Shown here piece after piece: positions 1 to 64,000 of a stretch of DNA of 64,000 nt (within the stretch, counting starts at the first letter, position 1; each line of letters starts with the position of its first letter). Source of the stretch: Heterotrichella gracilis (Eukaryota; Sar; Xanthophyceae; Tribonematales; Xanthonemataceae); NCBI GenBank assembly GCA_032358255.1, contig JAULBX010007996.1, positions 54,829-118,828 of the forward strand. Direction: 5' to 3'. The position numbers were made by a program, and so were the translations under genes. The notes beneath the pieces were generated by a model. That model had not been told where the DNA came from, made no database searches, and worked only from the letters and a program-made list of their open reading frames with translations.

Positions 1-3000
1 TTTTCTGGTGCCGCCGCTGGACAGAGCAGTCGCGGGAAAAGAGGGAGGCCACGTTCCCGTGCCTGGTGGGTGGGGGGTGGGTATTTGTATTAATGAGGGC
101 GCTGGGGGCTGGAGTGTACGGGTTTGGGGGTATAGGGTGAACTTATCTTCAAGCTTCAGGTTAAGGTTTCTCTCATGCACCGCCTTCCATGGATCAAACA
201 TGGTTTAGGGTTTAGGGTTACATTCCAGGGTTTTCCGCGCACCTGTCTGCAATAAGCTGCACCTCCAGGTGCCTTGACTGCGGCGCCAGCTTCATTGCAA
301 ATATGGGTGACCCGGGTACCTCCCCCTGCACCTGCTGGAACACCATCTTCACATCCTCGGGGTTGAGAACCTGCAGGGGGGTGGGGGGGGTGTGGGGGGT
401 GGCATGGGTGGGGGTGGGGGGTGAAAGGTGGGGAGGGTGTTGACAAGGGTTTGGGCGCAGGAGGCGGGATTGCAGAATGGTGTGTGGGTAGGTGGTGGCA
501 GCAGCAACGACTTAATTTTCTGGAGAGGCAAATTTTCGTTCTGGTGTTGGTACTGTATTCCACTACACCGTGGGAAGTCGAGAGCCTTTGGTTGTTGACA
601 TGACTTCTCATTTGAACCTCCAACCGCCCCTCACCTTGCGGATCCCCTTGCCCCCGCCACCCCAGGACGCCTTGAGCATGACCGGGTAACCAATCCGCTC
701 ACACACATCCAACGCCTGCTGCACGCTGCAGATGCAATAAGTATAGTTAGTCACTTGCATTCCCGTCAACTTGCCATCCTGCAAATAGCAAGCACAGCCA
801 GACTCTAACCCAAGATGATGCATGCTGTGGTTGCAAGAGTATTGGGTTAGGTTGAGGGGAAACAGAAAACAGATACACTTTCATTTCTGCTCAACAGCAA
901 GGCTAAAGCAGTCAACGCGGTTCTGTGCCATAAATGATATGCAAGCAGGTCTGTCCTGACCCTGCATGTACCCTTGCTGAAAACAAGTCAGCCTATGTGG
1001 CCCCAGGCCTCCCTGTGCACCGTTTACCTGTGAATGCACGCCTTGTCATATATGTCAGCCGGGATCTCGCTGTCAGTACATGCAGCCAGGTCCACAGTCA
1101 CCCCACTTCCTGACCAGGCCAGGGTGGGGACCCCAGCCGATTGCGCCAGGATGGTGGAGCCAATCTGCAGGGATGAGGGATGGGGAGTTGAGGGGTACGT
1201 ATAGCCGGGGTGGGGTGATGGGTGGGGTGTATATGCGTGCAAGTGGTACAGCCGATGCCGCAGTCACCATTGCACGGGGTTCTCTGCTGTGATTGTCAAT
1301 AATTCATTTTGTACTTATTTTATATTTCATTAATTTATTAATAATGAAGTTATTCAGATATTACATGATCCTTATTCCCATTGTGCTGACATAAAATAGA
1401 TTTTAGTTATATTTGCGTAATCCCAGGCCACCGGTTGGGTTTACCTGGTACTCTAGCTACATCATTCATGCTGACTCACCCCCACCCCCCACCCCCCACC
1501 GCTCACCTTGTCCCCCAGCGCTGCCATTGCCGATGATGGTGGCCCCAGGAAGCGTATGTCCACATCATCAAGGGACTGGGGCAGCTCGGGCTTCTCAGAG
1601 GCGTGGCCCCTGAGAGGTGCAGAGGATTGGGAGAGGGTTATGGTAGGGTTAATTGTAGGGCTATCAGGGTTTTGGGCCGACCCTTTCGGCATGCAGGTGT
1701 CTTGTGACGTGTGTATTTGTATGCGTGCAGATGCGTTTGTGTGCGCCATTAGCATGATGTGGACCATGCCACGCCAAGGGATGGGGGCTGAAGAGGCTGC
1801 GAGTGACCACTGTGCAAAATGGCACATAAGCGCATGCAGCTTTGGCCTAGTGCAAGATGTATGGTGCCACACACTAAATCAAAAAGTGTATAAATAAATA
1901 TTAATTGATTATTAAGTCATGGTGTCACACAAGGAAATGCAAGGCAGTGAACGCACCCCCTCCCTTGCCCCCCACCACTCCCCCACCCACGCACCATCCG
2001 GGCCACACCGCATCCACCCCCGCCCGCTGCGCCATCTGCACGATGAGGTGCACGTTGGCGTAGTTATTGCTGTTACGCCCCCCCGGCACCTCCACAAACT
2101 GGTCCGCCAGGCGCACGTGCTCGCTATCCACTCGCATGTCCTCCGGGGTTGCCATGGCCACTAGGGTCACGGAGCGCTCATGGCCAAAGGTCTTGTAGGC
2201 CCAGGAGCGGATGGAGCGAATGAATTTTGCTGCAGCCAGCCCATTGTTGGCCACAAGGATGCTGCAGAAGGGGAGGGAGTGCGGATGTGGAGGAGGAACT
2301 GGAATATTTGATTAAATTACAAAATTTGGAATTTTATTATCCTTGCAAATGCTGTGGATGGTCCAATTACCAATATTCGGAATTTTATTAGAACTTCACT
2401 TTTTTAATTTCAAGTAATTAATCTGCCATTTTTGAAGGTGCCATGTGCTGCGCGCTGTCCTTTGCCCAGCAAAAGCAACGTGATTGGAGAAGGCGAGGGG
2501 AGCATGGACCAGTGGCATGAGCTGATGGGGGAAGCTTGCATGGCAATGCAAGAGTGGTGTCCGTGATACAGGGGGCTGGTCCATGCAGGGATGCACCTTT
2601 GGGTATTGTGTGATGATGGCCACATGGGTTGGCAGGGATGGTCACGTGTATCATCAAGAACTGGCCACATGCCAAAAAAATACTTTGTGTGCATGAATAA
2701 TGATAACAGAATAACAGAATGATGATGAAAAGCCCACCATACGCAACTCCCTGGTGGAGTAATTTTTGTGCATGCCGGGTTGCTTATCCCAGGTGGAGTA
2801 ACTCAGCCGGCAGCGGTGCAAGGGTGTTCGCTCTTTAGGGTTTAGGGTTGGGCGTTGAAAGTGTTGGGTTTAGGGTGTGGCCCCCACCTGTGGATTGGCC
2901 TGTCCCCCCCATGCTCCCTGATGAACACATCCACCTGGCTGGTCAGGCTGGCAACCTTCTTGGGCACGCCTCGGCTGCACAGCAAGAAAACCCTTAGGGT

Positions 3001-4101
3001 TTAGAGTTTAGGGTGAGGGGTGCCCCTGGGGTCATGACAGGCGTGTGGCAGTGGTGCAGGGTGGTGGCGATGCAGGATGGAAGCACTGTCCCATGATGAG
3101 AGAATGATCATTGACGGCATATTTAGGGCTTGGTTTATATGCATATCACCAATACAGCCAGGCTAGGAGGCACCCTTGCATGCGGCCAGAAACAGTATCA
3201 CCAAGGCACTGTTCACACCAATCAGACGAGGTAACCGGGATAGTTTGTGAATTGGGTGGTTCAAGCTAGTAACGTACTGGGTTGCGGGTAGTTGCACTGG
3301 GGTCTGGGAGGATAGCATGTGGCTATATGCATGCATATGATGACTGGCCGAGTGCAATGCGCCAAGGGCATAGGTTCGTTGCAGTCCCGACGTACGTAAA
3401 TCGCAGTCTATAGGTACCAGAGGCACGTAGTGGGCGTCAAGTCGGCACTGTGAGGTTGTGGATGCACCCACATGCGGCAGTGTAGTTGCAAGCGCGAAAC
3501 ACAACCCTCTAGCTAATAAGACTGGTGCACGCATACAAGGGATACTGAAACACACTCAAGCAACTCTGCTTCGTCCCTTGACGCACCAATTCAGTGTGTT
3601 CGCTATAGAATCGTGCTGGCATGTGTAAGTGCCCAGTACGGCGCTGGTCTGGCTGCGAAACCTAAGACGACGTTTGGTAGACCGAAAGCACAGCCAATGA
3701 GACGGCCCTACACCCTTTACAGAAGCATAACGAAGTTTAACTAGTGCCTAGTCGCCGCCCAAGAACGCTTTCCACAAGTGCTGCATCCAGATCATTTGGC
3801 TTGGATGCATCTATCGCCCGCGTACCGTTGCTACCGAAGCGAAAGTCTACCACCGCCCTTACCTCAAGGTCTTGCTGAGTCCGGACTTCAGTGGCTTGCC
3901 CATAACACGCCGGTTGACGGATTTGCTGCTTGCATCCTTGGCTAGCCCCTCAACCACAGTGCTGTCTTGCCTGCTCGCTGCTTGGGCAGTGATCTCCTGC
4001 CAAACCTCTGAGGTCCGCTTACCAGGCGTGGGAGCATCCTCGTCCACTGGAGGCAGGTCATTCCAAGGGGTCGATGAGCTGTGCTCTAGGTGAGTCTCCA
4101 T
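1..4101 (-). CDS. ACC1: Acetyl-CoA carboxylase, homomeric eukaryotic type (5' part, truncated by window edge)
   Basis: Carboxylates acetyl-CoA to malonyl-CoA, the committed step of fatty acid synthesis. Only the N-terminal biotin carboxylase part is present (about 371 residues); the gene continues beyond base 1. Exons, 5' to 3' on minus: 4101-3863, 2974-2888, 2261-1995, 1609-1507, 1164-1028, 725-635, 370-243, 62-1. All junctions are GT-AG and phases agree. Visible family signatures: [57 protein letters not shown], the ATP-grasp glycine loop [12 protein letters not shown], and [11 protein letters not shown] at the edge. The match to plant and animal cytosolic ACC is continuous from exon 2. Exon 1 (starting METHLEH, about 79 residues) is inferred from an in-frame ATG, a GAG|GTAAGG donor and a matching phase; it is not family-conserved. 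The N-terminus does not look like a clear plastid transit peptide, so a cytosolic enzyme is likely. Intron 1 (2975-3862) also holds an unsupported 130-codon open frame. Confidence 0.93.
203..219 (+). repeat. Telomere-like TTTAGGG pair
   Basis: TTTAGGGTTTAGGG in ACC1 intron 7. Comparable short runs occur at about 2834, 2994, 13745, 33070 and 41201-41560 (same strand sense), and in reverse sense (CCCTAAA) at about 28569, 35618, 37511, 55236, 57525 and 61031. Confidence 0.95.
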
Positions 4102-4968
4102 GGTGACAGCGTTGTGTGTGTCCAACGCAATTAGCTGAACCGCATGTTGTAACAGGCCTCGTCGCCCCAAACGACGCTGCTCAATACAGCAATACTTGCA
4201 AGAACCGTATTAAAGGAGAAGAGTTTCCAACGTCAAAAGAAGAGCACGTTGTGAGCTTGCTTGCGAAGCTTTGTTGCCTTTGGCTATCCAAAGCTTTGCC
4301 AAAAAGCGAAAGTTGGATAGCTCGCCAGCCCAACCCTTAGAGTAACCCTACGTTAGGGTTTGGACTAGGGTTCCGCCAAAGGCAGCAAGTGCCTCAACAT
4401 ATGGCATATGCCAAAATTTTGAAGGGGTTCTGGATGCAAAGGAAAGACACGCAACGCCAAAGGCTTCAATACTGCGGCATAGCATCCACTCATAGCCCCC
4501 ACGAAACATCAGTCAGGAAGCCCATCCCTCCCAACGGGATTGGCGTGGGGAGACCCCTAACCAGCTTGCTAAGGAAGGGAAGCATGATATGCTGTACACG
4601 TGTAACCACACTCAGATTTACACCACTGTGACAAACATGTCCCAAGCAGCGAAGGTTTCAGTCTATCTCGACATCAAGAGGAACCCACGCACCCTGTAGC
4701 CCTAAACACCACTAAAAATTTTGAAAATTGCAGCACTAGACAAAGCTACTCAAATTGCAGCAAATGCTTCACTATGTGGGCTGGAACAATGAACAAAGGC
4801 ATCTGCAATGCACGCCAAACGCAATTGCATGCCCAAAACAAACGGAAAAGTTGCCAAATCAAATGTACCCCACAAACAGATTTCACAAACTAGAAAGCTG
4901 CTCGTATTGGACCTATTCCTCACTGCAGCTTCACCAGAGCATTCCAAGACTGGCGTACGAGTACCCTG
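4102..4968. other. Intergenic, ACC1 promoter side / 3' flank of the coiled-coil gene
   Basis: About 870 bases between the inferred ACC1 start and the stop codon of the upstream gene on the same strand. I see no credible coding region. Around 4340-4375 there are degenerate telomere-like motifs (TTAGGGTTTGG, CTAGGGTT). No TATA-like box is obvious. Confidence 0.5.
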
Positions 4969-7900
4969 TCACTGCTGCGCGTTGAGTGTGTGCCCCTTCC
5001 GCCAGCGCAACAGCTCCCGCATGCGCAACAGTGCAAAGCTGTTGCTGGTGTCAGCCTGGTTTGAAGCTCCAACCCTGCTAATTATGCTCGGCAACCGGTC
5101 TCGGCCTGTGTCTGCAGGACCATACTTGACGGATCCCCGACCATGCACCATTGGCATTGCCTGCAGCAGATACCAGCACACAAATTTACGAAGAATTCTT
5201 TTCTTGCATATCCATGACAGGCAAAATCTTGCATCCATGCAACACGATGGACGAGTACGTGGATGAACAGGTAAAATTGCCCCTTCATCCACGAGGAATG
5301 AAAGAGCAACATACTCATACTGGCTCCCTAATCAAAATTCAAATGCAGACCTGGCAAAGAAATTGAGCTAACACCAAACACCACTGCCTGTCAATATTTG
5401 TAAAAAACTGTGGACCTGGAGGCCTGTTGATATGCATGTAGAAGAAACGAGAGCTACATGCCACTTACCTCATTGAGAAACGCATCCACATCCAAGTGTG
5501 CAGTGATGGGACTGTCCCCGGCCGCCGATTTCATGATGAACGATGCAAGAAGTCTGACATCGTCCACCAGCAAGGAAGCACACCTACAGCACAGCACATG
5601 AATTGGTGGGCTGAATCAGGACAATTGATGGTGTCAGCTTCTAATTTTCGATCCCCTGTAATAATGGCTTGGGATAAATCAATTGAATTATCGCAGTTGC
5701 TGTATACAATGACAGCTCTTCCACTCCCAGCCACGCAGAAAAATGTTATTTACCAATGCATCATGCTCATCCCAACACCAGTGGCCAACTTTGTTTGTAC
5801 AATGCAACTGAACGAGCAACGTACTGGCTGAGAATTTCAATTGTAGATGACCAAACAGGTGGATTGCAATTGTCAAAGGACAAATCACCCTAGCATGCAT
5901 TGGACACTTTCGTTGCATCCTTTTATGCTAACCTAAACGGATGTTGCATTTAACAATGTCCATTGCATCTGGCTGTAGTGCTGGAATGCATGTAACTAAC
6001 GAACTAAGTAATTGCATGTGCACAGCCCTACCTGTCAGTACAGGTGGTCAGAAACCTTGCAGCCTTGCGCAGCATAGGGAAGGTTGCAGAATGCCACCGC
6101 CCTTGCAACGGCTCTGGCAGTGCATTAACCAGCACCTCGGGGGCCAGGACCGAAAGCGAAGCCATTGTTGTGATGGCAGCAATGCACATCTTGCTGCCTG
6201 GCGCTGGTGCAGTAGCCTTGGGAGGCTGCAGGTAACCTCCTCCCCCTGCGTTTGCGATTTGTTGAATTCTTACTCAGGAACATTATGAAAACGAAGACGA
6301 CAGCACGCGGGTGTTGTTTGTTCTTGTCACCAAGAAATTTACCAGGCACAGGTTCCATCTGTTTCATTCGACAAGAAATTTGATCGCTGACGGGGTAGCT
6401 AATGCGTGCTGTGATATTCAGCATGGGCATCTCTCTCCACGCAGAAAGTGGCTGCTGGGCCAGGCCCATGATGCAGTCCACAGACTCAGTCTGTCAGCAG
6501 GCGTACATTGCCTGAAAACAACGTGATCAGGTTCTGTCCAAACCATGTGCACACCTGGTAGCAGGAAGGGTGCCAAAGCAGCAGCCAGCGCGGTTGCAAA
6601 CTCTTCAGGCGACAGCATTTGCAGCAGCGCACTGGTCATCACGAGTGTGCAGCCTTGCTGTAGTCCAGTTCTTTGGAGCAGGGAGCCATCATCTCCTAGC
6701 CTTGGACCAGATCCAGTCAGCCCAGGCTGGAGTTTCTCACTGACAGCTGGGTTCTGGATGTAGAGGATGTTGGCCTCGGGTGAGTTCAACAGGTACATGT
6801 TGACTGCCACACCATCTGACAGCCCCATGCGCTCCTGGATCTCAACCAGCTTCACGTACAGAAGTGGGACCTGCACACGTGTTAAACCTTGTATTTTCAA
6901 CACAGCATGCTTTCAAAGAGCAGCTGCCAGGGCACATTGGAAACCACAGCATTTGTCAGGTCATAAGGGGTAATTGCGCTTAAAATCCCATTTAAATGAA
7001 CTTACCTGTGTCTCCCCAAGCCGGACGCCCAGATCAATGCCCTTCAACGCCTCTGCAAACTCTTGCGTACCCAAGTAGTTCAACAGACATTGCATACCCA
7101 TATCCTTGCTGCACTCTGCAAAGATAGTATCCACAAATGGATGATGGACCAGTCTGTCCTGAATGCCACCGGTGTCGCTGAAGGATGGCACTGCCTCTGA
7201 TTGCAGCTCAGGACCATTGGATGCTGTAATAGCATCGGGGTGGACGGCTCTGATTGTGCTTGTAGATGGGTCATCCTGCAGAGCAAAGCTGTGATATAAT
7301 GCATGGAACAGACATGCATAATGCTATTGACCAAGTAGTATCTGTAATGAAGAACAGCATACACATAACATGTTGGGATTGTGATGTGATTGTGCATACA
7401 TCTTGGAGCCCTTGAAAAAAACATTTCAGTATGTGTACATCCCTAGTTAAGAACAAATCTGGTTGTTTACATTAACAGAAACATAGCATACATTTATTGT
7501 TAGCACACCTTGCGCTGCCTTCCGGCATCAGTGTCACCAGCATCTGCCCCATCAGCTGCAATGGCAGTCACTGTGATGTGCGCATCGTAGTCTGGCACAT
7601 CTGCATCATGCTGGGGAGGCTCTTGCGCAGGGCTCGCTGCCACAACGCTCTTGCGAAGAAGCTTCTTCACAAATGAGTCTTGCTTCACTGGTTTTGATTT
7701 GGCTGGCAGGCTGCTGCTAGGCAAGCTTGACCTGGCGCTAAAAGCTGCAGCTGGTGGCTCCTCACAAGGCAAAGGAGTCAGTGATGACTGGAGGTACGAG
7801 TCCCACTCTGCATTGGTATCACTGGTGATACTGCTCCCACTAGGCTGTGCAGCTGCGAATCTTTCCATGATTGGAGAAATGCCGCGTGCTGATTGTGGCG

Positions 7901-10900
7901 CTGTGGTGGGCAGGGCGTTGTTGCTTGGCAAGCTGCTCCTAGAACTTGAAGACAGCGATGGTGAGATGCGCTTCAAGGACGACAGCTTGGACAGCCGTTG
8001 GAAGGTGCTGGGTGCATGGGAGCGCGGTGGTGATGGGGAGGGGGACGATCTCAAGCTGCTGCCAGATGACAGGGGGCTGTGGCTCTGGAGCAGGGACGCA
8101 GCAGAGGGAGAGCGATCTACATTCAGGCCTGCAGGATCTGCATTCCTTGCCCACAGCTCGCAGTAGCTGGTCTGCGCTGCCCGGTGCACTAGCGTTGTCT
8201 GCATTGCGGTTTTGATCTTGGAGGCAATGAGAGGGAACTCACTGTAATTGTCCATCAAATCCTTGATCCTGACGTACTGGCTGTCAAAATTCTTCTGCTT
8301 ATCATCCATTTCCTTGGTGTACTTCTCCAACAGCCCTTTCGCTCCCAGTGCGGATTTCAAATCGCTCTGCAACTGTGCAATGGTAGCCTGTTGCTGATGC
8401 CTGGTAGTGTCACTCTCCTCCAGCTGCTTTCCTGTTTCTGACAACTGTTCCTGCTGTAAACTGTTGGATTCAACAGCGTCCTGTACTTCCTGTGTGAGCT
8501 GAGCAATCTGCTTGCGCAGAGTGGCTTCCTGTGCTTTGCTATGCTCCTGGGATTGATGCAGATCAGCCTGCAGCTTCCTGTGCACTTCGCTCAACTGCTG
8601 AAGCTCTAGTGATTTGGCCTCGAGCCTTTGCTCAGTGTTCAAGCTGTTGCGCGTCATCTGCTCAAGCTGGCTAGCCGTTGAGTCCAGCGCTTCCTTTTGA
8701 AGGTCAAAATCGTGCTGCAGATGATCGCGCTCCTGTTGCGTTGCTGCAACCTGTGCCACCAGTTAACACATTCAGACATAGCCCTTGCTGCACATAATAT
8801 GCATGTGTCAAAATGGGTTGGCCAAAGCCAAAACATCTTGATGTTGCGCAGCACGATGACAGTTGATTGGTAGTCACATCTGGTCCATGCATAGACTCAA
8901 TAGAATGGCGTACCTTGCCTAGCGCCACTTGCAGCTTTTCCTGGCAGTCTTGTAGCAGTTCAGCTGTGTCTCGCAGCTGCATGGTAGTGTGCCTTATCTC
9001 AGATTTGCCGTCTACCAGCTGTTGCTCCAGCAAGTCAAGTACATCCATAGCAGACGCTTGCGGAGGAATTGCGACCTGCATTCAAACAATCATGGTTGCG
9101 GGCATTTTCTGCTGGTACCTTGCCATCTCTCTCAGCACCTTTTATTAATTTGATTTAATGATACAGTAATCGTTTAAAATGCTGTTCAGGGCTCAGGGTT
9201 TAATTTTTCAGCGCCTGTGCAAAGCTCTATCTCAATGCATTTACACACCCCATAAATCGACGGTGTGAAGATAATAAGGCACAATGGGCCATTCTGGCAC
9301 GAAATAGAGTTGATTATTCACCCCATGGCAACAACTGTTGAACCACACCTTCTTATCAGCAGATGAAAAATCGTTGACCCTGGTAACAATACCCCTGAGC
9401 CTGGACATGATGTCAGTTTTTTGTTGGACCAGCTCCTGCCGCTGCTGGTCGAGGGTTTCCAGCCTCTTGATATATTCACTCTGCTTGGCTAAGGCTTGCC
9501 GGTTTTGTGATATCCCGAGGTCCCGTTGCTGTACTGTATGTTCCAGAGCAGCAATGGTGTCCTGAAGCAATAACATTAGCACCTGTTATTCTTGGGTCAT
9601 TCAAATTCATTCATTGCAGCACACACCAACAAAAAACCTTTCTGTAGCTGGCACATCATTTTGCAAATGCATTGCACCAAAGGCACACCTTGCATTGTTG
9701 ACATTCCTTTGTGACTGCATCAAATTCAAGCCGCAGCCGTTGCAATTTATCTTCGCTCCCTTGCAGCTGGGATATGGCTTCTTGCTCAGATTTGGTAGCA
9801 GCTTCTTTGGCACTGACTGCCGCTAACATGTCTGTTCTTGCTTCGGCAGCCAGTGCTTCTGAGGCACCCAAGCGATCTGTGTACTTCTCCATCTGTGCTT
9901 CCAGTTGATTGATGTTCTCAGTCTTGACCTCCAGCAGATGCTCCAAGGACCGAACTTGATTGCACGCGTCATGATGTCTGTGCTGGACACTTGTCAATGT
10001 CTGCTCATACTGTGCCCTCTGCTTTTGTTCCTGCAGGATTAATTGAAGGTTGAAATCGATGTAGCAATTTTTTTATAATCTTTTCTTCAGACTTCGATTA
10101 AATGATCACTTACAAAACATTTGACGGTTACAAGAGTGCAATCATTGCAATCAGTGCATTATGCATCCACCCACTTCCTCCAGCTGCGCCTTGACCTCTG
10201 CCATTGCTCCTTCATGTGTGGCAGCAACATCCTCTAACTGGCTGCACTTCAGTTCCAGGTCCCTGTTGCGTGCTTGCTCACTTTGCAAACACGCTGTGGC
10301 AGCGTCAAGCTTGTCACTACAGGTCAACGCAAGGGCTTGTGTTGATTGCAGGTGGCCCTCCAGACTGGCGATAGACTGGCGCGCATTCCTGAATGGCGGA
10401 GCACATGGCAAATGTTAGTAGCATTATTTTTAATGTTTATACATAATATTTGTATAAAGATATCTGCAAACAAAACATGTACCAGAAAGAGTCAAATGCA
10501 GTTAACCCAGCGCTTACCCGCAATCGAGCTGTAATGAGGCGATTTCCTGTACATGCCTGGCTGCCTCAACTAACAGGCTTTGGATTGTACATTCCAGCTT
10601 TGCAATGAGATCCTGCTTCTGTTCCTGGTCAATTTTCATCTTGTCAAACTCGCGCTGCATCTGCACGTGCCGCAGGCGAAGCTCCCTGCAGGTGGGCACA
10701 ACAATTAGCTTATAATTATCATCGCCACATTGTCCATTGCATGAGTCCCATGTCATTGGTAAGCGGGTTTAAATTTTGTATTTATTTCTAGATAGTTTGC
10801 AGTGCGTGTCACACCTGGCGGACTCCAGATCATTGGTGTATTTGCTTGTAAGCTCTTGCAATCTGTGCTGGTGGGATATCTCCTGCTCATGCAGTTGTTG

Positions 10901-12620
10901 CTCTGCTTTGACTAATCGCATCTGCAAGGGCACATAAACAGTATCTGCAATGTAGCAATTTCCCAAACGCTGATCACCCACCCGCCTGCGTATCCAAACT
11001 CACATCAATGGCACTCCTGCCAGATCCAAGCAAACCATTTGTATACAAAATGCAGGCAGACAACCAGCTAGTTGCACATGAAAAGTATCTGCAATGTAGG
11101 GACATCCAAGTACTGATAACCCAGCCCGTCTGTGTCTCCAAAGTCACATGAGTGGCCATATGACAATGTATACAGAATGCAGGCAGACAACCAGCAAGTT
11201 GCACCGCAAGGTACCTCCGCAATATCCTCTTGCTCTATGGCCTTTTGTTTTGCATCAAAGGCAGACCGGGCAGTTGACTTGAGATCCTCATTGCTGAGCC
11301 TCAACTCATCCGCCTCTGTATTAGCAGCTGGCCAAGCACAGGTGGATTGTGCGGTGTTAGAAAATGAACCCCAAAAAAAATACAAAGCTTGGAAAAGATT
11401 GGCCCTTTTTGCTTTTTAGCCCGCAGTCACGCACACAGAACTAGTCAACTATCCTGGATAAGGAGCAATAATGACATGCATTTCAGAGTACAGCCAGATT
11501 CGTCACCCATGACCAGCGGTGACTGGCAATGCTAGCCTTCAATGGAGGCAGGAGTCCGATGGCCAATAAGATCCTGCAACCCTTCGCACCTTTGAGTTTG
11601 CCCGACAGTTCTTGCATGCCCTGAAGCAGCTGATCCTCGCGTTGCCTTGCCGATTCCTGTTGAGCGCTGTTGTTTGACTGCGATTGAGCCAGCTCTGACT
11701 CAAGTGCAGCATACTGGAATTGGATGTGCTCTATCTTCAGCTTGTGCTCGGCAATTGATTGCAGCAAGAGCTGCACAGCCAGAAGAGGTAACTCAGGACA
11801 GTGTTGCAAGGATGTTTCTGAGTAGCTGCTGAGCTGTGTAGAAAGAAACAAGCAAACAGATTGACCCCACACCGCAGCTACCATATTTGTAACTGACACC
11901 CCTTGAGAATTTGCACGCACCTCAAACTGCGCCCGGTCTTCTGGCAGCACACTGACCCCAGGCAGGACGCTGCTGTAGTGCGTGGAGGTGCCTGTGACAG
12001 CATAGAGCATCGCCTCCAGCTTACCCTGTTCAGGCTCCCTGTATAGGGTGGCTGTTGCAGCACGGGGTGGCCACGCAGGCCCTCGTGAATGCTCAGCAGG
12101 GGCCAGTCCAAGGCTGGAGTGGGAACGGCCTGCACGTCCAAAGCCAAAGCAACTCTACCCTTGTGAAGCCATCGTTATTGTGCATTGTCTGAGGGCAACA
12201 AGTAGCTGGAGGAGCTGGGGATCTGCTGGAGAACTCCCCTAACCCCCCCCCCCCCCCCCCCCCAACCCACCTGGTGAGTGCCCCCCTGGTGAAGCAGATA
12301 TCTTGGGGCTGACATCTGAGTCGCTTCCTGTGCCAGTTCCATCACTCACTTCATCTATCATGGACAAGTGGTCTAGTCCTGCTGGCAGCAACAACGATGT
12401 GGTTATCGATATGTTTCAAAACATCTGGGCATGAGCGCCCAGTTGTGAGAACCAAGCAGGTACCTGTCGTCAGTGGCTCCGATGGGAGCAGAGAGGGCTG
12501 ACCAATTGCTCCCAAGAAGTGCTTTCTGTACAGTGTCAGCCTGTTGGTCCGCCTGTTCCTGGCTGTGCTTGGCTTCCTGTCCAAAGGGTCTTGTGGAGAA
12601 GTGGCTCCATCAGTCGCCAT
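4969..12620 (-). CDS. Long coiled-coil protein with C-terminal catalytically dead M48-peptidase-like domain
   Basis: An 18-exon model, every phase compatible, total 4341 nt = 1446 residues plus TGA. Exons: 12620-12464, 12378-12271, 12238-12159, 12025-11921, 11833-11590, 11315-11215, 10921-10815, 10685-10518, 10388-10175, 10030-9689, 9561-9349, 9075-8914, 8750-7509, 7275-7006, 6870-6555, 6236-6032, 5583-5469, 5160-4969. Residues 1-110 are low-complexity and basic/serine-rich. About 155-830 is heptad-like coiled coil rich in Q, E, L and A. About 880-1040 is serine/proline-rich. Residues 1082-1446 align by eye with plant plastid-type M48 family proteins: LYVKLVEIQERMG, VMTSALLQMLSPEE, CTDRCASLL, HLDVDAFLNE. 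At the HExxH position (about 1268-1272) the sequence reads AAALA, and the third-ligand glutamate is also missing, so no zinc protease activity is expected. Function unknown; a scaffold role is a guess. The start was chosen as the first ATG that joins the donor at 12464 in phase. Confidence 0.85.
10941..11207. repeat. Imperfect tandem duplication of about 150 bp overlapping an intron
   Basis: Two imperfect copies, about 10941-11075 and 11089-11207, in the intron between exons 6 and 7 of the coiled-coil gene. Shared landmarks are GTATCTGCAATGTAG, then CCAAACTCACAT versus CCAAAGTCACAT, then AATGCAGGCAGACAACCAGC. The second copy ends a few bases before the donor of exon 6. Confidence 0.8.
12243..12263. 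repeat. Poly(C) tract, 21 bases
   Basis: An uninterrupted run of 21 C on the plus strand (poly-G on the coding strand), inside a 32-base candidate intron (12239-12270) of the coiled-coil/M48-like gene. Its end lies close to the acceptor of exon 3. Such tracts often vary in length and assemble poorly. Confidence 0.9.
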
Positions 12621-14765
12621 GAGCACCCCAAGCCGGGTTTCAACTTGAACTAACGCTGATAGACTGCAAGGCTGTTTAACCAGCAGCTGGTCGTTGCTTG
12701 GTGACCTTGGTTGTACTTGCAGCGTCCATATGCATTGCATTCCCAACTGGGTGATGGAAGCGGGAAGAAGGACTATGGTGTTCCTGAGACTCAAGGCGTA
12801 CAGAATATAGTGAAACACAATACCGAGAGGAGAATGCGCCCTTGCTGAAAGGTAGGGCAGCTGCTTGTGCATATATGCATGGCCCCTACTCCCCTTGTTT
12901 GGTCTTGAACGCACAGTGTTCAATTTTATCCTCAAGTGAACGCATTTGTTGGCGGACATTCCTGAGTTAAGCTCTACGTTGTTCCCCAACTGTCCTTTTA
13001 AAGCGTTATCACTGCTGTGATAAAAGTTGTTTTGCCCAGACTGTCAACGTTCCTTAATTGGAGATATTAATATTTTTTTACTATCTGATAGTATGCATGC
13101 ATATGAATTGGGCAACCAAAAGGTTAACGGTACCACTACTTTACTGGTTGTTAATGTCTTTGGCGCATGGCAAGCGTCCCTAGTAGGATACTGGTCGTGT
13201 ACCCAACATTCGCATGTGGACATGCCGCGGCTGTTGAAGCTCGGGCAGGTTCAAGAGCGTTTCGACAAGGTGCAGGTGCAGGAGCAGTGTGCACCTGCAC
13301 TCGTTCTGAAAGCTCCTGCACCTTGTCGAAACGCAGATTTTATGGCCACTGTTGGACGAAGTTGGCCCCTTAAAAAGCACGAGCCATCGTGGGCACCGCA
13401 CATGATGCCAAACCCGGGTTCATGCATTGCAACCAGTTGCTGGGTGGAGGTATGCACCCTAGCACCCTTTGCCCACAAGGACACAGAAAATTTTGTCAAC
13501 TTTCAAGAATCGTTAAATGGGCACATCAGTATGGTAATCTTTACCGTTCTTAGGTTGGCAAATGCATGAGCAAGCGGTGGCACTGGCCTCGCACCCTACA
13601 TACACACCCCAATTTCCGGACGCCTCCCAGCACACCCCATGTGTCACAGCTACCGCATCTGTTGAACCTCTGAAAGAGCATGGGATGAAGTCATTGGCGA
13701 CCATCCAGCCATTAGCGCATCCCGTCAGCAGGTCAAGGGTTTGGGGTTTAGGGTTTAGGAGCAGCTGCTGACTGTAATCCGCATTCAGTGGCCAGGGTAT
13801 AGCAGGCAGTGGAGACGCATGGGCTGAGGTGTAAGTGGACAGGTAGGCGGTGGGGGTGGGGGTGGGGGGTGGGGAGGCAGGTGATAGCATGAATCGAGGG
13901 GGAGAGGAGGGGGAGACGCATGCACAGGGGGGTCGCAGCGGAAGCGGAAGAGGCTCCCCAGATGGCAAGTGGGTGGAGAGAGGGGCAGGAGGTATATGAT
14001 GGAGAATGCAGGGAGGGCAGGCAGGGGAGGATGACAGCAAGCAGGAAAGAGAAGCGGAGCACGGCGGGGTAGGGGGTGCAGAAGGTGGGAGCAATGGGGT
14101 GCAATAGACTGAGCAGGAAATGAAGTTGTCTGTCAGATGGCAGCGCCAATGCAATACACTGAGGTATGTGTGGCTTTTTCAATTCATATCTCACAGTGAA
14201 CAGCGGTGGGGAGATTAGAGGCATTATCCAATCAGAATGTCATATCCATAGCAGCTTACCCTTGCGCATAATAGGACCGGCACGCACCTCAGTGGTGTTC
14301 ATGTGTGTTCAACATAAGTCGCACACCTAAAATACTCTGGCCCACTTTTTCATGCGGGATTGCACTTCAGAATGGCTAGTTAGAGCATAGTCTGGCTTAC
14401 TGAGCAGATCCCCACTTGTGATATGCGTGTCAATTCAAACGACTTCCCCTGGTGCATCACAGTAGTAACTACCACAACAATGTCCAAATGGTGATCAAAT
14501 CAGTTCTTGCAATCGCTCATTACAAATTGGAAGTGCCTTCCATTTCTTCATTCACAGATTTGTAACCAAGCTCTAGTTCAAGATTCTGGTCAACCACACT
14601 CCTGGTAGGAAAATGGAAAGAATAGCAGTTTGGAATAAAATTTTCAGTATCTTTTTGAAATTCAATAGAGGTGTCAGCACAATGTGTCATATGTACAGGC
14701 AATTAACCAATTTGGCCTTGCTTATAAAAATGGCTTTTTAAGAAAACCTGCATTGCCCCATACGC
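12621..14765. other. Intergenic region without supported gene
   Basis: About 2.1 kb between the start of the coiled-coil gene and the stop of the secreted-protein gene. Open frames here are long but show no family signature. The stretch 13840-14080 is purine-rich and G-biased, which explains the open frames on the minus strand. It contains a telomere-like stretch (13740-13758) and a strong inverted repeat (13257-13334). Confidence 0.6.
13257..13334. repeat. Inverted repeat / hairpin
   Basis: Left arm 13257-13285 begins GCGTTTCGACAAGGTGCAGG; right arm 13312-13334 is its reverse complement. The only difference is an extra 6-base TGCAGG unit in the left arm. The loop is about 26 bases. Could be a MITE-like remnant or a structured transcript; no coding role is seen. 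Confidence 0.85.
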
Positions 14766-16928
14766 CTATCCCCCAAACAGGCCACCTATGGCATTACCAA
14801 CCGAGTTGGCCACGCTACCCACAGCATTAACAGCACTATTAGCCGCACTACCAACCGCATTGGCTGCGTCACCAACCGCATTCCCAACCTTGCCCACCGC
14901 ATCCACTATCCACACGCCCGCTTGGCTGAAAAACCCTAGCACAGGGTCTTGCAACGCATTCACAGTGGCAGTAGCTGCACTGCTCACAGCTGATGCAGCA
15001 TCATTGAAAATGGAGTCAACTGCTGCGCCCGGGGACTGCACAATCTGGTCCAAAGCCTTTCCAGCTGCGCCCCCGTAGGTGCTCAGTGCAGTGTTTACAA
15101 ACTGAGATACCATGTTCATGCTGTTGTCAAAGAAGGTAGCTGCGGGGCCCTGTTCATCCGAGGGCAGCTTTGAAATTGTGTCCTTGCCTTTGCTGTATTG
15201 GTCGTTGAAGGCGTTGGCCGTGTTAGTCACCTGCGGCAAGCACAGTGTGCGATAAATCGGCACTGCCAGATGAACATATCATTCACTAACTTCATTTTCA
15301 TTGATCTTTTGAAAAGAGAGAATTCAAGAATGCAAACGCCCCCCCACATGGTGGCACCGCAAGCCAGCAATGTTCAACCACACAGGCAGGGCGGGCAGCA
15401 ACCAGTGGAACATGGCATACTATGATCTACTAGATCAATGGACATGGGGGCTTGATGAACCCACCTGGTTCTGGCAGCTGCTGCACAGTTTTGCTCGGGC
15501 CTCAGATGTGAGGTCCTGGCTCATCATGGATTGGATCACGTCATCCATTTGGGACTTGATTTCGTCGACGGCGCTGCGAGCAGTGTCCTGCGGGCCAGGG
15601 TAACCCGTTGGATTTCTCTCGTTATAAGAAATCGGAGAAAAAAGTTTAGGACGACAACCAACGACATTTTGTTTCAGTCAAATTTATATAGGTTGTTTTT
15701 TAAATTATTTACTTTAAAAATTCAGTGTGTAAATAAACAAACTCCAGCACGCCCTGAATGAAAAATGAAATATATTATTTGTGAAGTCCATTTCTAACCA
15801 CGAGCCACACGTCACTGATCACTGATTGCCAAGGCAATCCATGTTGCAGCTCGCGCGGTTTGTCCACGTTCCCACCTGCAGCTCCTTTGCATGCTCCTGA
15901 GTGACCCCAGGTTGATTCTGCTGCAGCAGCTTGCGGGTGCCATGTGGCGCCTGCCATGCGGCAGCCATTGGCAAGGCAGCGATGCTCCCATACAACCCGC
16001 CTGCATGCGTACGCAGAAATTGTAAGTATTACTAATGCGCAGAAAATATGACTGATGAACATTAGTAACTTTGATGCACAGGTCTGCTTTAGGGGTTTAG
16101 AGTTTTGGGGTTTTGGGGTTTTGGGGTTTTAGGGTTTTAGGGTTTTAAAGCTAATTAGGGTTTAGCCCCCATAGGCTGGTCAGCCTGGCGGCACAAACAG
16201 ATGGGGTCACAGATGCAGTGTGTTCACATACATGTATATCAGAAGTGAAGGAAGATAAATAAATTACTGTGTGGTCACATGGTGGACGCGGGCGAAGTGC
16301 CGGTGCACTAATACTTGCAAAATTGTGTTCAAAAAATGGACCGCCTGGGACATTTATTGATATTTTCTAGCGTAAGCTTATCAGAATAAAAATGTTTCAT
16401 CATGGCAGAATTGCCAGCAACTGCCAACATCGAAGCCTGGTCTAATGAAGCCTGTCTTTCAAGACTGGAATCACACAACAGGCACACATGAACGTCACAG
16501 TGGTGTATACTTAATATATTTAGGTGTCAAGCATGTGCTGCGTCACAGCTTTGTTGTCACCATCAAATCTGTAACTTTGGCATTGCGCGGCAAATATTTA
16601 TTTCCTGCTGATTCCCTGAGCAGCAGTCACGACTGCAAACTCAATGGTTCTGGACTATGCAAAGCCACACCTGTTGGAGCAGGCGACGGCCACTGGCACT
16701 GGGTGACGCCCCATCGGAGCTGTCATCAGTTCCCAGTGCATCATCTATTGCCGAAAGGTCTGGATCTGATGACCCATCTGATCCAGGGGCGCACACACTT
16801 GGGCAGACAGTGCCGGAGTCAGGGAGGGCCTGGAGGGCAGCCACAGGCACCAGCAGCAGTTGCGGAACTGCTGTGCACAGCAGCGCCAGAAACAGCATGC
16901 AGTGGGGCATCTTGCATCGCAGTGTCAT
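14766..16928 (-). CDS. Secreted helix-rich protein with CPSVC and RRLLQ motifs (paralogue A)
   Basis: Four exons: 16928-16671, 15950-15876, 15587-15465, 15230-14766; 921 nt, 306 residues. The N-terminus has a hydrophobic signal peptide (LFLALLCTAVPQLLLVPVAA), then a CPSVC motif and an acidic serine-rich stretch, then GRRLLQQ and TRKLLQQ. Exon 3 carries CSSC in an amphipathic helical region. The C-terminus is a repetitive Ala/Val/Gly/Asn-rich region (repeats of the type VGNAVGDAANAVGSAAN) ending in GGLFGG. No known domain is recognised. It is homologous to the divergent plus-strand gene at 18033-20744: same order of signal peptide, CPSVC, R(R/K)LLQ, a DT-start helix with a CxxC pair, then a Ser/Ala/Gly helix. 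The acceptor of exon 2 was chosen to keep phase 0; another small exon upstream is possible. A TATATA stretch lies near 17117, about 190 bases upstream. Confidence 0.75.
16087..16167. repeat. Interstitial telomere-like array mixing TTTTGGGG, TTTTAGGG and TTTAGGG
   Basis: In the first intron of paralogue A the plus strand reads successive units of TTTTGGGG (three in a row), then TTTTAGGG (two), then isolated TTAGGGTTTAG. The unit type changes along the array. Elsewhere in the window the motif is TTTAGGG. Confidence 0.85.
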
Positions 16929-18032
16929 TTTCAACACCAGTGGTAGTGGACAATGCAGCCACACAGACAAAGACCCAGTCTCAAAGGTTCAGAAGGGTGT
17001 CCTTGCTTTTCAAGCTTTCAATGAGAAGTACGTCAGTACAGTACTGCTACTGGTAGGGGCTGCTGTTTCGTACCCTTGCTCATGACATGGGGGCCATGCT
17101 GCAATTGCTCCGCTTGTATATATGCATGCAATTCACACAAAGTGACTAGTGTATGGCGCTGCCTTTGATGCACACGAATGCAGTAACACCTCAGTTCGAC
17201 CTGTGTGTGAGTTGTGCACCTCTGGTGCCCATGCGCTCAACAATACAGGCACAACTTCCAAGGCATCTGCTTGCACAAGTACCGTGCAGTGCGAAACCTC
17301 AAACGGTCACAAAACTATCACTGCAACTCGCCAGATGCGATTGCCAGTCCACGGTCAACGCCGCCTGCACCACATCCGCATGCTCCTGGAGTCTGGGCAT
17401 GGCTAGAATCATTTCTGCGGCAGTACATGGTGCGTTGTACCTCGCCAGGGCCTCCACCGAGGTTCGAGCCCATCTCAACTTGATTTTGTGGCTCTCCCGC
17501 TTCGTTGACTGCCACTGTGTCCGGTACTGAAGTGCGGCCTGCTCCCAGACTCAGCCTGACTATTTGGCAGGCCAGGCAAGCCTAATACCATCCGTCAAAA
17601 GCGCCTGTGAAGTGCAGTGACAGCTGTAGCATTGGAAGCAAGCACGGAAGCCAGTGCTTGCTCACTGCTCAGAACTAGGGAAGACAGCTTGCAACCCAGT
17701 TGACCAGGTCAGGCGAAACCGCCTGATGTGCGCAACGGGCTGGCCATAGTATGATACAACACCACCATTTGCAACCTCTATATCATGGCCGTTGCACAGC
17801 AGTGTTTCTCCAACTCGAGCTAAAGCCCACCTCGCATACGTAGGCGACGCAAGGACTGTCTTCTCTGGCCCAGACGGTCTAAGACTTGGTCTCCATAGCT
17901 ATATAGTCTACGCGAGTTGCAACTGCCAATTCCAGCTTGATACTAGCTCCCCAGCTAGCTCTCACTGCACTGCACAGTATTGGATACCCCTGCTGTACAA
18001 AGTATGGCAGACTGAGTCACTGCATTAGGGTC
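16929..18032. promoter_or_regulatory. Divergent intergenic region between the two secreted-protein paralogues
   Basis: About 1.1 kb separating two head-to-head paralogues. TATA-like stretches occur near 17117 (minus-strand side) and at about 17901 (CTATATAG, about 130 bases upstream of the plus-strand ATG). Open frames inside show no recognisable product. A shared regulatory region is inferred from the layout only. Confidence 0.4.
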
Positions 18033-20744
18033 ATGACTTCAGCACGAGTTTTCCTGCTAGTTGTGGCAGCAGTGCTGTCGCTGTGGGTGGTCAATCCAGC
18101 AGTGGCGCAGCTCAGCGTGGCAGCCTGTCCCAGTGTCTGCCCTCAGAGCGGTGGTAGCGCCACAGGGAGCAGGCTGAACTGGGTCGAGGACTACCTGGGC
18201 CCTCTGAAGGAAGATCATCCACTGAAGTTCCTGTCGTGCCAGGTGAGCCCAAGGTGACCCCAGGCAGGCATTGTTGCTATGCCCCCATTAGTCTTTGCAC
18301 AGCAGGGCTACTAGCAACTTGCTTGAAGGTAGTTTTTGCACGGCTAAAATTATACATATTTTGGATGACTATCCATTGGGACATGCCTTGTGCCATGCTG
18401 TCTGTGACGTCTGACTAGTTCTTTTTTGTTTTTGTTTTTTCCACACAGGGCCATGCCCCAGAGTTGAACTGTAGAGTTGAGTCATTTTGCTGTTATTACT
18501 CTCAGACTGCAGAGTGCAATTTGCTGACTGTATGCTAAGAGTCTGAATGACCAGCAAAAATGCTTCCTTTTGTTGTTGATTGTTATCATACAGATTATGC
18601 TATGACATACAAATTAGTAAATAGGCTGTCATGCTCAGAAAATGTGACATCTGACTGTTCAAAATTTAGTTTGAAAAGCATTTGAATGGGGCCCACCATG
18701 GGATACTCAGGTGGGGATGTTGGTAGCCATCCTAGTGCGACTGTTTAATTTGGTTCAATTAAGGTATAAATGTGGTGGTCTTTTAAGCATGCAGCTCACA
18801 GTTTGCATATTTGCCAGCTCATCATGACATGTCCACTGCTCACTAAGTTATGACTGTGACACCGCGTCCACATGATGTGCGTGCCGTGCAAACCTGCTCC
18901 TGCTAGCTACTGCGGCTCTGTAACACTTTGCACTTGCTTAAGCCTGCCTCCCCGTTGCAGGTTGACTTTGAAGACGTCGCATTCCCTGAGAGCCACTGGG
19001 CAGCAAACGCCTCATCCCCATGGCACCAGTCCCTGGCCCGCAACTTCTACTACCACACCTGCTCCTTCATCACCGGGGATGCTGAGACCGCAAAGAAGCT
19101 GGCAAAAATTCCACCAAGCCTGGGTCCCAGGCCCACCAACAGTAGTACACTGGTGCGCAAGCTTCTGCAGTCAGACTCCGGCGATGACACCAGTGACCCT
19201 ACCGACACAAGTGGCGACAGTGGCGACACAAGTGGTGACTGGATGGGTCAGCGGATACCGTCTCGCACTTGAAGGTGAGAAGGATAGGCGCTGTGGTTGT
19301 ATGGTTTGCGCGTGTTGGGGGTTGCTTTGACTTGGTCTTACAAGCAATAGGTATGCTTTACATGCAAGCACTGGCAGTGCTGACTGTTAGTGATTGTCTT
19401 GTACGTTCAGACGTTACCAAGAAGTTGTAGTCTCCCAAACAGTAAATGCATAAATTGTAATATGATTACAATCATTTGGCATAATGGCAGATCAGCATCA
19501 GCCTTGCACAAGCTTGCGCCACCCAATCCTGCCTTTGCATTGCTTGTACCATTTTTGTATGTTATATGCATGCATGAATAGACGTCACTGTGGTACTAAT
19601 ACTTGCAATCATCATCATCTCGTGGAAGGCTGGCAAGATTCCCAAATGCATCGATCTATATGTCAGCATTTTTACCTGACCGTCGTTACGTCCTTGCCTA
19701 CCGTGAACACAGCGTCAACCTCATTCACCTGTGCCACACGAACCATACAGCTTTTTACCACATCCTGGTTCAACCGTAGGACACTGAAGCGACACTGTTA
19801 ACAAGGTCAAGGGCAACGTCAATGGCCAGATTGACCAGATCAGGGGAGAAGCTGGCAGCTTGTCTGACAGCGCGCAGCAGAAGCTGTGCCAGCACTGCAT
19901 CCAGTCCGTCAGCGATGCCGCCTCTTCATACAATGATGGCTACAAGAGAGGCGCCGACACAATTGCACAGCTGCCAAAAAACATGCAGAATCAAGCTACT
20001 GACGCGTTCACCAGCGCAATGGACTCTGTGTCAGGTAAGAGTAAAGGCTTGCTTCATGTTACTGAACAGCGACGGTCACCATAGAAACACTGACCCTGGA
20101 GTTTATAGTCAGGAGAGGGTTGCCATGTCACAGTCACTGAGAAGAGGCAACCCTACTGCTCTTGACGAGGTCAACAGTTGTTTCTTCTCAGGGATGGTGA
20201 AATGTGCTCAAAATGACTTGCACACAAAGTGGATTAAAAATGACTGATAGCACATTGCTCTGCATACTCCATAAATACATTCGCCTGAGTACAGGTCCAA
20301 CTCGCAATCAGCAAGTATGTATATATAGCCTATAGAAAGGAACTGAAGTTGCTCCAAGCAGTGCTACCGCCAATGTCATCCTGCTTCCTGGCCATGACTC
20401 TGGTGCCAGTGAAGCATCTTGTCCTTAGAAGTTGAGCTACAATATTTGCATTTTTGTTTGATTTGTTGTAGTTTTGTTACAGATATCTGTTTGGAAAATC
20501 AGTTGCTTTTGTTCATCTCCTTGCACACTCCATCATCCAACGCACACCTATCTGTGAACATCCTGCAGGATTCATCAAGGATGCAATCAGCAGTCTTGGG
20601 GACGCCATCTTGAAGGTCCTTGACTTTGTTGTCAAGCAGGTTCTGGACGGCATTGGGCAGGTGCTGGATGCCGCAGGAAATGCAATATCTAGTGGGGCAA
20701 GCTCGGTTTTGGGTGACATCGGTAAAGCATTTGTTGGCCTGTGA
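18033..20744 (+). CDS. Secreted helix-rich protein with CPSVCP and RKLLQ motifs (paralogue B)
   Basis: Exons: 18033-18242 (signal peptide FLLVVAAVLSLWVVNPAVA, then CPSVCPQSG), 18961 to about 19259/19274, about 19790-20034, 20569-20744. Exon 2 has SFITGDAETAKKLAK, RKLLQ and a D/S/T-rich tail. Exon 3 has CQHC and a helical stretch. Exon 4 ends in ASSVLGDIGKAFVGL and TGA. It parallels the minus-strand gene at 14766-16928. The exon 2/3 junction is unresolved: the best donor (GAAG|GTGAGA, exon end 19274) has the right phase but leaves an in-frame TGA at 19270-19272. A weak donor (CC|GTCTCG, exon end 19259) avoids it. So either an odd splice, a missed exon, or a damaged gene. No domain is recognised; likely extracellular or cell-wall associated. 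Confidence 0.65.
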
Positions 20745-22506
20745 AAATTGAAGACTGATGCATTTTTTCATCAAATTAAAATGACTGTGCGGTCTAGCCA
20801 GGCATGTGTGGGGATATGATTTTGGCAATATTAATGGCTTTTCAAAAGTAGCTACTAGCAGAATTCTGTTTTGCTGGAGACCAATTACAAATAGTGATAA
20901 TAATAGGTACAATTTTTTAATGAAATCTGTGCCGCAAGTCTTTTGGATATCGATGATGTCTGAATAACAAGGTAGCTATGAACCTTTCAAAGGACAGTGG
21001 TATAGATTTCAACGTTGCTGGTTTGTGGTGCGCCACCTTTGTGTTTATCCATTGTTCTTCAGTAGCCTACGTACTCCTAGGAGGTACACAGCCACTTGCT
21101 GTGAAAGGTCCACGCCTGGAGTTGATGAGCACGCACAATTTTTACTGGCAACTTTGGTACAATTGTGCATATATCCGTTGATGTTAATTGTGTTCCTAGA
21201 ATATGATATATCTCTGACAATTAGGAGTTGTTCTTCATTTGTACTAGTGTATGCCATACACAGCGTTGGCTGTATGGGTCTAAGATGTGCGCATTTTGGT
21301 TTGCAAACTTGTGTCCATATGGGTGGTCATTGGTTCTTTTGTATAGGTTTGCGCACAGGTAGGCGTTAAAACACCGAGTGCATACTCAGGGCTATCATGC
21401 CAGGGCGCCCGGCCCTAGATTGAAGGCTTCGCACCCTGAACCGCAGTTGTTGTACATTTACGGATTCAGTGGTTCTCAACTTCATTGCGTACTGGGGACC
21501 TTGATTTGGTGGCTGCAATGGATGGTCACTAGTTTATTTTACATGGTAGATACATAATAAATAGTGTTCCCATCAAATGGGTCCTGATTGTGTACTGCGT
21601 GACGCTGTTCTGTAAACAATACAATAGCTGTAACTGACGGCAAGAAGGTATTGGCAACGAGTTCCTCAAATGGGGCCTGGGAGCCACACAGATAAAGTGC
21701 GTATCTGACATGGAGGATGCGCATTTGAAATGGAGGACCTGAGCAATGTATGTATTTCAAATCTCCACTGCGATATGAATTGCCAAGTCACATGGACACT
21801 CCACCAAAAGTGCCATGTGATGTTGTAAAGTCTTTGACCAATGGTGGGAGTTTGCATGTTTTAAAAGTTTATGCAAACATGGAAGTTGATTGTTAATAGC
21901 AAACTTGGGAGCGGCCAGGGTTTGCATGCAAATGTTTTGTCCGCCAGCTTAGCAAACTTGGGCTCTCGCCCACCGTGCAGGAGACGCATGGCCAGCCCAC
22001 AAGCATCGCCACAGGCAAGACCCGTCATGGTGTAGCAGGGTGCATTCTTCAAGGATTAAATGGAGCCTCAGGGTGGGCAGATTTGTAGTGTACCCATAAC
22101 ATCCAGCCCTTCAGGGTTTAAGGTTTTAGGGTTATGGTCCTATTTGTCAATGCAGTAAAGCAGCCATAGCAATTCTCTTCAACCATGAGTCCCAACCTTA
22201 GGGCTGTCTGCATCGCAACCAAGTTTTATTATCGTTACAGTGGAAAGCATCTTTCAACGTCTATAAAGTACCCCTAGGGCACAATAACGAATGAGCTTCT
22301 GTTCTACAAGAAAGCATCACCGGTCCCCCCGTACTAGGACCCACCTGGCTGAAGATATATTACTCTTACTTGAAGAGTTAGCGAAGGATATTTTGCGGTA
22401 GCCAATCGTTTAAACGTAACGAAAGACCTGACTACGAGGGCGTTGGCAGCCAGCCCCCAATAAGCCTGACACCTAGTTCAATATGCATGCATATGGGTGG
22501 GGGCGT
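20745..22506. other. Intergenic, AT-richer, no gene seen
   Basis: About 1.76 kb between paralogue B and the GT61 gene. Open frames are short and unconvincing. A telomere-like motif with a TTTTAGGG unit lies near 22113-22131. The stretch 22230-22470 differs in texture from its surroundings but matches nothing I recognise; it is not rRNA or tRNA by eye. Confidence 0.5.
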
Positions 22507-24605
22507 ATGAAACCTTTCCTGGCCGCACTGGTGCTTTCCCATGTTTTTTGTTCCCGAGGAGAGCGTCCTTTCGGTAGGTGGTTGCTCGTCAACGAAAGAT
22601 GCCGTGAGACATGCCGTGGGCCACGCCAGTTCTTATGTCTTTCAACGAGTTGGCCACCGTCATGTGAAAGACTCAACACCCACTGCAACCCATCCAGCCA
22701 ACCGCTTTGATACAACCATCCAGCCGAATGAGTTTCGACACACCGTTCATGTCAACAGGGCGATCAAGCATCCTCTTTTCTGGCAACAAGTCCCAATACC
22801 ACAACTGCTCTGGTGGTGGATCTTCTGTCCAGCGAGTCGGGGAGTACTTTGTGCTGAACAACGTCCAGGTGCACAGAGGGGCTGTGTACTACTACTCAGA
22901 ACCCAATGACACCACCAATTGGCCAAACTCCATTGGGTTGAGGTCTGAATCCAAGAAGCCACTGGCCATACGGCTGCGCCAGCACTCCCCATCCGGTAAC
23001 AGCTTTGGGTGCAGAGGTAGGAGCTGCAAGTGCCAATATGGACCCACTCACACTACTCACACACCCTCAGTAGGCGGTAGCAGTAATGCACCTGTCACAG
23101 CCTCACTGCAATGCATAACTTCTACAACAACCCACCATAGTGCATATGGGCATATAGGCATTGGCTGCAAAGGGCAGCACTGCATCCCCTCCCCAACCAC
23201 GCCATCAGTGGCACCCCCCCTCTCACAGAGGTCCAAGAGCATCCCTCAGTAATCTTTCATGCGCGGTATCCTCAAAACGTGTGGCACCATCTGCTCGACG
23301 GTCTGCTGCAGCTCATCTCTGTGCTGGTTGAAGAGAGCTTGACTCAATTCCATGCGCCAGTCAGCGACCAAGCCAGCAATTGCTCGCCACACAATGTCAC
23401 CCTCAAAGCTGTTCAGCCGTTCAGCATCATTGCTACAGCTGAGGACCCTTTCCAGGCACCATTGGGCTACTTGTACCAGTTCATACCAGCAGCCAGCCAG
23501 TCCACCCTGCATGAGGTGGATGGGGTGTGCTTCTGCAAGCTCATCATCGGCTCCTCTGACAGCCTGAACCTGTATGGCAGCGGCAAGGCCAAGGGAAAAT
23601 CACCAGGAGTGCAGGTGTACAGGAAAGAGTTTTTCACCAACTTCAGACGGTTCCTTATCCACAGCGTGAATGCCCATGACCAGGCAGCACATCCCAGCAG
23701 TGCGCACTCGGGCAATCAGGGGTCACTCTGTACCAAGGGACAGGCACAGGCAGCAAGGTTGCAGGTTACACTTGCTGTGCGCAAGTCATCACGCAGAGTC
23801 CTCAACACCCCAGCATTGGCACAGCTCATGAGGAAGTCTGGGGAGGCAGACGTCAAATTCACTGACTTTTCACAGGGCTTGGCAGGCGTCATTGCCCTGC
23901 TGCAAACCACCAACATCCTGGTAGCAATGCACGGCGCCGGCCTGACCAACGCTATATTTCTCCAGCCTGGATCAGTTGTCATCCAGCTGTTTCCCTATGG
24001 CTGGCAGCTGAACGAGCCGCAGCCGCTGTACAGGTCCCGAGGCAGCATCTACGTCAGCCTGTCCCTGTACTCCCAGTGCAGGTACCTGTCATGGATCAAC
24101 AAGGACAGGCTCAACTCGTACAACAGGTACTCAGATTTACGCAATGAGGACTACCGCAACTACACGCTGCACCCAGGGCCAGAGGATCGGCCCAACCCCA
24201 AGGAGGGAGCGCACCCAAAAGACAGGTACAGTGTTATTATCATTTCCGGCAGCAGCATCTGCTCAACTAGCAGCCGAGTCTGCAATTGGCATGCACCATC
24301 ATGGTATTGTATTATATGCCTGGGTCAGGCATGGTTGTTGTTTTGCTGCTTCTACCGCAAATATTGTTAATATAACACCAACGGCGGTGGCGGCAGAATA
24401 TCATCTTATCCTCTTCATCTGAATGGTTTTCTAATCAACGCTTCCCAACTTGGACCAAACAGCGTTGCTTGATTGCAGATGGTGGATATATGCAGACACG
24501 GTGGTTGACCTGGAGACCTTTGCTTCAGTGTATGAGCAAGCAGCGCGCTTTGTCAGGAAGGCACAGCAGATAGCTCAGCTCAAGGCAACAGATGCCTGGT
24601 GGTGA
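22507..24605 (+). CDS. GT61-family glycosyltransferase, Golgi/ER type
   Basis: Four exons: 22507-22573, 22759-23016, 23229-24225, 24479-24605; 1449 nt, 482 residues. Family 61 glycosyltransferases include plant beta-1,2-xylosyltransferase and animal EOGT; they modify glycans in the secretory pathway. The diagnostic motif is MHGAGLTNAIFLQPGSVVIQ at about residue 341, followed by LFPYG. The mid region has HARYPQNVWHHLLDGLL, typical of the family (N-W-H). The C-terminus is YEQAARFVRKAQQ. A short N-terminal hydrophobic segment (MKPFLAALVLSHVF) could be a signal peptide or anchor. Exon 1 is inferred from a good GTAGGT donor in the right phase. Acceptor specificity cannot be told from the sequence. 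Stop to stop with site-1 protease (convergent, 1.18 kb apart). Confidence 0.88.
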
Positions 24606-25787
24606 GCCAGAGCTGCGCACTCAGGACGCGTAGCGACTCGCGGGCACTGCAGCAATGGGTGCCGTCTCGCTACCTTTTGCGTCTTTGGGCATCAGAAGAC
24701 CGTATCACGGGGTGATCATAATATGTACATTATAGCAGGGCAGCCGCGCAAATTCCAGCACAAGCACAGCTGCTGCATGCATGCAGCCTCTAGATTGGGG
24801 TGCTACAGAACCGTCCGCTGCATGTCCTATTTATTCTTCACACATTTTCAGCTAGCTTGAAGAATTTGAGGCACATGTATGGCATTTTTAAATAAAAAGC
24901 CAGCATTTTTTAAATTCTTGAGGGGGCATGTGTATACTCCAGTCTAAATGGACTTTGCATCCATTCTGGAATGACAGTTTTAGAATGAGCATTCAGTTTT
25001 GAGATGCAAGGACATCTCTGAGTACGTTAGGTAAACAGATTGCTTTGTGGCACACTGTGCCGTCAGCCAAGTTTGTAGTTTATTTTTCACTGTGTTTAAG
25101 AAAAACCAGTAGTGGTCCAGGACTGAGTCGCCTCATCAACTTCAAGCCCTCTATAACTGTTACAGTGCTGGGGCTCAACGCCTTGGGACAGGTGTCAAGG
25201 CCCATGAACAGCAGCGTTTTCAAAAGTGCAAGTTGTTCTCAAGTGCGCTCCAGGGATTATAACATTGTTTTTTCTAGGCTAGAGAAAACAACGCAAAGCA
25301 TGAACTGGGTAGTAGCGCTGAGTCAGCATTACCCGGGTTGTAGTCTGGCTGGTGTCAGAAGCACTGCTGCAACAGCCAGTATAGCGTGCGCAGCAAATGC
25401 TGTCACCGAATGATGTAGAATTGAGAGATGATCAAGATGACTTTGAAAGTGAAGCACACCCTTTGAAGCACGTCGCTGAGTACTGGCAACTGGTTATTAT
25501 AGCCGTAAAACTGATCAATTACTGCGGTACAACACAGACCTTGTTCGGCCCTGCATTCTAAACACACCGCACTCACAATACGCTGTCAGCGTCAACGTGG
25601 TTTGGTTCTGCATTGCAGACATGTCACCTACAACCAACAACAATGGATTTGTTCTCACTGCATGCTACCCACTCCCCGCTTGCACTCGCGCCTATAGGGG
25701 TGTACAAACCTCGAGCTCAACCAACTGAAAACCCTAGAGGTTCAACAAGCACCCTGCACTGACGGCTGCACCCCGCCTCATCCCATC
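24606..25787. other. Convergent 3' intergenic region
   Basis: About 1.2 kb between the GT61 stop and the site-1 protease stop. A 122-codon open frame at 25045-25413 (plus) has no family signature. It presumably holds the two 3' UTRs. No repeat of note. Confidence 0.5.
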
Positions 25788-28700
25788 TCACTCGGACCGC
25801 CTGGATGACGGCAGCACGGACTGCCTCGGAGTGACCCTAGGGTTGACAAGCAAGTGCCTGTTTCGCCTGGACAGGTGCCACAGCAGCAGCACCCCCAAGC
25901 CTCCTGCCACCGCAAAAACCTGGGACATGTGTAGCCCCCAATGCGCCTCTGAATTCATCTGCTTTCGGATCTCGTGGGGCTTGGCGATGCTGAAGTACGA
26001 AAGCGTGGACAGCGCGCTGTCGATCAAACTGCTGACGCTGGTGTCCTCCTCATCCCCAGCATCCTCCTCGTCATCATTCCCGGGACCGGTGGCGTTGCTG
26101 GGGATGGGGGCCACCACTGCGGCATCCGTCAGATTCCCCATGGGCTTCATGTGCAGGGCGGTGATGTTGTCAATGGCCTCCATCCCTATGGCGGTGTGCT
26201 GCGCGATCTTGGAGCGCGCCGCGTTGATCATGGAACTGATCTGGTCCTCTGTATCGGTCCCAGCTGCTCCTGGGTCAGCAGTAGTCTGGTTTGTGTTGGT
26301 TTCAATGGCCTCTCGCTTGACTTCCACCCCGCCCTGGGGGCTCTGAGCCAGTGGAGGGTCGGAAGAGTGGCCTGACTCGGGGATGGCTTCCAGGTCAGCG
26401 TGAGGTTTCCCGTCCTCCACTGTGGTCGAGTTCCCCCCCTTGCCACCCTGCTCAACGGCGTCCTCCCCTTCTGCTGCGCCCGAGTCAGCCCCCTTGGCAC
26501 CCTGGCCGGGAGCGTCCTCCCCTTCCGCTGCGGTTGAGTTACTCCCCTTGTCGCCTAACTGATCACCAATCAGGGCTGCGCCCCCATGAAGGACCGTGGA
26601 TGCTAACCGGTCAGGCTGAGACGCCACCCTCCCCTCCCCATCGCTCCCTGTTTCACTCCCCTTCCCCTCCCCCTCCCCCCCCTGCAACTCGCTACCCTTG
26701 TCCTCACTCTGCTGCTCCCCTTGACCCCCCACCCCAGCATCCCCCTTGCTGCCCCCCCTCACCATCACCTCCCCGCCCTCCCCCCCTTCATCCACCACCA
26801 CATCCACCTTGGAGCCCCTCTTCAAGGGGTCATGATCCAGCTTGGCAAGGGGGTCATCGGAATGGAATTCAGGGGGGGAATTGGAGTAGCATTGCAGGGG
26901 GCAGGAGATGGTGCGTGAGAATTGCGTGAAGTTGACGTCAGTGGTGCGCTGAGGTAGGGGCCCGGGGACCACGTGGGGCACAGCCAGCTTGCTCTCGGGG
27001 GTGAGCAGGCCAGAGGTGCCCTGCAGGGATTTGGGGAGTGGGTGTGTTTAGGGCACTGGGAAGGGTTTTTGGGGGGGAACGCGTGCCGGAGGTGCACTGC
27101 AGCGTGATGGTGGCGAGGATGAACCGACTTAGATTTAGGGTACTCGGCTTGACCTGAGGATCAGCGCACGGCGCAAAGTGGTTTGAAGGGCCTTTGTTGG
27201 TCCAAAAGCGTTGGCGCGTAGGATTCAGAGCCCGAAACAGGGCGCTGAGAGGGCCAACAGGGGATGGAAGATGGTCGGGGTTTTGATCTACATTAGGGTT
27301 TGCCACAATAGGATTTCCTTAGGATTTTGGCCACGACCCACCTCTGTCGCGTATTGCAGGAACCTCTGCAGCACCCTGAAGCAGTCGTTGCGCATGTGGG
27401 AGGAGTCCAGGCAGTTTGAGTCCCCGTACACCACCACCCGCCCCGCGCCCACCTGCGTCAGGCCCATGATGGTGTGCTGGTCCACAGGGCCGGAGTTGCC
27501 TGCAGGGTGGGTGGGGTGGCGTGTTAGGAGGGGGGGAAGGGCTATTGGGTGGGTGCAGGGCGCGCTTTTGCAGGGTAGACTAGGTAGGGTACGTGCATGG
27601 CGGCACATCGCCTTCCCAACTATGCGCGCAGTGCCTGACCCTTGCTGGGAAGCTGGCGCCTTGCAGATGTTGCCAGCCAGCTATGTGTGACTGGCATGCA
27701 GGTTTGACCATTCTGACTCACTTTAGGACAACAGACTAGCAGCTTTTTCCATTTTTTCCTCTTTAGATTTACTGACGTCATTTTCAACTTCCCTCCTCTT
27801 TCCCCCCACCTTGTGACTTGTCCCCCAGCAGCGCCGAGTACACGTGCCCCCCTTCAGGGAACCGCGCGATGTTTGCCCCCGACAAATAGTCGACCCGCTC
27901 CCCCACAAACATCATGTTCCCCTCCAGCACAGCCCGCCCAAAGCTGATGTTGAAGGGGGCAAGCAGGTCGTTGAGGGCGGGCAGGTTGGCGCCACCTGGG
28001 GTGGGGGGTGAGGAGGGTGGGTGGAGGCAAAGTCGACGTGGTGTGGTGGTGGTGGTGGTGTTTGTATTGTGCTATGCCAATGCAATGCTGTGTGTGTGAG
28101 TGATGGCATGGGCGGTGGCGCATTTGAATGTGGGGCCAGCGGAGGAGATAATACGGATGCACGCATGTGGGGGTTGTGCCGGCATTTGGGGGCATGTAAT
28201 GCGCCCTTGTGCAGCATATCGCCCAGGCCAGGTGCACATGTGCAAGCTGTGGTTCCCACAACAGACCAAAACCCCATGTAAGGTTTTGCACACCCATCCC
28301 CGCATGCGTTCCCCGTGACGGTCCCCCCCCACCCACACCCACCACCTTGAGTAGATATGGCATTGGAAATTCGCTCGCACCGCCACCCCCCCCACACACC
28401 ATCGCACCTGTTGCCGGCGTTTATCAGGACCTCATTCCTGAGACCAGTACCTGCCCTATCTCACCCGGCACTGATTCCCACCATACAAACCTAGCCTAGG
28501 GTTTGTCCACTGTGCCCATTCACCCCCCTGAGGATGACTGGAACAAACAATGTTGTGATCCATTATTCACCCTAAACCCTAAACATTTGCAACCCCACAC
28601 CCCCATCACCCCAGCCGCACCTGTTGCCGGCGTCCACCACGACCTCGTGTTGTCATCGTAGAAGCGCATGCGCACCATGACGTCCTCGTTGTACCACTCC

Positions 28701-31700
28701 CCAAACACCACCAGCCCCATCCCCCCTTGTGCCACGTCAGCAGCCAGCTTGGCCACCTCCTCGGGGTGGTACTCATCCTCCAGGTCAACCATGAGCAGGG
28801 CGCCATACTGCGGTGGTGGGTGGGGGTGGAGTGGGTGGTGGGTGGGTGCGGATTTTGTGTGTGGCTGTGCACATGTGTGTGGCGGGGGCTGGGCACAAAT
28901 TTTCCATTCCAATCATTACGCTTTTTCTTTCATAAAATTACATTATATGAGGGGGATTGCAGGTGCGTGGTACTCATCCTCCAGGTCAACCATGAGCAGA
29001 TCGCCGTACTGCGGTGGGGGGTGGGTGGGGAGTGGGTATGCGCGTGGCGTGGGGTCGATGGGAGTGGGTGGGTGAGCGCAAGTGTGGGTGTGCAAAAGTG
29101 AGCGAGTGTTTGTTTGTGCGTAATTGCTTGGTGAGGTGGTGGTGGTGCGAGCAGTACCCATCCTTCAAATCAGGCACATAAATGCATGGGTAGCTGCATT
29201 TGCAAAGCAACAAGTCATTGCCAATGGCCTACCTGAGCGGCATCAAAGCACGTGATTGGCGACCCCAGGATCTCCAGGAAGTAGCCCTGGGACCTCAGAA
29301 AATCATACATTGCGTGGTAATTTGTGTGCGGGTGGTCGCCATGCCAGTCCAGGATGTCATTGTGCACCTGCAGGTGGAAATGGGGATGGGGATGGGGTTA
29401 GAAGGGTACTCTAGGTGCAGTTGCCTAAACGCTTTATGAAGGGATTGCGCACTGTTAGCCGCAGAGTCACTACAGCCTAGTGTGTGGGGGCATAGGTACA
29501 TGCTCCTCCCCCATGCTCACATGAGTGGCTCTGGGATTTTTTACCTTTCAGGTGACGAGAAACACTTTTAACAGTGTTAGGCTGGTGCACTGCTACTGCA
29601 GAACATCGCCAGAAACAGAACCGTTCCTGGTGACCTGCAGAAAGGTCAGAACCCTAGTAGGGTTTTGGCATGCTTCGCCCAGAGTGGCATGGCAAGAATA
29701 CAGTCAGAATACAGTGCACTTCGCGTCCTGACAACGCCTATGCACTCTCGTCCCCGTAATGAACAACACAACCTATCGAAGTATCGATGGCGGAAGTCGA
29801 CCTTGTCCAGCCCGGCGTTGAGACCCACATTTGGCTTCAGGGCCAGCTTCCACAGCGAAAAGGTACTTCGTTCGGCGTGTGGCCGCAACTCGACAAGTAT
29901 CGTTGATAGGACTTTGATGGAACTTGACGGGCTCCACACAACCAACGCTCGCCCAGTTTAACGTACCCATAGCTTGCTTGAGCACGTTAATTGCCCCTCA
30001 ACGAGTGCTCCTGTCAGTCGGTTGCATGGGTGTTATGTAGAGGGAGCAGCAAGGCGTTGTGTGGATACTAACGCGGCGACTGCTCCAAGCAGGAGGCTTT
30101 TGAAATCAGTAGAACTCGGTAAGGCTGCTTTTGCACGTTGCCGCTTGTTTTAGACCGAGTTGTCTGTTGCTAGCGCGAGGCGAAAACGTGGGGATCGTGA
30201 AGGCGCGTGTGGGCGGGTGGAGCCTGAACCATGTCCACGCCTGTACAACTGTACCCCTCCATAAGACTCAACAGTGCTCAACTATCAACGCAGGCCTCGA
30301 CCCTTTAACGGCCCACAGCGTGCACAGCCAACGTTGCCCTGTTGAAACGGTAAGTACCCACCTCCCCCAAGCGCATTTTGAACAGACCTCATCCTGAACA
30401 GTGACCCAAACCGTCTCTTTGCAAGGCCCCAATTTCAATGCACTGTTAGGCCTGGCAAGCCTTGTTCCTGGTGCACGTTAGCAAGCATCACCTGGTCACT
30501 TCACAGCTGCAGATCCCCTGGGCAGTACTGACGTCCACTTGCTCAATTGACATCACGGCATGCCAACTGCAGTGCAGACAAACAGTGGGCCAAGATGGGT
30601 GCCAGCAGGGACCGCTTCGTCAGCTTCTGGACTGCCAAGATCGGGGTCAAGGTCCCAGAGGTCACAGTGTACTTCTGGATCATCAAGGTGCTGTGCACAA
30701 CAGTGGGCGAGACCTTTGCAGACTGGCTGGACTCCACCCTGGGGTTGGGACTGGGTGCAACCACGGGGATCATGTTCGCAATCCTGGCCGTGTTTATCAC
30801 CATCCAGTTCGCCCTGACCTTCTACGTCCCCCTGATCTACTGGACTACCATCGTGGCCATCAGCACTGCTGGGACGCTCTGCACAGACAACCTGACTGAC
30901 GGGGTGGGCTTTCCACTGTGAGGGTCATCCCTCATCTTCTTCGCCCTCCTCATGGCCACCTTTGGAATCTGGTACTGGTCAGAGAGGACCCTGGCCATGC
31001 ACAGCATCTACACGCGCAAGAGGGAGGTGTACTACTGGTTTGTCATCCTGTTCACCTTTGGTTTGGGCACCGCAGTGGGTGATTTTATATCAGAGGAAGC
31101 AAACCTGGGCTATGGGAACACCATGCTGCTGTTTGCAGGAGTGATAGCCCTGGTTGGGCTGTACTGGTACTTCCAAAAGTACACAAAGGCCAACGACATC
31201 TTTTGCTTTTGGCTGGCGTACATTTTGACCAGGCCGCTGGGTGCATCCATAGGGGATTTCCTGTCGCAGAAACCAGCAGACCAAGTTGAAGGGACTGATG
31301 AGCCCGTGCCCTCTGCATGGGACGGGGGCCTGGGCCTCGGTACCGCCATCACTAGTTGCATTTTCCTCGGCATTATTTTCGTGTTGGTGGTGTTTTTGAC
31401 CCTCACCAAGAAGGACCAGATCAGGGACCCTGACGTTTCTCAAGAGGGATTGGCAGGCGCTGAAACCGGCCCCGCTGAAGGTGACAGTGGCATGGAAAAG
31501 GCCAGGCAGTTGGGTGCAGTAGAGATTGTTTGAGTCGGGTGCACACTAAACAACGTGGGGCATGCAATGGCGTGTTTTGCTGTGTGATTGGACTCACGCT
31601 GCGTAACCTAGCGGTGACCATCTATGGGGTATTGATTGTTTGTAGAAATTTGCTTGCACAGCCTTGGGCAGAAATCAGATGCAGATAGTTAGTCAGTGTC

Positions 31701-34700
31701 ATGCGGCGGCAGGGTGTGTTCCCATGAAAATTTGTTTTTGCATGTGCGCAATCTAGCAAGTCTCCCTGTACTGAGTGCAGTAATGCGCAGGCTAATCATG
31801 TCAAAGTTGATCCCGAACCCCACGTCTAAAAATCGAATACATTTCAATTGTCAATAAATTACAAGTTTTTTCGTGTCTTCCAAGCCGTATTTCAACATGA
31901 TTTATATTTACAAGCCTTACGTCTTTGTCTACAAGCTTAGTGTCTTTTTTTTGTCTACAACCTTCATTTGGAACACCTTGGGACTGCTAGCTGCATGGCC
32001 TTGTTCATGTGGGTGAGTAGAAATCACTTTGCAGCTCTAATTCTCTCTAGAGTGCAGTGCTGTGCAGTTTATTCATACACTCGCAAGTTTTACCTTTTGA
32101 GTTTCCTTTGTTTATTCAAGCGCTATGTTTACAATCGCCACGGCTTTGATTATCTCTACAAGCCTTTGCGTATTTTTCTGCAATTTTTCTGCAAATGTGC
32201 ATCCTTTGGACTGCCAGAGGCTTCACTGCATTGCTCATATGAACAGCAAAAGCACAGGATTGTGCTATGGAGTAGCAGGCAGCTGAGGATTATTTTGTTG
32301 CCTTTCTGTAAAAGCTCACATGCGTGCATATTGACGAATGCTGCCGTCGCCGATTGGGGCTGTGTTTTCAAACACAGTTCTAGCTTATAAAAATCTGCTA
32401 CCGCGATTTAAAATCCTCATTCCGCAGTTTGGGTTTCAATTTGGTTGTGATTGCAATTGTCTACCTTGGTGTACTCCAGAGCCATCGTTTTTCCATATGA
32501 AAACCCAAAACAACAAGCCAAGCCACTGCGCACCAATCATTACACACCAGGGCCTGCGGCAGCCTAGTTTCATACGAGCAAAATGTCCACCTCCCAGCAA
32601 TGTTTTGATACATATCTTATTTACATGCTAATCAGTACTGTGCTAATGTAAATTTAAGCCTTAAATCTAATATCTCAAGGTTGATTCTTCAGATCAAATT
32701 GCCAGAAGGGAGGATTTTTGGCAGGCATGGCGCATGCATGAACCCAGGGGTGCCAGCATGCTTGCTCACCTGCAGGTTGTCCCTAGGGATGCCAAGTGAT
32801 AAAACACACATTCATGCAATGAATTCCCAGCTCACCTGCAGGTTGTCCCTTGGGATGTAGCCTGGCGGGTAGGGGATGGAGTGGAACTGGTCCCACAGCA
32901 GGCGCTGCGCCCTGAGCACAAGGGGGAAAAGAAGACGTGATTACTATAACAGGTACATGCGTGATGCTGAGCATCTTGTCCAAAGCAAATGGATGCAATG
33001 TCAGAAAGCAGAGTTGTAGTGATGGGGCATGTTGCTGTGTCAAGGGGTGCTGTGGAGTGTGCTGTGCAATTAGGGTTTAGGGTTTACGGCAAAGCAGGGC
33101 CGAGGCTTCAATGTATGAACACATGCATGGGGCGTGTTTGAAAGAAAGAAAGAAAGGGAACGCACAAAGGCGAACATGTCATATTTGTGCTGAGGATGGT
33201 ACTCTGGACCCTACTGTTTACACCATAGAACATCCTCTAGAAACAATGAAATAGATACTACCATCCGCACCTGGGCGGCGTGGGGACAATCTGCACTTTG
33301 AGGGGCACCGTCACCGTGGATTTCCTCCCCTGCGCCTCCCCCTTGTGAGGGGGTGAAATTATGGTGAAGGTGATGGCCCCCGAGGCCACGCCATTGAACC
33401 CCTCCCCCTCCGGCTTGACCCGCATGAAAAGGGCCAAATAGCCGGACCAGGGCCACAGTATTTGGCTGTATTCGAACCTCATGTCCAGTAGATCGCCCCC
33501 CTTGTTGGTGGGCATGAAGGTGGGGTCCGCCTCAAAATGGCCTGCAGGACAGCGATTCCTTTCATGCAGATGTCAAAGGATTTGGGATTTGTGAATGGGG
33601 CAGCAAGGGGGGCTGCTTTGCATGAACAAAGTACCATGGCTGGCGGAAAGCGTGTGTGTGTGTGGACAACACAGCACTGTCCAGGGGGGGAACGTGCACT
33701 AATCCACCGCCTCTTCCAAATACATATACGCTCCCACAGTCCCCCACAGGCAACCCATGTCCCCCCGCACAGCACCCACATATGAGCACACACATGCATC
33801 CCCTCCACCATTCGGCACCCACCGCCCCCCTCAGCACCCACCCGTCAGCCCCATCCCGTTGAGCACCGTCGCATTGAAGATGGTTGGCATGGCGTGCGCA
33901 AACATGGGCTGGGTGCAGAACGGCCACATGAAGGGGCAGTCGGTGAGGTCGAGGGAGGAGGGGACCAGGGAGGCGCGGGGCTCGTAGCGCTCGAGGATGT
34001 TCTGTGGGAGGGGAGCGGGGGTTGGGTGTGTGGGACGAGGATCACAACCCTCAGTACAGAAATACTTTGTGAAAGGTATGTGCACAATGGCATGCAGACA
34101 GTATGGTTTGTGTGTGCAGAATGGCCACATGAAGGGCAGTCAGTGAGGTCAAGGGAGGAGGGGACCAGGGAGGCGCGGGGCTCGTAGCGCTCAAGGATGT
34201 TCTGCAGGGGAGGGCGGAGGGTGGGTGTACAAGGCGAGAGTTACTCCCCTCAGTAAAGAAGCGGTTCCTTGTATTGTATGTGCACACAGGGACTGTGCAG
34301 AATGGCCAGCATAGGGGCAATCGGTCAAGCGCAGTGGGAACCACAATCCTTGGATTCTATTGAACACGCCCTTATTCAACCCTAATCCCCCCCTTGCACC
34401 CACCTTTGAGTTGATCAAGTTGATCTTCCCCTGACCCTGCTCATACATGCTCAGCCCCTCCAGCCGTGTCGCCCCCTCCACCAGCGCCTGCTTCATAGAT
34501 GCAGGGTTTATCACCGCCCACCGCCGCTCCTCAGGCACCACCGAAGCCAATAAACACACAGCCCCCGCCACCACTGGGGAGGCCACGGAAGTGCCCGACA
34601 GCATGCGGCAGCCGTCGCGGATCTGTGAGCCAACCACGTCCTTGCCATAGGCCATGATGTCGGGCTGCGGGGGTGGAGGGGGAGGGTGGGTAGGCGCAGA

Positions 34701-37700
34701 GGCTTCAATATATAAAGAAAATGCCGAATGCTTTTTGAGGTTTTCTGAATGTTTAAGCGCTATCATGTGCATAGCTATGGATGTGCCTAAAACCATGCGG
34801 CAGCCGTCGCGAATCTGGTATCCAACCACGTCCTTGCCGTAGGCCATGATGTCGGGCTGCGGAGTGGGGATGGAGGGGTGATAAGCGGTAGTGGCTATTA
34901 GCTTACTATGGGTTTGCTTTTCATTGGGTGGTACATGCAGGGGGATGGAGGGGTGATTGCTGATGGAGGATCCCACCCACACTATTGTAGAAGGCCATGG
35001 TGCAGGGCCGCCGGTGGTGAAAAGGACTTTGGGATGGGCTGTGCAAAGGATGTCACGTGAAAAAAATGATCCAACCGTCATGGAAATGCTGCGGTGTTTG
35101 CCTGAAGTCCTACACCATACATCCTGTAGTGGGAGTTTTCAACTTAGCGAATCCCCACCTTGGCCCGCCCGTATCCCCAGGGCAGCTCCCAAGTTGACAT
35201 GCCCCTGGAGGAGAAGCTGGCTATGCGGTCGTTGAAGTCAATGCCACCCACACCAATTACGTCGGCCTGGTCCGCTGGGTTGTTGAGCGTGCCAAAGAGA
35301 GGTCCATCGTTGCCAATGGCGGATATCATGAGGATGCCGTTGGAGGTGATTTCATACACCTGGGGATGGGGGTAGAGGGATATGATTGGAACCAATTGCA
35401 TGAGTTGGTGTACGCGGCGGGACGGGATTGGCACACACAGGAGATGGGGAAGGCAGTGGGGGGTAACAGGGGCATCCTAGCCACTTGCACAAGAGTTACT
35501 GACCAGTGCTGCTTCCAGTGCGCTCAGAACACAAAGTGCTTAACACCCTCTGTGCATACCCAACACGTGCTCAGAGAAAGCTGTTGCGGGCAGCGGGAGT
35601 TGCACCGGGAGTGACAAAACCCTAAACCCTAAACCGCCCAACGCCTGTCTGCGCGTACCATCAGTAAAGGTTGCCTCAACCCCACCCACACCACACACAT
35701 CCACACCTAAAACCATGCACACCCACCTTCTCCACAAATGGCAGGTCCAGGTAGTCCGGCCCCCCAATGGACAGGTTGACCACGTGCATGCGGCTGGCAA
35801 TGGCGTAGTTGAAGGCGTCAAGGAACCAGGAGGTGTAGGAAACCTGGGGTTGGGGATGGGGTGTGTGAAAGGTGGGGGGGTGGAAAAGAAAAGGGCAGGA
35901 GGGGGGGGAGCAATGGCATAGTTGACAAAGAACCAGGCCGTGCAGGCCGCCTTGGATGGGTAGGAAGGGACAGAGGGACAAGGGGGAGGCAATGCTTGGT
36001 GTGCTGTTACTCCCCTCCTCCCAACCATAAACCCTGATTTACTTCCTGGGTCCTCCCTGGTTAATTGCAGACACCCTAAATGTGTACATCTCCACCTCCC
36101 CCAAACCCTAACCTGGACCCTACCCACCTGGTCATTGGTGAACACTCTGAACGTATACAACTCCACCTCAGGCGCAAAGCCTGGGCACTCTTGCGCATGG
36201 CTGCCCACTACACCCGCCACAAAGGAGCCGTGGCCCAACCCGTCCTCAAGCGTGTTCTCATGGGTCCAGTTGCTGCGCTCCCTACAGGATGGGGGATTGG
36301 GGGATGGGGGTGGTTGGGTGGGTATGGCGTGTGTGTGGCCTGTGGATGGAGTGGGTGCGATATGTGCCGTGGCTGCGGGATGTGGTGCTTGGGAATTGTT
36401 GGTGGTAATGTGGCTCTTTGCGTGTGGTGGGTAGTTGGTGGTGGGCCACAATCCACAAGTGCATTGCTCAGTCCCAATGTGGCCCCTATGGGTGGTGCAT
36501 GTGCATGTGAGGGCCCAGCCACAGCCACCACCCGCCGCAACTTTCTTTGCACCCCCACACTCCACCCCCCACCCCCCACCGTCCTACCTGATGTTGCGCA
36601 AATGCGGGTGGTCCCCGCGCACCCCCGTGTCGAAAATGCCCACTTTCACCCCCTTGCCATTGAACCCCTGGGCCCAAATGCGGTCCGCCCCCATCAGGGC
36701 AGTCACCGAGGGCCGGTTGAAAAGGGCCAGTTTGCGGCTGATGTTGGTGAGATTTGTGCGCATCCAGGGGGGGTAATCCGACTCGATGTCCATGCTGGAA
36801 CGGGTGTGGAACCTGGTGGGGTGGGAATGCGTGGATCTCAGGCGCCCAAAATTTGGCCAAATTTTGGATGCAAATAAGGACCTGCTTCAGGAAGCCATGA
36901 CTGGCAGCAAGGGTAATAAGATAATGATGGGACCTATTATTATCTTATTACCCTTGCTGCCAGCCATGCCTCGCCTGCAGCAAATAAATATCAAATTTGC
37001 ATACATAATTCCTGTACCATGAATGTACATGTGTGTGCGGGGAGGTCCATGCAATTCCCCGGGTCAGCAGTTTAGCAATGCAACCTGCCCAGGGTTTTTT
37101 GAGAAGGTCACCCAACAATCCCCTCCCCGCCGCCATGCAGTAGGGATCACATTTCAGGGTTTAGAGATCAATGTAGCCCGCACATAGACCTGCCAGCCTG
37201 CTTTGTAGCCGTGAGAGGGTCAGCAGCACTGGCATCCCACCTCCCCATCGCAATGCATTAGGGTTTCGGTGTAGGGTTTGGGATTTAGGGCTGCCAGCCC
37301 ACGCACCTGCCAGGCTGTTTTGTGACCTTGAGCGGGTCAGCAGCATCCCCATCAGCATCCCGATCCCCACCGCCATGCCCCTGGGAGCCATCAGTGTCCA
37401 CCGCCAGCAGCTGCCTCATGCGCCGCTCGCTGTGCACGTCCTTCACAAAAGGTAGGGCCAGGAGCGCGGCCTGTGGCACAGCATGCAGGGTGTCATTGTG
37501 CAAGGTGTTACCCCAAACCCTAAACCCTAGACCTGCCCGTCCTTCAAAATGGCAGGGCAAAACCGCCTGTGTACTAGCGTGCGCGGTGTCACTCTAGTTC
37601 TAAAACTTAGCAGTGCAGCCTACAGAACTGGCCCCAAGGGATAGTGAGTGATGCCCCGGTCAGGGCATGCCTCGAGGGGAGTACGGCAATGCGCCTGGCT

Positions 37701-38427
37701 GGGGTTGACTTGAAACCCACCGCAGCACGTGCGGCTTCACTTCAAAGGGCTGGTACTAACATGCAGAGTTGTGCCCCCACATGAACAGTATATGTTGCAG
37801 TGCATGTGTTGTCTCCCTGTGCAAGTGCTGCTGCCTGTCCACTACCTTCACCACGCCCGACTGCTGCACATCCATCCACAGCAGCCCAAAGTCGGTCGGG
37901 AACCTGGCCGCAAGGTTGTCCCTCGCTATCCACCGCCACAGCCCTGCCAGGTGGCCCAGCCCAGCCTCCAGAGCTGCCCTGTGCTGGTCCGCGTGCAGGT
38001 AGGCATGGAACCGCACGATGAACTGTCCCTCAATCGGCACGCTCTCCACCGCTGGCGGCTGTTCACCATTGTCTTGGGGCTGGTGGGGTGAGCTGGGTAC
38101 GGGTTTGTGCTTTGCTGAAGTGGCTGAGGGCTGTGAGAGCATGAAAAGTGCAGTCAGAGACTACAGCAGCTTGGATGCAAAGACTCTTGCCAGCACACCA
38201 GATTACACCAACGCCACGGTTGGACCCGGGATCCAAGCTGATATATATGCAGAGAACAATACCTGGCACACGCTCCCTGGGGGGTTGAACAGGCCATGGC
38301 TGTCGACTGGACATGTGCTTGCCGCCAAAACATCGCTGCTTGGGCTGCCCGCTACCAGATCAGGCCGCGCAAGGGACCACAGCAGCGCAGCCAATAGCAC
38401 CCCGCCTATATGCTTATGAAGCCCCAT
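25788..38427 (-). CDS. S1P: Site-1 protease (membrane-bound subtilase, SKI-1/S1P)
   Basis: Processes membrane-bound substrates in the Golgi lumen (in other eukaryotes SREBP, ATF6/bZIP28). Sixteen exons, all phases agree, 3978 nt, 1325 residues: 38427-38263, 38130-37846, 37470-37307, 36812-36588, 36281-36128, 35843-35727, 35359-35159, 34664-34404, 34001-33842, 33541-33271, 32911-32836, 29367-29233, 28807-28621, 27995-27810, 27499-27342, 27020-25788. Signal peptide in exon 1; prodomain in exon 2. Catalytic Asp at about 266 (GIFDTGV), His at about 297 ([11 protein letters not shown]), oxyanion Asn at about 387 (AIGNDGP), Ser at about 463 ([14 protein letters not shown]). The downstream non-catalytic region also matches ([31 protein letters not shown]). 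The last exon encodes a long acidic, Gly/Glu/Asp-rich luminal linker, one membrane segment ([16 protein letters not shown]) and a basic tail. It is about 280 residues longer than human or plant S1P, mainly in this linker. Intron 11 (3.5 kb) hosts an antisense gene. Confidence 0.95.
28408..28445 (-). pseudogene. Decayed partial copy of site-1 protease exon 13 (3' end and donor)
   Basis: GCACCTGTTGCCGGCG at about 28408 repeats the exon 13 end/donor at 28618. Similarity continues for about 15 more bases (ATCAGGACCTC versus ACCACGACCTC). Located in intron 13. Confidence 0.7.
28967..29020 (-). pseudogene. Decayed partial copy of site-1 protease exon 13 (5' end)
   Basis: Located in intron 12. It shares 33 identical bases with the exon at about 28768-28800 (coding for MVDLEDEYH), followed by a similar acceptor region. 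The copy soon diverges (EDEYHAPAI instead of EDEYHPEEV). Confidence 0.85.
30595..31533 (+). pseudogene. Bacterial-type COG4705-like membrane protein gene, nested in an intron, with in-frame TGA
   Basis: A single uninterrupted frame of 313 codons except for TGA at 30919-30921 (codon 109). Both halves match the bacterial 'uncharacterized membrane-anchored protein' family (COG4705): [85 protein letters not shown]. About seven to eight hydrophobic membrane segments. No introns, unlike every host gene here except RPL5. It lies antisense within intron 11 of site-1 protease, which suggests insertion of a transferred gene. The start ATG at 30595 precedes GASRDRF; a splice acceptor-like CTGCAG lies just upstream at about 30570, so a 5' UTR exon is possible. 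Apart from the TGA I see no frameshift. It could be a recent pseudogene, a readthrough gene or a sequence error. Confidence 0.85.
32767..32796 (-). pseudogene. Decayed copy of site-1 protease exon 11 end with donor
   Basis: CTCACCTGCAGGTTGTCCCT is repeated exactly from the exon 11/intron 11 junction at 32831-32850, then diverges. The copy lies 64 bases downstream of the original in the intron. Confidence 0.85.
33140..33172. repeat. GAAA-repeat dispersed element, copy 1
   Basis: (GAAA)n followed by GGGAACGCACAAAGGCG. The same arrangement recurs at 58563-58599 and 59030-59070. Located in intron 10 of site-1 protease. Confidence 0.75.
34117..34340 (-). pseudogene. Partial copies of site-1 protease exon 9
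   Basis: 34117-34215 repeats most of the exon 9 start (33907-34010), including the acceptor and the stretch coding [14 protein letters not shown]. It has lost at least one base (frameshift in the cysteine-rich part). A third, weaker copy of the inner part lies at about 34285-34335. All sit in intron 8. Confidence 0.85.
34790..34865 (-). pseudogene. Partial copy of site-1 protease exon 8 (catalytic serine exon)
   Basis: Repeats 34596-34672 with few changes: the acceptor, [12 protein letters not shown] and the following RDGCRM. It then reads LGTSIAMHM in place of SGTSVASPV, so the family context of the serine is lost. It lies in intron 7, 192 bases upstream in transcript order, with its own acceptor. 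Confidence 0.9.
35905..35960 (-). pseudogene. Decayed copy of site-1 protease exon 6 (5' part)
   Basis: GCAATGGCATAGTTGACAAAGAACCAGG resembles the exon 6 stretch GCAATGGCGTAGTTGAAGG..GAACCAGG at 35800-35830 (coding [11 protein letters not shown]). Located in intron 5. Confidence 0.7.
36060..36110 (-). pseudogene. Decayed copy of site-1 protease exon 5 end
   Basis: Reads [13 protein letters not shown] on the minus strand against [13 protein letters not shown] of exon 5 (36128-36175). The copy carries a CTAAATG change that creates a TTTAGG-like motif. Located in intron 5. Confidence 0.75.
36901..36963. repeat. Perfect 25-bp inverted repeat, 13-base loop
   Basis: Arms 36901-36925 and 36939-36963 are exact reverse complements (CTGGCAGCAAGGGTAATAAG plus ATAAT). 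Located in intron 3 of site-1 protease. It would form a strong hairpin in the transcript or extrude in DNA; might be a small non-autonomous element. Confidence 0.95.
37070..37300 (-). pseudogene. Two decayed copies of site-1 protease exon 3 end
   Basis: 37182-37260 resembles the exon 3 end and donor (37300-37385): CTGCCAGCCTG(C)TTTTGT.. and GGGTCAGCAGCA.. are shared, followed by CCATCGC/CCACCGCC. A third, weaker version is at 37078-37140. TTTAGGG-like motifs (37157, 37260-37290) lie between the copies. All are in intron 3. Confidence 0.75.
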
Positions 38428-39352
38428 TCAGAACCCAGCCTGAACGGCTGAGAGCAGGCATCAGGTTGGGCTAACCGCGGTTTTGCTGGGCCGTCGCACC
38501 ATCCGAGTAAAGCCCGCAGGCCCCCACAGCGTCACGATCGAGTGTACCACCGCCCACTTTAGGATATTTGAAACAAGACAGGAAAATTTCCCCACCCACG
38601 GCAGCTGTCGGCGTGAAGTCCGCCTGATTTACTGGTGCATGCCAACTGGGCAAGTTCTGAATGCGAAACAGCGAGTAAAATTACAGCTAACACAACTATC
38701 GGGGCTTTCTGTCCAAACTAATATGTATGCGACGGTGCCAATTTACCTCGCTTGCACATATTTGGCAGTTCTGTCCTTTTCAGAAGGCGCATTTTCCGTG
38801 TGCATATGCATGGACTGTGAGAAGTTGCTGGGCCAGCAAAACCCTACAGTAGGGTCGTTCACCCCCACTTGTCAAAGCTGCCAGGGCGCCCTTGGGTCGA
38901 CCCCTTTCAAAGGGGGCCATAGCCATTTCAGCCAAAGGCCCGAATGGCTTTGTGGCCAACAATTACAGTCTTACATCTACGGTCGGTTCACTCCCATATT
39001 TGAGAAATACCCCCTGCACATACACAACTGAACAACGGCGTGGTTCTCCATTGGTGGTTTGCTTGTGCAGCCGCTGCTATGTCTCAGCGAGTCTCAAGGG
39101 AGTCACTGAGATAATGCAGCTCCTGCATCGGCAAACCACCATTGAACAGCCACGCCGTTGCATGCTCAGCAGGTGTAACCGCCACTGGTGCATCTTTTGC
39201 GAAGCTGTACTGAACCAAAGCGACTCAAAAATAGGAAAGAATGTCATCAGCAACGATGTGCAGCGCTTGGCAGAGTTACCTCCTAATTCACTCCACTAAA
39301 CCGTCTCCCCTGGTGCTCCAATAATTGGCCCCCAACCCCATACCCAACCCAA
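38428..39352. other. Intergenic between Sec62 stop and site-1 protease start
   Basis: About 0.9 kb. It must contain the site-1 protease promoter. A 182-codon plus-strand frame at 38483-39031 has no recognisable features and is not called. A long hairpin occupies 39033-39160. Confidence 0.5.
39033..39160. ncRNA. Candidate long-hairpin RNA (pre-miRNA-like) or palindromic element
   Basis: 128 bases that fold on themselves nearly end to end without gaps. Left arm from CAACGGCGTGG; right arm ends CCACGCCGTTG. By hand, roughly 49 of 63 positions pair, including blocks CAACGGCGTG, GGTGGTTTGC, TGCAG, GCTGC and CTCAG. Mismatches are spread as small bulges, as in algal or plant miRNA precursors. A MITE is the alternative. 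Expression unknown. Confidence 0.5.
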
Positions 39353-42300
39353 TCACAGCTCTGTGTCATCATGCGCATCTGATTGGCTGTCACCACCTGA
39401 CACCACCACCACCTCCTCCTCCTCTCCATCCCCTTCCTCCCCCTCCACCCCTTGCGCCACCTCCTCCGCCCCCTGCGGTTGCGAGGCGCCCCCCCCCTCC
39501 TGCCCCCCTGCACCCATACCCTCACCCCCTGTGGTGGCATTCATATCGAATGGCTGCTCAGACGTGGTGCCATTCATGGTCACGTTACCCGCCAGCTTCT
39601 CGTAGCCTGGGTCGTGCAGGTTGAGGGCGTCGAAGAACGATTCCTTGGCCTTGCGGGCGTTGTCCTTGAGCGTGCCTGTGTGGCAAAACGAGAGGGGGGG
39701 GAGTCATACAGGGGCCAGCCATGAAAGGGGGGGGGGTAGGAGCGGGAGCAGTTCACGGCAACGAAGGAATGGTGCACGCACACTTTATGTCAACGGTCAC
39801 CCATGACTGGCGGGAATGTGCAGGTTGCGCACACTACGCTGCAAACACAACAGAGTGCCTCACACCGTACACGCAAACCCTGAACCCCTCCAACCAAAAC
39901 CCTAACCATTGCACCCTGTACCTTTGTCTGGCGAGAACGTGTAGATGGCGTACAGCGTGGCGCCCACCGCAGCGCCCACGGTGATTCTCCCCAGCCAGTG
40001 CGATGCCTTGCCCTCCTCGGGTTTGTCAAAGGAGTAGTAGGGCGAGAAGGCGTCGTAGATCCCCAGCTCCTGCGCAACAGGGATTTGGAATTTGTCTACG
40101 ACCCAGCGCTCAGAAAATGCGATGATTTGACATGTGAAATGTATTGATCAGCTGAAACTGTTGCTGGTTCCCAGCTCATGTGGCACTCGCCACCGCACCG
40201 CTTGGCATGAGCAGCCACCACCCAGCACACCTGTTACACCACCTATTTCATCTGGCAGATATGATACTGGTAGCATCAAAAGCATACAGCATAGCACCCT
40301 AGCCTACCTAGACACCGTGTGCACCGTGCTACTGGCAGGAAGAGGGTGGGTCGCCATATTTTTGCATACTGGCTCTCCTCACAGAAGACTAGAGCCAATG
40401 ATATGATGCAACACACTCTAGCCACACCAGCTGACTGTTACCCACCATATGCATAGTCAGCATGCATGATTTACATTATTTACACGTGCGTGCAGCATAA
40501 ATATAATATTAAGCTGTGCAGATATTGGGCTGTGCAGATCTGACCGTGGGCAACAATCCTGCAGGATTGCCAAGAGCAGAACAAGCTGGTCTGCTTTTAC
40601 TCTAGGCACCCACACATATTTTTATCACCCAATGCCATGAACTTTCATCACCATCTGCCGCCGCACCCCACCCGCACCCACGCACAACCCCCTTACCTCG
40701 GAGAGCATGTTTGGGAATATCCTGAAGCAGCGCCCCGTGACGATCCACGTGGCACCCGCCACCGCGCCCCGCAGGGTGATCAGCCCCAGGATGGCCATGA
40801 GCAAAAAAATATGCTGCTGTACACCACCTTTCTACCACCCAGTACCCTATGTTTTTCACCGCATCTGCTGCCGCACCCCCCCCCCTCCCTTCCCCCACGC
40901 ACAACCCCCCTTACCTCTGACAGCATGTTCGGGAAGATCCAGAAGCAGCGCCCCGTGACGATCCACGTGGCACCCGCCACCGCGCCCCGCAGGGTGATCA
41001 GCCCCAGTATGGCCATGAGCAGGAACATGCTGCTGTACACCACCCCGATCTTGAGCCAGTAGGGCGCAAGGGGGAAGAGGCACATGAGCACCACAATGAC
41101 CGCCAGCGCCCCTGCGCCCACGTAGAGCCAGGGGGAGATGGGCCGGTCGTAGGTCCAGGCGTAGAAGGCCTCCTCGGTGTGGAACTGCGCCAAGGGATTA
41201 GGGTTTAGGGTCCAGGCGTAGCAGGCCTGCTACATGTACAATTGCAGCTTCGATTTGGGGGTTTAGGCATGATGCTATGCATCGGGACCAGGGAATGCCT
41301 CCTCGGTGTGGAACTGTGCCACCACCTGGCAGCCTCAGCAGCTCCTTGGGTTTATATTTTAGGGTACAGGATTGAGGGTTTAGGGCGTCGCTGGCACCTC
41401 CTGTGGGTGCAGCCTGAGCAGCTTCTTGGGCCACTTTGCTGTGTAGGGTTTAGGGTCCATGTTTTAGGGTTTAGGGCGGCGCTGGTACCTCCTGTGGGTG
41501 CAGCCTGAGCAGCTTCTTGGGCCACTTTAGGGTTTAGGGTATAAGACTTAGGGTTTAGGGTTGCGCTGGTACCTCCTGTGGGTGCAGCCTGAGCAGCTTC
41601 TTGGGCCACTTTGCCAGCCTCTTCTTGCCGGGCTTGGGCTTCTTGAACATGCGCTCCGTCCTGATCAGCAGCCCTTTCCGCATGAGCAGCTCAGCAACCT
41701 CCTTGATCTGGTCGTCAACCTTCTTGTCTGCACACCGTGGTAGCATGGGTCAGCTGGGATCCTGTTTGCTAATTGCGTGTGCTAACGCACAGCACAGTAT
41801 CAAGGAAGGAGAGCCGCAACAACACCATCATGCCCATGATCAGTCAGCGTCCCCCACTCCGGCCATTGATGAGAAGAGTACTCAGTATCCCAGATTGTCA
41901 GTGCTGCAATGGGGGGACAACCCAAGCACTGCTGCAACCCCGCAGTGCTTGCAGCAATGGTTGGATTGTCTGCCCTATTGCAACAACGACAAAGCGGGAA
42001 ACTGAGTACTCACTAATAGCGGAAAAGAGGAGACACAGAATGTGCCATGCCGTCTGCACCCATAAATGCAATCTTGACAGAGATGGAAGCTTTAGCGGTG
42101 CATGGCGGGTGTGCAGGTCCGTACTTCCTGACACAAACATCTTCATCTGGTCTGCGTTGTCCCTAAAGTAGGCCGCCACGTCCTTCCCTCTGATGAACTC
42201 CACCCGGTGCTCGTCCAGCACCGCTGTCCGATATTCTATCCCATGCTTGCTCCTCAGAGTGTCAGCAAGCTGCTTCAAGGGTTCAACCTTGGGCTGCAAG

Positions 42301-42708
42301 CGGGTAGTTGGTGATGAGTGGTGGGTGATGGCTAGTGATGGGGTGCAAATGGTTGACTAGTGGTGCGTTGCGAGACAGTGACTTGTGATGGGTTGAGAGG
42401 GTTGACTAGTGGTGGAGTTCCAAATGATTTAGGGGTACCTAGAGCTGAGTTGCACGGGTTTCAATGGGTGATGGGCTACAAGTGGAGTGGGTTAGTGATG
42501 GGCTGTGTGACTAATGTGAGTTAGCAATGGGTGTTTGGTGACGGGCTGCATGAGTTTGCTAGCTATGAACTCCAAGTAGGTGATTAGTGTCTAGTGTTTA
42601 GTTGCTTGTTCAAAGAGCAAAGGGAGCGACAGAGGCCTGGACCCTTGTAAAATGCTCCCATGTTACCTTGGGCTTGTTCAGACCCAGTGCCTCTTTTGTG
42701 AGGTTCAT
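39353..42708 (-). CDS. SEC62: Sec62, ER protein translocation subunit
   Basis: Six exons: 42708-42667, 42293-42125, 41727-41573, 41184-40915, 40069-39922, 39675-39353; 1107 nt, 368 residues. Partners Sec61/Sec63 in post-translational import into the ER. Matches to plant Sec62: HRVEFIRGKDVAAYFRDN, DDQIKEVAELLMRKGLL, KKPKPGKKRLAKWP, then EEAFYAWTYDR, two membrane segments (VGAGALAVIVVLMCLFPLAP and the segment around VVYSSMFLLMAILGLI), ATWIVTGRCFWIFPNML. After the family core come YDAFSPYYSF, a further hydrophobic segment (ITVGAAVGATLYAIYTF) and an acidic Glu/Gly-rich tail. The exon 2 donor (GGAA|GTACGG) is the least certain junction. Start codon 668 bases from that of the divergent NCBP3-like gene. 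Confidence 0.93.
40685..40829 (-). pseudogene. Partial copy of Sec62 exon 4 (3' half with donor)
   Basis: About 145 bases highly similar to 40901-41043, including the intron donor and the coding part for GLITLRGAVAGATWIVTGRC. A longer A run (GCAAAAAAATATG versus GCAGGAACATG) shifts the frame. Lies in intron 4, 216 bases from the original. Confidence 0.95.
41197..41352 (-). pseudogene. Fragments of Sec62 exon 4 start and exon 3 end
   Basis: 41209-41232 repeats the bases GTCCAGGCGTAGNAGGCCT of exon 4. 41288-41318 repeats GCCTCCTCGGTGTGGAACTG. 41331-41351 repeats part of the exon 3 end (CAGCCTCAGCAGCTCCTTGG). Separated by TTTAGGG motifs (41201-41212, 41369-41384). Confidence 0.8.
41391..41529 (-). 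pseudogene. Two near-identical copies of Sec62 exon 3 end with donor
   Basis: 41391-41438 and 41481-41529 repeat 41566-41612, sharing CTCCTGTGGGTGCAGCCTGA and the next GCAGCTTCTTGGGCCACTTT. Each copy is followed by one or more TTTAGGG units before the next copy starts. The original is the only one continuing into exon 3. Spacing about 85-90 bp. Confidence 0.95.
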
Positions 42709-43376
42709 CTGGACCACTGGTCGTCACAGTGACTGAGGTAGACGTTATTAACGTGGATCAACAAAATATTCAGTACATGAAGCTACTGTTTCGTTTTGTG
42801 CTTTGATACACTGGGCAAGTTGTGGGCAACTGCATGTGCCCAATGGGACTATAGTTGCCGGTCAAGAAACAGCCTTCTCAGGCATATGATCAAGCAAGTG
42901 TTCAACGTCGGGCAACTGCCGTCTGTTGTACCACTTGTTGGGTTGCTTTCACTGGTTTTATGCTTCGCCATCTTGATGGCACCTTTTCATGGCCGTCAAG
43001 GGGGGTGCGAGCCTGAACGGGGGAGGTGCATATGCATGCATTGCACTTGACCAAGTTTACAAGTAGGTTTGCAGTGCAAACTTTGCACAGGTGCTCCCCG
43101 CATACCACTCCACATAGCTCGCCTTAAATCGCTTGGTGCAGCTGCATTTTCGTTGACGTCTATTTGTTCCCAGCGGCGAGGTTTGGACTTGCTGGTCGCA
43201 TTGGCTGTCCCATCACTCAGTGCGAACCAAGACAAGGCAGACAAGGCGCCGCGTGCATTCAATCCCCTGTGTATACCTGCAATATAGACTGTAGTTTGCG
43301 CACGCATATCCAGTCGTAAGCAGTCGCATAGGTGGTCTAGAATAGACAAGGTAGACTAGCCCAGGTGAACCATAGC
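42709..43376. promoter_or_regulatory. Divergent intergenic region, Sec62 / NCBP3-like
   Basis: 668 bases between two divergent start codons, so both promoters must lie here or in 5' UTR introns. No TATA box is evident. A plus-strand 84-codon frame (42796-43050) has no support. Confidence 0.45.
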
Positions 43377-46300
43377 ATGGAGCGTCCCAAGATAGTTTTC
43401 GCAGCCGGTGGTGGCGATGAGCAACCCACGCAGTCTGCTCTCGACGAGGAACGGGAGAAGCACCGCAAGAGGTAGGTAGCGGCTGCACGCCATGCGTTCG
43501 CCCCACATCTTGAAATATGGGAGCTCACAGCAAGTAGTACACCTCTTGATGGGACACAGCCGACAGTTTACGCACGCACACCAACTAGATGACAACCAAG
43601 GGTGCACTGTTATGTGTATTTTATTAACTCATATCTGCGCCCACCACATCCACATATGGCTCAACACCACAACTGCGCCCACCACGTGTGCTGCACCACC
43701 CACCACATCACGTTCACGCCTGCAAACGACACCCAATGTTGGTTGCCTGGTGGCGGCCCTACTGCACAGCCAGCATACCCACAAGGTGCACACCAACTGC
43801 GCCGCACCCCTTTCACCCCTCGCCCCGCACCCACCACAGGGCTGAGCGGTTTGGCGCCACCTACATCCAGCCTGAGGCCCGGCCTGACCTGCAGCACGAG
43901 GTCAAAAAGGCGCATGGCAAGCGGGGGGGCATCAAAACAGGCTTCGACCTGATGACTGAGGTACCCAGGCTGTGCCCTGTGCTTGCACCTCACCCACCCA
44001 ACTTCACAGGGACCGTTGATACAACGTTCACACCTGTAACCTATACTGGACAGCCCGGATATTGGGCGTTATTGCGATATTGCAAGTTATTCCACTTAAT
44101 GGCCCTCAAAACACCCTGCAGATCCGCCACTGCCCGTGCTGGTTGCCTCACTGCACCATACTTTGGGCAGGGCCACTGCGGATACCCTATGCAAGGGTCT
44201 GTCACCCCCTCGTCATACCCTACACAAGGGTTTGACACCCCTGCGCCATACCCTATGCAAGGGTCTGACACCCCCCATGGCCACCGCAGGAGCAGCAGCA
44301 GCTGCGCCGGGATCGTGCCACCCGCTTTGCCCTAGAGGGTGACCCACTCGAGTACAAGCCCCTGGAGCCGTCTGAGGATGAGCTGAAAAAGGCGCAGCGC
44401 GCGCAGCGGTTCGGCACCGAGTACACCCCACATGACAGCACAGGGCTGATGGACGTCGGTAAGGGGATGGGATCTAGGGGTTAGGGGTTTGCACTGAGTA
44501 CATCCAAATTGGCCTTGCCAATGGGTGATAGTGCAAATTGAGCAAGGGACAATGATTGATGCATTCATACATCCCCACCACACCGCACCACCACCAGTCC
44601 CCCCTATTCCCCCGATCCATCCCACCCCCCATCCCCCGCCCCCCATCCCCAGACCTCCTGGAGGCCAAGCAGCATGCCGCCATGCACGTGCCCCGCCGCG
44701 CCGACGCCCTGCACCTGTACGGTGTGGACCTCATGGGCACAAAGGATGTGCTGGCATACTTCAGGGACTATGGGCCAAGCTTTGTGGAGTGGATCAACGA
44801 CTCGTGCTGTGAGTGGGCGGGGGACGGGGTGTGAGTGGTGCTATTGTGGCGGGGGGTGGGTGTGCTGTGGTGGGTGTGGGAGGTTGGGGCGTCCTGGATT
44901 GGTGCAGCATGGGCGGTGGACCACATGGCCGCTCTGGATTGGGCCCATCTGCATTGCTGCGCCACAGAGGGTTCTACATCACACGGTACACCTTCTTGAT
45001 CACAGGCGATGTGCTATTCCATGTGCCTACCCACCGCATGCCTTCCAGCCCATGTGCACCCATGTGAGATCATTTGCCCCTCCCCACAGGCAATGTTGTG
45101 TTTGAAGACGGCTTCACCGCCAAGCGGGCCATTGTGGGGCTGGGCAAGTCGCTCCCGCCCGAGGATGCACCTGACGACAGCACGCAGGGTAGGGGCACTG
45201 ACTGGCATGGCTGCTGAGGCAGGCTGGCGGTAGGAACGTGTTGGGCTTGCATCCCACCTGGTGTATGCACATGAACGGATTTGCACTTGGGCATGCCTCA
45301 TCACTCTGCATGCCTCATTCACACAAGCCATACTCTCCCCAATGGGTAATGGGGTGATTGAGCCTGCATCCCCCGCCCCTGGAGCAATCACATGCACTTG
45401 GAGTGGCCAGCAGGGACAGAGGTAGTCCACAATCATTGCAACGTGGTAGTGTTGCACAATTCTATCTCCAATATTGCCCCACCGCCCCTGTATTCCAACC
45501 GCACGCTGTGTTCTCCTGCATGCTTTGCCATGGCTTGCCAATTAACCATCCCCCCCCCTGCCCCTCCCCTGCAGGCCTTGACCCCTCCAACATCACCAAC
45601 ATCGCCTATCTGTGGCACAAGGGGGAGGACTTTGTGAAGGCGGGGGTGACCATCCCGCTGCTGTTCCGCATGGCAACGGTGGAAGACACCAAGCCAAGCA
45701 GCGGGCCGCACACAACCCGCAGGCTGTGGACGCTGCCGGTGGCACAGGTGCGGCTGTGAGCGCGGGAGGGGTTGAATAGGCTGCCTTGGGGAATTGTAAA
45801 TTTGGAAAGAGTTTTTTAATTTGCTGTTATGACCCCTGGTGTGGCTGGGATCAGTCCTGGCAGGGTGCAGTTGTGTCATTCGTGCTGTTCCATCTGGCCC
45901 TGGATGAGACCTCAAAGCTGGAATCTGGTTTCAAAGCCGAAATGCAGATATTCACTGACTTTTGACAGGAGTACATTGATGATTGTAACGTCAGTAATAT
46001 ACATATACCCCTGCTTATGGTTGATGGCCATTCTGTTGACATGTGCTCCCATGGCCCAGGCTGCTCGGCATGTTCAGGGCGGGGGTGACGAGGAGATGCA
46101 GCGCGCGCGGGGGGAGCGGGGGGGCAGGCAGGCGCGCAAGCGGCGGCGCAGGGGCCCCAGCGACGTGGACATGGTGGATGCAGAGGTGCGCATGGCGGGG
46201 CGGGGAAGGTGCATGGTGGTATGGGTTGCTGTGCTTGAATGGGTGGATAGAGCACACACCCTCATGCACAGGGTGTTGTGCTAGGTAGCCTGGCAACCCA

Positions 46301-46854
46301 TTGTTGCATGCTGAAGCCAGGGTGTAGGGTTTGGTGTTGCTGCATGCATCCATCTGCACAGAAGTGCTGCCATAGGGCCGGCGCACTCTCGCGCCCGCTT
46401 TATGTTACATGTGTGCCCCAGGTGGGATGCAAGTGCCCACCGATCATATCCACCCACCACCCTTGGCCTCGCTGCTGACCTATGCCCCCTGCCAATGCGG
46501 ATGCAGGAGTACGACGAAGAGTACAGCGGGGAGGATGAGCGGCCCACTGAGAGGCAACGGCAGGACGATGATGGTGGCGAGGGGGGCGCGGGGATAGCCC
46601 GGTCAGATTTGCCTGACCTGCGGGGCCGGCTGGCACACAGCGCTGTCCCCTCAGGGCTATTCTCAGCTGCAGCTGCTGGTCTGGTGCCTCGCCAGCTGGT
46701 GGACATTGATGAGCAAGGGGGTGGTGATGGTGGTGGTAGTGGCGGGGGCGTGGAGGGTGGTGTGGTGGAGGATGGTGGTGGTGCGGTGGGGGTGGAGGAG
46801 GAGGACCAGCTTGTGGATGTGGGGGAGGTGGAGGACATCCTTGTGGATGCGTGA
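43377..46854 (+). CDS. NCBP3: Nuclear cap-binding protein subunit 3-like
   Basis: Eight exons: 43377-43471, 43840-43960, 44290-44458, 44653-44808, 45090-45188, 45575-45747, 46060-46185, 46507-46854; 1287 nt, 428 residues. In animals NCBP3 binds the mRNA cap with NCBP1 and supports export. The diagnostic RRM-like stretch spans exons 4-5: RRADALHLYGVDLMGTKDVL, AYFRDYGPSFVEWINDSC, then CNVVFEDGFTAKRAIVGLG. The N-terminus begins MERPKIVFAAGGG and has two ERFG/QRFG motifs followed by a Thr/Tyr stretch (RFGATYIQP, RFGTEYTP). Exon 7 carries an Arg/Lys-rich block (RKRRRRG), a likely nuclear localisation signal. The C-terminus is acidic and Gly/Val/Asp-rich. The residues that bind the cap were not checked one by one. 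Confidence 0.88.
44182..44280 (+). repeat. Minisatellite, three 33-bp units
   Basis: Units at 44182-44214, 44215-44247 and 44248-44280, each with ATACCCTA, CAAGGGT and a CACCCC part. Located at the end of intron 2 of the NCBP3-like gene, 10 bases before exon 3. In one frame it would read YPMQGS..TP units, but this frame is not that of exon 3. Confidence 0.9.
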
Positions 46855-48189
46855 TATTGCAGGTGCTAGGGTTATTACAAAGGGTTTGGGTGGGCAAAGC
46901 CAGCTGGCGAGGGTGGCTGAAAGTGGGCGCGCTCTGAAGTGTTGTCAAAACATTATATGTTGGCCATTGGCGGTGTGTGATGTTGCGTTGCGTTGTACAC
47001 CCTTGAGTTGAGGACTCTCCAATCAATTTCGTGACAGCGGTGTTGGTGCTCAGCAACCACACCACAAGAGTGTAGTGCTGCTGTATCAGTGCCAGACCTG
47101 CCTGGAGCGGCGCTCCTCAGCCACTGGTGCATGGCGTACCATGCCCTCAGAAACCAGTTGCACAACAATCCAGTAGTTGCAGCTCTCAGACTGGGTTGCC
47201 ACTGTGTGAAAAGTACTTAACTTCAACAACAGATGCGTGTTTTGAGGCCGCACAGGATCACACCAGGTTGAATGTGTGGAACGCCCCAGTTTTGGTTTAA
47301 AAAGGCCAAGGGCATTGTACCCAAACAGTGCAATTGTGCCCCAGTTTTGGTTACAAAAGCCCAAGGGCGTTGTACCCAAACAGTGCGGTTGTGGCGGCGA
47401 TAGCAATGGATAGGCAAACTTTATGACTGTTATCATGGGTGCAAGTTTTTACCTATGGAGTGTAATACTTGCACTCCAGCAGTGGGGCCAGATGATGCAA
47501 GAATTATACTTGCAGCGGGATTACAACGCTGTGTGGAGCATAGTGCAATCCATGATATCCATCCCTCGTGGCTGTGCTACTTGGTGCATGCAGGTTGGCC
47601 CCCATGCAGTACGCTGCAAGCCCACTGTCTTGTAGATGCAACGACATGGAAGCGCTTGGCGTTGCCAGTGTTGGTGCACCCCCAAGCACCTGCGCTGATG
47701 CAGTGCATCACATGGTATGCAATGCAATGCAGCTGGTGATCCCCCGGCCCAGACGATGCAAGGGTGAGCCAGCTTCCCAGTGCCGGTGCACAGTGCAAAA
47801 AGCTGGTGTTCCAGCAACACATAGCAACTTCACCAGTTACAGCGCAGGACGCAATACAAACGGAGGCAGCTGCTAAGCTACAAGACAGTACAAATACAAC
47901 CCCGATCTTCGCAACGGTTGCATTACTGGCCAAGCAAAGGGATCAAATGTTCGCTGCTGCAGCTCAATCTCATAAAATCACACTTTGCGTCCAACAAGCT
48001 CCACACTGGCCAGCCCCCATGCACTGCACCTGCTCCACCTCCCCCCACCAACCCCCAAGCAGCCGGCCCACCACCACCCGCACCGCCCAACCGCTGTGAA
48101 CCATGTCCCCAGCATGCTGGCTGCGCAATGCATGGGACCTGCTGCTGCTGCACCACCACCACCAGCCCAACCCCCACTGCTGCCACAGC
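46855..48189. other. Convergent 3' intergenic region
   Basis: 1.3 kb between the NCBP3-like stop and the RPL5 stop. Holds a tandem pair of about 60 bp (47280-47398) and pyrimidine-rich DNA near 48010-48190. No coding region supported. Confidence 0.5.
47280..47398. repeat. Tandem duplication, two units of about 60 bp
   Basis: Each unit has GCCCCAGTTTTGGTT, then AAGCCCAAGGGC/AGGCCAAGGGC, then TTGTACCCAAACAGTGC. Intergenic. Confidence 0.85.
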
Positions 48190-49074
48190 CTACTCGTCCT
48201 CCGCCTCCATCAGGGACGCCAGCTTGGCCTTGAGGTTCTCCTTCCTCTCGTCATAGGTCAGCTTCACTGGCTTCCAGGCCTTGGACTCGCTGGGCTTGGT
48301 GCGCTCCTTCTTCTCAGACACTGGGTTGGCCCTGATGGCCTCGTGCACCGAGGTGTAGAGGTCCTCCAGGTCATCAGCCTCAACACCCTCCTCCAGGTAG
48401 GCGGCAAAGTGCGACTGGTACTTCTCGGGCTCCTCCTCAGCCATCACCTCCATGTACTCAGACACATGGCCGCCGAAGATGTACTTGCGCAGGGTGTCGG
48501 CATCCAGCTCCTTGTCCACGCTGCTGTACCCCACGAAGCGCTTGTCGGAGTGGGGCACGCTGAGCCCGCCGTCAGTGGCGCCCTTGAGGGCGGCGAACAC
48601 GCGGGCGCCTGTTGATGTGCGCTTGGTGCCCACGTCCAGCAGGGCGGTGAAGGGGCGGGGGCCATCCTCCGCCTCCTCCACGTTGTAGTCCTCCCCGTTC
48701 ACCTCCTCCACGCCGGTGTAGGTCTCGGCCAAGTTGTACTTGGTGAGCAGGCGGCGGGCCAGGAGCAGGCCGGTGGCGTAGGCTGCAGCGTAGTTGGTGA
48801 GGCCCACCTTGAGGCCATAGGCGGGCAGCTCATGGGCGTAGGCTGCCGCGATGATGACGTCCCCGGCGATGGTGGCGTAGGCCACCTGGCACACGATGTC
48901 CTTGTTGGTGAACCGCACGATGAAGCGGTACTTTGGCGTGTTGTACTTGTTCTTGTCCTGGGTGACCAGGCGCAGGCGTGCCCTGTAATCGGTCTTGCCC
49001 TCGCGCCTCCGCCTGTACTTGACCTGGTACCTACTGAAGTAGGCACTGGTCTTCTGCACCTTGGCGTACCCCAT
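48190..49074 (-). CDS. RPL5: 60S ribosomal protein L5 (uL18), intronless
   Basis: 294 residues in one exon, the usual length for the family (about 297-300). Binds 5S rRNA in the large ribosomal subunit. Clear signatures: [84 protein letters not shown], and the C-terminal [19 protein letters not shown]. Begins [10 protein letters not shown]-rich third positions and no intron, unlike most neighbours, which suggests strong expression or a past retrocopy. Divergent to coatomer alpha, start codons 426 bases apart. Confidence 0.98.
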
Positions 49075-49500
49075 CGTGGCAAACTACAGCGGCAGCTGCA
49101 ATCCCACAAGAAAAAGGGAGAGGCCTGCTGCCAGGGCTGGCTCATAAGCAGTAAGCACCTTTTTTCGAAGCTTCACGGCGGCGGCTTAATCCCACTAGGA
49201 AATGTGTGGGATTGAAGGAAACCCCGGGACCGAAATGTTATCAGGGGGAGGGCAACCACAGTAAATGGAAGGGGTGGATTTCTAGGCTCTCAAACTTTTG
49301 CCCCAAAACAGCGAAGCTGTGACCTTGATCAACGGAATCCCACCAACATTTGGGCCGTTGTTGAGTGACCTATACACAGCGTGAAGCTCCTGCGTTGACC
49401 CTGGCGTTGCTGTGCCCGAGACCGTGAAACCAAGTGAATCTGAGCAGATGCAGGAATGAAATAGCACAAAGGACCTTGGCACAACAGACCGTGGGCCACA
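49075..49500. promoter_or_regulatory. Bidirectional promoter candidate, RPL5 / COPA
   Basis: 426 bases between two divergent start codons; both promoters must lie within it. No TATA box seen. Part is 5' UTR. Confidence 0.5.
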
Positions 49501-52500
49501 ATGCTGACCAAGTTTGAGACCAAGAGCAACCGCGTGAAGGGGCTGTCCTTCCACCCGAAAAGGTGGGGCATCGTGGCGCGTGTGCTCTTGCCAGTACTCG
49601 CAATGGAAACTGCTGTTGACATGGAAAGTACTGTTGCTGCAGGCCATGGGTGTTGGCGTCCCTACACAGCGGTGTGGTCCAGGTATGGGTCCTACAGCTT
49701 ATGGTATGTTGGTTAGTTATCCGTGTTTTCGTAATCTGACTCTGGGGTTGGTGTTGCAGCTATGGGACTATCGTATGGGCACCCTGATCGATCGCTTTGA
49801 TGAGCATGATGGACCAGTCCGTGGGGTGCACTTCCACAAGTCCCAGCCGCTGTTCGTGTCTGGAGGAGACGACTACAAGATCAAAGTCTGGAACTACAAG
49901 ACCCGCAGATGCCTGTTCACGCTGCTGGGCCACCTGGACTACATCCGTACAGTGCAGTTCCACAACGAGTACCCCTGGATTGTCAGTGCCAGCGATGACC
50001 AAACCATCCGCATCTGGAACTGGCAGTCCAGGAACTGCATCTCGGTGCTCACGGGGCACAACCACTATGTGATGTGCGCGTCTTTCCACCCAAGGGATGA
50101 CCTGGTGGTGTCAGCATCCCTGGACCAGACTGTGCGGGTGTGGGACATCAGCGGGCTGCGTAAGAAGACAGTGGCTCCCTCAGGAGAGGAGGGCCTCAGG
50201 CTGCCTCAGGTGCTGATGAAAAATTGCACCTACCATTCACTGGCACTCACACTTGCCGGTGTAACTTTACGCCTTATTGTTGGCCTGACAGTATCACACA
50301 ACAGATGCATATGCATCCAGGGTGACTGTGTGGTAACCCCTTGCTGCACATGCAGATGAACTCGGACATCTTTGGCGGTGGTGATGCGGTGGTCAAGTAT
50401 GTGCTGGAGGGGCACGACCGGGGGGTGAACTGGGCCTCCTTCCACCCAACGCTCCCCTTGATCGTGTCGGGGGCAGATGACAGGCAGGTCAAGCTGTGGA
50501 GGATGAACGGTACGTTGGGTGCATTGGCCAATCCCACCACTTGCCTGCACGTGTATGCTGCAGTGAATGGGAACTGCACTGTGATTGTTAAGTGCATTTG
50601 AGCTGGTACTGTTGATCCCATGTGCATCGCACTCCCAAAGCCCCACCAAACCCTCGTCCTAAAACCCTTCCTGCGGTTTGCCCGCCAGTTAAGCCTTGAA
50701 GCACCTTAAAGCTGAGTCCTACTGTGCCCCTGCAGACACCAAGGCCTGGGAGGTGGACACGCTGCGGGGGCATGTCAACAACGTGTCGTGCGTGCTGTTC
50801 CATGCCAGACAGGTATGTGGGCACATCTGCACACCTGCACCTTACATTTGAGCAATATACCTGCACTTCCATGACAGGCGTAGTGCCGTACACTGACCCC
50901 TGCATTGCACCTGCACCACACCTGCACCTGCACCACACCTGCACCTCCACCCAGGGTGGTGAGGGACGGCGCACGGGGGGCCTGAACTACCACCTCACGG
51001 GTTGCTAATTCCAACCTAAGCTTCACGGGCGCTGAGGCTGTTGTCCCCCACAGGACTTGATCGTGTCCAACTCTGAGGACAAGAGCATCCGCGTGTGGGA
51101 CATGTCCAAGCGCGCGGGGGTGCAGACCTTCAGGCGCGAGCACGACCGCTTCTGGATCCTTTCCTCCCACCCAGAGCTCAATCTGCTGGCAGCGGGCCAC
51201 GACAGGTGCGCATGCTCTATGCGGACCCTTGTGTCGCATGCATCTCCTCAGCTGCGCACACCTAGCGCGCGGGGGTCAAGACCAGGCAAAGTGTTGTCTT
51301 CCATGCAACACTTCAGCTGAGCCATCTGAGGCTAGCAGGACACAGCAGGCTTGAGTCCACGCACTCAACTTCACGATTAGGTGGCGTTGCTGGTGGCTTT
51401 GGTCGTGACCCTACGTAATACCCTAAGCTGAACGCTAACTGAACCCTAAACTGATTGTGACTGTGGTCCCTGGCAGCGGCATGATTGTGTTCAAGCTGGA
51501 GCGCGAGCGCCCCGCTTACACCACCATCGGCAGCATGCTGTACTACATCAAGGACCGCTACCTGCGCACCTACGATTTTGCCACGCAGAAGGAGACATCG
51601 CTCATCTCAATCAGGCGCACAGCAACCGTGGGCACCAACCAGGGCCCGCGCACGCTGTCCTACAACCCAGCAGAGAACGCCATCCTGGTCACATCGGATG
51701 CTGAGGGGGGTTCCTACGAGCTGTACATCGTGCCCAAGGATGCTGCTGGCCGCGACCTGGCACCGGTGCGCTTCCACCCATCCTAAACGCTAAACCCCTG
51801 AACCCCATCCCCAAATTGCACATAAATTGCATCCATGGCAGCTGGTATCACCCTGTATGACTGGCGAGCATGCAAGATGATTGCCAGGGAGAGCATCTAT
51901 CGGCTTTTTGCAACAGTACTCATTCATGAACCCACACCCTGGCCTTTGCCCTCTTGGACAATGGCCTGCCATACTGATGCACTATTGGTGCTGCTGGCGC
52001 GGGGGATGAACGCATTTGAGGCGGTACTTATGTATGCATGACATTATTTGGTGGACTGTAGTGCGGATGCTGGGCGCCGCATGTGCAAGGCCGGCTGCCA
52101 ATGCGGCTGTGATTGGATTGCATGTAACACACTGGCTGTGGTGCGCAGGAGGCCAAGCGCGGGTCTGGCGCCGCTGCCGTGTTCATCGCGCGCAACCGCT
52201 TTGCGGTGCTTGACAAGGGCGCCAACCAAATTCTGGTCAAGGACCTGCGCAACGAGATCACCAAGAAGTGCCCGGCGCCATGCGCAACCACCGACGCGCT
52301 GTTCTACGCAGGCACCGGCATGCTGCTGTGCCGCTCCGAGGACAAGGTGGGTGGGCAGGTGGTTTTGCGGGAGAGGGGGGAAGGGGGGGCACAGCACGAA
52401 TCCTAGGAAGCACTGGTTTGGGCTTGCCCTGGTCTGGAAGCCAGGAATGCTGTATACACAGCAGGTGTCTTGCTTCGGCCTTGCCCTAGTTTCCAACGCT

Positions 52501-55500
52501 GCTGCCGCTGCTTGAGCGTCGCCGTAAATCCTCCCAAGCTGATTCTCAAAGGGTTTAATATATTCTCAAGGGTTGTCTTCTTCTGCGCCTGGCCCTGGCC
52601 CGAGTATGACTGATCGCCATCCCCCCGCACCCCGCAGATGGTGCTGTTCGATGTGCAGCAGCGCAACTCGGTCGCCGAGCTGACCACGCCCTTCATCAAG
52701 TACGTGGTGTGGTCCGGTGACAGCAGCCAGGTGGCGCTGCTGAGCAAGCACGCCATCATCATCGCCAACAAGAAGCTGGGCAACCCCTGCACCGTGCACG
52801 AAACCATCCGCGTCAAGTCCGCGGCCTGGGACGACAACGGCGTGCTCATCTACACCACGCTGAACCACATCAAGTACTGCCTGCCCAACGGCGACAACGG
52901 CATCATCCGCACGCTGGATGTCCCTGTGTACATCACCAAGGTGTTTGGCAATGTCATCTTCTGCCTGGACAGGGACGGCAAGAACAAGCAGATCCAGGTG
53001 GGTGATGGAGAAAATGGGATGCGCTGCTTAGGGTTTAGGAGTCACAATGTCATCTTCTGCCTGGATATGGACGGCAAGGACAAGATAGGGGGGTGGGGGG
53101 GTGGAATAGGGCTGGTGGCTGCAGGCATGAATCCATATGCATTGCACTGAGGGTGTGGGCAGCAGCATAGGACTTGCGATGGGTGCATGAAAATATGCAC
53201 ATGCCCTTGCATGGGTGACCCATGACTGCAGTGAAAAGGTCATTGGATGATCATCACGGGCATGTAATGCAATCATACAAATGAGGTGCAGCAGTCACCT
53301 TGGCCCTCCTGGCACAATGTATCACCAAACAAGCCATCGTGCAATCAAACAGTGGCATAATTGTACCCCGCCAAAGCATGAGCGCCTCCTAATCATCCGC
53401 ATCCCACCGCCCCCTTCCAGGTGGACACCACGGAGTACATGTTCAAGCTCGCGCTCATCCAGAACAAGTTTGACCAGGTGCTGGCCATGATCCGCAACAG
53501 CCAGCTGTGCGGCCAGGCCATCATCGCATACCTGCAAGCCAAGGGCTACCCGGAGGTGGCGCTGCACTTTGTGAAGGACGAGCGCACGCGATTCAACCTG
53601 GCGGTGGACTGCGGGAACATCGAGGTGGCGCTCAAGTCGGCGCAGGTGAGCCTGATGGCAAGCTCCATAGGGTTTGCTAGGGTTTGGCTTACGGTTCGTG
53701 AAATATGGATACATGGGCTTGGGAATGGCGGTGGACTGCGTCAGGGTAGAGGTGGCTCCCAAGTCAAATACTGCTAGGAGGGCTTTGTCTGCATTCATGT
53801 GTGGCTGCATAGGCTTGGTTGAGGGTCTGTGATGCGGCGGTGGGCTGCTCCCCTCCTCAGTCCCCTGACCCTTGCCCTTTCTCTCACCTCACCTCCCCTC
53901 TTGGCTGATTGCCCTCCTCCAATGCCCCCTTCCGCAGGAGCTCGATGACAAGGACACCTGGCACCGCCTGGGTGTGGAGGCGCTGCGCCAGGGCAACCAC
54001 CAGATCGTGGAGTTCTGCTACCAGAAGACCAAGAACTTTGAGCGCCTGTCCTTCCTGTACCTCATCACCGGCAACCTGGAGAAGCTGCAGAAGATGCTGA
54101 AGATCGCCGAGATGCGCAACGACATCATGGGGCGCTTCCACAACGCGCTGTACCTGGGCGACGTGAAGGAGCGCATACGCATCCTGGAGGACGCAGGTGC
54201 GGCGGGATACAGGCTTTCAGTCTTTTTGGGATTCCGGGTTCAGGGTTTAGCAACCCTAGCCACGCTGGGTGCGGACCCTCGCGCCTAAACGTGGCATGCA
54301 TCAGTGATCTGTATGTGACTGCACAAAACAGCAATCGCACAGCGTCGTCCTTGACATCTCCCGCTGTGCCCTGACTCCCCCCATTTTCACCCTGCAGGCC
54401 AGCACGCGCTTGCCTACGTGACCGCCGCCACGCACGGCCTGGAGGAGGACGCGCAGCGGCTGAAGGAGGGGCTGAGCGAGATCCCGGAGCTAGACTCGGG
54501 CGCGCTGTACCTCAAGCCGCCCACGCCCATCCTCAGGGAGGACAACTGGCCGCTGCTCACGGTGTCAAAGGGCGTGTTCGAGAACCTGACCAAGGGTAAG
54601 AACCAATCTTACCCCTAACCAAAGACCATAAGCATCCTTAGAGAGGGCATGTTGCTGAGGAGGGTGTCAGAGGGCGTGTTTGCAAACCTGATCAAAAACC
54701 AAAGTGTGCTTTGCTTGACTACTGGGCTAAGAGAATGGGCTATTTTGTGATGCATTCACTAGCTAGGATATGAGCTGAGGTTTGCATGGCTACACCCGAA
54801 CTGGCAGTTATGTATGGTTTGCATCTTGCGATCTGCTGTTGCTGATTACCTCCCTGTTGCGTTTTCAGATGACTCCACCATCGTGGCGCTGGAGGAGAAC
54901 GACATGGAGGGTGTGGGTGGGGGCTGGGGAGATGAGGAGATGGACGTGGATGCACCGGCGGGAGATGGTGCGTGCGCCACCCTGTGCACCTGTGGCATGC
55001 ATTGCACTGCTGCCTGCGGCGCTTGCCTGCGCACTGTGTGCGTGTTGCAAGGGCAGCAGAGAAGCTTGCAGCTTGCCTGCATGTGCACCCTGCTTGTACA
55101 CCCTGCTTGTGCACCCCTGACTCTGCCGTAGGGTGGGCCTCAGATGGCGGGCAAACCCTCCAACCCAACCCCTCGTGTCTCAGAAAGCGAGCTTGTGGCG
55201 GCCGAGGCATGCCGTAAATTGTGTCGACTCTCAACCCTAAACCCTGATCCTCTGTTGCAGACGCGGAGGAGGGTGAGGAGGGCGATGGCTTTGAGGACCT
55301 GGAGGTGGATGGGGAGGAGGAGGGAGGCTGGGAGATGGAGGACTTTGACCTGCCGGAGACCACGGGCACAGACACAGGGGTGGCGGGTGCGGAGGTGGCC
55401 GTGTTTGCCGCCCCCACGCCCGGGCTCAGCGCCTCGCAGCGCTGGCTGCAGCAGTGCAGCTTGGCGGCGGAGCATGTGGCGGCGGGCGGGTTCGACTCGG

Positions 55501-58013
55501 GCATGCGGCTACTACACAGGTGGGGCGCGCAGCAGGCTTTGTGCAAGGGGGCTTGTTTCTCCTCCTGTTGTCATCGTCAGGTTTGTTGCCATCATTTCTC
55601 CCTCCTCCATGTTCTGTAATGCTTGTGCTACCTGAGGCACAGAGGGCACAGGCATTGCAGAATAAGAGGATGGTTACAGTGGTTGCAGCCGAATCGACGA
55701 TGGAAACTGCGAGAAGAAACCCGCTTACAGACAATTTATTGCTATTTTAACCTAGTGCCCTCCAGGTGACTTTGTCTGAAACTTACTTTGAAGTTTGTAT
55801 GTGGAGTCCCCGCATCATCTTTAAGATGTGACAATGGGGTTGGCCTGGAGGGGCTTGCAGCCGTATGTGGGTGTCGGGCTGGTAAAGTATTGCCTGGCAA
55901 AAAGCACCTCCACCTGCACCTCCTCTCTGACCCCCTGTCATTTTCTTCTGCGGCAGCTGGGCATCGCCAACCTTGGCGCTAAGCTAAACCCTCCTGGCAG
56001 CTGAAGGTGTCCAACCTTTGACACTAAAACCTTACTCCTTAACCCCTGCAGGCAGCTGGGCATCGTCAACTTTGAGCCGCTCAAGCCCTACTTTGTGGCT
56101 GTGTACCAAGGGGCATACGGGTGCTTGCCGGGCCTGCCGGGCCTGCCCTACAATGCCACGCCCATCGAGCGGACTTGGTCAGTGGACTCTCCTCCCACGT
56201 GGAAGGACTCAACCACCACGCCCACACTGGTGCGCGCTGCAGCAGTTGAACCCTAAATACCAAACCCTAAGCCGCGCTTGTTGAGCAGCTGTGGTTGGCC
56301 AAATCATCATGCAGTGAAAGGAGGCCACCGCCAAGCGGACGCTGGTATGCGCACCACCCTGTACAAAGTACAAGCTCCGCAACATGCCATGGTTTGCCAC
56401 AGTCTGGTGGGTTGTAAATTTGGTTGTATTTTCCCTAATCCCCTTGCTTGTTAACAAGTAACTGCTGACCTTCCCCTCTCCTTTTTCTGACTCCCTCCCA
56501 CTCTTGCAGGTTTACTCCCTTGCCCAGCTTGAGGACGCGGTGAAGAAGGCGTACAAGACGGTGACCGAGGGCAAGTTCTCCATTGCCCTGCGCCAGTTCA
56601 CCTCCATCCTGCACACCATCCCGCTGCTGGTGGTGGCCACGCGGCGCGAGGTGGACGAGGTCAAGGAGCTGCTGGCAATCACAAGGGACTACCACACAGC
56701 CATGCGCATCGAGCTCAAGCGCAAGGTACTGTTTGGTTGTGGTCATCCGAGTCCAGTAGGAGGTTGCTCCTTTCCGATCAGTTTGCAGCTCTGATGTCCT
56801 ACCACACAGCATCCAGCAGCAGCGCAATGTTGGGTAGCTACATGCAATGTAGCAGTACAAGTTACTGGCCAATCTTGCATACACGGCGCCGGGCATGTGC
56901 AAATGGGTATTGTCATTGCTTTTCATTACAAGTGCAAAGGACTGGTACCGTTAGATTTTCTGGCATGATTCTTTTAATTAGGTGAGGTCTTTTCTCCAGG
57001 TCTTTTCGAAAACCATGTATGCACTCCTTTCCCTTTTCCATGCCCTTGACCTCCAACACCCAAATTCAAACCTGCGCCTTTGTTCCACCAGGAGATCAAG
57101 GACGACGGCGTGCGCGTGGCTGAGCTCGCTGCTTACTTCACGCACTGCAAGCTGCAGCCCGTGCACCTGGCGCTCAGCCTGCGCTCCGCAATCGCGGTGT
57201 TCAGGAAGATGAAGAACTTTGCAACCTGCGCAACCTTCTGCAGGCGGCTGGTGGAGCTCAACCCAGGGCCAAAGGTGGGGCGGCGGTGGAACTGGAATGT
57301 GAACTAACAAAAGTGCTCTTTTTGTGGGAATTGAAAAGAGATGATGGTCATTGAGATTCTGATTCGTAGGAAGGAATCCTTACCTAAAGCGTGGTGCCTA
57401 GGATACCGTATGTACGCAAGCCATCATTTAGGGCGTCAGTCGTTAGCAAATAGATCATCCCCTGCCGCCAGGCATGCACCCCATATGCTGAATGCCCTGT
57501 GCACGGATGACGTCCCTAGACCCCTACCCTAAACCCTCCTCTCCCCTGTGCACAGATGACCCAGGAGGCACGCACCGTGCTGGCGGAGTGCGAGAAGAAC
57601 CCCACGGACGCAGTGAAGATCAGCTACGACGCGCGCAACCCCTTCGACGTGTGCGCAATGACGTTCACACCCATCTACAGGTAGGCCAAACAGCCCAGTG
57701 CGCGCCACACATTCGCACGCCTTGTTGCCACTACACGTATCTATGTGGCAGGGCATGTGCACCTTCGCGCACACAGGGCCATCCTTGCAAGCGGTGCACT
57801 GCACACAAGCATGCTCATTCAATACTTGAGAAATAATGATGTTTTACCTGTGAAAATGCCAATTTCTGCAGGGGCAACAAGTTTGTGACCGACCCCTTCA
57901 CGGGTGCCCGCTTCCAGCCAGAGTGCGACGGCAAGCTGAGCCCGGTGGGCGACCTGGCCATGATCGGGGCAGACGCATCGGGACTGCTGTGCTCGCAGAC
58001 GCAGATCAGATAG
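49501..58013 (+). CDS. COPA: Coatomer subunit alpha (alpha-COP)
   Basis: Scaffold of the COPI coat in Golgi-to-ER traffic. Nineteen exons, phases all agree, 3666 nt, 1221 residues (family about 1220): 49501-49562, 49643-49682, 49760-50209, 50356-50509, 50736-50812, 51054-51205, 51477-51765, 52149-52346, 52638-52997, 53421-53645, 53938-54196, 54398-54595, 54869-54967, 55261-55519, 56052-56229, 56510-56725, 57092-57274, 57556-57680, 57872-58013. Start [20 protein letters not shown] is canonical. WD40 repeats occupy exons 1-7 ([53 protein letters not shown]). The solenoid contains [17 protein letters not shown] and [15 protein letters not shown]. The acidic linker is in exons 13-14. The C-terminal epsilon-COP-binding region ends [12 protein letters not shown], then PFTGARF and a TAG stop. 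Exon 2 is only 40 nt. Several introns hold decayed copies of the adjacent exon. Confidence 0.97.
53036..53093 (+). pseudogene. Decayed copy of COPA exon 9 end
   Basis: AATGTCATCTTCTGCCTGGA recurs, followed by TATGGACGGCAAGGACAAGA versus CAGGGACGGCAAGAACAAGC in the exon (52951-52992). Immediately preceded by GCTTAGGGTTTAGGAG. In intron 9. Confidence 0.92.
53722..53770 (+). pseudogene. Decayed copy of COPA exon 10 end
   Basis: GGCGGTGGACTGCG...GAGGTGGC(G/T)C...AAGTC resembles 53600-53640 of exon 10. In intron 10. A GGGTTTGCTAGGGTTTGG stretch lies just upstream (53669-53686). Confidence 0.85.
54650..54705 (+). pseudogene. Decayed copy of COPA exon 12 end
   Basis: GGTGTCAGAGGGCGTGTTTGCAAACCTGATCAAAAACCAA parallels GGTGTCAAAGGGCGTGTTCG and AGAACCTGACCAAGGGTAAG of the exon/donor. 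In intron 12. Confidence 0.85.
55953..56036 (+). pseudogene. Two decayed copies of COPA exon 15 start
   Basis: GGCAGCTGGGCATCGCCAAC (about 55954) and GGCAGCTGAAGGTGTCCAAC (about 55998) precede the real GGCAGCTGGGCATCGTCAAC (56051). Both copies read on into AAACC-like sequence (CTAAACCCTCC, CTAAAACCTTA). In intron 14. Confidence 0.9.
56310..56352 (+). pseudogene. Decayed copy of COPA exon 15 end
   Basis: AAAGGAGGCCACCGCCAAGC..ACGCTGGTATGCGC resembles GAAGGACTCAACCACCACGC..CACTGGTGCGCGC at 56201-56235, including the donor. In intron 15. CTAAATACCAAACCCTAAG lies between. Confidence 0.7.
56788..56820 (+). pseudogene. Short copy of COPA exon 16 fragment
   Basis: ACTACCACACAGCCATG..of exon 16 (56690-56706) recurs as CCTACCACACAGCATCC at about 56798. 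Short, so weaker than the others. In intron 16. Confidence 0.5.
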
Positions 58014-58562
58014 GCGAGCAGCGCTGCACAGGGCAGGGCAGGGCTGTGTGCGTGGGCAGGAGCCCTGGGGGTGGCCTGCATACGCACAGCTATGGTCCAC
58101 TTGCCTAGGACTGTTTGGCCTGAGAGGGGATGGCTGTGTTTTTTTACTGTTCCTGTGTCCCTTCTGGGGCTGTGTGTGGGGGCCAGCGGTGGGGCAGGGG
58201 CTTGCAGCAGTCTGCTGCGGGGGTGGGTAGGGTGCATCATCATGTAGGATAGGCATTGTCATTGTTACACCACTTTCTCGTTTTGTTTCTATTCATTATG
58301 CGGGGCGTCATAATATGCGGGGGTGGATTGCCCTCTTGAAATATTTCTACTCGATGATTCGTTTTGCAAACCAGTTGAGCGAAAACCGCCATCGAGCTGG
58401 TGGCCAACTTGGAAGCATGGCTCGCTGTAACACACACACATCTGAGCAATGTGAATGGAATATCAATGATGGCATGATATTGTGACTCTGGGGTCTGGCA
58501 TTCGGTGTGCAACTACCTTTAAAATTTCAAGCAAAAAGATACGCAATTTTTCGCTTATCACA

Positions 58563-58599
58563 GAAAGAAAGAAAGAAAAGAAGGGAACGCACAGAGGCG
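58563..58599. repeat. GAAA-repeat dispersed element, copy 2
   Basis: GAAAGAAAGAAAGAAAAGAA followed by GGGAACGCACAGAGGCG and TAGTTAGG. See 33140 and 59030. Confidence 0.75.
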
Positions 58600-59029
58600 T
58601 AGTTAGGGGGCCACTGGCTCGCACCAGGGCACCACACCAGCCAGAACGGCTGGTCAGGGATAGGCCTTGAGGCCTACTTAGCCAATGCCCGCAGGCATGG
58701 CATGCAAAGTGTTTGGCGTTTAGTGTACACAGCATAGGAACCTTGAATAGCAAGGAGTTGCAACTCAGGAATCAGGTTGGCAATCACGCTTGGGGCTCAA
58801 CCAATAGCAGTCAGGGCGTCATTTAATCTAATCTAATGAACTTTCCTGGAACCACCTGTATGGTGGTGAGGTCAGCCGCCAAAGTCACGGCTTCAAGCAG
58901 TCAAAGCACATCTGTCAAACTATTTCAAAGCTTTGCTAGCACAGCTGCCTAGACACACCTGAGGTATACCTCCAAGAAGACTTAGTGCCGGCAGGAGCCT
59001 ATTAAGGCTGTGGCAAGGAATTTCAATCA

Positions 59030-59070
59030 GAAAGAAAGAAAGAAAGAAAGAAAGGAAACGCCCACAGGGC
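59030..59070. repeat. GAAA-repeat dispersed element, copy 3
   Basis: About seven GAAA units followed by GGAAACGCCCACAGGGC and ATAGCCAGG, a diverged version of the other copies. Confidence 0.7.
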
Positions 59071-59579
59071 ATAGCCAGGCACAACACACACAACAGGGCG
59101 TGTTCCACCTCGCCAAACACCAAAAAGCGTGGATGACACAGCTGCTAGTAGCAATTTGGTCACTAATGACATGGACAAATGCCACAGGCATTGTCATCAT
59201 TGTACATAGTAGTCTAGTAGCAGCTGTTCTCGCTGTATGTAATGTACAAAAGAAATGGATCAGTAGCATTGCTGAGCAGTGTTCTTCACAGCAAACGGGT
59301 ACTGCACACTGCACTGCCAGTTATGAGTGACTGCACCCTCCCGGCCAATGACAGTGGCACTGCGCATGCTGCGCCTGTGCGTCTGCATGCACTGATGTTG
59401 CCCAGGCAATGCACTCGCCGTGAAACCCACCCCAGCAGTTCCCATTGAACCCATCGTATGAATCTTACTACCCTAATCTGCACCACTTGCACGCTCTTCA
59501 TGCCGCTCCTAAACACCCAACTCGGCTCTTTCTGGCTGGGTGCCTGGCCCACGAGCTCCCATCATGCTCCCATGGACGC

Positions 59580-61394
59580 CTACCCAGCCCCTGCCACACC
59601 CTGTGCAGCACTTGGACCCTCCACCACGACTGGTGGCTGCTGCCATGCCGCCTCCCGCGAGGCTGTGTGGGCGACGTGTTGGTGCTGCTGTGATGCGGGA
59701 TGCATTTCAGTGGTAGAAGCGGTACCAGTGTCAACATGCAACTGCTGCCGCTGCTGCTGATGTGGCGATGCTGCCACCTCCGGCACTGCCGTCGAGCCAG
59801 ATTGTGGTTGCTGGTGCAACGGGAGATGTGTCCCACTGGCGCCGCCTTCAGTATCCACACGTGCCCGTCCATGCTTCTGCTGCGATGCCGCTGCAGCCAT
59901 TGCTAAATGGTCAACCTGTGGAGCCTCCTGCGGCGCCGGATGTGTTCCATTGACGCCAGCTGAGCCAGTGGTGCCAGTGGTGTGAATATCAGTGTGTGGC
60001 TGCTGATGCCGCTGCCACTGCTGCACCGAGGGGCCAACACCGCCCGGGCGCAATCCCCCACGACCCATAGACCCCGGGCCATGCTCCACGTGCCCCGCGG
60101 GCTGCGATTCCGAGGTGCCAGTGTCACCATGCGCCTCCTGGTGCTGCGAACGTCGCTCCACCAATGGCCCCGCGCCCCCCGGCCGCACCGCACCATGGTC
60201 CAGGTGCTTGAACAGCTTGCCCTGGTTCCTGCTCTCCCACAGCCTGTCCCCCCATGAGCTGACCACCAGGTAGCCCACCACCAGGGTGCCCCCCATGGCC
60301 AGGTGGGCGAGGGCGTCGGCGCGGGAGAACTGGCGGGCGAGGGTGGCTAGATGGTCGACGAAGCCTGTGCATGGCAGGGTGAGGGGGGGTCAGCGGGGGA
60401 GGGTGATGGGTGAAGGTGAGTGGCACGAGGGGAGTGTGCTGCACTGCTGTCATGTAAAGTGATAGATGACCATTGGTCATTCCAATAATTTCAAATTTGC
60501 GATTATCATTCCTTGAAGTTTCAGCCAGCGCCACGCTAGGATATGGTGGGATTCATTTGGGTGCGGATCGTGGCCAACTGTGGAAATCAATGCAGTACTG
60601 CTGTTCAACCAATCTTTCAACATCTACTTCTTTCGTAATGGCGCAGCGCTCCATCCGGATGTATATCATTGTAACTGTAACCATCAGACTTCATATTTTG
60701 CCTTTCAGGTGCAACACTTCACAGCATCATGGAGCATGCGTATGTCAACAGCGTGGCCCATGCCCATACCAAGCCATAGAACGACAGGACATGAACCATG
60801 GCAAGGCACGTGATACCTCATCTGGGTATGGTGGTGGGCATGAGAGGCTTGTTCAATGCTGCTCTTACCTGGTCTCCTGTACGTTTGCTGGGATGAGTGG
60901 TAGCGCGCATACTGCGCTGAGGTGTACGCGCCAGACTGCTCAGCCCGCCGGATCCCGGCCCTCCCGGCGAGGTTGTAAACAGCTCTCTTGTTCTCTGTGG
61001 AAACATATGCAAGTCAGGGTTGCCTCACCGCTACACCCTAAACCCTAGACAAGGTCAACTAGGGCACTCGACAGGACAAGGGACCATGCTGGTCACAAGG
61101 TATAACATACAGCTTAATGATGGGGGGAAAATGAGCAGTACCGTCTGCCAGTATCTCGTAAGCTTCCCTGCAGAGCTTGAACCTCCCAGCAGTTTCAGCT
61201 TTCACAGCCTCTGAAGACTGGACGTGCCTGCATACCCCACTCCAATGTCAACAGTGGACACCACACGATATGTGTGCAGGAAATAAATCCACGCACTTGT
61301 CTGGGTGAAACTCTTTGGCTTTCTCTCGGAACGCTGCCTTAATCTCTGCCTGGGTGGCTGCTCTGGTCACACCCAGAATGCTGTAGAAGTCCAT
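59580..61394 (-). CDS. J-domain (DnaJ-like) membrane protein
   Basis: Four exons: 61394-61297, 61227-61142, 60994-60869, 60364-59580; 1095 nt, 364 residues. An N-terminal J domain begins at the start codon: DFYSILGVTRAATQAEIKAA, then FREKAKEFHPDK with the HPD motif that stimulates Hsp70 ATPase, then CREAYEILADENKRAVYN. A membrane segment follows in exon 4 (HLAMGGTLVVGYLVVSSW). The long C-terminal part is His/Gln/Gly-rich, of low complexity and without a known domain. The layout of J domain plus one membrane segment recalls organelle-membrane co-chaperones such as DNAJC30, but the location cannot be told. Start codon 648 bases from that of the divergent CPI1. Confidence 0.87.
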
Positions 61395-62042
61395 GCTCGG
61401 CGCAGATGTTCAGAGCCATCCAAGAATTTACCCTCTGGTTATCTTTCACTTGTCCCCTTACCATATCCCTTGGCACGACTGGCACGGGATGACTGGCATT
61501 GGATGCAATTTGACGCGAGCATATGCATGCATGCCAATGTAATGTGGGCAGTTTACTCTAGATGTGTCATATTGTGTTCAAGTTTGACAATATGAAGGCA
61601 ACATAAAGTCGGTGTACGCGCTTTACTTGCCTTTCCTAGACAGAAATGGAGCGCAACTGCTCCTGTGCGTGCCTTCCTTCCACGACAAACGCCCAGTTCG
61701 AACTTGCAGCTGGACTGCAGTGCCTGCTGCCACGCGTCGCTCAAAGCTGAAGTGCAGCTGAAGTGCTTCATGTTTGAACACTGCCGCGCAATAACTTGCA
61801 CTATTGTCGCTTGATCACCCTCAACGCGTAGAATAAAGCTGGAGGTTTGTGGTCAGTATGTTGGTGAGGGCGCAACGCAACTGAGCCACGCACCAAGCGA
61901 ACAGAACGGAAGGCCTTCTGTGTACACCGTGGGCCTGCATCGGACAGAGCTCAACACTGACTGGGTGCCAGACCCTGCTACTCTGGGGTTTCACGCACCC
62001 AACCCACGTTTCATCTAGGTGATTCTGGAGCCACACCCCATA
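61395..62042. promoter_or_regulatory. Divergent intergenic region, J-domain gene / CPI1
   Basis: 648 bases between two divergent start codons. No TATA box evident and no coding region supported. Confidence 0.4.
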
Positions 62043-63679
62043 ATGGGTGAGTCTCAAATGTACACTGGAATCCCCCGCTTTCCCCACCGCCCACCCAACT
62101 TTCAAAGCTCACCTCAACAGCATTAAGCTTGCCCAGTCCTTGCAACTTGATGAACATATCACGGTAAGATTGCTGTTCACCGTGCCCGTGTTTCTGTTCA
62201 CTCAGCTCCCAAGAAGCATCCCAGCCTATGGCTTGCCTCCAACCCCAGCAAGCGGTGGACAGAGCTGTTCTTCCTAGCATACAGCCCCGTGTGGATAACC
62301 TGGGCCCTGGGGATCGTCGTACCCTTCCGCATATACGAGGTGCGCATGTATGCAGCAACAACTTTCAACCCACTTCAGGGTCACCCATCACGTCATCCTC
62401 ATCCCAATCACCCATTGCCCATTCAAGCTTTTCCCTGTTTGAGAAATGATCACAGTTTCTGGATGCGCAGTACTGTGGGAAGACAGGCTACATGGTCATC
62501 GGCTTGGCTGCCTCCCTCCCCTGTGTGCTTATACCCCTGGTGTGGGTGGGTGATGCCGACCGAGGCAAGCCCCTGCTCCAGCGGTACTGGGTCAAGGCCA
62601 ACGTCTGGATTGCCATCTTCAGCTTCATTGGCAACTACTTTTACACGCACTACTTTTACCAGCTGCTGGGCGCGGCATACACCTTCCCATCCTGGCGGCT
62701 CAACGAGGTATGCGAGGGTTTGAGTAGGGTATGGGAGAGGGTTTTCAGGGTGGCGTGGCCACCCACAGCCCTGGCAGCCCATCACCACCAGCCCTGGGAC
62801 TGATTTTGCCGTCCCTGCATCAGCAAATCATGCGCTATGTATTGGATGCTGCTTGGCACTCCCACCCAGGATCCCCACTGTGCATGTACCATACCTTCAC
62901 CAGGGAAATGCACACAGAAATATACACGATGCCTGTCGCTTTTCCCCAGGTGCACATCTGCACCAGGGAATTTTTTTGGGTATAATACACGGTTCCTGCC
63001 ACCTTTCCCCCAGGTGCCCATCTGCCTGTACTTCATGACCCACGCCTACTTCTGCTTCTACCACGCACTGTCAAACGTGCTGCTCCGGCGGGTCAAGAAC
63101 GCAACCTCGGGGGTGGCACAGCCGCTGGCCATGGGGGCCACCATCTTCCTGCTGTCCTACGCCACCGCATTTATGGAGACCCTGACGATAGCGCACTTCC
63201 CCTACTACACCTTCAAGGTGAGTCGCGTGGAAAAGGGAAGAAGGGAAACCATCCCAAAGGCGCACATGATGCGGTGGCTGGCTGTCATCATTGTTCTGTA
63301 CTTTGATGAGACGGTGGTACTAAAATGATTTAGACAATAACATGCTAACTAGGGTATAGGGTTCATGGCCATCCCTGCTCACAGCCTGTCCCCTTGAACC
63401 CAACATATTCTTGCGCTTCACTCCATGTGGCGCCCGCAGGACAAGACCAAAATGTACAGCTTGGGCTCCCTGTTCTACGCCATCTACTTCTTCGTCAGCT
63501 TCCCCATGTTCTTCCGGATGGACGAGTACGTGCGCGACAAGTGGACGGTGGTGCGGGCAGCCATCGACTCGATGGCTGCTGGCATGCTGGTGCTCATCCT
63601 GCTGGACCTGTGGAGGATAACGGTTGGGGGGATTGTGGACAACGGGGGGCTCACCGGGCTGCCGTGGATGCCGCAATAA
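62043..63679 (+). CDS. CPI1: Cycloeucalenol cycloisomerase
   Basis: Opens the cyclopropane ring of cycloeucalenol to give obtusifoliol in plant/algal sterol synthesis; an ER membrane protein. Five exons: 62043-62046, 62206-62339, 62471-62707, 63014-63217, 63440-63679; 819 nt, 272 residues (Arabidopsis about 280). Close match: SNPSKRWTELFFLAYSPVW, LGIVVPFRIYE, RYWVKANVWIAIFSFIGNYF, THYFYQLLGAAYTFPSW, SYATAFMETLTIAHFPYY, MYSLGSLFYAIYFFVSFPMF, FRMDEYVRDKW, and terminal LTGLPWMPQ. Several hydrophobic segments. The first coding exon holds only ATGG; this is inferred from a good GTGAGT donor and an in-phase MAPKKHPS start, so the true start is less certain than the rest. Confidence 0.95.
62941..62975 (+). 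pseudogene. Decayed copy of CPI1 exon 4 acceptor and start
   Basis: TTTCCCCAGGTGCACATCTG at about 62941 mimics TTTCCCCCAGGTGCCCATCTG at 63003. In intron 3, 62 bases upstream, with a usable-looking acceptor. Confidence 0.85.
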
Positions 63680-64000
63680 TGAACATGCCATATGGCACTT
63701 CATTTTAGTCTGGCACCTTCCAAGTTTCCCTTGGAATCCCATCATTGATTATGCGCCAAGTTGAAGCAATGTGCTGGGTTACATGCTTCAAGCGGTTCAG
63801 CCAGGAGCTGGAATGTACTGTGTGGTCCCTAGACATGTCCAATCCGATTTTCAAAAATCTCAGATGAGATAGGCTGGGATATCCACTGCCAGCAGTACAA
63901 CGTAAGTAAGTAAGTATAAGTATTTTTGCTTTCCAGCTTTGAAGCCAGGTTAGCATGTCTGGGTATGCCTCACCCCAGTCCTAGAGCCAAGGCTTAACTG
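63680..64000. other. CPI1 3' flank
   Basis: 321 bases to the window end. Contains a GTAA microsatellite-like stretch (about 63902-63916). No gene seen. Confidence 0.5.

Follow-up and report, generated by a model that had tools for sequence, protein, structure and literature searches.

Copies of exon ends within the introns of Heterotrichella gracilis: in-place duplication as a candidate origin

How does an intron come to hold a second, decayed copy of the end of its neighbouring exon? The question is raised by a stretch of 64,000 nucleotides of H. gracilis DNA (the window), in which a preliminary description had reported such "exon echoes", often accompanied by TTTAGGG-like motifs, in the genes for site-1 protease (S1P), Sec62, COPA and CPI1. 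Intron lengthening and the tolerance of splice junctions to local mutation are usually inferred from rare cases.

Exon echoes in the window and beyond

All four loci lie inside the window, and coordinates are positions within it:

28400..38079, minus strand: S1P (MBTPS1) gene, predicted exons (gene finder; Pfam MBTPS1 domains, Peptidase_S8)
39397..42293, minus strand: Sec62 gene, predicted exons (gene finder; Pfam Sec62, 8e-22)
49501..58013, plus strand: COPA gene, predicted exons, single frame from start to stop (gene finder; Pfam, first 821 residues)
62206..63679, plus strand: putative CPI1 gene, four predicted exons (gene finder; one open frame)

Pfam upheld the first three names given earlier; the putative CPI1 matched no Pfam family at threshold, and its name comes from the earlier sequence reading only. 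Exons and junctions throughout are gene-finder predictions, and the assembly is a draft of 903 contigs. Junctions were counted in a sample of 304 kb, two thirds of which is a single contig, containing 430 predicted exon junctions.

The terminal 60 bp of each exon was aligned with its own intron (cut-off score 34), and introns shuffled between genes, the reverse complement and the exon's other intron served as nulls. A copy was detected at 53 of the 430 junctions, against a fraction of 0.0 with shuffled introns (0.0012 at score 30), a comparison that the preliminary description had proposed. At score 38, echoes were found in the own intron at 40/430 junctions and in the exon's other intron at 0/388. 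Only one reverse-complement copy was found among the 430 junctions, compared with the 53 direct ones.

A search for local repeats gave the same picture. The window contained 17 significant direct pairs and no inverted pairs with separate arms, and positions 1-200000 of contig C2 contained 67 and 3, respectively; Markov-shuffled copies of both yielded none. Over the 304 kb there were 95 direct pairs and 4 inverted pairs with separate arms (33 inverted matches when self-symmetric hairpins are counted, with 6 in the window and 19 in C2). Chance similarity is ruled out by the shuffled-intron null and the shuffled DNA. The exon-echo pattern is thus confirmed as real and extends beyond the window, and all seven examples first described fall within significant local direct repeats (81-92% identity). 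The pairs at the four loci are listed below with the identity of the two copies.

28377..28646, minus strand: S1P donor-side pair, 28377-28433 / 28589-28646, two TTTAGGG in the spacer (28570-28583), 79%
28766..29037, minus strand: S1P acceptor-side pair, 28766-28836 (exon start) / 28967-29037 (echo), 130-bp spacer unique in the genome, 92%
32764..32857, minus strand: S1P donor-side pair, 32764-32791 (echo) / 32830-32857 (exon end), including the donor site, 96%
33910..34286, minus strand: S1P acceptor-side pair, 33910-34086 / 34111-34286, 81%; third, partial copy near 34294-34325 (family D9)
34587..34877, minus strand: S1P acceptor-side pair, 34587-34686 (exon start) / 34779-34877 (echo), 85%
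37122..37345, minus strand: S1P donor-side pair, 37122-37228 / 37240-37345, near-tandem with TTTAGGG-like DNA, 71%
40652..41044, minus strand: Sec62 donor-side pair, 40652-40828 (echo) / 40862-41044 (exon end), 88%
41164..41321, minus strand: Sec62 acceptor-side pair, 41164-41192 (exon start) / 41293-41321 (echo), TTTAGGG in the spacer, 93%
41329..41614, minus strand: Sec62 tandem array of ~84 bp units (exon end, donor, TTTAGGG repeats), from repeat analysis; 41329-41528/41409-41612 at 82%, 2.9 units
52949..53084, plus strand: COPA donor-side pair, 52949-52988 (exon) / 53045-53084 (echo), TTAGGGTTTAGG in the spacer, 92%
53599..53765, plus strand: COPA donor-side pair, 53599-53638 (exon) / 53726-53765 (echo), 80%
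54561..54695, plus strand: COPA donor-side pair, 54561-54593 (exon) / 54663-54695 (echo), 85%
55948..56074, plus strand: COPA acceptor-side pair, 55948-55975 (echo) / 56046-56074 (exon start), 90%
62922..63025, plus strand: CPI1 acceptor-side pair, 62922-62961 (echo) / 62985-63025 (exon start), 83%, E 6e-5

In general the two copies have the same orientation and lie head to tail or are separated by a spacer of up to 157 bp; the outermost is the predicted exon, and the inner one is non-coding and lies within the intron. Most are 72-96% identical over an aligned length of mostly 30-100 bp. Junction|non-coding clusters made up 46 of the 79 duplication clusters, compared with 9.5 +/- 2.7 under random placement. 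Introns with duplications were longer (median 393 vs 303 bp), supporting the suggested link with intron growth. Echoes resemble exons, and the gene finder called some of them as exons; annotators should be aware that such miscalls can occur.

Mismatches between exon and echo amounted to 0.113, 0.102 and 0.197 at codon positions 1, 2 and 3, and the exon part was gapped in 25 of 59 alignments. The excess at third positions, about twofold, is what would be expected if a dead copy is compared with an exon still in use, and the spread of ages proposed earlier among the copies is supported. An assembly artefact, for which the draft state of the 903 contigs might speak, is hardly credible, as misassembly gives neither copies mostly 72-96% identical nor codon-structured differences nor anchoring at junctions. 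CpG observed/expected, checked as a sign of exon-specific methylation, was 0.61 in exons, 0.46 in introns and 0.55 far away.

Probable in-place duplication and an apparent focus on exon edges

The DNA beyond the echoes resembled a former splice-site neighbourhood. On the donor side the G content was 0.326 compared with 0.248 in the intron interior (z 4.2, 26 pairs), and on the acceptor side the pyrimidine fraction was 0.603 compared with 0.52 (z 3.8, 19 pairs). Together with the direct-only copies, this is consistent with in-place duplication moving the junction outward. The echoes probably arose, as far as the sequence can tell, by duplication in place of segments straddling a splice site, often with filler and with a focus on exons or exon edges. 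A staggered break near an exon edge, such as a pair of nicks, one on each strand, would be filled in at both ends and joined, duplicating the segment; filler (TTTAGGG repeats, a dispersed-repeat fragment, or other sequence) would often come to lie between the copies. If the segment included the splice site, splicing at the outermost site would give the old mRNA and the event would survive, and a wholly exonic event would be lost. The old exon edge would be stranded in the intron, which becomes longer at that end, and would decay there. Some duplicated units would expand into arrays; such arrays, built of exon end, donor and TTTAGGG, were found at 41329-41614, where two further copies match the exon end without a difference over 40-42 bp, and at locus L037. 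Taken as a whole, the echoes point to small splice-junction duplications as a source of added intron sequence that leaves the protein unharmed.

Some observations count against duplication in place. The echo nearest to the exon was the youngest in 6 cases and not in 5, with 1 tie. Moreover, divergence in the intron part of the pairs (0.176, compared with 0.145 in the exon part, a comparison biased by alignment ends) fell below the doubling predicted if both copies drifted freely.

The preliminary description had proposed, beside repeated local duplication, a repair mechanism that copies local template at breaks; applied to the echoes, a break within the intron would be closed with a copy of the nearby exon edge. 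Break repair is known to use local templates (PMC7407515), and three young spacers were unique in the genome, as expected for original intron. However, templated repair is unlikely given the splice-site-like flank beyond the echo and the 53 direct copies against 1 in reverse complement, and the copies end at the junction instead of sampling exon or intron evenly. Templating of exon ends in reverse complement was rejected (1/430 junctions).

Is the concentration at exon edges merely what survives? Under pure survivorship, duplications would fall uniformly, exonic ones would be lost and junction ones kept, and exon-paired copies would stay recognisable longer, since the exon barely drifts. This would explain why no copies lie wholly within exons and would account for some of the junction excess; in a simulation whose duplication sizes, indel rate and filler were chosen by the analyst, the chance of detection per event was 1.65 times as high at junctions (0.508 vs 0.307). 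Nevertheless, junction types made up only 29% of the simulated detections (348 of 1,209 non-coding plus junction detections) compared with 58/75 observed. Trusted introns held 50 junction-spanning and 5 internal duplications, the expected junction share being 0.55, and the exon part exceeded the intron part in 17/18 young pairs compared with 0.61 in the simulation. We regard survivorship as the sole cause as improbable. Since chance plus survival is insufficient for these shares and for the exon-heavy segments, duplication events appear to favour exons or exon edges to a degree that survival does not account for.

A stronger version of in-place duplication is possible, although we would not yet bet on it: a mutational process in this lineage may target exons or exon edges, breaking them and rejoining the ends with a duplication and with filler, telomeric or otherwise, and only events straddling a splice site would survive, this being a main route of intron lengthening, with the boundary moved outward. 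Introns would, in that case, preserve a fossil archive of exon damage that would otherwise have been lethal. Should the exon-edge focus hold, the sites of DNA breaks would be tied to transcription, splicing or chromatin. About one predicted junction in eight carries a datable duplication record whose parent sequence is nearly frozen by selection, so that a single genome reveals how large the repair events were, what filler they carried and how old they are relative to one another.

Telomere-like DNA and other spacers

The association of the copies with TTTAGGG was borne out: 30 of the 79 clusters contained a TTTAGGG-like island, compared with 11.8 +/- 3.2 in the null (maximum 20 in 300 draws). 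Genome-wide, within <=30 nt, TTTAGGG followed CAGGTGNG in 1,305 matches and preceded it in 311. Exact (TTTAGGG)3 occurred 834 times in the genome and its reversed control 0 times. Contigs C70 and C140 start with CCCTAAA arrays; short repeats of the telomere type used by this organism occur away from chromosome ends as well. TERT and Ku families were found in the genome. Counting against duplication by fill-in, 41 of the 63 islands <=50 bp from a junction had no detected duplication.

The suggestion that telomere-like sequence is added at breaks found no support in its simple form, as telomerase extension of both 3' ends predicts an orientation present in only 10/23 spacer islands. Matches elsewhere in the sample were found for 6/58 spacers (one being the same place sampled twice) and 4/58 control intron stretches, and none of the three young spacers searched genome-wide had a match elsewhere. 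A dispersed inserted element was rejected as the general filler on these figures; for the three young spacers, captured filler is unproven because no source exists elsewhere in the genome.

Near acceptors, islands were mostly C-rich in the sense of the gene (35 vs 10) and could act as a branch site or pyrimidine tract, a point in favour of selection keeping echoes or islands as splicing aids or regulators. Donor islands had no preferred orientation (38 vs 35), and echoes are gapped and change at codon positions 1 and 2 roughly as expected of an unconstrained copy, making selection a very improbable explanation.

Comparison with known systems

Polymerase theta-type templated insertion gives copies in both orientations, and the strand count for copies of exon ends (53 in direct orientation, 1 in reverse complement) does not have this character. 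One form of templated insertion consists of direct or inverted copies (PMC7407515). Under the AGGT model of intron gain, copies at both intron ends touch exons; this was seen in 3/79 clusters, at least one of which is an echo called as an exon.

Introners (PMC9860276) are gene insertions, found in algae among others, whose form reflects splicing and target duplication, a likeness to the present case; however, their target duplications span 3-9 bp, compared with tens of bases here, and no single insert family was common to many introns (spacers 6/58, controls 4/58). In the potato RdRp gene (PMC4974935), a tandem duplication across an intron-exon boundary likewise crosses a splice junction, but there it produced a new intron and an inserted exon, whereas the echoes leave the number of introns as it was, with the inner copy stranded. 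The telomeric repeats that mammals carry at repaired breaks (PMC2246262) are also short and internal, and some have duplications, but these are a minority (6/130 in rodents, 4/25 in primates); in H. gracilis the islands cluster at exon junctions, and their orientation does not support extension of both broken ends.

The closest likeness is with small tandem duplications from staggered breaks, as in rice natural insertions (Vaughn and Bennetzen 2014, via PMC7407515), and with CST/Pol alpha fill-in of 3' overhangs, a known fill-in mechanism (PMC8355091). Those duplications are direct, local, wholly or partly tandem, tens to hundreds of bases long and sometimes with inserted sequence, and the present copies are likewise direct and local (95 direct vs 4 inverted) and tandem or partly tandem. 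Exon-edge echoes with telomeric DNA were not described in the titles and abstracts of the best literature matches, which covered few subscription papers. The echoes may best be seen as a variant of the known staggered-break duplications, in which the new elements would be the concentration at exon-intron junctions and the accompanying TTTAGGG.

Direct copies and their placement at exon junctions

The sample consisted of the window (64 kb; C82:54829-118828), C2:1-200000 and four 10-kb stretches of other contigs, in total 304 kb or about 0.44% of the 68.5-Mb genome (903 contigs), with two thirds coming from one contig. A search of the sample against itself (local, at offsets of no more than 2 kb and with a low-complexity filter by which no direct pair was lost) detected 17 direct pairs in the window, no inverted pairs with separate arms, and no pairs in a Markov shuffle. 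The corresponding numbers for C2:1-200000 were 67, 3 and 0. In the four 10-kb stretches the direct pairs numbered 0, 3, 8 and 0, with a single inverted pair with separate arms among all four. Including self-symmetric hairpins, 33 inverted matches were found in the sample, of which the window contributed 6, C2 contributed 19 and the other stretches 8. Overlap merging and removal of offsets of at least 600 reduced the 95 direct pairs to 79 clusters with offsets of 56-270 bp and identities mostly of 72-96%; multiples of three were not favoured among the offsets (26 of 79).

Genes were predicted with a small hidden Markov model trained on COPA, CPI1 (as named in the preliminary description) and RPL5, and retrained on all 304 kb; exons of at least 50 bp and a score of at least 12 were kept (n=301). 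As checks, the COPA prediction was a single frame from start to stop, and site-1 protease, Sec62 and COPA were recognised by Pfam, while a search of the predicted protein gave no Pfam recognition for CPI1. The gene models are predictions that are prone to fusing genes, and some echoes (decayed copies of an exon end inside the adjacent intron) were called as exons.

Placement of the 79 direct clusters relative to predicted exons (observed; random placement)
Junction-crossing copy and non-coding copy: 46; 9.5
Wholly exonic copy and non-coding copy: 12; 9.9
Both copies non-coding: 17; 45.9
Both copies touching exons: 3; 8.2
Both copies wholly exonic: 1; 5.5

In a reverse test, the terminal 60 bp of the exon were compared with the exon's own intron at 430 junctions (exons of at least 70 bp, score at least 20), and matched at 53 of them at a score of at least 34 and at 40 at a score of at least 38. 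Introns shuffled between genes gave a matching fraction of 0.0 at both scores. This comparison with shuffled introns had been put forward in the preliminary description, whose observation of exon-end copies was borne out; every example it listed was among the detected direct pairs. The intron on the opposite side of the same exon gave no match (0/388, score 38), and reverse-complement matches to the exon end occurred at one of the 430 junctions. Deeper exon windows matched in 18/430 (30-90 bp), 3/422 (60-120 bp), 2/388 (90-150 bp) and, beyond that, no cases. The echo rate was 1.0-3.3% (score 34) for intron windows beginning at least 40 bp from the junction and 5.3% for those beginning 0-20 bp from it, which partly represent the same duplications.

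Survivorship, decay and direction of duplication

This placement might reflect survivorship, with whole-exon duplications being lost, junction-spanning ones spliced around and intron-internal ones free. Uniform duplication was simulated on the real C2 sequence, applying this survival filter together with drift and indels and repeating the search used above, the settings being our own choices; of 3,500 events, 861 were detected as non-coding duplications, 348 as junction duplications and 5 as whole-exon duplications. The observed 17 non-coding versus 58 junction-type clusters (3 + 1 of other classes excluded) depart from this (p ~4e-18), and 214 trusted introns held 50 junction-spanning and 5 internal events, where a junction share of 0.55 was expected. 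Among 24 young pairs (at least 88% identity), 18 had an exon copy, one repeat wholly inside an exon being excluded; the exon part exceeded the intron part in 17 of these 18, compared to 0.58-0.61 in simulation. The median lengths were 38.5 bp (exon part) and 8 bp (intron part), and the duplicated segments are therefore centred in the exon, with an intron share just sufficient for the splice site. These sequence comparisons support a focus of the events on exons or exon edges, which is the surprising part and is drawn from gene predictions covering 0.44% of the genome.

Mismatches between exon and echo at codon positions 1, 2 and 3 were 0.113, 0.102 and 0.197, close to the p, p and ~2p expected for a freely drifting echo and an exon drifting mainly at third positions. 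The intron part of the pairs differed by 0.176 versus 0.145 for the exon part, which is below the expectation of this model, and 25 of 59 exon-echo alignments had a gap within the exon part.

The DNA beyond the echo was G-rich on the donor side (26 pairs, z 4.2) and pyrimidine-rich on the acceptor side (19 pairs, z 3.8), like the flank of a former splice site, a signal to which residual homology between flank and spacer (the DNA between the copies) in old tandem copies could contribute; 17 pairs with short spacers, long intron parts or at stretch ends were dropped. The echo is therefore probably the old exon edge, the addition being the spacer and the outer copy, i.e. the predicted exon. Copying of an exon edge into the intron interior was not supported, as the DNA past the echo resembled a splice-site flank and not the interior. 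Some of the cases take the form of plain tandem arrays:

Window 41329-41614: plain tandem array in Sec62
Near C2:4700: tandem array, 53-bp unit, three copies
Sequence stretch L037: tandem array, 112-bp unit, four copies, 94-97% identity over 205-nt stretches

Each L037 unit combines a donor and TTTAGGG repeats with 60 bp that have an open frame and resemble an exon end; the gene finder did not call these 60 bp. At C2 120945-121610, one exon end has two echoes, the nearer 95% (called as an exon) and the farther 75% identical.

Telomere-like islands and other repeats

TTTAGGG was taken as the telomere repeat because CCCTAAA arrays occupy the starts of contigs C70 and C140; these starts are presumably true chromosome ends. 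(TTTAGGG)3 occurs 834 times genome-wide (reversed control, 0). The 304 kb contain 173 telomere-like islands, 4 of them in exons, and 45 of the 169 non-exon islands lie inside duplication regions, which constitute 5.5% of non-exon DNA. The median distance from island to junction was 67 bp, versus 270 for random non-exon positions, and island density per 10 kb was 14.7 in trusted introns and 2.9 in DNA more than 300 bp from exons. In the first 20 bp of introns there were 24 islands, where 6.3 were expected; the count for the last 20 bp was only 8. Genome-wide, CAGGTGNG was followed within 30 nt by TTTAGGG in 1,305 matches (reversed control, 23) and by CCCTAAA in 902 (17), and TTTAGGG preceded CAGGTGNG in 311 (22); a donor with several repeats is counted repeatedly in these figures, and the contrast stems partly from exclusion of the motif from exons.

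Of the 63 islands lying no more than 50 bp from a junction, 41 had no detected duplication, and 10 of 23 spacer islands had the orientation predicted by extension of both 3' ends. Telomeric DNA accompanies the duplication process, in which it may act as filler or as a fragile site, or it may have been inserted separately where the duplications occur.

Within 150 bp of acceptors, islands in the 304 kb were oriented as CCCTAAA in the gene's sense in 35 versus 10 cases, and might supply a branch site or pyrimidine tract. Islands near donors showed no bias (38 vs 35).

The sample also contained other repeats:

Window 33135-33178, 58562-58597 and 59033-59068, and L035 (another sequence stretch) 5695-5760: dispersed repeat opening with AGAAAG repeats and GGGAACGCACAGAGG-like sequence
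Window 36883-36982, 39033-39160, 41876-42011 and 13257-13334: long self-symmetric inverted repeats (hairpins), 80-137 aligned columns, 75-85% identity
C2 6546-6711 / 7523-7688: inverted arms of 166 bp, 89% alike, ~800 bp apart

The dispersed repeat may, as a guess, be a short retroelement, and a reversed piece of it (85% over 40 bp) lies in the spacer of one L035 exon-echo pair. The hairpins are possibly small non-autonomous transposons, and the C2 arms possibly a transposon with inverted ends. Across the whole sample, CpG was at 0.46-0.61 of expectation and TpG/CpA at ~1.5, alike in exons, introns and far DNA, a pattern such as genome-wide cytosine methylation would give.

Comparison with known repair systems

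The preliminary description had proposed repair that copies local template and adds telomere-like sequence at breaks, or repeated local duplication. This proposal found partial support: local duplication, probably through break repair, is retained; a copy into the intron interior was not supported by the flank composition, nor a simple telomerase rule by the island orientations. Among the papers listed by literature searches, none described a genome in which such duplications gather at exon edges this often. The H. gracilis genome has matches to the TERT and Ku families. Related events are described in several reports: in-place duplication with filler in rice and from CST/Pol alpha fill-in of 3' overhangs (PMC7407515, PMC8355091), repaired breaks with telomeric repeats, occasionally with duplication, in mammals (PMC2246262), and one potato gene with a duplication across an intron-exon boundary (PMC4974935).
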